DNA of 43,225 nt, taken from positions 1 through 43,225 of the forward strand of contig NZNW01000030.1 of assembly GCA_002695065.1 (NCBI GenBank). The letters are read 5' to 3'. The position numbers and the translations under genes are program-made. Under the pieces are notes generated by a model that had not been told where the DNA came from, did not search any database, and saw only the letters and a program-made list of their open reading frames with translations. Positions 1 through 43,225 of the stretch are shown here, piece by piece. The DNA is from Salinicola sp. Lineage in GTDB: Bacteria; Pseudomonadota; Gammaproteobacteria; Pseudomonadales; Halomonadaceae. Within the stretch, counting starts at the first letter, position 1. Each line of letters begins with the position of its first letter.

Positions 1-174
1 AATCACGAGCTGATTCGTCGCTGGCGGTTGAAGCAATCCCTCGGGCGCACCTGGCTCAGGCGCCCGGATATGCTGGAGAGCCGAACGTTGGATCGCGAAC
101 AGCGCAAGCTGCTCGACGAATTCATCGACGAACACGCCGCGGGAAGCAGGTCCTCCCGCGACGGCGGTGCATGA
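1..174 (+). CDS. trmD: tRNA (guanine-N1)-methyltransferase TrmD, C-terminal end (partial)
   Basis: The reading frame is open from base 1 and ends at TGA 172-174; the 5' part lies outside the window. The 57 visible residues contain the stretch [20 protein letters not shown], which I recognise as the C-terminal helical region of TrmD, the SPOUT enzyme that makes m1G37 in tRNAs. Position directly before rplS on the same strand matches the usual rpsP-rimM-trmD-rplS operon. The catalytic knot domain cannot be seen here. Identification rests on the C-terminal motif plus synteny. Confidence 0.9.
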
Positions 175-323
175 GGCGACAGCTCCTCGAACAGCGTGAC
201 TGTCGAGTGAAGTGATCGTCGACATGTGTCATCCACGAGTCCGATTCCGCCCCGACCGTTCGCCGGACGGGCGCCGGGATTACGAAACGCCCCCAGGGAC
301 GTTTCTTCAACGAGGAGCAAGAC

Positions 324-680
324 ATGAGTAGCAAGAACAAGGTGATCCAGGCGCTCGAGAACGAGCAGATGAGCAAGGAAATCCCGGCGTTTGCGCCCGG
401 CGACACCATCGTCGTCCAGGTCAAGGTCGTGGAAGGCAGCCGCGAGCGCCTCCAGGCTTTCGAAGGCGTCGTCATCGGCAAGCGTAACCGCGGTCTGAAC
501 TCCGCCTTCACCGTGCGCAAGATCTCCCACGGCGTCGGCGTCGAGCGTACCTTCCAGACCTACAGCCCGCTGGTGGCCGGTATCGAAGTCAAGCGTCGCG
601 GCGACGTGCGCCAGGCCAAGCTCTACTACCTCCGCGAGCGCAGCGGCAAGTCTGCCCGCATCAAGGAAAAGCTGGGCTGA
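324..680 (+). CDS. rplS: 50S ribosomal protein L19
   Basis: 118 residues, the normal length for bacterial L19, a 50S subunit protein near the 30S/50S interface. The N-terminus ([15 protein letters not shown]), the central [12 protein letters not shown] and the basic C-terminus ([19 protein letters not shown]) are characteristic. ATG 324 is preceded by GAGGAG at 312-317, a good Shine-Dalgarno sequence. It lies 149 bp after trmD and is probably the last gene of the rpsP-rimM-trmD-rplS operon, because a hairpin follows at 725-760. I saw no clear autoregulatory leader in the 149-bp gap. Confidence 0.98.
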
Positions 681-724
681 TCCGGCCCGCGCCTCCGCTC
701 GGAGGCGTATCCGGCTGGTCCGCA

Positions 725-760
725 GGAAACCCCGTGAGTCGTTCGGCTCGCGGGGTTTCC
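725..760 (+). terminator. Hairpin after rplS, probable terminator
   Basis: GGAAACCCCGTGAG (725-738) pairs with CTCGCGGGGTTTCC (747-760) with one G-T wobble. That gives a 14-bp stem and an 8-nt loop. The following bases (GCGTTATGATGG) have only a weak T run, so termination may be partial. It separates the ribosomal operon from xerD. Confidence 0.65.
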
Positions 761-810
761 GCGTTATGATGGCGCTTTTGGCCACGCCAGTTTGTCCGTC
801 ACGGAGCCGC

Positions 811-1698
811 ATGAACGATCACGACCGACGCGATGCCTTCCTCGATGCGCTGTGGCTGGAGCGCGGCGCCAGCGAGCACACGCTGAGTGCCTATCGCCGC
901 GATCTGACGGCCTGGATCGGCTATCTCGAAGCCCAGGAAGAACGGCTGCTCGCCCCGGGCGATAGCACGCTGGCGGCGTTCGTCGAGGCGTGTCGCGAGC
1001 GCTATCATGCGCGGTCCATCGCCCGGAAGCTCTCCTGCCTGCGCCGCTTCTACCGCTGGGCCCTGGCCGAAGGGCTAATGAGCCACGACCCGCTGGCGGA
1101 GATTCAGGCGCCGCGAGTGCAGCCGGGATTGCCATCGACGCTCGAGGAGCGCGATGTCGATCGCCTGCTGTTGGCGCCGGATGTGGAGACCGCGCTGGGA
1201 TTGCGTGATCGCGCCATGCTGGAAGTGCTCTACGCCTGTGGTTTGCGGGTGTCGGAGCTGGTGGGGCTGACGCTGAATGCGGTCAACCTGCGCCAGGGGG
1301 TGGTGATGGTGCGCGGCAAGGGCGACAAGGAGCGTCTCGTGCCGCTGGGGGAAGAGGCCCTCGAGTGGGTCGAGCGCTATCTGCGTCAGGGCCGCAACGA
1401 GCTGATGCGGGACATTCGCCAGCCGCCGCTGTTTCCCGGGCGACACGACGGTTTCATGACCCGCCAGACCTTCTGGTACCGGCTCAAGCACTACGCCCAG
1501 CTTGCGGCCATCGACAAGCCGCTGTCGCCACATACGCTGCGTCACGCCTTCGCGACTCATTTATTGAATCATGGGGCCAATTTACGTGTCGTACAGTTGC
1601 TGCTGGGTCACAGTGACCTGTCGACCACGCAGATCTATACCCACGTGGCCCAGGCGCGCCTGGAAGCGCTGCACGCCCAACACCACCCGAGAGGTTGA
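811..1698 (+). CDS. xerD: Site-specific tyrosine recombinase XerD
   Basis: 295 residues when started at ATG 811, which follows ACGGAG; E. coli XerD is about 298. An in-frame ATG at 766 would add 15 unlikely residues that overlap the rplS terminator region. XerD works with XerC at dif to resolve chromosome dimers at the divisome. The N-terminal SAM-like core-binding domain covers about residues 5-90. The catalytic domain shows the full tyrosine recombinase set: R146 (ACGLRVSEL), K170 (RGKGDKER), H241 and R244 (HTLRHAFATHLL), H267 (LLGHSDLSTT) and nucleophile Y276 (QIYTH). dsbC starts 3 bp after its stop, as in the classic xerD-dsbC pair. Confidence 0.97.
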   Translation: MNDHDRRDAFLDALWLERGASEHTLSAYRRDLTAWIGYLEAQEERLLAPGDSTLAAFVEACRERYHARSIARKLSCLRRFYRWALAEGLMSHDPLAEIQAPRVQPGLPSTLEERDVDRLLLAPDVETALGLRDRAMLEVLYACGLRVSELVGLTLNAVNLRQGVVMVRGKGDKERLVPLGEEALEWVERYLRQGRNELMRDIRQPPLFPGRHDGFMTRQTFWYRLKHYAQLAAIDKPLSPHTLRHAFATHLLNHGANLRVVQLLLGHSDLSTTQIYTHVAQARLEALHAQHHPRG

Positions 1699-1700
1699 AC

Positions 1701-2447
1701 ATGAGAAGTCGTTTACTGCCCGCCCTTGCCCTGACGGGCGTGGTCCTGGCGCCGAGTGCGTTCGCCGAGCCCCCCGCCGATCTCGCCGACAAGCTGAATG
1801 CCCATGGCGGCCAGCCGCTGCCGATCGAGGCCATCGACGATTCACCGGTACCGGGGCTCTACGAGGTGCGCCTGCGCGGCGGTAACACGCTCTACTCGGA
1901 CGCCGACGGCCAGTACCTGATCGTCGGCGATCTCTACGAGAACGCCGAAGACGGCATGGTCAACCTGACCGAACAGGCGGCCAATCAGCGCCGCAAGGCC
2001 CTGGTCGACGCCGTTCCCGAAGATCAGCGCGTGGTCTACAAGCCGGCCGGGAAGGTGAAGGCCAGGCTCACCGTGTTCACCGATCCCACCTGTCCGTACT
2101 GTCACAAGCTGCATGCCGAGATGTCCCAGCTCAACGACATGGGGATCGAGGTAGACTATCTGGCCTTTCCTCGCATGGGCCCCAACTCCGACGCGGCACG
2201 GCAGCTCGCCAAGGTCTGGTGCGCCGACAACCGCTCCGAGGCGATGAGCGCTGCGTTTCGCGGTGACGAGGTGGAGGCGCCGAAAAGCTGCGATGCCACC
2301 ATCGCGTCCCAGTATCGACTCGGCGTCGAGTCCGGCATCCAGGGGACGCCCGCGATCATCTTCCCCGACGGCAAGATGGTGCCCGGCTACCTGCCGGCGA
2401 AGCGTCTGGCGGCGATGCTCGACGTGAACGCCGACGGCGACAGCTGA
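1701..2447 (+). CDS. dsbC: Periplasmic thiol:disulfide interchange protein DsbC
   Basis: 248 residues from ATG 1701 (a TTG at 1695 is in frame, but ATG with GAGAGG upstream is better). DsbC is the periplasmic disulfide isomerase kept reduced by DsbD. Residues 1-22 form a Sec signal peptide (hydrophobic core LLPALALTGVVLAPSAFA). Residues about 23-85 match the dimerisation domain, and the thioredoxin-fold domain follows with the active site CPYC at 131-134. The second, structural cysteine pair is C174 and C197. The active site is CPYC rather than the CGYC of E. coli. It starts 3 bp after xerD and is almost surely co-transcribed with it. Confidence 0.96.
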   Translation: MRSRLLPALALTGVVLAPSAFAEPPADLADKLNAHGGQPLPIEAIDDSPVPGLYEVRLRGGNTLYSDADGQYLIVGDLYENAEDGMVNLTEQAANQRRKALVDAVPEDQRVVYKPAGKVKARLTVFTDPTCPYCHKLHAEMSQLNDMGIEVDYLAFPRMGPNSDAARQLAKVWCADNRSEAMSAAFRGDEVEAPKSCDATIASQYRLGVESGIQGTPAIIFPDGKMVPGYLPAKRLAAMLDVNADGDS

Positions 2448-2475
2448 TGCCCGGCGTGAATCCCTCCGAGTCAGC

Positions 2476-2504
2476 TTGACAAGGGGGGCTGGGCTTTCTA
2501 CCGT
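2476..2504 (+). promoter_or_regulatory. Candidate sigma-70 promoter for hom
   Basis: TTGACA at 2476-2481, 17-bp spacer, then TACCGT at 2499-2504. The -35 is perfect and the -10 weak. A short hairpin (CGCCC-TTCA-GGGCG, 2508-2521) would lie at the start of the transcript. It allows hom-thrC transcription independent of xerD-dsbC. Confidence 0.5.
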
Positions 2505-2529
2505 GACCGCCCTTCAGGGCGCTTTGTGG

Positions 2530-2637
2530 ATGAAATCCGTTCGACAGAGGACAGGTGCCGTGACCGCGGCCACCGCTCCGGAGGGTGATGCGACCAGTAC
2601 AACCGAGCAGGGGAGAGCGACATCTTGGATCCGGTGA
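2530..2637 (+). CDS. Threonine-rich 35-residue leader ORF overlapping the hom start (putative)
   Basis: ATG 2530 to TGA 2635-2637; the frame also extends up to an in-frame GTG at 2503. Seven of 35 residues are threonine, including a TSTT cluster. The ORF overlaps the TTG start of hom (2625) by 13 nt in another frame, so ribosomes finishing here would be placed at the hom start. The upstream AGGG at 2516-2519 is only a modest ribosome site. Threonine-rich leader peptides control thr genes by attenuation in enterobacteria; here I see no terminator between leader and hom, so translational coupling would be the more likely mechanism. It may also be chance. Confidence 0.3.
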   Translation: MKSVRQRTGAVTAATAPEGDATSTTEQGRATSWIR

Positions 2638-3941
2638 GAGTGGGTATCTGCGGGCTGGGCACCGTGGGCGGTGGCACCTTCGACGTTCTGACGCGCAACG
2701 CCGACGAGATCGCTCGTCGCGCGGGTCGTCCCATCGTCATCGAGCAGGTGGGTGCGCGTCGTGACAATCCCCATTGCGACACCTCCGGGGTCAAGGTGAC
2801 GCGTGACATCTTCGAAGTCGCGCGCAACCCCGACATCGATGTGCTGGTGGAACTGATCGGCGGCTACGACGTCGCCCGCGAGCTGGTGATGACGGCGATC
2901 GAGCACGGCAAGCACGTGGTCACCGCCAACAAGGCGCTGATCGCCGTCCACGGCAACGAGATCTTCCACGCCGCCCACAAGAAGGGGGTGATCGTCGCCT
3001 TCGAAGCGGCCGTGGCCGGTGGCATTCCGGTGATCAAGTCGCTGCGCGAAGGCCTCGGCGCCAATCGCATTCAGTGGCTGGCCGGCATCATCAACGGGAC
3101 CGGCAACTACATCCTGACCCACATGCGCGACGAGGGCCGGGCGTTCGAGGACGTCCTCGCCGAAGCCCAGGCGCTGGGCTATGCCGAGGCCGACCCGACC
3201 TTCGACGTCGAAGGCATCGATGCCGCCCACAAGCTGACGATTCTCGCCTCCATCGCCTACGGCGTGCCGCTGCAGTTCGATCGCGCCTATACCGAGGGTA
3301 TCGCGCGGATCACCGCCGAGGACGTCGAGCAGGCCGATAACCTGGGCTACACCATCAAGCATCTGGGCATCACCCGTCGCGGCGACAACGGCGTCGAGCT
3401 GCGCGTGCATCCGACGCTGATTCCCAAGGAGCGGCTGCTGGCCAATGTGCACGGGGTCAAGAACGCCATCGCCGTGATGGGCGACGCCGTGGGGCCGACC
3501 CTCTACTATGGTGCTGGCGCCGGTGCCGAGCCTACCGCCTCCGCCGTCGTTGCCGATCTGCTCGACGTGGCCCGCAATATCGCCACCGCCCACAGCTATC
3601 GGGTGCCCTACCTCGCCTTCAGCGGCGTCAACGACGAAGCCAACGCGCTGCCGATCCTGCCGATGGAAGAGATCGTCACGGCGTACTATCTGAGGCTGCT
3701 GGCGGTGGACCGCCCCGGCGTGCTGGCGCGGGTGGCGACGATCCTTGCCGAGCAGGGGATCTCGATCGAGGCGATCATCCAGAAGGAAGCCACCGAGGGT
3801 GAACTGGTGCCGATCATCCTGCTGACGCACCGGACCCGTGAGAAGCACATGAACGAGGCGATCCGTCAGCTGGAATCGCTGGCCGACATCGCCGGGCCGG
3901 TGACGCGAATCCGCGTCGAGTCGCTGGACGAGCAGGAATAA
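2625..3941 (+). CDS. hom: Homoserine dehydrogenase
   Basis: 438 residues, the usual size of the monofunctional enzyme, with a TTG start placed at the expected N-terminus (DPVRVGICGLGTVGGGTF) after GGGAGAG. It reduces aspartate semialdehyde to homoserine with NAD(P)H in the threonine/methionine branch. The Rossmann motif GLGTVGGGT is at about residues 9-17. The catalytic region follows (GGIPVIKSLREGL, GIINGTGNYILTHM, EADPTFDVEGIDAAHKL). The C-terminal ACT domain (about 350-430, LRLLAVDRPGVLARVATIL) implies threonine feedback. thrC lies 148 bp downstream, so the pair covers most of threonine synthesis; no aspartokinase or thrB is visible here. Confidence 0.96.
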   Translation: MDPVRVGICGLGTVGGGTFDVLTRNADEIARRAGRPIVIEQVGARRDNPHCDTSGVKVTRDIFEVARNPDIDVLVELIGGYDVARELVMTAIEHGKHVVTANKALIAVHGNEIFHAAHKKGVIVAFEAAVAGGIPVIKSLREGLGANRIQWLAGIINGTGNYILTHMRDEGRAFEDVLAEAQALGYAEADPTFDVEGIDAAHKLTILASIAYGVPLQFDRAYTEGIARITAEDVEQADNLGYTIKHLGITRRGDNGVELRVHPTLIPKERLLANVHGVKNAIAVMGDAVGPTLYYGAGAGAEPTASAVVADLLDVARNIATAHSYRVPYLAFSGVNDEANALPILPMEEIVTAYYLRLLAVDRPGVLARVATILAEQGISIEAIIQKEATEGELVPIILLTHRTREKHMNEAIRQLESLADIAGPVTRIRVESLDEQE

Positions 3942-4025
3942 GCCGAGAAGGAAGAGGTGAGATACAAGAGGGAAGACAGGCCAGCATTGGTTCTCTGGTT
4001 TTTTGGGTTTCTCTTCGCTCTTTCA

Positions 4026-4076
4026 GGCGCAACGCGCCGATCTTCCATCTTCAAGCGGCGCAGCCGCGATCTTTCC
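4026..4076 (+). repeat. Twin mini-hairpin repeat in the hom-thrC gap
   Basis: GGCGC-AAC-GCGCC (4026-4038) followed by GATCTTCC, then GCGGC-GCA-GCCGC (4055-4067) followed by GATCTTTCC. The two units are 29 bp apart and share the layout 5-bp stem, 3-nt loop, GATCTT(T)CC tail. A related element is at 40655-40667 in the prfB-lysS gap. It looks like a small intergenic repeat family. Confidence 0.55.
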
Positions 4077-4089
4077 GAAGGAACCGAAG

Positions 4090-5478
4090 ATGCGTTATAT
4101 CAGTACGCGCGGCCAGGCGCCGGCGCTGAATTTCGAGGAAGTGGTGCTGACCGGCATGGCGGTCGACGGCGGGCTCTACGTGCCCGAGACGGTGCCGCAA
4201 CTGTCGCCTGAAGAACTCGCTTCGATGGCCGGGCTCTCCTATGCCGAGATCGCCTTCCGGGTGATGAAGCCGTTCGTCGGCGGCGAGATCGACGACGAGA
4301 CGTTCCGTGGGCTGGTGCGCGACACCTACGCGACGTTCAGCCACGAGGCGGTGGTGCCGCTCAATCAGCTCGACGCCAACCACTTCCTGCTCGAGCTGTT
4401 CCATGGCCCGACCCTGGCGTTCAAGGATGTCGCGCTGCAGCTGCTGGGGCGCATTCTCGACCACTTCCTGGCCAAGCGTGGCGAACGTGCCGTGATCATG
4501 GGCGCCACCTCCGGCGATACCGGCTCGGCGGCGATCGAGGGCTGTCGCCACTGCGATCATCTGGATATCTTCATCCTGCATCCGCACAACCGGGTCTCCG
4601 AGGTGCAGCGACGCCAGATGACCACGGTACTGGCGGACAACGTCTTCAATATCGCCATCGAGGGCAACTTCGACGATGCCCAGGCGATGGTCAAGGCGAG
4701 CTTCGCCGACCAGGCTTTCCTCGACGGCGAGCGGCTGGTGGCGGTCAACTCGATCAACTGGGCGCGGATCATGGCCCAGATCGTCTACTACGTGGCTGCC
4801 GGCGTGGCGCTGGGTGCACCGCATCGCGAGGTCAGCTTCTGCGTGCCGTCGGCCAACTTCGGTAATCTCTTTGCCGGCTACATGGCTTACCGGATGGGCC
4901 TGCCGGTCAAGCAGTTCGTCATCGCCACCAACGCCAACGACATTCTTCACCGCACGCTGGCCGACAACGACTTCTCCAAGCGTGAACTGGCGGCGACGCT
5001 GGCACCGTCGATGGATATCGTGGTGTCGTCGAATTTCGAGCGGCTGCTGTTCGACGCTTACGATCGCGATGGCGACGCCGTGCGGGAGCTGCTGGAACGC
5101 TTCCAGAGCGAACCAGCGGTGCTGGCTGAAGCGCCGCTGGCCAGGCTGCGTGAGAAATTCTCGAGCTTCAGCGTCGACGACGACACCATCCTGGCAGCGA
5201 TTCGCGATGCGCATCATCGCACCAAGGAGCTGCTCGATCCGCATACCGCCACCGGTTACCGGGCAGCGGAGCGCGCACGTGCCGATGCCGTGACGCCGAT
5301 GATCACGCTGGCAACGGCGCACCCGGCCAAGTTCGCCGAGGCGGTGGTCAAGGCGGGCTTCTCCGGCGTGCCGCTGCCACCGCACATGGACGATCTGCTC
5401 GAGCGCGAAGAGCGCTACAGCGTACTGCCTGCCGACCTGAAAGCCGTGCAGGCGTTCGTCGCCGACAACCGGCGCTGA
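4090..5478 (+). CDS. thrC: Threonine synthase
   Basis: 462 residues from ATG 4090 (MRYISTRGQAPALNFEEV), preceded by a purine-rich GGAACCGAAG. The upstream in-frame ATG at 4003 would run through the hairpin repeats and is rejected. It is a PLP enzyme that converts O-phosphohomoserine to threonine. The PLP lysine motif FHGPTLAFKDVALQLLG is at about residues 112-128, and GATSGDTGSAAIEG binds the phosphate. The N-terminal MRYISTRG start and the length fit the ThrC type of enterobacteria and pseudomonads. It is probably co-transcribed with hom. Confidence 0.97.
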   Translation: MRYISTRGQAPALNFEEVVLTGMAVDGGLYVPETVPQLSPEELASMAGLSYAEIAFRVMKPFVGGEIDDETFRGLVRDTYATFSHEAVVPLNQLDANHFLLELFHGPTLAFKDVALQLLGRILDHFLAKRGERAVIMGATSGDTGSAAIEGCRHCDHLDIFILHPHNRVSEVQRRQMTTVLADNVFNIAIEGNFDDAQAMVKASFADQAFLDGERLVAVNSINWARIMAQIVYYVAAGVALGAPHREVSFCVPSANFGNLFAGYMAYRMGLPVKQFVIATNANDILHRTLADNDFSKRELAATLAPSMDIVVSSNFERLLFDAYDRDGDAVRELLERFQSEPAVLAEAPLARLREKFSSFSVDDDTILAAIRDAHHRTKELLDPHTATGYRAAERARADAVTPMITLATAHPAKFAEAVVKAGFSGVPLPPHMDDLLEREERYSVLPADLKAVQAFVADNRR

Positions 5479-5532
5479 GCCGAGGCGCACGGCGCGAAAC
5501 GCAGTCTTGGGATGGCAGAGCGAGGACAAGTC

Positions 5533-6153
5533 ATGTTGAAGATCTGGGGACGGGCGAACTCCACCAACGTCAAGAAGGTGCTGTGGTGTGCCGCCGAGCT
5601 GGAGCTGCCCTTCGAACGGCTCGACGCGGGCGGCGCCTATGGCGTGGTCAACGAACCCGCCTACCGGGCCATGAACCCCAACGGCCTGATCCCTTGTATA
5701 CAGGATGACGACCTCGTGCTTTGGGAATCCAACGCCATCGTGCGCTATCTGTGTGCCAGATATGGTCGCGACTCCCTGCATGACGAGGATCCCGCAGTGC
5801 GCGCCGGGGCCGACAAGTGGATGGACTGGACGACATCGTCACTGGCATCGCCCTTCAGGGATCTGTTCTGGAATACGGTGCGCCTGCCGGTCGAGCAGCG
5901 CGACGACAAGGCTGCCGAAAAAGGGCTTGCCGCCTGCGGCGCGCTACTCGGCATGGCAGACCGGACATTGGCCGAACGGCCTTTTTTGTCGGGGCCGGCG
6001 TGGGGGATGGGGGATATCCCGCTGGGCTGCTTCGCCTACGCCTGGTTCGAGATGGATATCGCGCGTCCCGACCTGCCGCACCTGGCAGCTTGGTACACGC
6101 GGCTGCAGTCGCGCCCGGCCTATCGCGAGCACGTCATGACTGCACTCACCTGA
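5533..6153 (+). CDS. Glutathione S-transferase family protein
   Basis: 206 residues from ATG 5533 (MLKIWGRANSTNVKKVLW) behind GAGGAC; an ATG at 5512 would add seven atypical residues. The N-terminal thioredoxin-like domain contains the glutathione-contacting ESNAIVRYL segment (about residues 65-73), preceded by the cis-proline region NPNGLIPCI. The alpha-helical C-terminal domain follows (about 85-200). The substrate is unknown. It sits between thrC and recJ, 7 bp from the recJ start, and is likely in the same transcript as recJ. A role in stress or detoxification is only a family-level statement. Confidence 0.9.
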   Translation: MLKIWGRANSTNVKKVLWCAAELELPFERLDAGGAYGVVNEPAYRAMNPNGLIPCIQDDDLVLWESNAIVRYLCARYGRDSLHDEDPAVRAGADKWMDWTTSSLASPFRDLFWNTVRLPVEQRDDKAAEKGLAACGALLGMADRTLAERPFLSGPAWGMGDIPLGCFAYAWFEMDIARPDLPHLAAWYTRLQSRPAYREHVMTALT

Positions 6154-6160
6154 GTTCTCG

Positions 6161-7966
6161 ATGCCTGTTTTCCCAACTTCGCCCGCTGCGATTCGCGACC
6201 ACTCCCGTCGTCGCATTCAGCCGCGCTCCCGCGACGAAGACGTCTATCGGCGCGGACTGGCCGCCGGGCTCTCCGAGCTTCAGGCGCGGATTCTCGCCGG
6301 CCGCCTTCACGGCCACGAGGGCCCGCTCGAGGCGCTGACCGCACCGGCGCTGCGCTACCTCAGCCATCCCGAGCAGCTTTGCGACGCTCGCCGTGGCGCC
6401 GAGCGCATCGCGCGGGCGGTGAGCGAGGGCGAACACATCGGCATTCTCACCGACTACGATGTCGACGGCATCACTTCCCACGTGGTGATGCTGCGTTCGA
6501 TGATCGAGCTGTTCGGCGTGCCGGCGGCAAAGCTGCACAGCCTGATCGGGCATCGAATCAACGACGGCTACGGCATCAGCCTGCCGCTGGTCGAGCGCAC
6601 CCTGGCGCTGAAGCCGCGCCCCAGCCTGGTGATCACCGCCGATTGCGGCTCATCGGACGAGCCGCGGATCGCCCGGCTGCGCGAGGCCGGAATCGACGTG
6701 GTGGTGACCGATCACCATGCGCTGCCGGTGGAGGGCCCCCCGACCTCCGCCTATGCCACCATCAATCCCACGCGCCCCGATTGCAGCTATCCCGACAAGA
6801 CCATTGCCGGATGCATGGTCGCCTGGCTGATGATGTCGCTGACCCGCTCGGTGCTGGTGGAGCAGGGCGTGCTGTCGGCATCGACGCCGAAGCTCTCGCC
6901 GTGGCTCTCCTACGTGGCGCTGGGTACGGTGGCCGACTGCGTCTCGCTGGGGGCGAGTGCCGCCAATCGCGCCGTGGTGACCTACGGCTTGAAGCTGATC
7001 AATCGGATGGAATCCGCCTGCTGGCGCGTCATGGCGGAGCGCCTCGGTGCCGACAGCGTACCGTTCGATGCCGAGACGCTGGCGTTCCAGATGGGGCCGC
7101 GCATCAACGCCCGCTCGCGCCTGGACGACCCCTATGCGGCACTGCACTACATGCTGGCGGTGGACGACGGCATCGCTCGCCAGCATCTTCAGGTCCTCGA
7201 CGATGACAACCAGGCACGCAAGGCGCTGGAGGCGGACATGGTCGAGAGCGCCCGGGCGCTGGCCAGGCCACAGCTGGACGAGAACTGGCCGGCGCTGGTG
7301 ATCCATCTGCCGGAAGGACACGCCGGCGTGCAGGGCATCGTCGCCTCGCGGCTGGTGCAAGCCTACGGCAGACCGACGCTGGTGCTGACACCGGCGACCG
7401 CGCCGGACATGCTCACCGGTTCCGGACGCTCGATCGAGGCGTTGCATCTGCGCGATGCGCTGCAGCGCGCTCACGAGCTCTCGCCCTCGAGTCTGCCACG
7501 TTTCGGTGGGCACCGGGGGGCCGCCGGCGTGGGGGTACCGCTGGCCGAGATGGAGGCGTTTCGGCGCGCGTTCCTGCAGGCGGTGCGGGAGCAGCTCGGC
7601 GAGCGGGAGCTGTTTCCCGTCGTATGGACCGACGGCGCGCTGACAGCCTCGCAAATGAGCCTCTCGACGCTGGACGAGCTCGAAGCCCTGGCGCCCTACG
7701 GCCGCGAGTTCGATGCGCCGCTGTTCGAGGCCGAGTTCTTCGTCGAGCAGCTGCGTCCGGTAGGCGCCGAGGGCAATCACCTGATGCTCGAACTCTCCTG
7801 CGACGCGGTCGTCTGCCGGGCGATCTGGTTCCGCGCGCTCAATCCCGGGGAAGCCGCGCCGATCTCGCTGGGCGACAGGGTGCGCTGCGCCTTCAAGCTG
7901 TCTCGCAATCGCTGGAAGGGGCGGGAGTCGTTGCAGCTGATGATCGAGCACGCCGAGCGCCTTTAG
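6161..7966 (+). CDS. recJ: Single-stranded-DNA-specific exonuclease RecJ
   Basis: 601 residues (E. coli RecJ is 577). RecJ is a Mn/Mg-dependent 5'-3' ssDNA exonuclease used in RecF recombination and mismatch repair. The DHH phosphoesterase motifs are clear: DYDVDG at 98-103, ADCGSS at 160-165 and TDHHA at 183-187. A DHHA1-type FGGHRGAAGVG motif is near 447-459, and a C-terminal OB-like region follows. The N-terminal 30 residues are basic and probably disordered. Its place after xerD-dsbC agrees with the E. coli and Pseudomonas order. The sequence looks rather divergent from the enterobacterial enzyme, but all metal-binding motifs are kept. Confidence 0.9.
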   Translation: MPVFPTSPAAIRDHSRRRIQPRSRDEDVYRRGLAAGLSELQARILAGRLHGHEGPLEALTAPALRYLSHPEQLCDARRGAERIARAVSEGEHIGILTDYDVDGITSHVVMLRSMIELFGVPAAKLHSLIGHRINDGYGISLPLVERTLALKPRPSLVITADCGSSDEPRIARLREAGIDVVVTDHHALPVEGPPTSAYATINPTRPDCSYPDKTIAGCMVAWLMMSLTRSVLVEQGVLSASTPKLSPWLSYVALGTVADCVSLGASAANRAVVTYGLKLINRMESACWRVMAERLGADSVPFDAETLAFQMGPRINARSRLDDPYAALHYMLAVDDGIARQHLQVLDDDNQARKALEADMVESARALARPQLDENWPALVIHLPEGHAGVQGIVASRLVQAYGRPTLVLTPATAPDMLTGSGRSIEALHLRDALQRAHELSPSSLPRFGGHRGAAGVGVPLAEMEAFRRAFLQAVREQLGERELFPVVWTDGALTASQMSLSTLDELEALAPYGREFDAPLFEAEFFVEQLRPVGAEGNHLMLELSCDAVVCRAIWFRALNPGEAAPISLGDRVRCAFKLSRNRWKGRESLQLMIEHAERL

Positions 7967-8261
7967 GAGAATAGAAAATACTGACTGAACGGCTGCGCGA
8001 GCTCGGCGTTTCCGGTGAATCACTGCGTTGTGCGGTGCCGGGGCGTCGGTCCGATCGGAATCCTCGCTACCCCATGGGCTCCGGTTGCTCCGCTCGCCGG
8101 TTTGTTCAGCATTTCCTCGGCTCATCGGGGTCATGGGATGCCCGCTGACTTCTTGCCGTCTGCTTTATAGACTTGCCGTTATAATCCCTCGGCGGCGCCA
8201 CAAGCGCCGACGCTGAATTCGACTGCCTATCCGGCGGCACAACGACAACAAGGGGGTCCGC
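7967..8261. other. 295-bp gap between recJ and the YitT-type gene
   Basis: No ORF that I believe and no clear RNA. The only signal is a perfect -10 box TATAAT at 8180-8185 for the downstream gene. The best -35 candidate TTGCCG (8153-8158) is 21 bp away, which is too far, so the promoter assignment is tentative. Just before the ATG the leader reads ACAACGACAACAAGGGGG, a ribosome site embedded in ACAAC repeats. Confidence 0.5.
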
Positions 8262-8873
8262 ATGGAACGGGTCTATCGCCACCGTCCCCACGAGGACGTG
8301 CTGGCCATCCTGCTGGGGGCGTCCTGCGCTGCCCTCGGCCTGGCGCTCTATCATCACGCCCAGATATTGATCGGCAGTACCGCGGGGATCGCGCTGCTGG
8401 TGACCTACGTCACCGGATGGAACTTCGGGCCGGTCTTCTTCTTGGTCAACCTGCCGTTCTATTGGCTGGCCTGGCGCCGCATCGGCCACCATTTCACTTT
8501 CAAGACCTTTGGTGCGGTGGCGTTGCTGTCGTGGATATCCTGGATGCTGCCGGACTGGCTGGAGATCGGCACGGTCGACCCGCTGTTCGCGGCGCTGGCA
8601 GGGGGCAGCCTGATCGGCCTGGGCGTGCTGTTCCTGTTCCGTCACCGTGGCAGCCTCGGCGGGTTCAACATCCTCGCGGTCTACCTGCAGGATCGTTACG
8701 GCTGGCCGGCGGGGAAGGTGCAGATGGGCCTGGACGGCCTGATCATGCTGGCCGCGTTCTTCGTGCTGCCGGTCACCAACGTGCTCTATTCGATCGTCGG
8801 CACCGTGGTGCTGGGGGCGATTCTCACCATCAACCACCGCCCGGGGCTCTATACCGGCGTCAGTCAGAGCTGA
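8262..8873 (+). CDS. YitT family inner-membrane protein
   Basis: 203 residues with about five or six hydrophobic segments (roughly 13-35, 38-60, 75-95, 105-128, 155-172, 175-190). The pattern HHAQILIGSTAGIALLVTYVTG near the N-terminus and RHRGSLGGFNILAVYLQDRYG in the middle matches YitT-type membrane proteins, whose transport role is not established. ATG 8262 has AAGGGGG upstream. It stands alone on the plus strand, facing the minus-strand VOC gene 39 bp away. Function unknown beyond integral membrane location. Confidence 0.8.
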   Translation: MERVYRHRPHEDVLAILLGASCAALGLALYHHAQILIGSTAGIALLVTYVTGWNFGPVFFLVNLPFYWLAWRRIGHHFTFKTFGAVALLSWISWMLPDWLEIGTVDPLFAALAGGSLIGLGVLFLFRHRGSLGGFNILAVYLQDRYGWPAGKVQMGLDGLIMLAAFFVLPVTNVLYSIVGTVVLGAILTINHRPGLYTGVSQS

Positions 8874-8912
8874 AGGCCCTGGTGCGAAAGCGGCTTCAAC
8901 CGGCGCCGGCGT

Positions 8913-9347
8913 TCAATAGTTGGGCCACAACCCCGGCGTGACCAGCTCGAGCAGATGGTTGTCCGGATCGCGGAAGTAGAGACTCACGCTCCCTTTCGGC
9001 CAGCGGGTCCGGCCTTCGATCTCGATCCCTCGAGCGGCGAGATGCGCCTCCCAGTCGTCGAGACTTGCGCTCGGAATCGCCAGCGCCAGATGCTGGCGAC
9101 CGGCGCCGTCATGGGGAGGAATCGTGCCCATGCCGTGGGGCAGATCGACCGTCTCACCGGTCTGGCCCTGCTGGAACACCAGCAGCATGGTGTCGCCGGT
9201 GGGGTAGGCGGTGAAGCGCTCGTCCTCGAGATGAGGCTCGAGGCCGAGCACCTGGGCGAAGAAGTCCCGGGCCCGCTTCATGTCGGCCGTGTAGAGAACG
9301 CTTTCGATGACGCCGCCCAGCGGTGGCGCGTGGTGTGGTGAAGTCAT
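8913..9347 (-). CDS. VOC superfamily protein (glyoxalase/extradiol dioxygenase fold)
   Basis: 144 residues with the paired beta-alpha-beta-beta-beta fold signatures of VOC metalloenzymes. The first half is GGVIESVLYTADMKRARDFF and the second half HLALAIPSASLDDWEAHLAARG followed by GSVSLYFRDPDNHLLELVTPG. A histidine (HLALAI) and glutamate (LLELVT) are in metal-ligand positions. The first-half ligand is E (VIES) rather than the common H. The start (GTG-free ATG, complement of 9347) has AAGGAGA upstream. It is the last gene of the minus-strand metal operon, 39 bp after the small membrane peptide. The substrate cannot be told from sequence. Confidence 0.85.
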   Translation of the reverse strand: MTSPHHAPPLGGVIESVLYTADMKRARDFFAQVLGLEPHLEDERFTAYPTGDTMLLVFQQGQTGETVDLPHGMGTIPPHDGAGRQHLALAIPSASLDDWEAHLAARGIEIEGRTRWPKGSVSLYFRDPDNHLLELVTPGLWPNY

Positions 9348-9386
9348 CGTTTTCTCCTTGCCGGTTGCGCTCTTGGCTGGCTGCGA

Positions 9387-9461
9387 TCAGCCTCGCAGCC
9401 AGAACCACCAGACGATGAACAGAATCACCGCAATGCCCAGGGTATTGAGCAGAAGTGTCAT
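9387..9461 (-). CDS. 24-residue single-span membrane peptide coupled to the copper ATPase
   Basis: The ATG (complement of 9461) overlaps the copA stop as ATGA, with AAGGA in the copA 3' end as ribosome site. The peptide is almost all hydrophobic ([19 protein letters not shown]) with a short RG tail. It resembles, from memory, the N-terminal membrane anchor of cupredoxin-domain proteins often encoded beside copper ATPases. Here a stop follows directly and no cupredoxin domain is present before the VOC gene. It is therefore either a genuine micro-protein of the ATPase or the remnant of an anchored cupredoxin. The overlap, ribosome site and operon position make translation likely. Confidence 0.6.
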
Positions 9462-11977
9462 GCCGTCGCTTCCTTTGCGTCGATCTTGGTTGGCGGACGT
9501 TGACCGCCACCGGGTCGCAGCAGGCGTAGCCGATTGGCGTTGCTGACCACCGTCACCGACGACAGCGACATTGCCAGCGCCGCGATCATCGGGGACAGCA
9601 GTAGCCCGGTGAGCGGGTAGAGTATACCGGCGGCAATCGGGATGCCCAACGCGTTGTAGCCGAAGGCGCCCCACAGGTTCTGCTTGATGTTGGAGAGCGT
9701 CGCGCGGCTGATGGCGATGGCGTCACCGACGCCGTGCAGCGAGTTTCGCATCAGCGTCATGCCGGCGCTCTCGATGGCGATATCGGTACCCTGGCCGATG
9801 GCAAAGCCCACGTCGGCCTGCGCCAGCGCCGGGGCGTCGTTGATACCGTCTCCGACCATGCCGACACGCTCGCCCGCCTGCTGCAGCTCGGCGATCACCC
9901 GCTGCTTGTCCTCGGGCATCAGTTCGGCGCGCACGTCATCAATCCCCGCTTCGTGGCCGATGGCTGCCGCGGCCGCTCGATTGTCACCGCTCAGCATCAC
10001 CACCTTCACTCCTTCTGCTCGCAGGCGCGCGATCGCCGCGCGGCTGTCCGGACGCAGCGCATCGCGCACCGCAAACAGCGCTGCCAGCTGCCCGCCGCTG
10101 GCTAGATAGATCACGCTGGTCGCCTGCGCCTGCCACTTTTCCGCCTCGGCCGCAGCGGGGTCGATGTCGATGCCGTGCTTCCTCATCAGCGCCGCGTTTC
10201 CCAGCAGCACCCGGATGCCACCGTCCAGCGTGGCGGCGACGCCGCGACCGGTCAGGCTCTGGAAGTCATGAATCACCAGGCTATCCGTGGCATCGCCGAC
10301 ATGCGCCATCAGGGCATCGGCCAGCGGATGCTCCGAACCGCGCTCCAGGGCGGCCACCACGGCATCGACGCGCGGTTGCTCCTGCCAGTAGCGGCTGTCG
10401 GTGACGCTTGGCTTGCCGACCGTCAGTGTTCCGGTCTTGTCGACCACCAGCGTGGTCAGGCGGCTGGCCGTCTGCAGCGCTTCCCCATCACGGACCAGAA
10501 CGCCGTATTCGGCGGCCTTGCCGATACCGATCATGGTCGAGATCGGCGTCGCCAGGCCCAGCGCGCAGGGGCAGGCGATGATCAGTACGGTGGTCGCCGC
10601 CACCAGCATGTGAACGAGCTGCGGCGGCGGACCGAAATCGAGCCAGATCATCGCCGTGATCACGGCGATGATCATCACGCTGGGCACGAAGATCGCCGAG
10701 ACCTTGTCCGCCAGCGCGCCGATCGGCGGTCGCGACTCCTGGGCACGGGAGACCTGGTCGACGATACGACCCAGTCGGGTGTCGTCTCCGACGTGGGTCG
10801 TGCGATAGATCAGACCGCCCTTGCCATTGACGGTACCGGCGCTGACCCGATCCCCCCGGGCCTTGCGTATCGGCGCCGGCTCGCCGGTGAGCATCGACTC
10901 GTCGATGAAGCTTTCGCCATCCTCGACGGTCCCGTCGACCGGCAGGCGCTCGCCCGGGCGCACCCGGATCCGGTCGTCGACCCGGACTTGCCCGAGCTCG
11001 ATATCGCGCTCCTCTCCGTCACGGATCACCCGGGCCGTCTTGCTCTGCAGGTCGAGCAAGCGGGAGAGCGCCTGGCTGGTGCGACCGCGGGCGCGCAGTT
11101 CCAGCGTCTGGCCGATGCCGATCAGACCGACGATCATCAGCGAAGCTTCGAAATAGAGATGACGGGAAGCCTCGGGAATCGCCGTGGGCACGATCAGTAC
11201 GGCCATCGAATAGAGCCATGCCGCCGCGCTGCCCAGGGCGATCAGGGTGTCCATGTTGGCCTGGTGATGGCGAAACGCCTTCCAGGCGCCGTCGAAGAAG
11301 CGGCGGCCGGCGGTTGCCAGCACGCCCAGGGTGGCGAGCCCCAGCAGTAGCCATACCCAGCGTTCGCCACCGACGAGTCGCGGGGTATGGACGAACATCG
11401 CCAGCATCATCGGCACGCCCAGCGCCAGGCTGACCGTCGATTCGATGGCATGGCGGCGGGCCTGACGGGAGGCGTTCTGCTGGCGCTTCGTGGCAGCCTC
11501 GCGCAGATCCTCGATCGGCGAGGCACCGTAGCCGGCGCTCTCGACCGCCGCGACCAGGTCGGCAGTGGTGGCCTGGCCGCTGACCTGGGCCGTCTCGCTG
11601 GCGAAGTTGACCTGGGCATGCTGCACGCCCGGCGTCCTGGACAATGCCTTCTGCACCGCGTTGACGCAGCCGGCGCAGGTCATGCCGCTGATCGACAGGC
11701 GCTGCCGTCGCCCCACCTCCGAATCCGTCTCGTCCGCCGCAGCGGATGACGTCGGGATATCGGCTTCGACGGGAGCTTCCTCGTCCGGTGGATAGCCGGC
11801 CTCGGCCAGCAGTCGGGCGATCCGCTGCCGCGACAGCGTGCTGACGACCTGGAGGCGCTTGTCGTCCGGCTCGCCGCTGATGTCGGCGTGTTCGTCCTCG
11901 GCCTGGACCGCCCTGCGCATCCGGCCCACGCAACCCTGGCAGTGCATGGCGTCGACGCGATACTGGTAGCGGCTCAT
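9458..11977 (-). CDS. copA: Cu(I)-exporting P1B-type ATPase
   Basis: 839 residues from the ATG at the complement of 11977, preceded by GAGGAG; nine more residues are possible upstream but lack a ribosome site. The enzyme pumps Cu(I) out of the cytoplasm with ATP. There are two N-terminal heavy-metal domains with MHCQGC (11-16) and MTCAGC (99-104). The membrane metal site is CPC at 469-471 ([13 protein letters not shown]), the phosphorylation site D513-KTGTLT, then SEHPLADA and [10 protein letters not shown]. The last helices carry YNALG and [15 protein letters not shown], which fit the Cu(I) subclass. The first metal domain is degenerate, with an insertion-like acidic stretch. The gene overlaps the regulator upstream and the micro-protein downstream by 4 bp each. 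Confidence 0.95.
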
Positions 11978-12417
11978 GAACGTCTCCTCGCGGTTGCAGG
12001 GCAATCCCCGCCGGCCTCGGGCGCCTGCTCGATCAGTCGGCAGATGCTATGGCCGTCGGGCGTGCCGTCCGGCAGGTGCGACCACTCCCGCATCGCCCTC
12101 TCCATGCGATCCGCCAGGGCCTGGAGTTCGCGAATCCGGGCATGGATCTGCGGCAGGCGGGCGGCCAGCAGGTCGCGCACCAGTGGGCAAGGGGAGTCGC
12201 CCTGATCCGCCTGTTCCAGGATGTCGGCGATCTCCTTGAGACTGAAGCCCAGCGTCCTCGCCCGCTGGATGAAACGCAGCCGATCGAGATCGCGCTGATC
12301 GAACAGCTGATAGCCGTTGTCGGGATCGCGGCGCGGGTTGAGCAACGATTGTCGCGCGTAGTGGCGTACCGTCTCGGGGGTGACGCCTGCGGCCCGGGCT
12401 AGTTCGGTGACCTTCAT
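11974..12417 (-). CDS. MerR-family metal-responsive regulator (CueR-like)
   Basis: 147 residues. The winged-helix N-terminus ([23 protein letters not shown]) and the [16 protein letters not shown] helix are typical of metal-sensing MerR proteins. Cysteines are at 77 (SPCPLV), 126 (SICRLIE) and 139 (GDCP). The CueR loop with two cysteines seven residues apart is not present, so the metal cannot be assigned to copper from the sensor alone; the linked Cu(I) ATPase makes copper the best guess. The stop overlaps the copA start (ATGA), so regulator and pump are one operon and probably autoregulated through the operator at 12450-12481. Confidence 0.88.
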
Positions 12418-12449
12418 CGGATATCCTCGCTGAGCCTGTCATGAACATG

Positions 12450-12481
12450 AGTCTAAAACCTGGGTGTTACCCATTGGTCAA
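12450..12481 (-). promoter_or_regulatory. MerR-type promoter/operator of the copper operon
   Basis: Read on the minus strand: -35 TTGACC (complement of 12481-12476) and -10 TAGACT (complement of 12455-12450). The spacer is unusually long, 19-20 bp, and is centred on the inverted repeat TGGGT-AAC-ACCCA. A long spacer with a dyad between the -35 and -10 boxes is the hallmark of promoters twisted open by MerR-family activators. It lies 33 bp upstream of the regulator start. Confidence 0.8.
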
Positions 12482-12527
12482 GGCGTGACAGCAGGCATTC
12501 GTTTTCACTGCCGACCGGCTATAGCCG

Positions 12528-12543
12528 TTGGTCTTACGACCAA
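12528..12543. promoter_or_regulatory. Perfect palindrome TTGGTC-TTAC-GACCAA
   Basis: A 16-bp perfect inverted repeat (TTGGTCTTACGACCAA) in the divergent region between the copper operon and the fadL-like gene, about 194 bp before the fadL-like ATG. It has the look of a TetR- or GntR-type operator. The half site TGGTC resembles that of FadR, but the spacing differs. The regulator is unknown. Confidence 0.45.
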
Positions 12544-12565
12544 AGAAATGTCCAAAAGGCGATTA

Positions 12566-12577
12566 AAACGACCGTTT
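12566..12577. promoter_or_regulatory. PsrA-like operator AAAC-GACC-GTTT
   Basis: AAACGACCGTTT followed by GC matches the published PsrA half-site layout (AAAC, 2-4 nt, GTTT) on three of four sides; the left flank is A rather than G or C. PsrA is a fatty-acid-sensing TetR repressor in pseudomonads. The site lies 160 bp upstream of an outer-membrane fatty-acid channel gene, which makes the match meaningful but untested. Confidence 0.45.
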
Positions 12578-12736
12578 GCTAATTGACGCTAAACCACCAT
12601 TCCGTCACAACGGGAAGTGACAAGTCGAGCCTTTCCCACGCGGGGAAGTGGCTTGGAAAACAACGGAATCACCGACCGCATGATAGGCAAGCAAGACGCC
12701 GCCGCGGCGGCTTCCTGGGTCCAGGGGAAACCAATC

Positions 12737-14044
12737 ATGATCATTCGTTATCGTCGTCTATCGTTGGCCATTGCACTGGTGAGCGCCGCCGCATCGGGGC
12801 AGGCCGTGGCGGGAGCGTTCCAGCTACAGGAGCAGAGCGTCAGCGGCCAGGGGACCTCCTGGGCCGGGCGCTCCTCCAATGTGCAGGACGGTTCCATCGT
12901 CTTCGGCAACCCGGCCGGCATGTCGTTCCTCGACCGCGCCCAGGTCACCGCGGGCACCCACTATATCGATGCAAGCTCGGACATCAGCAACGACAGCGGC
13001 ACCCAGCCGGCGCTCACGCCGGGCGGTGTTGCCGTGGTCGGCACCCAGGGCAGCAGCGACGGCGACATGATCCCCCACAAGGCGGTGCCGTTCGGCTACT
13101 ACGTTCAGCCGATCAACGATCGCTGGAGCTTCGGCCTCGGCGTCTATGCGCCGTTCGGCCTGGTCACCGACTACAGCGACGATTTCAAGGGACGCTACTT
13201 CGGCAACTACAGCGATCTGGAGATCATCACCGCCCAGCCCACGCTGTCGTACCGCTTCAACGACAAGTTCGCCATCGGCTTCGGCGTGACCTACAACCAC
13301 ATCAAGGGCGAGCTGGAGAGCAAGTCGCCCAACCCGCTCAATCCGACAGCCGCCGGTGACGGCACCGTCAACGTCAAGGGTGACGACGACGCCTGGGGCT
13401 ACAATATCGGCATGATCTACCGTCCGGTGGAGTCCACCACCCTGGGTCTCACCTACCGCTCCAAGGTCGAATACCACCTCACCGGCGACGTCGACGCCTC
13501 CAACGTCTTCGGCGGGGTCGGTGCGGGTGGCCCGGTATTCCTCAACGCCGACGGCGACGCCTCGCTCGACATCACCCTGCCCGAGACCATCGACTTCTCG
13601 GTGACCCACCAGCTCGACGACCGCTGGACGGTGATGGCCGGGGCGACCTACATCCGCTGGAGCCGCTTCGACCAGTTGGTAGTCGACAACGACCTGGGGC
13701 TGGATATCAACGAACAGCAGGACTACCGCGATACCTGGCAGTATGCCGCCGGTCTCGCCTACCAGCTCAACCCGGCCTGGACCCTGCGCGGCGGTATCGC
13801 CTACGACCAGTCGCCGGTCAAGGACGCCCACCGCAGCCCACGCGTGCCCACGGCGGACCGCACCCTGGTCTCGATCGGCGCCGGCTGGACGCCGATCCCC
13901 GACCTGACCATCGATGCCGCCTACAGCTACATCTGGGAAGATCGCGCCGACGTCGATCTGCAGGACGAAAACGGTAACTCCTATCAGGCCGAATACGACA
14001 ACTCGCTCAACCTGTTCGGCGTGCAGGCGACCTATCGCTTCTAG
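12737..14044 (+). CDS. OmpP1/FadL-family outer-membrane transport protein
   Basis: 435 residues from ATG 12737, behind AGGGGAAA; the longer in-frame ORF upstream would hide the signal peptide. Residues 1-26 are a Sec signal ending near QAVAGA. The mature start GAFQLQEQSVSGQGTSWAGRS is typical of FadL hatch domains, and DGSIVFGNPAGMSFL is the conserved N-terminal segment. The chain ends in a beta-strand with terminal phenylalanine (GVQATYRF). The family forms 14-stranded barrels that let long-chain fatty acids or hydrophobic compounds cross the outer membrane. Two palindromes upstream, one PsrA-like, support fatty-acid control. The exact substrate is unknown. Confidence 0.92.
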   Translation: MIIRYRRLSLAIALVSAAASGQAVAGAFQLQEQSVSGQGTSWAGRSSNVQDGSIVFGNPAGMSFLDRAQVTAGTHYIDASSDISNDSGTQPALTPGGVAVVGTQGSSDGDMIPHKAVPFGYYVQPINDRWSFGLGVYAPFGLVTDYSDDFKGRYFGNYSDLEIITAQPTLSYRFNDKFAIGFGVTYNHIKGELESKSPNPLNPTAAGDGTVNVKGDDDAWGYNIGMIYRPVESTTLGLTYRSKVEYHLTGDVDASNVFGGVGAGGPVFLNADGDASLDITLPETIDFSVTHQLDDRWTVMAGATYIRWSRFDQLVVDNDLGLDINEQQDYRDTWQYAAGLAYQLNPAWTLRGGIAYDQSPVKDAHRSPRVPTADRTLVSIGAGWTPIPDLTIDAAYSYIWEDRADVDLQDENGNSYQAEYDNSLNLFGVQATYRF

Positions 14045-14085
14045 GCCCTGGGTTCGTCTATCGACGCTCCCGCTCGACCACTCTG

Positions 14086-14109
14086 CGACCCCGGCCTTGG
14101 CCGGGGTCG
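14086..14109 (+). terminator. Terminator-type hairpin after the FadL-like gene
   Basis: CGACCCCGGCC (14086-14096), TT, GGCCGGGGTCG (14099-14109): an 11-bp perfect stem. No T run follows (TCGCGTAATGG), so it is a strong hairpin but not a textbook intrinsic terminator. Confidence 0.6.
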
Positions 14110-14336
14110 TCGCGTAATGGCGGGCGTGTCGGTCTGGCGGCGCATCGACGCCAGCCTTACGGCGCCCGAATCCGGGGCGATCGTTAAGATGCACAACTGT
14201 CATCATTCGTTTCCGAACCGTTACACAATTAAAAACTTGGTCACTCATTCGCCCTCCCTGGGCGATGGAGAGGCGAGATACTAAGTGAACTCCAGGCAGA
14301 CGACTCAGGCCTCCCTTTCCATCAAGGAGACTATCG
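14110..14336. other. Leader region of the repeat protein, AT-richer than its surroundings
   Basis: About 230 bp without a gene. The stretch around 14185-14245 (TTAAGATGCACAACTG ... ACACAATTAAAAACTTGG) is clearly AT-richer than its neighbours and probably holds the promoter. I could not fix -35 and -10 boxes with confidence. A strong ribosome site AAGGAGA lies at 14323-14329. Confidence 0.45.
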
Positions 14337-17300
14337 ATGGCCCCTTCCGTGAACTCAGATCGCGAAATCGAGACACCGGATACCGCTGGCGCACCGGCGG
14401 ACTCTCCGCAGTGGGTGTCGACGCTGGTCAGGGCCATCGCCTCGGGCAAGACCGACGGCGAGACAGAAGAGACCGACGCTGCGGAGAAGCCCGAGCAGAC
14501 CTCCGATACGTCGCTGAGCGCCGAGCAGATACGTGACAAGTACGATATCCCGGATTTCACCGGCGACGGCCTGATGGAGGCCGAGGTCGATGAAAAAGAC
14601 GATGACGGCAACCGCAAGACGGTGGGGCAGAAGGCTGCCGAGGATTTCATCCAGGGCATCCGCGATGACGTCAAGAGCGGCAAGCTCGGTGAAGAGTCGG
14701 ACGAAGCGAAGCTGGTCGACCTGATCGATGCCCAGGGGGCCACCGATCATGGCTACGATCTCTATGGCTACGTCGAGCTGATCGAGTCTGGCGGCACGAC
14801 CTATCGCCAGGCACAGACGGAGCCGACACATCTCACCGGTGACGATGCCAAGGCGATCATCGACGAGGACGAACTGGCCAAGCAGATATCCGAGCTGATG
14901 CAGAAGGAGGGTATCAGCAGGCGCTATGACGATTCGCTGCAGGGGGCTATCGAAAGCGTCCCCGACGACAAGCGTGAGGCGATCAGCGACAAGGTCAACG
15001 AAGCGCTATTCGACGCCGACGGCAAGGCCAACCTCGAGTTCGAGGATTACGTCATCGCGATGAAGGAGAAGGCGGACGCGACGGAAGACGAGGCGCTCTC
15101 GGACAGGATTCAGGCTGAAGTCGACAACTATTTCGAAGCACTGCAAGCGCTGGAGCCGGATAGCTACAAGGACCGGAAGCAGGCCTTCGACCAGAACATG
15201 ATGACCCATCAGCTCGACGGCTACATGGAAAATCCCGACTCGGTGGATGCGGAAAATGTCAGCACGGGGCTGCGCGACACCATTGATATCGTGCAGGGGG
15301 GCATCAACAGCGCGCTTCAGCATCTGGACAAGACCGACAAGTCCTACAACGCTTATCAAACCCTGAACCGCGATCTGGAATCGTTCAAGTCGTCACTATC
15401 CAAGTTGTCGGCGGGCGAGCACAAGAAACTCGCCGAATCCCTGCGCCTGGCGACGGAGGTCACCAACCGGCCGGGTATCAGTCAGGCGGAAAAGGACAAG
15501 CTGTTCCAGAAGATCGTCAACGACAATCTGACAGCGTTGCCAGAGGCGGAAAAAGGGACCTTCAAGAAGGTTCTCGATTCGGCCAGCTCCAGCGGCACGC
15601 TGGGTGCCATGAGCGGGATGATGAGCCTCATCAGCGGTGGCATGCAGATATCCAATGGCGGCTGGGACGAGATGACCACCGATGAGCGGGTGGGGGCCGT
15701 CCGGGACTTGGTGGGGGCGCTCAGTTTCGGCAACGATTTTGCCAAGTTCGGTTCGAATCTCATCGAGACGCTGGGCGGAAAGCGCGAGGTGCCCGGCATC
15801 GAAGGCGGCGTGCCGCGCGCCAATGCGACCGCCTGGCTTGGGCTGCTGGGCGACAACTTCCCTGACATCTGGAGATCCGGCGCCGACGTCAAGGCCGATC
15901 TCTTCGCCGAAAACATCAGTCTGCGCGTGGACAACGGGTCCCGGAGTCTCGGCAATCAAGGCATTCCACTCGACGATCTCGATGAGAACGGGCGGAGAAA
16001 CTTCGACAAGCTGGCGGAAAACCTGGGCAACCAAATGATCGACACCGGCACCAGGACCTCGGGCACCGACATCGCCAAGAAGGTGGGGCGCTCGTATCTG
16101 CGCTTCATGGGGGGCGCGGGCCTGGATATCACCGGCGGCGTCATGGATCTCGTCACCGGCGTCAAGAAGCTCAAGGACGCCGATACGGCGCTGGAGAGAG
16201 CCGGTGCCGGTATTCAGATAGGGCTGGGCTCCTCGACCACCGGCATGGCGATCGCCAACACGGTCTCGATGTTCGCCCCCAGTGGCAGCAACCTTGCCGC
16301 CAACCTCGGTGGTATCGGCACCCGCGTGATGAGCGGGATCTTCATGGGGGCGCGCGTGGCTGGTCCCATCCTGGGCGTCGTCGGCACCGTCTTCGGCGTC
16401 GCCGGAACGCTGATCGCCGAAGCGATCAATCATCAGAAAATGCAGAAGCTGACCGATTCCCAGGGAGAGTTCTTCAAGGATCTCTCCGAGTACGGCGTGA
16501 CCGAGGAGGATTGGGGCGACAAGCTCGAGTTCGCCCGCTACGAGTCCTACATGTACGGCGGCCGGGATTCGCCCGACGACCAGTCGATCTTCGACTACCA
16601 GTCGAAGGAGTGGCAGCACTTCCAGGATACCGAGGGCAAACACGGCAGCTCGCTCTCCCGGCTGGCGCCCCATCTGCACAAGGACGGTGACCCCGGCACC
16701 GAGAATCTGTGGGAGAAACATCTGACCGGTGGCACCACGCGGCAGACCGGCAAGGACCATGTCAGCAAGACCGACGACTGGCGCCCCTGGAGCGACACTG
16801 ACCTGGAGGCCGGCGACGAAGGCCTGGGCACCGACGAGCTGCGTCGAAACTCCCGCATGGACGCGATGATGACGCTCTATGGCAAGGATTTCTTTGATGT
16901 CCATAAAGCAGAAATCGACACCGTCGCCGCCGTGTGGGACGACTGGAACGGCAGCGATGCCATCGTCAGCCGAGATGATCTTCGGGATATCGTGGCGGAC
17001 GAGGGAAAGAGTCAGGAGGAGCAGGATGCTGCACAGTTCCTGCTGGACGAGAACGGCTTCTACGACGGGTTGGACTCGTTGAAACAGGGCGGAGACGGTG
17101 ACGCCAAGATCAGCACCAACGATCTCGACACCTGGCTGGAAGAGCTCGGCGAGGACAGCGTGGAGGAGTATCGACAGACAGCGGCGGCCAACGATTATGG
17201 TTCCGCGTTCCTGCAGGATCACTCGGCCGAACTCCAGACGATCGCCGAGCGCTGGAATGACTGGAACGGCAAGGACGATATCGTCAGCCGGACGGATCTT

Positions 17301-17804
17301 CAGAAGATTGTCGACGATGGCGGCAGGAGCGATGCCGAGCATGACGCGGCGCGTTTCCTGCACGAGAACGAGGGGTTCTTCAACGCCCTGGACACCTTTC
17401 AGAAAGGCGGCAACGGCGACGGCAAGATCAGTACGAAAGATTTCGACGACTGGTTTGCCACCATTGGTGAAGGTGACCTGGATGGCTATCGTCAGGCCTC
17501 GGTCGTGGGAGATTACGACATCGATTTCTATCGTGACAACGAGGAGGCGCTGACAGTGGCGATCGACAGTTGGGACGACTGGAACGGCAAGGACGACATC
17601 GTCAGCCGCGATGATCTCGACAAGATCGTCGATGACAAGGATCGTGACGAAAGCGAACAGGAGGCGGCGACACTGCTATCCGAGGATCAGGGGCTGTTCG
17701 CGGTGCTCGATACCTTCAAGAAAAGCGATGGCAGCGACGGCAAGATCAGTACCAAGGATCTCAACGCCTGGCTCGAGACGATCGGCGTCGAGCGGCGCGC
17801 CTGA
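14337..17804 (+). CDS. 1155-residue acidic protein with three EF-hand-like tandem repeats and hydrophobic core segments
   Basis: ATG 14337 behind AAGGAGA. No Sec signal is visible. Residues about 1-70 are low-complexity and acidic; SAEQIRDKYDIPDFTGDG follows. Residues about 590-700 hold several glycine/alanine-rich hydrophobic stretches (GGAGLDITGGVMDLVTG, AGPILGVVGTVFGVAG) that could insert in a membrane. From base 16878 to the end there are three units with an exact 318-bp period (starts 16878, 17196, 17514). Each carries two EF-hand-like loops: DWNGKDDIVSRDDL and a GDGKIS-x-x-D loop followed by WL. The repeat and hydrophobic segments remind me of type III translocators/effectors of the HrpK/HrpF/NopX kind; this is from memory. 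No secretion genes are nearby, so function is unassigned. Confidence 0.85.
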   Translation: MAPSVNSDREIETPDTAGAPADSPQWVSTLVRAIASGKTDGETEETDAAEKPEQTSDTSLSAEQIRDKYDIPDFTGDGLMEAEVDEKDDDGNRKTVGQKAAEDFIQGIRDDVKSGKLGEESDEAKLVDLIDAQGATDHGYDLYGYVELIESGGTTYRQAQTEPTHLTGDDAKAIIDEDELAKQISELMQKEGISRRYDDSLQGAIESVPDDKREAISDKVNEALFDADGKANLEFEDYVIAMKEKADATEDEALSDRIQAEVDNYFEALQALEPDSYKDRKQAFDQNMMTHQLDGYMENPDSVDAENVSTGLRDTIDIVQGGINSALQHLDKTDKSYNAYQTLNRDLESFKSSLSKLSAGEHKKLAESLRLATEVTNRPGISQAEKDKLFQKIVNDNLTALPEAEKGTFKKVLDSASSSGTLGAMSGMMSLISGGMQISNGGWDEMTTDERVGAVRDLVGALSFGNDFAKFGSNLIETLGGKREVPGIEGGVPRANATAWLGLLGDNFPDIWRSGADVKADLFAENISLRVDNGSRSLGNQGIPLDDLDENGRRNFDKLAENLGNQMIDTGTRTSGTDIAKKVGRSYLRFMGGAGLDITGGVMDLVTGVKKLKDADTALERAGAGIQIGLGSSTTGMAIANTVSMFAPSGSNLAANLGGIGTRVMSGIFMGARVAGPILGVVGTVFGVAGTLIAEAINHQKMQKLTDSQGEFFKDLSEYGVTEEDWGDKLEFARYESYMYGGRDSPDDQSIFDYQSKEWQHFQDTEGKHGSSLSRLAPHLHKDGDPGTENLWEKHLTGGTTRQTGKDHVSKTDDWRPWSDTDLEAGDEGLGTDELRRNSRMDAMMTLYGKDFFDVHKAEIDTVAAVWDDWNGSDAIVSRDDLRDIVADEGKSQEEQDAAQFLLDENGFYDGLDSLKQGGDGDAKISTNDLDTWLEELGEDSVEEYRQTAAANDYGSAFLQDHSAELQTIAERWNDWNGKDDIVSRTDLQKIVDDGGRSDAEHDAARFLHENEGFFNALDTFQKGGNGDGKISTKDFDDWFATIGEGDLDGYRQASVVGDYDIDFYRDNEEALTVAIDSWDDWNGKDDIVSRDDLDKIVDDKDRDESEQEAATLLSEDQGLFAVLDTFKKSDGSDGKISTKDLNAWLETIGVERRA
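16878..17801 (+). repeat. Three 318-bp in-frame coding repeats
   Basis: Units start at 16878, 17196 and 17514, each 106 codons; the third ends about 10 codons short at the stop. Anchor motifs recur at the same offset: tyrosine start, W-x-D-W-N-G, IVSR-x-DL, AA-x-FL, and KIST-x-D. DNA identity is only partial, so the duplication is old and kept under protein-level constraint. Each unit has one calcium-loop-like motif in each half. Confidence 0.85.
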
Positions 17805-17840
17805 GATCGGGCAGCCACTCGACGCAAGCTGACGGACTCG

Positions 17841-17862
17841 CCCCCGGCCATCTGGCCGGGGG
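17841..17862. terminator. Shared hairpin between convergent genes
   Basis: CCCCCGGCCA (17841-17850), TC, TGGCCGGGGG (17853-17862): a perfect 10-bp stem in the 96-bp gap between the repeat protein (+) and the M13 peptidase (-). A TGCTTTTCTT stretch follows 13 nt later on the plus strand. It could serve both directions. Confidence 0.55.
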
Positions 17863-17900
17863 GTGTCGTTCGGGCTGCTTTTCTTCCATCCGAACCGAGG

Positions 17901-20036
17901 CTACCAGATCACCACCCGCTTTTCGGGCGGCAGGTAGAGATCGTCGCCGGGCGTGACATCGAAGGCGTCGTACCACGCATCCATGTTGCGCACGATGCCG
18001 TTGACGCGGAACTGCGACGGCGAGTGGGGGTCGCCCTGCACCCGATTGATCATCTCCTCTTCGCGCATCAGGCGACGCCAGACCTGGCCCCAGGCCAGGA
18101 AGAAGCGCTGGTCACCGGTGAAGCCGTCGATGACCGGCGCGGGGTTGCCATCGAGCGAGCGGTGATAGGCACCCAGGGCGATGTTGAGTCCGCCGAGATC
18201 GCCGATGTTCTCGCCCATCGTCAGCTGCGGGTCGAGCGAGTAGCCCGGCACCGGTTCGTACTGGGCGTACTGCTGCCCGAGGTGTCTGGCCAGTTCGTCG
18301 AAATGCTCGGCGTCGGTGGTCGTCCACCAGTCGGTCAGCATGCCGGTACCGTCCGACTTGCGGCCCTGATCGTCGAAACCGTGGCTCATCTCGTGGCCGA
18401 TCACCGCGCCGATGCCACCGTAGTTGACCGCCGGATCGGCGTTCGGATCGAAGAAGGGCGGCTGCAGGATCGCCGCCGGAAACACGATCTCGTTGCGTGA
18501 GGGCGAATAGTAGGCATTGACGGTCTGCGGGTTCATGAACCACTCGTCCCGGTCCACCGGACCGCCGAGCTTGGCCAGATCGTCCTGCCAGTGCCACTGG
18601 CGCACGGCTCCGATATCGCCGTAAAGATCGTTTGAACTGATGTCCATCCCTGCATAGGTTTCCCATTCATCGGGATAGGCGATCTTGGCGGTGAAGGCGT
18701 CGAGCTTTTCCAGCGCCCGCTGACGGGTCCGGTCGGTCATCCAGCTCACCTGGTGTTGCAGACGATCGCGATAGGCGTCTTCGAGATTGGCGACCAGCGT
18801 CTCCATCTCGCTCTTGGCCCGGGGCGGGAAGTGCAGCATCACGTAGAGCTTGCCGGCGGCCTGCCCCAGGAAATCGTTGATCAGCGATACGCCGCGTTTC
18901 CAGCGCTCGCGCTGCTCCGGCTGGCCGGACAGACGCTTGCCGTGGAATTCGAAGTGCGCCCGGCTGAAGTCGCTCGAAAGGTAAGGACTGTTGGCGTCCA
19001 GCAATCTAAACGTCGCATAGGTCTTGAGCGTCGAGAGCGGCGTTTCGTCATAAAGCCGTGCCAGCTCGCGAATGGCGGTGTTCTCCGCCAGCACGACCTC
19101 GTCCTGACCGGCAAGTCCGCTGGCCGAGAGCCATGGCTGCCAGGGGAAACCGGAGGCATAGTCGCCGAGTCGATCCAACTGCAGTGGATTGTAGGTCAGA
19201 TCGCGATCCCGCTGTTTGGCCGGTGCCCACTCGACCCTCGCCATGGCGGTCTCCATCTCGAGGATTCGATGTGCGCTCTGTCGGGGATGGGGCTGCCCGG
19301 CCAATGTGAGGAGCCTGTCGATGTAGCCGAGGTAGGCCTGGCGAATCGCGTCGAAGCGCGGATCGTCGCCGAGATAGTAGTCCCGAGTGGGCAGGATCAG
19401 CGGAATCTGCGACAGGTAGACGGCGTAGCGATCCGGCGCCTTGACGTCGATATCGATCTCTGGCGTCACGATAGCCGGCACGCCGAGGCGGCTGTCGGCG
19501 CTGAACCGGGCCAGATCCCCCTTGCTCCCGATCGCCGCCAGGCGCTCCAGGTCCGGTATCAGCGGCGTGAGGCCCTTGGCCTCGATAGCGCCCTCGTCCA
19601 TCCAGGCGTGGTAGAGATCGCCCAACCGCTGCTGGGGCGAGTTCGGCGGGGTGTCGGCGCCATCGAGCTGGCGCAGAATGTCGCGCACCTGCTGTTCGGC
19701 GCGGTCGGCCAGCACGGTAAAGGCGCCGTAGTTGCTGCGGTCGGACGGAATCGAGGTGCGTGCCAGCCAGCCGCCGTTGACGTAGTGGTAGAAGTCGTCG
19801 CCAGGGGCGACGCTGGTGTCGCGGGCGCTCAGGTCGACGCCCCAGGTTCCTAGCCTGGTAGTAGTGGTGGCCGGCGCCGACGCGTGCGATGGGGCGGATG
19901 AGCTTGAGGTTGTCGAGGATGGCGATTCGCCCTGACTGCCAGCAGCAAATGGGCTTGAACCGGCGGTACCGGCGATCATCAGGAGCACGATGGCGCGGCG
20001 GATCGCCGAAGTTGATATGAAGTGTCTATCAGTCAT
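17901..20036 (-). CDS. Exported M13-family zinc metallopeptidase (PepO/neprilysin type)
   Basis: 711 residues. Residues about 1-32 form a Sec signal (AIRRAIVLLMIAGTAGSSPFA), followed by a serine/threonine-rich linker to about residue 58. The M13 N-terminal domain follows (PGDDFYHYVNGGWLARTSIP). The catalytic domain has H548-E-M-S-H552 and the third zinc ligand E609 in ENIGDLGGLNIA. It ends in PPEKRVVIW, the conserved M13 C-terminal tryptophan. M13 enzymes cut oligopeptides on the amino side of hydrophobic residues. No lipobox is seen, so a periplasmic or secreted location is inferred. It follows the TonB receptor gene and its terminator, so it may need readthrough or a promoter inside the receptor 3' end. 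Confidence 0.93.
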   Translation of the reverse strand: MTDRHFISTSAIRRAIVLLMIAGTAGSSPFAAGSQGESPSSTTSSSSAPSHASAPATTTTRLGTWGVDLSARDTSVAPGDDFYHYVNGGWLARTSIPSDRSNYGAFTVLADRAEQQVRDILRQLDGADTPPNSPQQRLGDLYHAWMDEGAIEAKGLTPLIPDLERLAAIGSKGDLARFSADSRLGVPAIVTPEIDIDVKAPDRYAVYLSQIPLILPTRDYYLGDDPRFDAIRQAYLGYIDRLLTLAGQPHPRQSAHRILEMETAMARVEWAPAKQRDRDLTYNPLQLDRLGDYASGFPWQPWLSASGLAGQDEVVLAENTAIRELARLYDETPLSTLKTYATFRLLDANSPYLSSDFSRAHFEFHGKRLSGQPEQRERWKRGVSLINDFLGQAAGKLYVMLHFPPRAKSEMETLVANLEDAYRDRLQHQVSWMTDRTRQRALEKLDAFTAKIAYPDEWETYAGMDISSNDLYGDIGAVRQWHWQDDLAKLGGPVDRDEWFMNPQTVNAYYSPSRNEIVFPAAILQPPFFDPNADPAVNYGGIGAVIGHEMSHGFDDQGRKSDGTGMLTDWWTTTDAEHFDELARHLGQQYAQYEPVPGYSLDPQLTMGENIGDLGGLNIALGAYHRSLDGNPAPVIDGFTGDQRFFLAWGQVWRRLMREEEMINRVQGDPHSPSQFRVNGIVRNMDAWYDAFDVTPGDDLYLPPEKRVVIW

Positions 20037-20057
20037 GATGTCTCGGTAGTTCGGATG

Positions 20058-20084
20058 AAAAAAGCCGCTGCACGAGTCAGCGGC
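20058..20084 (-). terminator. Intrinsic terminator after the TonB-receptor operon
   Basis: On the minus strand GCCGCTG, loop ACTCGTG, CAGCGGC is followed at once by TTTTTT (complement of 20063-20058). A textbook intrinsic terminator 26 bp after the receptor stop. Confidence 0.85.
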
Positions 20085-20109
20085 AATCGGTCGTTAGAAC
20101 GGTTGCCCG

Positions 20110-22908
20110 TCAGAAAGCGTAATTGAAACGGGCGTAGACTGTGCGACCCAGTGCGTCGGCGTAGCGGGCATCATAGCCGAGCTGACCAACTTCTGGCTGG
20201 TTGGAGAACGGCGGGTCGCGGTCGAACATGTTCCGTACGCCGAGGGTGACCGTCGGGCCGGCCGTGAACGCGTACGAACCCAGTGCGTCCCAAGTCGTGT
20301 AGGAACCGACTTCACTGTGAGTAGAGGTGTCGTAGTCGTCATAACCCGTCATGTAATGATTGATGACACCGGCACCCCAATGGCCCTTGTTCCAGTTGAC
20401 GGAAAGCTTGTGCTTCCAGCGGAAGACCGTGCCGTAGCCGGCGCGGTAGTGCCCGACGCGGCTGACGTAATCGCCATCTGGCGTTTCCTGGAAGTCATAG
20501 CGATCGACGTATGTGCCGGTGTAGCCCACGGTAAAGAAGCCGTAGCTTGTCGGCAGTCGATAGTTTGCCGACACGTCGACACCGTTGGTCTTGGTGGTGC
20601 CAAGGTTTTGATAGCGAACCGGAATGTAGTCGATTGACCCGTCATCGTTACGCACGATGTTGCCAGGCTCGTTGGCGATAACGTAATCGGAAGTCGGCAA
20701 GGCAACTTCGTTCTCGATCTCGATCCACCAGAAATCCAGACCCGCCGAAAAGCTCTGGAATGGCTGATAGACGAAGCCGAGTGTCCAGTTCTTGGCCTCT
20801 TCCGGTTTCAGATCTTCGTTGCCGCCCTGCTCCTCCAGGAACTGGGTGTTACAGTCGCGACTGCCAACGCCGCCGTTGGCGGGCGAGCCACCGGGGCAAA
20901 GGAGCGGGTCATTGAGGCCGCCTGGTGAGAACGTCTGCGCTGCAGGGTCGTAGAGTTCGTAGAGCGATGGGGCACGGAAGCCTTCGCTATAGGCACCACG
21001 AACCAGCAGTTGCTGGAAGGGTTGCCAGCGGAAGGAGATCTTGGGGTTGGTGGTATCGCCCACATCGCTATAGTCGTCGTAGCGCACTGCCGCCGTGACT
21101 TCGAGCCCGTCGATGATGGGTACGTTCAATTCACTGTAGATACCTTTGACATCACGACTCTCGTTGATCGAGGCATCCGGCGAGAGTCCGCCACTGGTCG
21201 CACGAGAGGCTACGTCGGGATCGGTCTCGAGCTTCAGTCGCTCGTGGCGGTAGTCGGCACCGACGGCGATGGCCGAGGAGCCGGCCCCAAACCAGTCGCC
21301 GATTTCGCGACTGAGTTTACCGTCCCAGGCGTAGACATCGTTCTGGGCGGTCCACACCAGCCCACTGGCCTCGGCATCTGCCAGGGCCTGTTGGCCGGCG
21401 GCGGTCAGCGGGTCGGTGGAGAACGGATCGATCAGTCCATTATTGAAAGCGTCTTGCAGGTCATTGTCATCGAGATAGCCGCTACGATAGTTCAGGTCTG
21501 TATCACTGCGGTTCCAGGAAACGGCGCTATCGTAGTTGAAACCGGAAAAATCGCCGGTGAAATCCAGCACCAGACGCTGGGCGTCGATAGTGTTGTCAGT
21601 CACACGGGGTCCAGCGGGAATACCGCGCCAACGTACGTCGACCGGTTGAGTTGGATCTAGCGCGGGATCGTCCGGATAGAAAGGTGTCCCGGGCTGAATG
21701 ACCGGACCACCAGAAGTCGGTGATGGCGCGCTCAGCGAGGTGTTTTTATTCCGTGACCATAGGTAGGAGAGAGAGGCCGTATGGTTCTCCGCCAGCTTGG
21801 CCGAGGCTCGAGTATAAAGCGACGTGTTCTCGGTCTTCTGCTGGATTTGGCCGTACCGGCCGTAGTCATAGGTACAGGTGCCGCCACCGGTATCGACCAA
21901 CCCCTCTCCGTTACAACCTTCTCCGGCAAGCGGGTTGCCTGCCACGTCGCCCTGGTAATAATTGCCAGGATAAGCGAAAGATGAAGTGCCGTTGATGCCG
22001 CTCGAAGGATCATAGATCTGGCGAATACTGCTACGGTCGGTATAGTCAACGTCATCTTGCTTGCGGTATCGCATCGATCCCATGATGTTGAAACCATCTT
22101 CTTCGAGATCGCCGTTGCCCCAGGTCGCGCTGATGTCGCCGCTATCGCCGCCACCACTATGGGTGGGTGCGTCGTAGCCGAGCTCCACGTTCCCTCCACT
22201 GAGGTTTTTCTTGGTGATGAAGTTGATGACGCCGCCGATGGCATCGGTGCCGTAGATTGCCGAGGCGCCGTCACGCAAGACCTCGACGCGCTCGATAGCG
22301 CCGAACGGAATCGAGTTGAGGTCAACGGCACTGCCGTCCAGCGAGTTATTGGCCAGTCGGCGACCGTTCAGCAGCACCAGTGTCTTGTCTGTGCCAATAC
22401 CACGCAGGTTGGCAAAACTGGCTCCACCGGTGATGGCTGTGCCTGTACCGTAACCGGGCCCGTAGCTTGTGTCGTTGGCGGAAATCTGCGAGAGCAACTG
22501 GGCGGTTGAAGTAATGCCTTGCTGCCTCATCTCCTCGGCTTCGATGATCGTCACCGGGACCGCAGTTTCGGCGTCCGTTCGGGCAATTGCCGAGCCGGTC
22601 ACCTCCATGCGGCCGAGATCCTGCGTCGGTGCGGCTGCGGGCGCCGCGACGGCCGCGGCAGGGGCAGCCGCCGCCGCAGCGGGTGCCGCCTCGGCAATCT
22701 CGTCGGATGCACCGGCCGGCGGGGCGACATAGTCATCGTCACTGCTCTGCGCCACGGCCAGTGGTGCCGCTGCCAGGATCAGACAGGTCGACGCGAGTAG
22801 GGATGACTTGCGCCATACGCCGGGACGCAGGATCGAGCTTCGCCACCCGAATTTCGGGCAAAGCGGGTCCGTGGGATGCTTGGCATCCCAAATTTTTTGG
22901 GTTGTCAT
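20110..22908 (-). CDS. TonB-dependent outer-membrane receptor
   Basis: 932 residues from the ATG at complement 22908, with AAGGAA upstream; an in-frame ATG 45 bp earlier lacks one. The signal region is long (about 53 residues, hydrophobic part SSLLASTCLILAAAPLAVAQ). An alanine/proline-rich linker (about 65-95) leads to the plug domain: MEVTGSAIARTDAETAVPVT, FANLRGIGTDKTLVLLNGRR, VEVLRDGASAIYGTDAIGGVINFIT. The large beta-barrel ends in ARFNYAF. This plug style (VTGS-RTD-ETAVPVT) is typical of receptors for polymers and peptides rather than classic siderophores, from memory. It is the last gene of a tonB-exbB-exbD-receptor operon and lies among peptidase and oligopeptide transporter genes, so a peptide substrate is inferred. 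Confidence 0.93.
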   Translation of the reverse strand: MTTQKIWDAKHPTDPLCPKFGWRSSILRPGVWRKSSLLASTCLILAAAPLAVAQSSDDDYVAPPAGASDEIAEAAPAAAAAAPAAAVAAPAAAPTQDLGRMEVTGSAIARTDAETAVPVTIIEAEEMRQQGITSTAQLLSQISANDTSYGPGYGTGTAITGGASFANLRGIGTDKTLVLLNGRRLANNSLDGSAVDLNSIPFGAIERVEVLRDGASAIYGTDAIGGVINFITKKNLSGGNVELGYDAPTHSGGGDSGDISATWGNGDLEEDGFNIMGSMRYRKQDDVDYTDRSSIRQIYDPSSGINGTSSFAYPGNYYQGDVAGNPLAGEGCNGEGLVDTGGGTCTYDYGRYGQIQQKTENTSLYTRASAKLAENHTASLSYLWSRNKNTSLSAPSPTSGGPVIQPGTPFYPDDPALDPTQPVDVRWRGIPAGPRVTDNTIDAQRLVLDFTGDFSGFNYDSAVSWNRSDTDLNYRSGYLDDNDLQDAFNNGLIDPFSTDPLTAAGQQALADAEASGLVWTAQNDVYAWDGKLSREIGDWFGAGSSAIAVGADYRHERLKLETDPDVASRATSGGLSPDASINESRDVKGIYSELNVPIIDGLEVTAAVRYDDYSDVGDTTNPKISFRWQPFQQLLVRGAYSEGFRAPSLYELYDPAAQTFSPGGLNDPLLCPGGSPANGGVGSRDCNTQFLEEQGGNEDLKPEEAKNWTLGFVYQPFQSFSAGLDFWWIEIENEVALPTSDYVIANEPGNIVRNDDGSIDYIPVRYQNLGTTKTNGVDVSANYRLPTSYGFFTVGYTGTYVDRYDFQETPDGDYVSRVGHYRAGYGTVFRWKHKLSVNWNKGHWGAGVINHYMTGYDDYDTSTHSEVGSYTTWDALGSYAFTAGPTVTLGVRNMFDRDPPFSNQPEVGQLGYDARYADALGRTVYARFNYAF

Positions 22909-22931
22909 TGTCTGGTGTTCCTTGAATAGCA

Positions 22932-22985
22932 GTTGTTGGTATTCGAAATTCAATAGCTATTATTTGGATGCTCTAGATTGTTGTT
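22932..22985 (-). promoter_or_regulatory. CA-motif leader of the TonB receptor gene
   Basis: The minus strand has AACAACAA (complement of 22985-22978) and a second ACCAACAACT about 24-32 nt before the ATG. A strong ribosome-site-like AAAGGAGGAAAAG lies a little upstream with no start codon after it. The AAnAAnAA form matches the motif bound by Hfq with Crc in pseudomonads. Confidence 0.45.
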
Positions 22986-23061
22986 ATGAGTGGTGCTTTT
23001 CCTCCTTTCAGGATGAGAGTGAACCCGCTGCTAGCTGAGGGCGACGGCTATTCCGGAAAGC

Positions 23062-23463
23062 CTAGGGCTGCGTGAGCACGGCTACTTTCTGAATGCCGGA
23101 GCGTTCCAACGCTGCCATGGCCTTGGCAACCGTGCCGTACTCCACCCCTTCATCCGCCTGAAGCTGTACGGCTTGGTCGGGGTTGTCCTCGTGAGCCTGG
23201 ACCAGCGCCTGCTCCAGGTCTTCGAAGCTGTACTCTTTTTTGCCAATAAAATAAGCACCATCGGCATCGACGCTCACGACCATCGGCTCCTTGGTTTCGG
23301 GAGGCGCGACGGCCCCCGTCTTGGGCAAATTGACGTGTACGGCATTGGTCATGAGTGGGGCGGTGACGATGAAGACCACCAGTAGCACCAGCATCACATC
23401 GACCAGCGGCGTGACGTTCATCTCACTGAGCACTTCGTCATCGTCGTGACTGGAAAAAGCCAT
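23062..23463 (-). CDS. exbD: Biopolymer transport protein ExbD
   Basis: 133 residues. A short cytoplasmic N-terminus rich in aspartate (SSHDDDEVLSEMNVTPL) leads into one membrane helix with the essential aspartate D22 (VDVMLVLLVVFIVTAPLM). A periplasmic domain with the ExbD/TolR fold follows. ExbD forms the proton channel with ExbB and energises TonB. Gap to exbB 50 bp. Its leader carries AATAAGAA overlapping the ribosome site AAGAAGG (complement of 23482-23473). Assigned to ExbD rather than TolR because tonB is in the same operon. Confidence 0.94.
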   Translation of the reverse strand: MAFSSHDDDEVLSEMNVTPLVDVMLVLLVVFIVTAPLMTNAVHVNLPKTGAVAPPETKEPMVVSVDADGAYFIGKKEYSFEDLEQALVQAHEDNPDQAVQLQADEGVEYGTVAKAMAALERSGIQKVAVLTQP

Positions 23464-23513
23464 GTCTCGTTACCTTCTTATTTGCAGGTTGAGGGAGAAC
23501 TCGTACATCGGGG

Positions 23514-24230
23514 TCAACCCATTGCCGGTGCAGGCGACGATACTTCCGGCGCGACAGGTCTGGGCGAGTGGCTTTGAAAGGCGTGCTGCTGGGCCAGGCT
23601 GTAGAAATCGTGAGCGAAGTCATCCATCAGCGAGACGTTGAGTTTCAGGCGCCGCGTAAAGTAGTTGTAAACCAGTACCGCGGGGACGGCGGCGGCGATA
23701 CCGACTCCCGTCGCAATCAATGCATGACCGATAGGTCCGGCCACGGTATCCAGGCCCGCCTCGCCGGTTTCGCCGATGGTGATCAATGCCTCCATGATGC
23801 CCCACACCGTGCCGAACAGACCGATGAAAGGAGAGGTGCTGCCGATACTGGCGAGAATCGCCAGGCCGCCTTCCAGAGAGCGCCTTTCACGTTGGATCTG
23901 CTGTCTCAGCGTACGTTCGAGTCGATCGGAGCGATTGACCTTCTGGGCCAGGTCCTGATTTCTGGGCGCGATGTCTCGTCCCGTAATGACATCGAATCCG
24001 GCTCGCGCGATCGATGCCATGGTGCCGGGGCGCTTTTCGCTGATGGATTCGCCTTCTTCCATGCTCTTGGCCTCCCAGAAAGCCTTCTGGAAGCGTTTGT
24101 TCTCGACTCGGTTCCTGGCGAATTGAAGGCCCTTGATCAGCAGAATGGCCCAGGTCGCGATGGAGAATACGATCAGCGTCCACAGCACGCCGGGAACGAT
24201 CATGGCGGTAATATCGTTGGATTCCATCAT
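23514..24230 (-). CDS. exbB: MotA/TolQ/ExbB proton channel family protein ExbB
   Basis: 238 residues with three membrane helices (about 8-30, 130-155, 175-200). The conserved family core is TSPFIGLFGTVWGIMEAL and GPIGHALIATGVGIAAAVPAVLVYNYF. ExbB is the pentameric part of the inner-membrane proton motor that drives TonB. Two ATGs are adjacent (complement of 24230 and 24227); ribosome site AAGGAAAA. It lies 39 bp after tonB. The leader holds AAACAACAAC (complement of 24268-24259). Confidence 0.94.
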   Translation of the reverse strand: MMESNDITAMIVPGVLWTLIVFSIATWAILLIKGLQFARNRVENKRFQKAFWEAKSMEEGESISEKRPGTMASIARAGFDVITGRDIAPRNQDLAQKVNRSDRLERTLRQQIQRERRSLEGGLAILASIGSTSPFIGLFGTVWGIMEALITIGETGEAGLDTVAGPIGHALIATGVGIAAAVPAVLVYNYFTRRLKLNVSLMDDFAHDFYSLAQQHAFQSHSPRPVAPEVSSPAPAMG

Positions 24231-24258
24231 GGTGTTTTCCTTGCTGAAGTGTTGCGTC

Positions 24259-24268
24259 GTTGTTGTTT
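24259..24268 (-). promoter_or_regulatory. CA motif before exbB
   Basis: Minus-strand AAACAACAAC, 29-38 nt upstream of the exbB ATG, in the short gap after the tonB stop. It matches AAnAAnAA. Confidence 0.45.
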
Positions 24269-24269
24269 G

Positions 24270-25115
24270 TCAGTTGGGAAGCTGAAACGCGATTGTCTGC
24301 AGCGCCCAGCCCTTGATCGGCGTATCGCCACGTCTTGCCGGCTTGAACGTCCACCCACGAACCGTCTCGACGGCGGCTTCATCCAGTTCTCGATGCCCAC
24401 TGGACTGAATGACCTGTACCTGACCCGCCGTGCCATCAGGCATGACCAATATCTTCAACTGCACGTTACCCTCGTAACCGCGGCGCAGTGCCAGCGAAGG
24501 ATAGCGGGGCGGCGGGTTGCCGAGACTCTGCATGCCGGATACTGCGGGCGTGACCTCGTTGCTCGACGATGCGCTGGCACTCTGCGCCGGCTTAGAAGGC
24601 TGGCTCGGTGTCAGTGCAGGCTTCTGCGGAGCCGGCGTGGGTGCTGGCTTCGGTTGCGGCTTCGGTTGCGGCTCGGGCTGAGGTTGCGGCTCAGGCTCAG
24701 GCTCCGGCTCGGGCTCAGGCTCCGGTTCGGGTTGTGGCTCAGGCTCTGGCTGAGGTTCCGGCTCTGGTTCCGGCTCCGGTTCGGGAGACACTTCCTCTTC
24801 GGCCGGTGTGACGGCGACATCATCCACGACCGGTGCTTCCTGAACGGGCGGCGGTTCGACCGGGGGAGGCGGTGGCGGGGGCGGTGGTTGCGGCGGGGGT
24901 GCGCTGGTCAGCGAGACCGTGACTTCCGAGGCCTGGGATGCCTGATTGGGCAGAACTTCGGCCGCAATCATGGGGTGACGATTCAACGACCACCATATCA
25001 ATCCGTGAATCAGCGCCGATATCGCTATCAGGACCAGCACTTCCGGTCGTGATATCGAACGTCTGTTTTTTTGCGTGAATCCCTGAGCGGGAAGCCCGTG
25101 CTCGATCGCGGTCAT
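24270..25115 (-). CDS. tonB: TonB energy-transducing protein with long Pro-Glu/Gln/Lys linker
   Basis: 281 residues. The N-terminal membrane helix carries the SxxxH motif S33-A-L-I-H37 used to couple to ExbBD. A polyproline run follows, then about 50 residues of Pro-Glu, Pro-Gln and Pro-Lys dipeptides that span the periplasm. The C-terminal domain (about 195-281) shows [17 protein letters not shown] and [23 protein letters not shown], the receptor-contacting fold. It is the first gene of the operon and sits behind the sigma-54 element. Having its own receptor in the operon suggests a TonB system dedicated to this substrate. Confidence 0.95.
24653..24790 (-). repeat. Low-complexity coding repeat in tonB
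   Basis: A run of imperfect 6-bp units (CCGGAG/CCTGAG/CCGCAA type on the minus strand) encoding Pro-Glu and Pro-Gln dipeptides. Such tracts change length by slippage; that would alter the periplasmic reach of TonB without a frameshift when whole units change. Confidence 0.7.
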
Positions 25116-25189
25116 ATTGTCTCGATTGTTCTAGTGACTGCTCTTTGGTGACTCCGCGACAGGAGCCACATTACCTTGTCCTTTTTCGC

Positions 25190-25206
25190 AGCAATATATG
25201 TGCCAA
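25190..25206 (-). promoter_or_regulatory. Sigma-54 (-24/-12) promoter of the tonB-exbB-exbD-receptor operon
   Basis: On the minus strand TTGGCACATATATTGCT: TGGCAC, five bases, TTGCT. The GG of the -24 and the GC of the -12 element are exactly 10 bp apart, as sigma-54 requires. Transcription would start near 25180, about 65 nt before the tonB ATG. The match is close to the family consensus; expression needs an enhancer-binding activator. Confidence 0.7.
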
Positions 25207-25635
25207 TCAGTGCAGGCCGATAACAATGTTTTTCGGTGGGTGGTGATCGTGATATTGAAGATTTTATACAAAATCGCAGGTTGCGGTTTAGGATTGAGTA
25301 AACAATTGTTTTATGGGGGTTAGTTTCAGATATTTCTCAGGCTTTCCGTCACCTTGATTGCAGCATGACTGGTGAGGAAGGGTAGGTTGTATAACACCTG
25401 CGATGCTGCGGGGAATCGTCCTTGAGAGAGTTGTCTGGTTTCTAACAAACCGACTCTGCTGTCGTCCAGTCGTATGTCTTTTATTGCACTCGAGTAGTGC
25501 GAATTCTGGCACGTCGCACCGCTAAAAAACATACGTTTTATGAATGAAGGGATAGGAAAAACGCATGCCGATTACGGTCTTTATATTCAGCACCGAAAGG
25601 GGGTGTGTTTTCCGTAACCGATGAATAACAGCTGC
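25207..25635. other. AT-rich upstream regulatory region of the tonB operon
   Basis: About 430 bp with no credible gene, clearly AT-richer than the rest of the window. It holds the NtrC-type palindrome at 25486-25500 and a 12-bp palindrome AAACAATTGTTT at 25300-25311. The layout (enhancer, bendable spacer, -24/-12) fits a sigma-54 control region. I did not find a clear IHF site. Confidence 0.5.
25486..25500. promoter_or_regulatory. NtrC-type enhancer palindrome GCAC-N7-GTGC
   Basis: GCACTCGAGTAGTGC, an inverted repeat with flanks extending to ATT/AAT. GCAC, seven bases, GTGC is the layout of NtrC sites known from enterobacteria. It lies about 300 bp upstream of the -24/-12 element, a normal enhancer distance. 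Only one good copy was found; NtrC usually binds pairs. Confidence 0.5.
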
Positions 25636-25660
25636 AAAAACGCCCTCGATATGAGGGCGT
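25636..25660 (-). terminator. Intrinsic terminator after pepF
   Basis: On the minus strand ACGCCCTC, loop ATATC, GAGGGCGT, then TTTTT. It lies 66 bp after the pepF stop and closes the long opp-pepF gene run. Confidence 0.85.
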
Positions 25661-25726
25661 TCATGCGTAGCGGTGATGTCGTCATACTGACTGAATATCT
25701 CGATCCGCGAGTCTTGTGCCCGCTCC

Positions 25727-27634
25727 TCAACCTGTCTTGTCGAGAATGACTTCGGCTTCGTCGATTAGCCTGTTCATCGTGTCATCGAGTTTGTCATAGG
25801 GAGCCGGCGTTGCAAGATCCACACCTGCGTTCTTCAATAACTGATAACCGCTTTGCGCGCCGCCCTGGGAGAGCACGTTGAGATATCTCTCTCGCCACGC
25901 CTGGGGATCTTCCTCGAGACCTTGGGCAAACACCTGTGCCGCCGTGATCGACGTGGCGTATTGATAGACGTAGAAGTCGTAGTAGAAATGCGGGATGTAA
26001 GCCCACTCGGCGTAGTCCGCTTCGTCGATGTCGGTAATGCCCTGATCGACGCCGTAGTACTTGCGCAGAATCTCGCCGTACATTTTCGTCAGGCGATCAC
26101 CGGATAGCTGTTCGCCATTCTCCGCCGCGCGGTGGATGGCCAGTTCGAACTCTGCAAATTGGGCTTGGCGGAAGTAGGTGCCACGAATCGCTTCCAGTGC
26201 CTGCCCGATGTAGAAAAGCTTTTCCTCAGGCGTCTTGGCTTGCTGGATCATGCGATCGACCAGCAACTGCTCGTTGGTCGTGGACGCGACTTCGGCGGTG
26301 AAGATCGAGTAGTCCGACGTCGCGTACGGCTGAGTCTCCGCAGTCAGCATGCTATGAAGACCATGTCCCCACTCGTGAGCGTAGGTCGATACATCACCGT
26401 AACTGCCATTGAAGTTCATCAGCACGTAGGGGTGAACGTCATACGCGGATCCGTTCATGTAGGCCCCGGAGCGTTTGCCCTGACTCGGATAGGCGCTGGT
26501 CCAGGGTGAGTCGGTGGCCTGCTTGAGCAGTTCAGCGTAATGCGGCCCCAACGGTGCCGTCGCTTCTCGGGTCAACTGACGTGCATCGTCGAGATCGAAC
26601 GTTTCGTCGAGTTCCGCGAGTGGTGGGTAGATATCGTAGTAGTGCAGTTGGTCGACACCGAGAATGCGCTGACGCAGTTTGAGGTAGCGATGTAGCGTGC
26701 CCAGATGGGTGTTGGTCGAGTCGATCAGTTGCTGATAGACCGCCGGAGGAATGTCATCGCGAGATACCGCGGCGGCCATCGCGCTGTCGTAATGGCGCAG
26801 CCTCGACTCGGTGACATGCTGTTGGACCTGAGCATTGAGCAGCGAGCCGAAGGTGGAGGTGAACTGTTGCCAGGCTGGCCAGTAGGCATCGAATACCCGC
26901 TGGCGAACGTCGCGATCCTCGGATTCCCGCCAGTGGCTGTAACCGGCCGCATCGAGCCGCACGCTCTTGCCGTCGATGGTGATGGTGGGCCACTCGATAT
27001 CGGAGTTCGCCAGTAGCGAATAGGGCGTCTCATGGCTCATCACCGGGCCGAGGGCTGCCAGCGCGGTTTCGGTCTGTTCGGAGAGCGTGTGGGGCGCTTC
27101 ACGAATCACGTTTTCCAGAAAGCGGCGATGATCCTGAAGTTGCGGGTTGGAGAGCCAGCTCGAGAGGGTGCTTCGGTCCATCGCGATCAGCGTCGGACGC
27201 AGATAGCCGATGGCGGATTCGAACCGCGCCATCAGTTGCTCGGCCTGTCCCTGACGCTCCTGCGCCTGACCGTCACGTAGATCTTCGTCGGCCTGGAGGG
27301 ATGCATAGGTCTGCACACGACTGGCGGATTTCTCCACCGAGCGAATGGCATCCAGTGCCGTGGCCAAAGCTTCCGGGCTGTCGGTCAGCGTGCTCTGGTA
27401 GTCGCCGAGGCCCCCAATGAGCTCGTCGACATCCTTCAGCGCCTGCTGCCAGTCGTCGAGCGAGGGGTAGAGGTCGGCGAGATTCCACACGCCATTCTCC
27501 GCCGAAGGTGACTTTGATGAAGGCGTCGATTGTGCCTGCGATACGCCTGAAAAAGCCAGCGATGCGCCGGCCAGCACAATGCCGAGTGTCAGCAATCTGA
27601 CTGTCTTGTTGTTGTCGAGTCTGTTGAAAACCAC
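25727..27634 (-). CDS. pepF: Exported M3-family oligoendopeptidase F
   Basis: 635 residues with a GTG start (complement of 27634) behind GAGAGG. The N-terminus is a Sec signal (basic start, TVRLLTLGIVLAGASLAFS, cleavage near SQAQS), which is unusual because PepF is normally cytoplasmic. The M3 zinc site is H420-E-W-G-H424 (TYAHEWGHGLHSML). The chain ends with the helical M3 region (YAEWAYIPHFYYDFYVYQYATS). It cuts peptides of roughly 7-17 residues in known members. It follows oppDF by about 60 bp and is likely the last gene of the opp operon. AACAACAA tracts lie both before and inside the start region. Confidence 0.93.
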   Translation of the reverse strand: MVFNRLDNNKTVRLLTLGIVLAGASLAFSGVSQAQSTPSSKSPSAENGVWNLADLYPSLDDWQQALKDVDELIGGLGDYQSTLTDSPEALATALDAIRSVEKSASRVQTYASLQADEDLRDGQAQERQGQAEQLMARFESAIGYLRPTLIAMDRSTLSSWLSNPQLQDHRRFLENVIREAPHTLSEQTETALAALGPVMSHETPYSLLANSDIEWPTITIDGKSVRLDAAGYSHWRESEDRDVRQRVFDAYWPAWQQFTSTFGSLLNAQVQQHVTESRLRHYDSAMAAAVSRDDIPPAVYQQLIDSTNTHLGTLHRYLKLRQRILGVDQLHYYDIYPPLAELDETFDLDDARQLTREATAPLGPHYAELLKQATDSPWTSAYPSQGKRSGAYMNGSAYDVHPYVLMNFNGSYGDVSTYAHEWGHGLHSMLTAETQPYATSDYSIFTAEVASTTNEQLLVDRMIQQAKTPEEKLFYIGQALEAIRGTYFRQAQFAEFELAIHRAAENGEQLSGDRLTKMYGEILRKYYGVDQGITDIDEADYAEWAYIPHFYYDFYVYQYATSITAAQVFAQGLEEDPQAWRERYLNVLSQGGAQSGYQLLKNAGVDLATPAPYDKLDDTMNRLIDEAEVILDKTG

Positions 27635-27664
27635 GATGGCCTCTCGCGTCGATTGTTGTTGTTG
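27606..27664 (-). promoter_or_regulatory. Two CA motifs flanking the pepF start codon
   Basis: Minus-strand CAACAACAACAA (complement of 27664-27653), 19-30 nt upstream of the GTG, and CAACAACAA (complement of 27614-27606) within codons 7-10. A pair around the ribosome site is what strong Hfq/Crc targets show in pseudomonads. The downstream copy encodes Asp-Asn-Asn-Lys in an otherwise normal signal-peptide n-region. Confidence 0.5.
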
Positions 27665-27695
27665 ATCGTCTTTCTTTGAGCGCTGGACGGTAACC

Positions 27696-29297
27696 CTAGG
27701 CCACGGCTTCGCTCTCCAGAAATGCCGCTTTCAGCAGCGCCTGGGTATAGGGTTCCCGGGGATTCGAGAAGATCGTTTCCGCCGAGCCGTGTTCGATGAC
27801 CCGCCCCTCCTTCATCACCATCACGTCGTCGGAGAGCGCGCGAACCACCGACAGGTCGTGGCTGATGAACAGGTAGGTCAGGCCGTGCTTCTTCTGCAGA
27901 TCCCGCAGCAGGTCGATGACCCGCACCTGGACCGAGCGGTCGAGGGCCGAGGTCGGCTCGTCGAGCAGCAGCAGCTCGGGCTTCAGGATCAGCGCGCGGG
28001 CGATGGCGATCCGCTGGCGCTGGCCGCCGGAGAACTCGTGGGGGTAGCGGTTGCGCATGGCCGGATCGAGGGCGACCTCTTCCAGCGCGGCGATGACCTC
28101 GGCCTCGCGCTGGCGGCGATTCAGCGCCGGGTGATGCACCTTGAGGCCTTCGCTGATGATGTCGCCCACCGTCATGCGCGGGGAGAGCGAACCGAAGGGG
28201 TCCTGGAACACCACCTGCAGGCGTGAACGCAGCGGACGCATGCCGGACTTGTCGAGTCCGGAGATGTCGGCTTCCTCGAAGCGGATCTCGCCCTCGGATT
28301 TCAGCAGTCGCAGCAGGGCGCGGCCGAGCGTCGATTTGCCCGAGCCGGATTCGCCGACGATGCCCAGCGTCTCGCCGCGGCGGATGGAGAGATCGATCCC
28401 GCGCACCGCCTCGAAGTACTCGCTCTTGCCGAACAGGCGCTTCTTCAGCGCGAAGCGCACCTTGATGTCCCGACCGCTCATCAGCACCGGTGCGTCTGCC
28501 GGGGCGGGCTCCTTGCGCCCACGCGGAATGGCGTCCAGCAGCATGCGGGTGTAGTCGTGCTGGGGCGCCTCGAACACGTCCAGGGTGCGGCCGCTCTCGA
28601 CCACCTCGCCGTAACGCATCACCGCGACACGATCGGCGAAGTGGCGAACGATGCTCAGGTCATGGGTGATGAACAGGATCGCCATGCCGTACTCGGCCTG
28701 CAGCGACTTGAGCAGGTCGAGAATCTGCGCCTGCACGGTGACATCGAGTGCGGTGGTCGGCTCGTCGGCGATCAGCAGTTTCGGCTCGCAGGCCAGCGCC
28801 ATGGCGATCATCACGCGCTGGCGCTGGCCGCCGGAGAGCTCGTAGGGGTAGCTGTCGATGCGCCGTTCCGGCTCGGGGATGCCGACCTGGTTCAGGAGCT
28901 CCAGGACGCGCTGCCGATTGGCCTGGCCCTTGAGCTGCTTGTGCCGGATCAGCACTTCACCGATCTGCTTGCCGATGCGGTGCAGCGGGTTGAGCGAGGT
29001 CATCGGCTCCTGGAAGATCATCGAGATGTCGTTGCCGCGCACGCGACGCATGCGCTTGGGTGTGACCTCCAGCAGGTTCTCGCCGTTGAAGCGGATCGCG
29101 CCGGTGGTCTCGGCGAGTTCGGGCAGCAGGCGCATGGCGGCGGTGGAGGTGACCGACTTGCCGGAGCCGGACTCGCCGACCAGCGCCATCGTCTCGCCCT
29201 CGGCAATGGCGAAGCTCACGTCCTTGACCGCCGTCACCGGCCCGGTGGGCAATTGAAACGTCACGCTGAGCTTGTCGATTTCGAGCAGAGAACTCAT
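27696..29297 (-). CDS. Fused dual ATPase of oligopeptide ABC transporter (OppD-OppF)
   Basis: 533 residues from the ATG at complement 29297, behind GGGAG. Two complete ABC ATPase domains are joined in one chain. The first has Walker A GESGSGKS at 41-48, signature LSGGQRQR and Walker [13 protein letters not shown]. The second has GESGSGKS at 315-322, FSGGQRQR and [12 protein letters not shown]. Each half has the C-terminal oligopeptide-transporter extension (RGRKEP between halves). In E. coli OppD and OppF are separate, while YejF and GsiA are fused as here. It powers import through OppBC. It lies 182 bp after oppC; that gap shows no gene. Confidence 0.94.
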
Positions 29298-29479
29298 GAA
29301 ACGGCTCCCGACGTTGTTGGAGAGTCGCACGCCGGCGAAAAATCGGCGAGCGATGGCCAGCCGAGGCGAACAGCTTCGAAGGCGCGGAGTTGATGGGGTA
29401 TCAATGAGCAGCCTGAGGGGCTGTTCAACGATTGGATCTCAAATACGGGCTGGGCGAGCGCAGGCATTTTTCGGGCTCC

Positions 29480-30439
29480 TCAGCGTGTGCGCGGGTCGAG
29501 GGCATCACGCAACCCATCACCCAGGAAGTTGAGACAGAACAGCGTGGCGGCGAGGAAGAACGACGGCACCAGCAGCATCCATGGGGCGCTCTCCATCATG
29601 TCCACGCCCTCGGAGATCAGCACGCCCCAACTGGTCAGCGGCTCCTGCACGCCGAGCCCCAGAAACGACAGGAAGCTTTCGAGCAGAATCACCTTGGGCA
29701 CGGTGAGGGTGACGTAGATGATCACCGGGCCGATGGCGTTGGGAATCAGGTGGCGGGTGACGATCTTGGTGTCGCGCACGCCCAGCGCATGGGCCGCCTC
29801 GATGAACTCGCGACGCTTCAGCGCCAGGGTCTGGCCGCGCACGATGCGGGCCATGTCGAGCCACTCCACCGCGCCGATGGCGGCGTAGATCAGGAAGATG
29901 TTGCGGCCGAACACCACCATCAACAGGATGACGAGGAACATGAAGGGCAGCGAGTACATGATGTCGACGAAGCGCATCATGTAGTTGTCGACACGGCCGC
30001 CCAGATAGCCCGAGATGGCGCCGTAGAGCACGCCGATCACCAGACTGACGAAGGAGGCGACCAGCGCCACCGACAGCGAGACGCGTCCGCCGTAGAGCAC
30101 CCGGGTGAGCAGGTCGCGGCCGTTGGCATCGGTACCCAGGTAGTGGGCGCCTTCCAGCGTGGGGCCGGTGCCGAAGGCGTTCCAGTCGACCTCGGCCAGG
30201 CCCCAGGGCAGCAGCCACGGGCCGACGATGCAGACCACGATGATGGCGATCAGCAGGCCCAGGCTGGCCATGGCGGCACGGTTCTGGCTGAGGCGACGCC
30301 AGGCGTCGCGGGCCAGGCTTTCGCCCACGGGTGCCGCGACGGAGCCCGGTTCCGGAGCGCGGGGCGGATTGGGGCCGCCGGCGGGTAGCGGGGCGCCATC
30401 CCGCTGTTCGCCGCTATAGGGCTTGGATTCGGATGTCAT
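29480..30439 (-). CDS. oppC: Oligopeptide ABC transporter permease OppC
   Basis: 319 residues. A proline-rich cytoplasmic N-terminus (about 1-50) is followed by a first membrane helix (MASLGLLIAIIVVCIVGPWLL), a periplasmic loop with GTDANGRDLLTRVLYGGR, and five more helices. The EAA loop EAAHALGVRDTKIVTRHLIPNAIGP contacts the ATPase. DGLRDALDPRTR is the typical C-terminus of DppC/OppC proteins. The ATG has GGGAGG upstream. It lies 59 bp after oppB, in a gap filled by a 15-bp repeat. Confidence 0.95.
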   Translation of the reverse strand: MTSESKPYSGEQRDGAPLPAGGPNPPRAPEPGSVAAPVGESLARDAWRRLSQNRAAMASLGLLIAIIVVCIVGPWLLPWGLAEVDWNAFGTGPTLEGAHYLGTDANGRDLLTRVLYGGRVSLSVALVASFVSLVIGVLYGAISGYLGGRVDNYMMRFVDIMYSLPFMFLVILLMVVFGRNIFLIYAAIGAVEWLDMARIVRGQTLALKRREFIEAAHALGVRDTKIVTRHLIPNAIGPVIIYVTLTVPKVILLESFLSFLGLGVQEPLTSWGVLISEGVDMMESAPWMLLVPSFFLAATLFCLNFLGDGLRDALDPRTR

Positions 30440-30456
30440 CAGCGGCCTCCCTGTTG

Positions 30457-30495
30457 GTTGTCGTGGGCGTCGTTGTCATGGGTGTCGTTGTCGGG
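30457..30495 (-). repeat. 15-bp tandem repeat in the oppB-oppC gap
   Basis: 2.6 copies of a 15-bp unit (plus strand GTTGTCGTGGGCGTC, GTTGTCATGGGTGTC, then GTTGTCGGG). On the coding strand the units read GACAACGAC, giving a leader with spaced ACAAC motifs immediately before the oppC ribosome site. Confidence 0.7.
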
Positions 30496-30498
30496 GGA

Positions 30499-31425
30499 TT
30501 AGTCGTCATAGCGGATCTGCGGGTCGAGCGCCGAATAGAGCAGGTCGACGATCAGGTTCATCAGCACGATCAGCACGCCGTAGAAGACCACCGTGCCCAT
30601 CACCAGGGTGTAGTCGCGGTTGAGCGCGCCCTGCACGAAGTAGCGGCCGATCCCGGGGATGCCGAAGATCTGCTCGATCACCACCGACCCGGTGATGATC
30701 CCGGCGATGGCCGGCCCGAGGTAGGACATCACTGGCAGCAGGGCGGGGCGAATCGCGTGGCGCCAGATCACTTCGCCCTCGTTGAGACCCTTGGCCCGCG
30801 CGGTGCGGATGAAGTGGCTGCCCAGCACCTCGATCATGCTGGCGCGCATCATCCGCGCGATATAGGCGATCTGCTGGATCGACAGCGCCACCACCGGCAG
30901 CACCAGGTTGGGCAGGGCGCCGCCGTTCCAGCCCCCGGCCGGTAGCCAGCCCAGCAGGACGCCGAACACCAGCGCGAAGATCGGCGCGATCACGAAGTTG
31001 GGGACGGCGATGCCGGTCAGCGCGGTGCCCATGACCAGGTAATCCACGGTGGAGTTGCGCTTGATCGCCGCCGCGATCCCCAGCGGCAACCCGATGATCA
31101 GCGCCAGCAGGATCGCCAGCCCGCCGATCTCCAGGCTGACCGGGAACCCCTGCATGATCAGCTCGGTGACCGAGAAGTCCTTGTACTTGAACGACGGTCC
31201 GAAATCGCCCTGGAGCAGGTTGCCCATGTAGCGCAGGTACTGCATCGGCAGCGGCTCGTCGAGATGGTAGGCGGCCATCAGGTTGGCCTCGATCTCCGGC
31301 GGCAGCTGGCGCTCGCCGTCGAACGGGCCACCCGGCGCCACCCGCATCAGGAAGAACGAGATCGTGATCACGATCAGCAGGGTGGGAATCGCCTGCAGCA
31401 GGCGCTTGAGGGTGTAGATCAGCAT
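30499..31425 (-). CDS. oppB: Oligopeptide ABC transporter permease OppB
   Basis: 308 residues with six membrane helices. The N-terminus MLIYTLKRLLQAIPTLLIVI and the segment RVAPGGPFDGER are typical of OppB (306 residues in E. coli). The EAA loop ARAKGLNEGEVIWRHAIRP is at about 210-228. The C-terminus DLLYSALDPQIRYDD is conserved. OppB and OppC form the membrane channel. The start is 43 bp after the oppA1 stop, so it is co-transcribed with it. Confidence 0.95.
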   Translation of the reverse strand: MLIYTLKRLLQAIPTLLIVITISFFLMRVAPGGPFDGERQLPPEIEANLMAAYHLDEPLPMQYLRYMGNLLQGDFGPSFKYKDFSVTELIMQGFPVSLEIGGLAILLALIIGLPLGIAAAIKRNSTVDYLVMGTALTGIAVPNFVIAPIFALVFGVLLGWLPAGGWNGGALPNLVLPVVALSIQQIAYIARMMRASMIEVLGSHFIRTARAKGLNEGEVIWRHAIRPALLPVMSYLGPAIAGIITGSVVIEQIFGIPGIGRYFVQGALNRDYTLVMGTVVFYGVLIVLMNLIVDLLYSALDPQIRYDD

Positions 31426-31468
31426 GCGGAGTCACCTGAGCCTGAACGTGGCGGCGTCTTCGAGAGAA

Positions 31469-33070
31469 TCATTGCTCGCGCTCCTGGAGATAGCGCAGCG
31501 GATGAACGTCCATCGGGTTGCTCTCCCAGCCCTGGAGATCGGGTGAAACCAGGTGAACGGAGACATAGTCGTAGAGTGGCAGCAGCGCATAGTCGTCCAG
31601 CAGTCGCTGCTGGGCACGGGTCATCAACTGGCGGCGCTTCTCGGCGTCGAGTTCGCCGGTGCTCTCGGCGACGAGCGCGTCGTAGGTCGCGTCGTGGTAG
31701 CCGCTGCTCCGGCTGGCCGAGCCGTTGTCGGCGTAGGCATTGAGGAAATCGAACGGGTCGTTGATGGTTGCCACCATGCCGTAGCGCGCCACCTCGAAAT
31801 TGCCTTCGCGGATGGTGGCGTAGTGGACGGCCGCCTCGGAGTTGATCAGCTCGACCTCCACGCCCAGCGGCTTCCACATCGCGGCCACCGCCACCGCGAT
31901 CTTCTTGTGATCTTCCAGGGTGTTGTAGTTGAGCCTCAGGTGCAGCGGATGGTTGGGTCCGTAGCCCGCTTCCTGCATCAGCTCCCTGGCGCGTGCCATG
32001 CGCTGGTCCATCGGCATGTCGGCGAAATCCAGCTCGCCCTGCGGCGCGTTGTCGGTGTTGCGCGGCACGTACCAGAACGAGGGGGTCTGGCCCTGGCCGA
32101 GGATCTGGTCGGTGATGACGTCGCGCCGGACGGCCAGGTTGAGGGCTTCGCGAACGTGTTTATCCGCCAGCGGCTGGCCGTCGTGAAGATTGAACATGTA
32201 GAAGTATTCCGCCGTCAGCGGGCCGACTCTCAGCGCGTCGCCGAGGTTCTCCCGCGCCCAGGCAAAGCGTGACGACGGCACGCTGGAGTAGGCGATGTCC
32301 ATCTCGCCGGTGCGGAAACGGTTGAGGGCCGAGCCGGCATCGTCGATGGGATAGAAGGTGACCTTGTCCACGGCGACGCTGTCGGCGGCATGGAAATGGG
32401 AGTTCTTCTCCACCACGATGCGCGACTGCGGCTGCCACTCACTCAGGGTGAAGGCGCCGCTGGAAACGGTGTTGCCCGGCTGCACCCAGCCCGCGGCGTC
32501 GGCGATGGCATGTTCGGGAAGCGGCGCCGCTTCGGTCATCGCCAGCGCCTGCAGGAACCAGGCGGTGGGCTGGGTCAATCGGATGCGCAGCGTATGCGAA
32601 TCGACGGCTTCGACCCCGAGGGCATCGGCGCTCTTGTCACCGGCATTGATCGCTCGGGCGTTGACGATGGGGTAGTAGAGATTGGCGTTCTGGTTGGCGA
32701 TCGCCGGATCGAGCACGCGACGCAGGGCGAAGACGGCGTCCTCGGCAGTTATCGGCTCGCCGTCGGACCACTCGGCGTCGCGCAGATGGAAGGTGTAGGT
32801 CTTGCCGTCGTCGCCGACTTCCCAACGATCGGCCAGCCCCGGGACCAGGCTGCCATCCTTGGCGTAGGTGACCAGGCCCTCGAACAGCGCGCGGGTGATG
32901 CGTGTCTCCCAGGTGCCGCTGGTCTTCTGCGGATCGAGGGTGCCCGGCTCGGCACCGTTGGCGATATTGACGCTGAAGGCCTGCGCCGGGATGGCGAATG
33001 CCGTTAGTGTGATGCCGCCCAGCGTGGCAAGCAGATGCCGCGAGATCTTGCTGTAGGGTTTCGAAATCAT
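31469..33070 (-). CDS. Oligopeptide-binding protein, copy 1 (oppB-proximal)
   Basis: 533 residues from MISKPYSKISRHLL (complement of 33070, behind AAGGGA); a longer frame adds 18 unlikely residues. Sec signal to about residue 30 (TAFAIPAQA), no lipobox. Family 5 extracellular solute-binding protein: GAEPGTLDPQKTSGTWETRI at the mature N-terminus, DRWEVGDDGKTYTFHLRD, and HVREALNLAVRRDVI. It delivers peptides to OppBC. It is the copy nearest the permease genes and most like classic OppA in its N-terminal PGTLDPQ. Gap to copy 2 is 76 bp. Confidence 0.93.
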   Translation of the reverse strand: MISKPYSKISRHLLATLGGITLTAFAIPAQAFSVNIANGAEPGTLDPQKTSGTWETRITRALFEGLVTYAKDGSLVPGLADRWEVGDDGKTYTFHLRDAEWSDGEPITAEDAVFALRRVLDPAIANQNANLYYPIVNARAINAGDKSADALGVEAVDSHTLRIRLTQPTAWFLQALAMTEAAPLPEHAIADAAGWVQPGNTVSSGAFTLSEWQPQSRIVVEKNSHFHAADSVAVDKVTFYPIDDAGSALNRFRTGEMDIAYSSVPSSRFAWARENLGDALRVGPLTAEYFYMFNLHDGQPLADKHVREALNLAVRRDVITDQILGQGQTPSFWYVPRNTDNAPQGELDFADMPMDQRMARARELMQEAGYGPNHPLHLRLNYNTLEDHKKIAVAVAAMWKPLGVEVELINSEAAVHYATIREGNFEVARYGMVATINDPFDFLNAYADNGSASRSSGYHDATYDALVAESTGELDAEKRRQLMTRAQQRLLDDYALLPLYDYVSVHLVSPDLQGWESNPMDVHPLRYLQEREQ

Positions 33071-33146
33071 CTGGTAATGCGTCCCTTGGCCGCCGGTCGC
33101 TGCGAATCGATGACACGGCGGCATTGGTGATTCGAATTGTCGTTTG

Positions 33147-34781
33147 TCAGTCCGACGCTAGCGAAAGCCAGCGCGACAGGTGCCGGTTGAGCGCGTTGTC
33201 TTTCCAGCCATCCAGCTTGGGGTTGACCAGGTTGCGCGAGACGTCGACGTAGATCGGTGCCACCGCATAGTCGGAGAGCGCCTGCCGCTCCGCCTGTTGC
33301 AGCAGTTGCTGGCGGGCGGCCATGTCGGTCTCGCGACTGGCCTTGGCCATCAGCTCGTCGAACGCCTGACTGCGATAGCCGCCGTAATTCTTGGGCGAGT
33401 CGCTCTCCAGGATGCCGAGGAAGTTGCTGGCGTCGTCGAAGTCCGCGACCCAACTGCCGCGGCCGACGTCGAAGTTGCCGTTGGCGAGCTCGGCGTAGTG
33501 CACCGCGCCCTCGGCGTTGATCAGTTGCGTCTCGACCCCCAGCGGCTGCCACATCGCGGCCAGCGCCACGGCGATGCGCTTGTTGGCCTCGGTAGTGGAG
33601 TAGCGCAGGGTCAGCTCGAGCGGGTGATCGGGACCGTAGCCGGCGTCCGCGAGCAGGCTCCTGGCCTCGGCGACCCGATCATCCATCGTCCGATCCAGGC
33701 CGGGCATGGTCTGGGCGTCATAGTGGCTGACGCCACCGGGGACGAAGCCGCTGGCCGGGGAGACGACGCCACCCATGATCTGTTCGGCGATGACGTCCCG
33801 GCGAATCGCCAGGTTGAGCGCTTCCCTGACACGCTTGTCGGCGGTGGGGTGGCCATCGCGCTGGTTGAGCGCGAAGTAGTAGTTGGCCAGCTGCGGCGCG
33901 AGGTGTACGGCGTCGGGCAGGTTCTCCTGCAGCCACTGATATCGATCCGGCGAGAAGTCGCGGACGATGTCGAGACCGCCGGCGCGGAAGCGTTGCAGGC
34001 CGGCGCTGCGATCCTCGACCGGATAGTAGTCGACGCCATCGAGGGCGACGTCGTCGGCGTCGTGGAATTCGGGATTCTTGCGCGCCGCGATGTGATCGTG
34101 AGAGGTCCAGCTTGTCGGGGTGAAGGCGCCGTTGGTGGCGATATGATCCATCTGGGTCCAGTCGTTGCCGAATCGATCGACCAGGTGGGAAGGCACCGGA
34201 GACGCGGCGATGTGCGCCAGCAGCGTCGGGAAGTAGGGCGTCGGCTGGTTCAGGGTGATCTTCAAGGTCTTGGCATCGACCGCTTCGACACCGAGTTCGG
34301 GGGCGTCCTGCTCGCCCTTGGTATGCGCTTCGGCGCCGCGAATCGGATAGAACAGGCTGGCGTAGACGGCGCCGTTGGCCGGATCGAACAGCCGCTGGAA
34401 GGCGAGCACGAAGTCCTTGGCGACCACGGGTTCGCCGTCCGACCAGTTGGCGTCGTCGCGCAGCTTGAAGGTGTAGACGATGCCGTCGTCGCTGACGTCC
34501 CAGCCGCTGGCGGCGCCGGGGATGTACTCGCCGGCCGGGTCCAGCGTGACCAGGCCCTCGAACAGGTCGCCGAGGACGTCGTTCTCCCAGGTGGTACCCC
34601 CGATCCGGGCGGTATCCAGCGAGGCCGGTTCACCCTGGATGCCGATACTCAGCGTGGCGGCCCGAGCGGTGTCGACGGACAGGGCTGTCGCCAGGCTCAC
34701 GGCCGCGAGCAGGGGAAGAACGAGCCTGGCGGTTCTTCGATGTGAGCCGTATCTGGGCTGTGTACGCATGATCGAGTCCAT
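33147..34781 (-). CDS. Oligopeptide-binding protein, copy 2
   Basis: 544 residues from the ATG at complement 34781; an ATG four codons later is equally possible. Sec signal (ARLVLPLLAAVSLATALSVDTARA), no lipobox. Family 5 solute-binding core: GEPASLDTARIGGTTWENDVLGDLFEGL, WDVSDDGIVYTFKLRDDANWSDGEP, and RVREALNLAIRRDVIAEQIMGG. The mature N-terminus (ASLDTARIGG) differs from copy 1 (GTLDPQKTSG), suggesting a changed ligand pocket. It sits between the NlpC/P60 gene and copy 1. AATAACAA lies directly upstream of the start. Confidence 0.93.
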   Translation of the reverse strand: MDSIMRTQPRYGSHRRTARLVLPLLAAVSLATALSVDTARAATLSIGIQGEPASLDTARIGGTTWENDVLGDLFEGLVTLDPAGEYIPGAASGWDVSDDGIVYTFKLRDDANWSDGEPVVAKDFVLAFQRLFDPANGAVYASLFYPIRGAEAHTKGEQDAPELGVEAVDAKTLKITLNQPTPYFPTLLAHIAASPVPSHLVDRFGNDWTQMDHIATNGAFTPTSWTSHDHIAARKNPEFHDADDVALDGVDYYPVEDRSAGLQRFRAGGLDIVRDFSPDRYQWLQENLPDAVHLAPQLANYYFALNQRDGHPTADKRVREALNLAIRRDVIAEQIMGGVVSPASGFVPGGVSHYDAQTMPGLDRTMDDRVAEARSLLADAGYGPDHPLELTLRYSTTEANKRIAVALAAMWQPLGVETQLINAEGAVHYAELANGNFDVGRGSWVADFDDASNFLGILESDSPKNYGGYRSQAFDELMAKASRETDMAARQQLLQQAERQALSDYAVAPIYVDVSRNLVNPKLDGWKDNALNRHLSRWLSLASD

Positions 34782-34783
34782 CC

Positions 34784-34803
34784 GTTGTTGAGCGTTTGTT
34801 ATT
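34784..34803 (-). promoter_or_regulatory. CA motif before oppA copy 2
   Basis: Minus strand AATAACAA (complement of 34803-34796) and CAACAAC (complement of 34790-34784), 3-22 nt upstream of the ATG, overlapping the ribosome-site position. No strong Shine-Dalgarno is seen there. Confidence 0.45.
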
Positions 34804-34859
34804 GCCGGGGCTGCTGGCGCATTCGCCGGTTTTGGCGACCCCGTCTCGATCTTAAGTCT

Positions 34860-35843
34860 TCACGTTCCTGCGGGAACAGTTCCTGCGGGAATCGCCGTTC
34901 CCGGATCGCCCGGGTCGAGAAAGCGACGCACGGCGCAGAGCTGTGTTTCGTAGCGACTGCCAGAAAGCCGGCGACATTCGATTCGGGCGTTGTTGGTCGG
35001 CGCGTGGAGCATGCGGTCATCGCCGAGATAGAGCGCAACGTGGTCGACCACCAGCCGGCCTGCGTCGTCGGGCTTCTCGAAGAACAGCAGATCGCCCCCA
35101 CGGCGCTCGTCCGGCGCGACCGGAAGCCCCGTCTCGACCTGGTCGTGGGCGTCCCGAGGCAGACGCATGCCGATGGCGGCGAACAGGCTGTGAACCAGAC
35201 CCGAGCAGTCGTAGCCGAAGCTCGAGTTGCCGGCCCACAGATAGCGCAGACCGTCGAAGCGCCGCCCCAGCGTTTCCAGCGTCGCGGCAGTCGCCGGCAG
35301 GCCCTCGCCCGGCAACTGGACGCTGTCGCGTGGCAGCCAGCCGCGTCCCAGCGATGTCTCCACCCAGACGCGGGAGGCTCTCCGGTCAGCGACTTCCGGC
35401 ACCGGTTCGGCCAGTTTCAGCCGAGTCAGAAAACTCAGTTTCAGCGAGCGTTCCTGGGGTAGACCCTGCAGCCAGGCGATGGGAGCCATCACCACCACCG
35501 ACTCGGCATCGGCCGGGCAGCCCTCTGCCTCGACGAGCTGCGCCGCCGGGATCCAGCCGGGGTAGCCGCGCTCGTCCAGCGAGGACCGCTGGCTTGGAAC
35601 CACCACGCGACACCAGTCGTTGCCGTGACCGTCACGATGGCGTTCGAGGATCCCGACCGGCGTGTCCAGCAGCACCTGGGTGGCGAGCCGCTTCTCCTTG
35701 CACAGCGCCAGACGGGTCTCGTCGTCCAGCGCGGCCAACCAGCGCTCGAGCAGAACCGGATTGCCGAGCGCCGGGGCATCGATGGCCCGGGGTGCGTCGG
35801 GGGAGGTCCACAATCCCGCCACGGCGACGGCCACGCAGCTCAT
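34860..35843 (-). CDS. NlpC/P60 peptidase with SH3-like domains (YkfC-like)
   Basis: 327 residues; the ATG (complement of 35843) has AGGGGA upstream. No convincing signal peptide: the N-terminus MSCVAVAVAGLWTSPDAP is short. Two SH3-like regions (about 45-110 and 115-180) precede an NlpC/P60 domain with C213 (FGYDCSGLVHSLF), H268 (DHVALYLGDD) and H280. The YLWAGNSSFGYDCSG pattern fits B. subtilis YkfC, a gamma-D-glutamyl-L-diamino acid endopeptidase acting on free murein peptides. Placed among four oppA copies, it suggests that part of the imported peptide pool is murein-derived. The cytoplasmic location is inferred. Confidence 0.85.
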   Translation of the reverse strand: MSCVAVAVAGLWTSPDAPRAIDAPALGNPVLLERWLAALDDETRLALCKEKRLATQVLLDTPVGILERHRDGHGNDWCRVVVPSQRSSLDERGYPGWIPAAQLVEAEGCPADAESVVVMAPIAWLQGLPQERSLKLSFLTRLKLAEPVPEVADRRASRVWVETSLGRGWLPRDSVQLPGEGLPATAATLETLGRRFDGLRYLWAGNSSFGYDCSGLVHSLFAAIGMRLPRDAHDQVETGLPVAPDERRGGDLLFFEKPDDAGRLVVDHVALYLGDDRMLHAPTNNARIECRRLSGSRYETQLCAVRRFLDPGDPGTAIPAGTVPAGT

Positions 35844-35896
35844 GTCGATGTCCCCTGATGACTCATGCCAGTGCTTCCGGAAGACCGCTCAAGTCG

Positions 35897-37495
35897 TTAC
35901 TCGGTGAAGTGAACCCAACGTGACGGATGATCGTCCTCCACGTTGTCTTCCCAGCCTTCGAGCTTCGGGTTCACCAGGTTGCGGGTGACGTAGGTCAGCA
36001 TGGGAATGAACGCGTAGTCGTCCAGCGCCACGTTCTCCGCTTTCTCGAGCAGCTTCTCGCGGGCATCCAGATCCAGCGTCTGGGCGGCCTGGTCCATCAG
36101 CTTGTCGTACTCGGGGTTGGAGTAGGCGCCGTAGTTGTTGCCGACACCGGTGTGCAGCAGGGTGAGGAAGTTCTCGGCATCGTCGTAGTCGGCGATCCAG
36201 CCGGCCCGGGCGACGTCGAAATCGCCCTGCTGAATGGTCTGGTAGTGGACGGTGGCTTCGGAGTTGATCATCTGCACGTTGACGCCCAGCGGCTTCCACA
36301 TCGCGGCAACGGCGATGGCGATCTTCTTGTGCTCGTCACTGGTGTTGTAGCGCAGGCGCAGATTCAGCGGATGATCGGGGCCATAGCCCGCTTCCTGCAG
36401 CAGCGCCTTGGCCTTGGCCATGCGCGCGTTCATGTCGTCGCTGCCGAGGTCCATGTGCTGAGTGTCATAGTGGCTGGTACCGGGCGGGACCATGGCGGTG
36501 GAGGCCTTGAAGCTGCCGGCCATGATCTGCTCGGAGAGCACGTTGCGACGGATCGCCAGGTTGAGCGCTTCACGCACGCGCTTGTCGGCGGTGGGGCTGC
36601 CCTCGCGGTTGTTGAGCACGTAGTAGTAGGAGCCGAGATACGGGCTCATGTGAGTGGCGTCGGGGAGGTTCTCACTCAGCCACTGGTAACGGCTGGAGGG
36701 ATATTCTCGCAGCACGTCCAGCTCACCGGCGCGGAAGCGCGAGATTCCGGCGTTGCGATCTTCCGTGGTGAAGTAGTTGACGCCATCCAGGGAGACATCG
36801 TCGGCATCGTAGTAGGTCGAGCTCTTCTCGACGCTGATCTTCGACTGCGAGACCCAGTCCACCGGCTTGAACGCGCCGTTGGTGGCGATATGGTCCAGTT
36901 TGACCCAATCCTTGCCGTACTCGTCGACCAGGTGCTTGGGCACCGGGTAGGCGGTGTAGTGGGTCAGCAACTGCGGAAAGTAAGGTGTGGCGTGATTGAG
37001 CGTGACCTTGAGCGTCCTGCCGCCATCGAGAGATTCCGCCCCCAGCGTGTCGGCGGCCTTGTCGCCGGTGTTGATCGCTTCCGCGTTGACGATCGGATAG
37101 AGCATGTAGGCGTACTTGGAGGCGTTCTCCGGCGCCAGCAGATGCTGCCAGCCGAACACGAAGTCCTCGGCGGTGACCGGCTCGCCGTCGGACCACTTCG
37201 CGCCTTCCCGCAGTTGGAAGGTGTAGGTCTTGCCGTCGTCGGAGACCTCCCACTCGGTGGCCATGCCCGGCAGCAGTTCGCCGTCCGGCGACTTCTTGAA
37301 CAGCCCTTCGTAGACATCCATCAGCACCTGGGATTCCCACACGCCGCCGGAGACCTGTGAGGTATCGAACGAGGCGAGTTCGCCCATGACGCCGATATTG
37401 AGCGTCTCGGCCAGCGCCGACGGGGCCATCAGGGAAGTGGCCAGCGCCAGGGCGCCCAGGGGCAACAGGGTGCGGGGGAGTTGCAGCTTCGACAT
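35897..37495 (-). CDS. Oligopeptide-binding protein, copy 3
   Basis: 532 residues; ATG at complement 37495 behind GGAG. Sec signal (LPRTLLPLGALALATSLMAPSALA), no lipobox. Family 5 solute-binding features: GELASFDTSQVSGGVWESQVLMDVYEGL, TEWEVSDDGKTYTFQLREGAKWSDGEP, and KRVREALNLAIRRNVLSEQIMAG. It is clearly a paralog of copies 2 and 4 (same SGGVWE and RREALNLAIRR framework). The NlpC/P60 gene starts 53 bp after its stop. AACAACAA precedes the start. Confidence 0.93.
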   Translation of the reverse strand: MSKLQLPRTLLPLGALALATSLMAPSALAETLNIGVMGELASFDTSQVSGGVWESQVLMDVYEGLFKKSPDGELLPGMATEWEVSDDGKTYTFQLREGAKWSDGEPVTAEDFVFGWQHLLAPENASKYAYMLYPIVNAEAINTGDKAADTLGAESLDGGRTLKVTLNHATPYFPQLLTHYTAYPVPKHLVDEYGKDWVKLDHIATNGAFKPVDWVSQSKISVEKSSTYYDADDVSLDGVNYFTTEDRNAGISRFRAGELDVLREYPSSRYQWLSENLPDATHMSPYLGSYYYVLNNREGSPTADKRVREALNLAIRRNVLSEQIMAGSFKASTAMVPPGTSHYDTQHMDLGSDDMNARMAKAKALLQEAGYGPDHPLNLRLRYNTSDEHKKIAIAVAAMWKPLGVNVQMINSEATVHYQTIQQGDFDVARAGWIADYDDAENFLTLLHTGVGNNYGAYSNPEYDKLMDQAAQTLDLDAREKLLEKAENVALDDYAFIPMLTYVTRNLVNPKLEGWEDNVEDDHPSRWVHFTE

Positions 37496-37512
37496 CTTTG
37501 GAAAGCTCCGAC

Positions 37513-37522
37513 TTGTTGTTGT
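37513..37522 (-). promoter_or_regulatory. CA motif before oppA copy 3
   Basis: Minus-strand ACAACAACAA (complement of 37522-37513), 18-27 nt upstream of the ATG, just before the ribosome site GGAG. It matches AAnAAnAA. Confidence 0.45.
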
Positions 37523-37691
37523 GAAAATCCGTTGTGAAAGGCTCGCTGTAGGGCGATCGCCGCGGGGGTGCCGTCAGTGAACCGGCCAATGATCGGCCCG
37601 GGGATCGATGCGACACCTTCGCGCGAACCTCATGACCCGTCTAATTCAAATGCTCGATAGACCGTTTCATTTCATGCATATAGGCGTGCGA

Positions 37692-37712
37692 GAGCGGCTA
37701 GTGACGCCGCTC
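37692..37712. terminator. Hairpin between oppA copies 4 and 3
   Basis: GAGCGGC (37692-37698), 7-nt loop, GCCGCTC (37706-37712) in the 254-bp gap after oppA copy 4. No T run follows on the minus strand, so it may be a processing or partial termination element that lowers or stabilises one of the messages. The rest of the gap shows no gene. Confidence 0.45.
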
Positions 37713-37749
37713 CTGCTGTGATTTCAGTCACAGATAGACGTTGGTCTAG

Positions 37750-39330
37750 TCACTCCGGCAGCTCGATCCAGCGCGAGGCATGCATATCCAGTGCGTTGTC
37801 GTTCCATCCCTCGATTTCGGGATCGACCAGGTTGCGCGAGCTATAGGTATAGATCGGCGTCAGCGGATAGTCGGCCAGCGCCAGTGCCTCGGCCTGCTGC
37901 ATCAGCTGTGCGCGCTTGGCCGGGTCCTGCTCGGCGTCCGACCGGGTGACCAGCTGATTGTAGTCGTCGTTCTGGTAGGCGCCGTAGTTGTTGGTCTCCG
38001 CCGACAGCAGTTGCAGGAAGTTCTGGGCGTCGTCGTAGCTGGAGATCCAGGCGGCGCGGGCAACCTGGAAGTCGCCCTCCATCAGGTCGGCGTAGTGGAC
38101 GTTGGCCTCGGTGTTTCTGAGTTCGACATCGACCCCCAGGGGCTTCCACATCGCGGCGACGGCCACGGCGATCTGCCGGTGCTCGTCGCCGCTGTTGAAG
38201 CGCAGGGTCAGCTCGAGCGGCTTGTCCGGACCGTAGCCGGCCTCTTCCATCAGCGATTTGGCCCTGGCCAGGCGGCTGTCCATGTCGTCATCGAGCCCGG
38301 GCTGGGACTGGGCCTCATAGTCGCTGGTTCCCGGCGGTACCAGCGAGGTGGCCGGCTCGACGCCGCCTTTCAGCAACTGGCTGGCGATGACGTCGCGGCG
38401 AATCGCCAGGCTCAGCGCCTCGCGGACGCGCTTGTCCGCCACCGGCGAGCCGTCGCGCAGGTTGAACACGTAGTAGTAGGTGCCCAGCGACGGGAACAGA
38501 TGGGTGGCATCGGGGAGGTTGTCGGAGAGCCGCGGATACTGCGCCGCGGGATAGTCGCGCAGGATATCCAGCTCGCCGGCACGAAAGCGCTGGATGCCGG
38601 CGTTCTTGTCCTCCAGCGGGTAGTAGTCGACGCCATCCAGGCTGACGTTGTCGGCGTCATGGAAGCGGTCGTTCTTGACCGTTTCCAGCTCGGTATTGGA
38701 AACCCATTTCACCGGCTTGAAGGCGCCGTTGACCGCGATGTGGGAAGGATCGCTCCAGTCGTCGCCGAACTCATCCACCACATGCTTGGGGATCGGGTAG
38801 GCGAACGGCAGCACCAGCGTCTTGAGGAAATAGACGGTGGGGGCGTTGAGGGTGATCTGGAGCGTCTTGCCGTCGTCCAGGGATTCGACGCCCAGCGAAT
38901 CGAGCGGCTTGTCGCCTGAGTTGATCGCCTGGGCATTGACCACCGGATAGAGGCGGTGGGCGTAATTGGAAGCGGTCTTGGGATCGACCTGGTGACGGTA
39001 GGCGTAGACGAAGTCGTCGGCGGTCAACGGCTCGCCGTCGGACCATTCGAGCCCATCGCGAAGGTGAAAGGTGTAGGTCTTGCCATCGTCGGAGATGTTC
39101 CAGCTCTCGGCGGCGCCGGGGATGATCCGGCCGTCGGCGTCGATGGCGACCGGGCCCTCGAAGATGTCCCGCAGCACATCTTCTTCCCACACGCCGCCAG
39201 TGATCTTGGCCGGGCTCAGCGAAGCGGGATCCCCGGAGATGCCCATGTGCAGCGTGGCTGCCTGGATGGGCAGGGCGCTCAGGGTGGCTGCGAAACCGAT
39301 GGCGGCTGCCAGGCGAGTCGGTGATATCAA
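37750..39330 (-). CDS. Oligopeptide-binding protein, copy 4
   Basis: 526 residues with a TTG start (complement of 39330) behind GAGGGATC; no in-frame ATG upstream fits. Sec signal (LAAAIGFAATLSALPIQA), no lipobox. Family 5 core: GDPASLSPAKITGGVWEEDVLRDIFEGP, WNISDDGKTYTFHLRDGLEWSDGEP, and KRVREALSLAIRRDVIASQLLKGG. It is the first gene of the minus-strand opp run and diverges from prfB. It may have its own terminator-like hairpin downstream, so its dosage could differ from the other copies. Confidence 0.92.
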   Translation of the reverse strand: MISPTRLAAAIGFAATLSALPIQAATLHMGISGDPASLSPAKITGGVWEEDVLRDIFEGPVAIDADGRIIPGAAESWNISDDGKTYTFHLRDGLEWSDGEPLTADDFVYAYRHQVDPKTASNYAHRLYPVVNAQAINSGDKPLDSLGVESLDDGKTLQITLNAPTVYFLKTLVLPFAYPIPKHVVDEFGDDWSDPSHIAVNGAFKPVKWVSNTELETVKNDRFHDADNVSLDGVDYYPLEDKNAGIQRFRAGELDILRDYPAAQYPRLSDNLPDATHLFPSLGTYYYVFNLRDGSPVADKRVREALSLAIRRDVIASQLLKGGVEPATSLVPPGTSDYEAQSQPGLDDDMDSRLARAKSLMEEAGYGPDKPLELTLRFNSGDEHRQIAVAVAAMWKPLGVDVELRNTEANVHYADLMEGDFQVARAAWISSYDDAQNFLQLLSAETNNYGAYQNDDYNQLVTRSDAEQDPAKRAQLMQQAEALALADYPLTPIYTYSSRNLVDPEIEGWNDNALDMHASRWIELPE

Positions 39331-39428
39331 AGTGGGATCCCTCGAACGGTGATGGATGATCAGGTTTTTATTCTTTCCACCTTAGCGCATCGTCTCGATT
39401 CGCACAGCGTGAGACGGTCGACGGCGGG

Positions 39429-39457
39429 ATGACGCTATGCCGGGGTTTGGCTACAAT
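39429..39457 (+). promoter_or_regulatory. Candidate promoter for prfB
   Basis: ATGACG (39429-39434), 17-bp spacer, TACAAT (39452-39457). The -10 is good and the -35 weak. It gives a leader of about 75 nt. The 209-bp divergent gap to oppA copy 4 shows no gene. Confidence 0.5.
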
Positions 39458-39539
39458 AGGCGTCCTTTTTTCGGCGAGTCGATCACCCCCGTTTTCCGGG
39501 AAGGTTCGACGCGCCGGTGGCGACGTTGGCAGGAGCCCC

Positions 39540-40638
39540 ATGCAAGAGATCAATCCGATCAACAACCTCATCAAGGACCTGTCCGAACGGACAGACGTCC
39601 TGAGGGGGTATCTTTGACTATGCCGAGAAGAAAGACCGGCTAGAAGAAGTCTCCCGAGAGCTGGAAAACCCGGACGTCCGGAACGATCCCGACTACGCCC
39701 AGAAACTGGGCAAGGAGCGGGCGTCGCTGGAAGCCGTGGTCGAGACCATCGACACCCTCGACAGTGGCCTGGCCGACAACCGCGAGCTGCTCGAGCTGGC
39801 GGTGATGGAGGAGGACGACGCCACCATCGACGAGGTTCGCAAGGAACTGTCGTATCTCGAGGGACAGCTCGACAAGCTGGAGTTCCGGCGCATGTTCTCC
39901 GGCGAGATGGACGAGAACAACGCCTATCTCGACATCCAGGCCGGCTCCGGCGGTACCGAGGCCCAGGACTGGGCCAACATGCTGCTGCGCATGTACCTGC
40001 GCTGGGCCGAGCATCACGGCTTCAAGGCCGAACTGACCGAGGTGTCGGCGGGCGAGGTCGCGGGCATCAAGTCCGCCACCATCCATGTCCAGGGCGAGTA
40101 CGCCTTCGGCTGGCTCAGAACCGAGACCGGGGTCCATCGGCTGGTGCGCAAGAGTCCGTTCGACTCCGGCGGCCGGCGGCACACCTCTTTCGCCTCGGTG
40201 TTCCTCTCTCCGGAGGTGGACGACAGCTTCGAGGTCGAGATCAACCCGGCCGACCTGCGTACCGACACCTACCGCTCCTCCGGCGCCGGCGGCCAGCACG
40301 TCAACACCACCGATTCGGCGGTGCGAATCACCCACGAGCCGACGGGTATCGTGGTGGCCTGCCAGAGCCAGCGCAGCCAGCACGCCAACCGCGACTTTGC
40401 CATGAAGCAGTTGAAGGCGAAGCTGTGGGAACACGAGATGCAGAAGCGCAACGCCGCCAAGCAGCAGGCCGAGGAGAGCAAGGCCGACATCGGCTGGGGC
40501 AGCCAGATTCGCTCCTACGTCCTCGACGACCAGCGGATCAAGGACCTGCGTACCGGCGTGCAGAGCAGCAACTGCGACAAGGTGCTCGACGGCGATCTGG
40601 ATCAGTTCATCGAAGCGAGTTTGAAGCAAGGGCTTTGA
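39540..40638 (+). CDS. prfB: Peptide chain release factor 2, made by programmed +1 frameshift
   Basis: ATG 39540 behind CAGGAG. The first 25 codons end at CTT, followed by an in-frame TGA (39615-39617). Skipping one base (T39615) continues in the +1 frame from GAC 39616 to the stop at 40636-40638, giving 365 residues, the same as E. coli RF2. RF2 releases peptides at UGA and UAA. Visible motifs are SPF (KSPFDSGG, stop-codon recognition) and GGQ ([17 protein letters not shown], peptide release). A gene finder would report two pieces. It is followed by lysS, as in E. coli. Confidence 0.97.
39603..39617 (+). promoter_or_regulatory. RF2 autoregulatory frameshift site
   Basis: AGGGGGTATCTTTGA: an internal Shine-Dalgarno-like AGGGGG three bases before the slippery CTT and the UGA stop. 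When RF2 is scarce the ribosome pauses at UGA and shifts +1. Spacing and sequence match the E. coli site. Confidence 0.95.
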
Positions 40639-40654
40639 GAAAGCCCGAAGAGCG

Positions 40655-40667
40655 GCACTGCGTGCCT
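40655..40667. repeat. Mini-hairpin repeat after prfB
   Basis: GGCAC-TGC-GTGCC. Read on the opposite strand it is GGCAC-GCA-GTGCC followed by GCTCTTC, close to the GCGGC-GCA-GCCGC plus GATCTTTCC unit at 4055-4076. It belongs to the same short repeat style. Confidence 0.45.
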
Positions 40668-40746
40668 GGAAGCTGGAAGAAGTAAGAAAGAACAAGGGCG
40701 AAACGTTACCGAGCCATTGAAAGGCTTTGGCGAGGTGGTCTGATCT

Positions 40747-40822
40747 TAGCTTCTAGCTTCTAGCTTCTAGCTTCTAGCTTCTAGCTTCTAGCTTCTAGCT
40801 TCTAGCTTCTAGCTTCTAGCTT
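40747..40822. repeat. Heptanucleotide tandem repeat (TAGCTTC)10 upstream of lysS
   Basis: Ten perfect copies of the 7-bp unit TAGCTTC (40747-40816), then TAGCTT. It ends only 25 bp before the lysS ATG, so it lies in the lysS leader. Not coding. Perfect copies suggest recent expansion. Confidence 0.97.
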
Positions 40823-40847
40823 AATTTTCTTTTCGACAGGCGACGAC

Positions 40848-42392
40848 ATGGCGAACCAGGACAACCCGCAATCTCCTTCCGATGCACCGCATGAAGCTCA
40901 GGAAGAAAACCGGCTGATCGCGGAGCGCCGTGCCAAGCTGGCGGCCCGCCGCGAGCAGGCGGCGGAGCAGGGCGGCAGCGCCTTCCCCAACGATTTCCGG
41001 CGCGACAGTCTGGCGGCGGATCTGCAGGCGGAACTTGGCGACAAGGAGAAGCCCGAGCTCGAGGCGCTCGACCGCCAGGCTGCCGTTGCCGGCCGCATCA
41101 TGCGCAAGCGCGGGCCGTTCGTGGTGATCCAGGACGCTTCCGGGCAGATCCAGTTCTACGTCGACAAGAAGGGCCTGCCCGCCGAACTGCTGGAGGATAT
41201 CCAGAGCTGGGATATCGGCGATATCGTCGCCGGCCGCGGCCCGGTCCACAAGTCCGGCAAGGGCGATCTCTACGTCATGCTGGTCGAGGCCAAGCTGCTG
41301 ACCAAGAGCCTGCGGCCGCTGCCGGACAAGTTCCACGGCCTGACCGATCTGGAAGCGCGCTATCGTCAGCGCTACGTCGACCTGATCATGAACCCGCAGT
41401 CGCGGCGGGTGTTCGAGGTGCGCTCCGGTGTCATCGCCGCGATCCGCCGGTTCATGGTCGAGCGGGGCTTCATGGAGGTCGAGACGCCGATGCTGCAGCC
41501 GATCCCCGGCGGCGCCACGGCGCGACCGTTCACCACGCACCACAACGCGCTGGATATCGACATGTATCTGCGTATCGCGCCGGAGCTCTATCTCAAGCGG
41601 CTGGTCGTCGGCGGGTTCGAGCGGGTATTCGAGATCAACCGCAACTTCCGCAACGAAGGCCTGTCGACGCGGCACAATCCCGAATTCACCATGCTCGAGT
41701 TCTACTGGGCCTACGCCGACTATCGCGATCTGCTCGACCTGACCGAGGCGATGATCCGTGACGCCGCCGAGCAGGTGCTGGGTACGACCACCGTCACCTA
41801 CCAGGGCACCGACTACGACCTGGGGCAGCCGTTCCGCCGGCTGACCCTGCGCCAGTCGATTCTCGAGTACGGTGGCGAGGTCGAGGGCGGCGCCATCGGC
41901 GAAGCCGACATCGACACCCTCGAGGCCGCCAGGGTGACCTGTGAGCGCCTGGGCATCGCGACCAAGCCGAGCTGGGGGCTGGGCAAGCTGCAGACCGAGA
42001 TCTTCGAGGAGGTCGCAGAAGCCAGGCTCGATCAGCCGACCTTCATTACCGAGTATCCGGCCGAGGTCAGCCCGCTGGCGCGACGCAACGATACCAACCC
42101 CCATGTCACCGACCGCTTCGAGTTCTTCGTCGGCGGGCGCGAGATCGCCAACGGCTTCTCCGAGCTCAACGATGCCGAGGACCAGGCCGAGCGCTTCGCG
42201 GCCCAGGCCGCCGAGAAGGACGCCGGTGACCTCGAGGCGATGTACTACGATGCCGACTACGTGCGCGCACTGGAGTACGGCATGCCGCCGACCGCCGGCG
42301 AGGGCATCGGCATCGACCGGCTGGTGATGCTGTTGACCGACAGTCCGTCGATTCGGGATGTGTTGCTGTTCCCGGCGATGCGTCCGGAATAA
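40848..42392 (+). CDS. lysS: Lysyl-tRNA synthetase, class II
   Basis: 514 residues; E. coli LysS has 505. It charges tRNA-Lys. The N-terminal OB-fold anticodon-binding domain (about 70-190) includes [24 protein letters not shown]. Class II motif 1 lies in [17 protein letters not shown]. Motif 2 is [23 protein letters not shown], and motif 3 is [22 protein letters not shown] near the end. ATG 40848 has CAGGCGA upstream. prfB-lysS order is conserved. The leader directly abuts the TAGCTTC repeat. Confidence 0.98.
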
Positions 42393-42396
42393 TACG

Positions 42397-42459
42397 GAGC
42401 TACGAGCTACGAGCTACGGGCTACGGGCTACGGGCTACGGGCTACGGGCTACGAGCTTG
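42397..42459. repeat. Heptanucleotide tandem repeat (GAGCTAC)3(GGGCTAC)5 after lysS
   Basis: Three copies of GAGCTAC (42397-42417), five of GGGCTAC (42418-42452) and a degenerate GAGCTTG. It starts 4 bp after the lysS stop. Same 7-bp period and AGCT/GGCT core as the repeat before lysS, but a different unit. Confidence 0.97.
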
Positions 42460-42521
42460 CGAACTTTGCGTTTCTGGTGAGACTTGCAGTCGCGGCTCGC
42501 GGCGCAGCCGGGTAAGAGTTA

Positions 42522-42551
42522 TTGGTCAGGGGCGCGCCTAGCGCCCATAAT
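42522..42551 (+). promoter_or_regulatory. Candidate promoter overlapping a hairpin, before the acidic small protein
   Basis: TTGGTC (42522-42527), 18-bp spacer, CATAAT (42546-42551). Inside the spacer GGGCGC-GCCTA-GCGCCC (42530-42546) forms an inverted repeat that could be an operator. The ATG of the next gene is 55 bp further. Confidence 0.5.
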
Positions 42552-42606
42552 GGCAGCGGTTCGAATTCCGCCGACCCCGTGCGGTTCCCAAGAAGAGGTG
42601 ACACCG

Positions 42607-42993
42607 ATGAAGCTGCTCAACCGTTCCGCGCTGAGCGTCAAGCCGACCCAGGCGTTCGTCGACTGGGTCAACTCGTTGGAGCCGACTGTCGGTGAAGACG
42701 ACCTGACGCTCGACGACATCGCTGGCGAGAATACCGTCTATCTCATTCCCGAGATGGATACGCCGGAAGCCCTGCAGGCCTATGTCGGAGAGCGCTACTA
42801 CGACATCCTCGAGACCGAGCTGCGAGCCTGGGAGGAGGATGAGCGTCAGTGGCCGGAGAGCCTGAACTGGGCGCTGTTCGAGACGTTTCTCACCCTGGAA
42901 CACAGCTATCTGGCGGTGGATCTCGACGACGAGGCCGAGCTGGAAACCTCCGAAGTCGACGACGAGCTGCTGATGGAGACCGACGAGGAGTGA
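42607..42993 (+). CDS. Conserved acidic protein of unknown function
   Basis: 128 residues from ATG 42607 behind AAGAGGTG; an in-frame ATG at 42484 would run through the promoter hairpin. The N-terminus MKLLNRSALSVKPTQAFVDWVNSLEP is a pattern I recall from small uncharacterised proteobacterial proteins. Middle part EALQAYVGERYYDILETELRAW, then a very acidic tail (about 30 residues, mostly D and E). No signal or membrane segment. No function can be assigned. Confidence 0.8.
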   Translation: MKLLNRSALSVKPTQAFVDWVNSLEPTVGEDDLTLDDIAGENTVYLIPEMDTPEALQAYVGERYYDILETELRAWEEDERQWPESLNWALFETFLTLEHSYLAVDLDDEAELETSEVDDELLMETDEE

Positions 42994-43039
42994 TGGGCCG
43001 GATGTTGCTTGAGGGCGGTGCCGAGCGCTTCTTCAGTCC

Positions 43040-43225
43040 ATGCTGAAGCGGCTGTTCGAGGAGCGGACGGGGGACGACGGTCTACCCGGGCGTGAACGCA
43101 AGCTGGCGCTGCTGGCGATGATCACTGGCACCCAGATGGCGGTGCTGGACAACGGCATCGTCAACATTGCCCTTCCCACGCTGGCCAAAGAGCTGGCGAT
43201 CAGTGGCTCCGAATCGATCTGGATC
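43040..43225 (+). CDS. MFS transporter, DHA2 drug-efflux type, N-terminal part (partial)
   Basis: ATG 43040 and open to the window end (62 codons). After a charged cytoplasmic start (MLKRLFEERTGDDGLPGRER) the first helix begins: LALLAMITGTQMAVLDNGIVNIALPTLAKEL. The LD-x-x-IVNIALP motif in helix 1 is typical of 14-helix DHA2 drug:H+ antiporters. The ribosome site is poor, so the true start is uncertain. The substrate is unknown. Confidence 0.8.
   Translation, partial: MLKRLFEERTGDDGLPGRERKLALLAMITGTQMAVLDNGIVNIALPTLAKELAISGSESIWI

Follow-up and report, generated by a model that had tools for sequence, protein, structure and literature searches.

Does a stretch of peptidase and transporter genes in a Salinicola genome encode one route for peptides across both membranes, or two systems that are simply neighbours? 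The window, meaning the whole stretch of DNA that was analysed (43,225 nt), is a single entire contig of that genome, and the region in question spans 17901..39330. The first-pass annotation had described it as a 21-kb region that forms an outer-to-inner-membrane route for polypeptides.

Gene content and division of the region

All 14 genes of the region lie on the minus strand, and each named family was matched over the curated Pfam cut-off. The gene list and single strand given by the first-pass annotation were confirmed. Part 1 of the region is an Opp core of four OppA, OppB, OppC, fused OppDF and a YkfC-like peptidase:

37750..39330, minus strand, OppA4, oligopeptide-binding protein (SBP_bac_5, E 3.5e-86)
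35897..37495, minus strand, OppA3 (SBP_bac_5, E 3.1e-82)
34860..35843, minus strand, NlpC/P60 peptidase, YkfC-like (NLPC_P60, E 1.6e-23)
33147..34781, minus strand, OppA2 (SBP_bac_5, E 6.8e-81)
31469..33124, minus strand, OppA1, a slot that holds different alleles among relatives (SBP_bac_5, E 2.8e-79)
30499..31425, minus strand, OppB permease (442.2 bits on the NCBIfam OppB equivalog, 388 required)
29480..30439, minus strand, OppC permease (BPD_transp_1 and OppC_N)
27696..29330, minus strand, OppDF fused ATPases, at the end of the Opp core (ABC_tran and oligo_HPY, two stretches each)

OppC missed its NCBIfam equivalog cut-off (379 versus 433). The cluster holds what defines an Opp importer: binding protein, two permeases and two ATPase domains. 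Part 2 is a cassette, listed here with the terminator that follows its first gene:

25727..27634, minus strand, exported PepF-type M3 oligoendopeptidase, final gene of the opp unit (NCBIfam pepF equivalog)
25636..25661, minus strand, intrinsic terminator (hairpin) after M3, sequence read by eye
24270..25115, minus strand, TonB with Pro-rich spacer (TonB_C, E 1.8e-21)
23514..24230, minus strand, ExbB (MotA_ExbB, E 6.2e-33)
23062..23463, minus strand, ExbD (ExbD, E 9.6e-33)
20110..22953, minus strand, TonB-dependent receptor, TBDR (barrel PF00593, E 2e-47; plug PF07715, E 5.5e-22)
17901..20036, minus strand, exported M13 endopeptidase, PepO/neprilysin-type (Peptidase_M13_N, E 2.7e-112; Peptidase_M13, E 4.4e-70)

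The terminator and a 611-nt gap with its own promoter separate M3 from tonB, so the region consists of two transcription units. The content of the proposed region stood, but a single-operon reading was dropped on these grounds. The terminator was recognised by reading the sequence and is missing from the list of the automatic scan; in relatives, hairpins of different sequence were seen by eye after M3. GC3 was 0.66-0.73 for M3 (0.71), tonB, exbB, exbD and the receptor, and 0.85-0.95 for oppA1-4, oppB, oppC and oppDF. With a GC3 of 0.82, M13 lay outside the low-GC3 set of the cassette.

The terminator between the units speaks for two plain neighbours, that is, Opp for oligopeptides or murein peptides beside an unrelated TonB unit that takes up a metal, siderophore, heme or vitamin, with housekeeping peptidases.

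TonB unit and receptor

TonB scored over the NCBIfam tonB_Cterm cut-off (67.1 versus 27.1). ExbB matched the TolQ model better than the ExbB model (171.7 and 143.1) and ExbD the TolR model better than the ExbD model (123.5 and 105.1), all under the NCBIfam cut-offs. Both the plug and the beta-barrel domain of the receptor were over the Pfam cut-off. Its start is probably the ATG at 22908, because the alignment of several relatives begins at the matching methionine. A TonB-box-like segment of predicted function, MEVTGS, begins at residue 116, and the terminal residue is F. The AlphaFold model of the receptor (10 alignment rows) had a pLDDT of 29 and was excluded from fold searches.

An unrelated TonB unit is also suggested by the receptor's best matches: hemoglobin/heme and siderophore models in NCBIfam, far under cut-off, and CirA and enterobactin receptors in the PDB, with the first third of the protein as the best stretch. 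Scores stayed under the siderophore, heme and B12 family cut-offs (TIGR01783, 91.1 versus 223.5; TIGR01786, 142.8 versus 323.75; TIGR01785, 138.5 versus 316.85; TIGR01779, 112.8 versus 599.7). Heme receptors have a His between their FRAP and NEDL segments; His is absent between these segments of this receptor, which argues against that reading. So does the phylogeny. Whether the receptor clusters with siderophore or vitamin receptors was a check proposed in the first-pass annotation, and in a 32-receptor tree, with just five characterised references, several long branches and heme receptors left out, it belongs to a clade of 24 rows (100/100) that leaves out E. coli FhuA, FecA, BtuB, CirA and FepA as well as three further receptors encoded in the same genome.

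Promoter and regulation

A sigma-54 promoter, which the first-pass annotation did not mention, is present before tonB, with a possible enhancer further upstream:

25190..25205, minus strand, sigma-54 -24/-12 promoter TGGCACATATATTGCT, 90 nt ahead of tonB
25486..25500, minus strand, GCAC-N7-GTGC dyad, NtrC-like, tentative enhancer, exact in 8/11 loci

The promoter fits the sigma-54 consensus TGGCACN5-7TTGCT, as given in a passage of PMC12316311. The box was found 87-114 nt before tonB in 15/15 examined loci of this tonB-exbB-exbD type from two families, comprising 11/11 Halomonadaceae loci (six different spacers) and four loci from another family. Its -24/-12 elements stay put while the spacers vary, as expected of a sigma-54 promoter. 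Across the 4.68-Mb genome, the strict pattern occurred 6 times and its reversed control 4 times, a slight excess. No sigma-70 promoter was found ahead of tonB by promoter scan. At receptor loci without tonB, a strict sigma-54 match was absent from the stretch examined in G567-C13 and G589, and from the sequence upstream of the receptor in G573. At one distant receptor of G213, a strict match lies 28 nt ahead of the earliest candidate start.

NtrC, and with it nitrogen limitation, is the suspected activator of the tonB promoter; we do not claim it as proven, because the dyad is missing in 3/11 loci. The dyad also lies ~300 nt upstream, versus an expected limit of ~200 nt from the promoter, and shuffled gap sequences contained it in 127/20000 trials. 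Elsewhere in this genome, the glnK-amtB region had neither the strict sigma-54 site nor the dyad. A weaker sigma-54-like site and near-dyads were seen there by eye. Iron control of the tonB unit was dropped, since a Fur-box search allowing up to 3 mismatches gave zero matches across the window; this weighs against a neighbouring metal-uptake unit.

Distribution among Halomonadaceae

Among 201 Halomonadaceae genomes, the receptor was found in 11, M3 in 15 and M13 in 12. Co-conservation in related genomes, the second check proposed, was borne out: all 11 receptor genomes had both M13 and M3 (Fisher co-occurrence with the receptor p ~3e-15 for M3 and ~3e-17 for M13, kinship not corrected for), with the identical gene order Opp-M3-tonB-exbB-exbD-receptor-M13. 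M3 was kept without the receptor in G090 and three g7 genomes. Within Salinicola, receptor, M13 and M3 occurred together in 9/18 genomes and none of the three in the other 9/18, while OppB was present in 17/18. In seven cassette-free genomes the sequence examined extends beyond OppDF, and none of them has a cassette gene downstream. On an rpoN tree of the 18 genomes, the cassette changed at least 4 times, and sister genomes differ in it. The M3-tonB-exbB-exbD-TBDR-M13 cassette is gained or lost as a block.

The gene grouping of the first-pass annotation thus held for this block, but not for the Opp core with its NlpC/P60 gene, which is also found alone. An Opp core standing by itself in Salinicola without the cassette again fits two plain neighbours. 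Against them, M3 belongs to the opp unit, but in Salinicola is gained and lost with the receptor. As the last gene of the opp unit that nevertheless shares inheritance and low GC3 with the tonB unit, PepF ties the outer- and inner-membrane steps together.

Receptor relatives in other genomes

Several relatives of the receptor adjoin peptide importers or peptidases. In G478 we found POT, M3, tonB-exbB-exbD and TBDR, and in G589 TBDR-OppA-OppB-OppC-OppD with an S53 (sedolisin-like) protease. M14 adjoins the TBDR in G365 and G473, and SBP5 and S66 lie next to a distant relative in Massilia agri. No tested importer or peptidase was found at 4/7 loci (G571, two of G567, G573; the 11 Halomonadaceae counted as one) and at the receptor in 7/13 loci of the wider clade. 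Every further Plug match (E up to 1e-8) in G589, G478, G571 and G573 served as a control; around these 57 receptors, POT or Opp was nearby in 4 (two sites) and a tested peptidase in 0.

An importer and a peptidase occurred together in 3/7 target loci versus 0/57 controls (p 0.0008; wider clade 3/13, p 0.005), and either one in 3/7 (p 0.02) or 6/13 (p 0.002) versus 4/57; the seven loci (Halomonadaceae once, five f163 loci and G589) were our own choice, so that these p values are indicative only. The comparison is biased toward the targets, as the POT, S53, M14, S66 and second M3 models were built from target loci. Several control loci overlap one another, and L154 shares sequence with a target's flank. 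The targets were L045, L073, L074, L075, L077, L079, L047, L048, L049, L050, L080 and L024, with L025 in part of the comparison; the flank pieces L046, L076, L078, L081, L082, L083 and L133 were left out.

Opp or POT with a peptidase beside receptor relatives in G478 and G589 speaks against two plain neighbours, and in view of the whole evidence we consider that reading unlikely.

The Opp core, the peptidases and muropeptides

The nearest PDB relatives of OppA3 are MppA/OppA, with 4toz, a murein peptide-binding protein, at E 3.9e-102. The NlpC/P60 protein aligned with 3h41, which we take to be Bacillus YkfC, over residues 4-309 of 327 (E 2.7e-48), and has DCSG at 212-215, in a Cys-containing NlpC domain. 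By eye it has no start resembling a signal peptide, and it is therefore probably cytoplasmic. Judged from its sequence, this enzyme probably serves YkfC-like muropeptide recycling.

These two likenesses raise the prospect of a whole locus for muropeptides, in which the receptor would take up peptidoglycan fragments of dead neighbours, Opp with MppA-like carriers would import them and the YkfC-like enzyme would cut them. It gains from an S66 LD-carboxypeptidase that adjoins, with SBP5, a distant receptor in Massilia agri, and from a YkuD protein near one receptor of G213. The NlpC enzyme, however, is part of the Opp core and still occurs in genomes that lack the receptor; in G109, which does carry the receptor, it was not detected. 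The cassette peptidases are of the M13 and PepF types, whose substrates are ordinary L-peptides, and other assemblies hold S53, M14 and POT. A muropeptide locus is accordingly improbable, more so than two plain neighbours.

M3 passed the NCBIfam pepF equivalog (521.6 bits versus a cut-off of 490.55) and has HExxH at residue 420. M13 has both M13 domains, HExxH at residue 548 and NAYY, and was under the lactococcal PepO equivalog cut-off (303.1 versus 1000). The signal peptides earlier ascribed to M13 and M3 were supported by a plain hydropathy test (best-scoring start chosen; not SignalP): 26/27 homologues (15 M3 and 12 M13) had a hydrophobic stretch scoring at least 1.85 in the first 30 residues of a possible start, the lone exception being the M13 of L107 (0.85). 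Such starts of their own, and the inward-pointing importers beside some clade members, make it very improbable that the TonB unit aids release of the exported peptidases, or takes part in maturing or degrading some secreted peptide, as is reported for Oar and PopC in Myxococcus, even though M13 adjoins the receptor and protease secretion requiring a TonB receptor has been reported (PMC6434023).

A probable peptide-scavenging route

The region is probably a sigma-54-controlled peptide-scavenging route, in which a block-variable cassette has been docked to an Opp importer already in place. The promoter at 25190-25205 would be fired by sigma-54 RNA polymerase together with an activator, for which NtrC under nitrogen limitation is suspected; the products would be a dedicated TonB-ExbB-ExbD set, the outer-membrane receptor and the exported M13 peptidase. 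The receptor, presumably served by the cassette TonB, would move peptides exceeding porin size inward across the outer membrane. The two exported peptidases, M13 and PepF (M3), presumably periplasmic, would trim these to sizes that OppA can bind, and OppBC-DF would import the products. Being transcribed with opp, PepF would couple the two halves. From genomic context we infer peptide import by the region, with peptide as the receptor substrate.

The polypeptide route of the first-pass annotation is retained in this form: neither of its two checks spoke against it and some relatives, though not others, lie beside importers or peptidases, but there are two units, and NlpC/P60 belongs to a separable Opp core. 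We see an even chance that the region represents a class in Gammaproteobacteria: a SusD-free receptor clade with its own sigma-54-controlled TonB-ExbB-ExbD that, from family to family, joined the Opp or POT already there along with changing peptidases (PepF and M13, another M3, S53 or M14), the uptake of whole polypeptide fragments being turned on by nitrogen limitation.

Many gammaproteobacterial TonB receptors have no assigned substrate. Protein is named as a likely one in a passage of PMC8371827, where context is said to seldom help. Here, context, block inheritance and the conserved sigma-54 promoter point to one receptor class, and its clade offers a marker for interpreting environmental data. 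Since named Salinicola type strains have the cassette and close relatives do not, receptor-driven peptide import and nitrogen control are directly testable.

Comparison with known systems

A description of this gene composition was not found among the matches listed for the open-licence literature. With NtrC/RpoN nitrogen-scavenging regulons the region shares the type of promoter, but here it precedes a tonB-exbB-exbD operon, and NtrC control is only suspected; in E. coli, nitrogen controls opp and dpp. Whether TonB in Flavobacteriia is under sigma-54 control is called unconfirmed in a passage of PMC12316311.

The region resembles the E. coli and Salmonella Opp and Mpp systems, along with YkfC-type processing of muropeptides, in OppB, the MppA/OppA-like OppA3 and the YkfC-like peptidase. 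It differs in its four OppA, the fused OppDF, the exported PepF at the end and the adjoining TonB receptor unit. Polysaccharide utilisation loci and gammaproteobacterial TonB loci likewise cluster a receptor, depolymerases and an inner-membrane importer, whereas the enzymes here are peptidases and the polymer would be a peptide.

RagAB of Porphyromonas, a SusCD-type peptide importer, shares TonB-driven outer-membrane uptake of protein fragments, which is the function proposed here. In the tabulated part of PMC3400609, digested proteins are entered for the cluster that has RagA, and fibronectin for another. Unlike RagAB, the region has no SusD/RagB partner among the Pfam matches of its 14 proteins, and the SusC_RagA signature of its receptor (22.6 bits) does not reach the cut-off of 46.2. 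It also has a dedicated tonB-exbB-exbD, a pair of exported peptidases and, alongside, an Opp importer.

Gene content and transcription units

The window spans all of contig C23, one of 153 contigs in a 4.68-Mb genome assembly. Family matches agreed with the gene list of the first-pass annotation: 14 genes lie on the minus strand at 17901-39330, in the transcription order oppA4, oppA3, nlpC, oppA2, oppA1, oppB, oppC, oppDF, pepF (M3), a 611-nt gap, then tonB, exbB, exbD, receptor and M13. The region is two transcription units, split between pepF and tonB, and intergenic gaps within each of the two blocks were 22-254 nt. A hairpin with a T run lies directly 3' of pepF, the last gene of the opp unit (25636-25661), and relatives have hairpins of other sequence at the same position, as judged by eye. 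A single-unit reading was ruled out by this hairpin and T run together with a separate promoter before tonB.

Two further features flank the region. The protein encoded at 14337-17804, next to the cassette of pepF, tonB-exbB-exbD, receptor and M13, is 1155 aa long, carries internal repeats and matches NolX/HrpF-type families weakly; several relatives had a shorter or divergent form, or none that was detected. Seven-base tandem repeats flank lysS on both sides, at 40733-40823 and 42399-42454 (TAGCTTC; GAGCTAC/GGGCTAC).

Distribution of the cassette

We searched 201 Halomonadaceae genomes for the receptor, M3 and M13 (threshold E up to 1e-60), and found them in 11, 15 and 12 genomes, respectively. 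The proposed co-conservation of the receptor with both peptidases held, with M13 and M3 present in 11 of 11 receptor genomes. M3 occurred without the receptor in four genomes (G007, G031, G046, G090), M13 only in G017, where it was 39% identical. The nearest named receptors were from Salinicola species, with 93-97% identity in the close group.

Nine Salinicola genomes had receptor, M3 and M13 all together, and nine had none of the three. Cassette bearers that can be cultured include S. salarius DSM 18044 and S. acroporae LMG 28587. OppB was matched in 17 of the 18; its search gave no match in G134. The Opp locus was fetched for eight of the nine cassette-minus genomes, one stretch (G131) stopping after OppB. 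The order OppA-OppA-NlpC-OppA-OppA-OppB was kept in all eight, and M3, TonB and receptor were absent after OppDF in all seven stretches extending past it. A FadL or NolX-type gene came next in five of these seven; FadL nearly abuts OppDF in G124. In five minus genomes other than G124, the cassette site held an EF-hand protein, a porin-like protein, or both (in locus L114 the former was called by Pfam, the latter named by eye without a Pfam match).

On the rpoN tree of 18 genomes, receptor presence changed at least four times (shuffled labels: mean 6.3 changes, four or fewer in 114 of 2000 shuffles), and two sister pairs differed in the receptor: G087 with and G124 without (support 99), G128 with and G107 without (100). 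It changed at least six times on the Opp tree of 22 genomes. Several inner branches of both trees were weakly supported. The cassette varies as a block on a resident Opp importer, a pattern that either gain or loss may have produced.

Other slots of the locus also varied. Identity of the OppA1 allele (31469-33124) was 95% in G043 and ranged from 84-94% in G055, G066, G077 and G124; in G003, G027, G087 and G112 it was only ~51%, and the neighbouring opp genes there were mostly 90-100% identical. These values suggest that a single binding protein has been replaced. In G007, G031 and G046 (loci L051-L053), OppDF and M3 were separated by gamma-glutamylputrescine synthetase-like and FAD amine oxidase-like genes, named by eye, which suggests possible polyamine use in the same slot.

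PepF and the other enzymes

PepF links the two units. The gene starts 61 nt after oppDF, and within Salinicola its presence or absence tracks the tonB unit. Its third-position GC (0.71) falls within that of tonB, exbB, exbD and receptor (0.66-0.73); values were 0.85-0.95 for oppA1-4, oppB, oppC and oppDF, and 0.80 for nlpC. M13, at 0.82, departs from the low-GC pattern of the tonB unit. An exported peptidase whose gene belongs to the importer's transcription unit and yet follows the receptor in inheritance is what one would expect if peptides were trimmed in the periplasm on their way from receptor to importer. Consistent with export of both peptidases, as first proposed, 26 of 27 homologues (15 M3, 12 M13) could begin with a hydrophobic N-terminus when the best start was taken for each.

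The NlpC/P60 enzyme had also been placed in the polypeptide route. Its gene is indeed in the region, but muropeptide recycling fits better. Residues 4-309 align with 3h41 (YkfC), and no signal-peptide-like start was found. The gene is present in genomes lacking the cassette, and no copy was detected in the cassette-bearing Kushneria sinocarnis. OppA3 is closest to MppA, and the pair would fit muropeptide recycling rather than the polypeptide route.

Receptor clade and its neighbours

In the receptor tree, the 11 Halomonadaceae receptors grouped with six rows of f163, a family outside Halomonadaceae (100/99). Genome G589, Massilia agri and five more rows fell outside this group, inside a wider clade (100/100). 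This wider clade was separate from FhuA, FecA, BtuB, CirA and FepA, so the tree did not go against the first-pass interpretation. The clade likewise left out three further receptors encoded in the window's own genome.

Several clade relatives adjoin peptide genes. In G478, tonB-exbB-exbD-receptor is accompanied by a POT peptide transporter and by an M3 peptidase of divergent sequence. G589 has receptor-oppA-oppB-oppC-oppD on one strand, then an S53 protease with activation and PKD domains (Pfam; sedolisin match at residues 262-607, E 1.8e-55). An M14 carboxypeptidase follows the receptor in G365 and G473 (one genus); in Massilia agri, a family-5 binding protein precedes it and an S66 LD-carboxypeptidase follows. 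No peptide importer or peptidase of such kinds stood beside the receptor in G571, G567 (two loci) or G573, nor, among the families tested, in G213 (two receptors) or G881. Around 57 control receptors, POT or Opp genes were within the stretch of four (two sites), and the tested peptidases were near none. A second Opp cluster of G589 (L199 and L203, contig C4), near two other TonB receptors, is possibly another peptide route.

The main rival explanation, an unrelated receptor that merely adjoins Opp, is weakened by the co-inheritance of the receptor with PepF as a block, and by the peptide importers and peptidases beside clade relatives in other assemblies.

A sigma-54 promoter before tonB

25190-25205, before tonB: sigma-54 box TGGCACATATATTGCT, an exact TGGCAC-N5-TTGCW

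This was the sole match in the window with up to one mismatch (1.3 expected by chance). Across the whole genome, TGGCAY-N5-TTGCW had six exact matches, versus four for the reversed pattern. One of the six sits 90 nt before an open frame with matches to each of the three sigma-54 domains, which shows that this genome encodes sigma-54. TGGCA[C/T]-N5-TTGCT, with six different spacers, precedes tonB in all 11 receptor-bearing Halomonadaceae genomes. The same box is found before tonB in G478, G571 and G567 (contig C22), from another family, and in G573 before a tonB-exbB-exbD set unlinked to that genome's receptor. The distance from box to tonB start was 87-114 nt in 15 loci. In 1.10 Mb around the 57 control receptors, the strict pattern gave seven matches at four different sites (two loci overlap), one being the box of the G573 tonB; two other ExbB-bearing control loci (L163, L179) had no strict match.

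Eight of the 11 loci carry an exact GCAC-N7-GTGC dyad, which resembles NtrC sites, 295-327 nt ahead of the box; S. avicenniae, Kushneria sinocarnis and G009 lack an exact copy. Given this distance and the three inexact loci, while the box is kept in all 11, we predict sigma-54 control of the tonB unit with good confidence and only suspect NtrC as the activator.

Two arrangements elsewhere also involve the box. In G213 (contig C15, L047:12192), a distant clade receptor without tonB has a strict match 28 nt upstream of its earliest candidate start. In G567 (C22; L075 and L076), three clade receptors stand in tandem behind one tonB-exbB-exbD with the sigma-54 box.

A probable peptide route

ExbB and ExbD scored best on the TolQ and TolR models, below cut-off, so the motor's TonB assignment rests on the adjoining TonB gene. 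For transport and cutting, the gene content most likely points to a peptide route. Sigma-54 firing would produce the receptor machine, and the receptor would deliver peptides to the periplasm. There, M13 and PepF would trim them, and OppA would pass the products to OppBC-DF.

No description of this composition was found among the matches listed in the open-licence literature. Of the clusters in the PMC3400609 table, it is that of RagA for which digested proteins are given; PMC12316311 treats sigma-54 control of TonB as not yet confirmed for a different phylum. The region is best viewed as a variation on a known type, the TonB nutrient locus, with peptidases in place of glycosidases.
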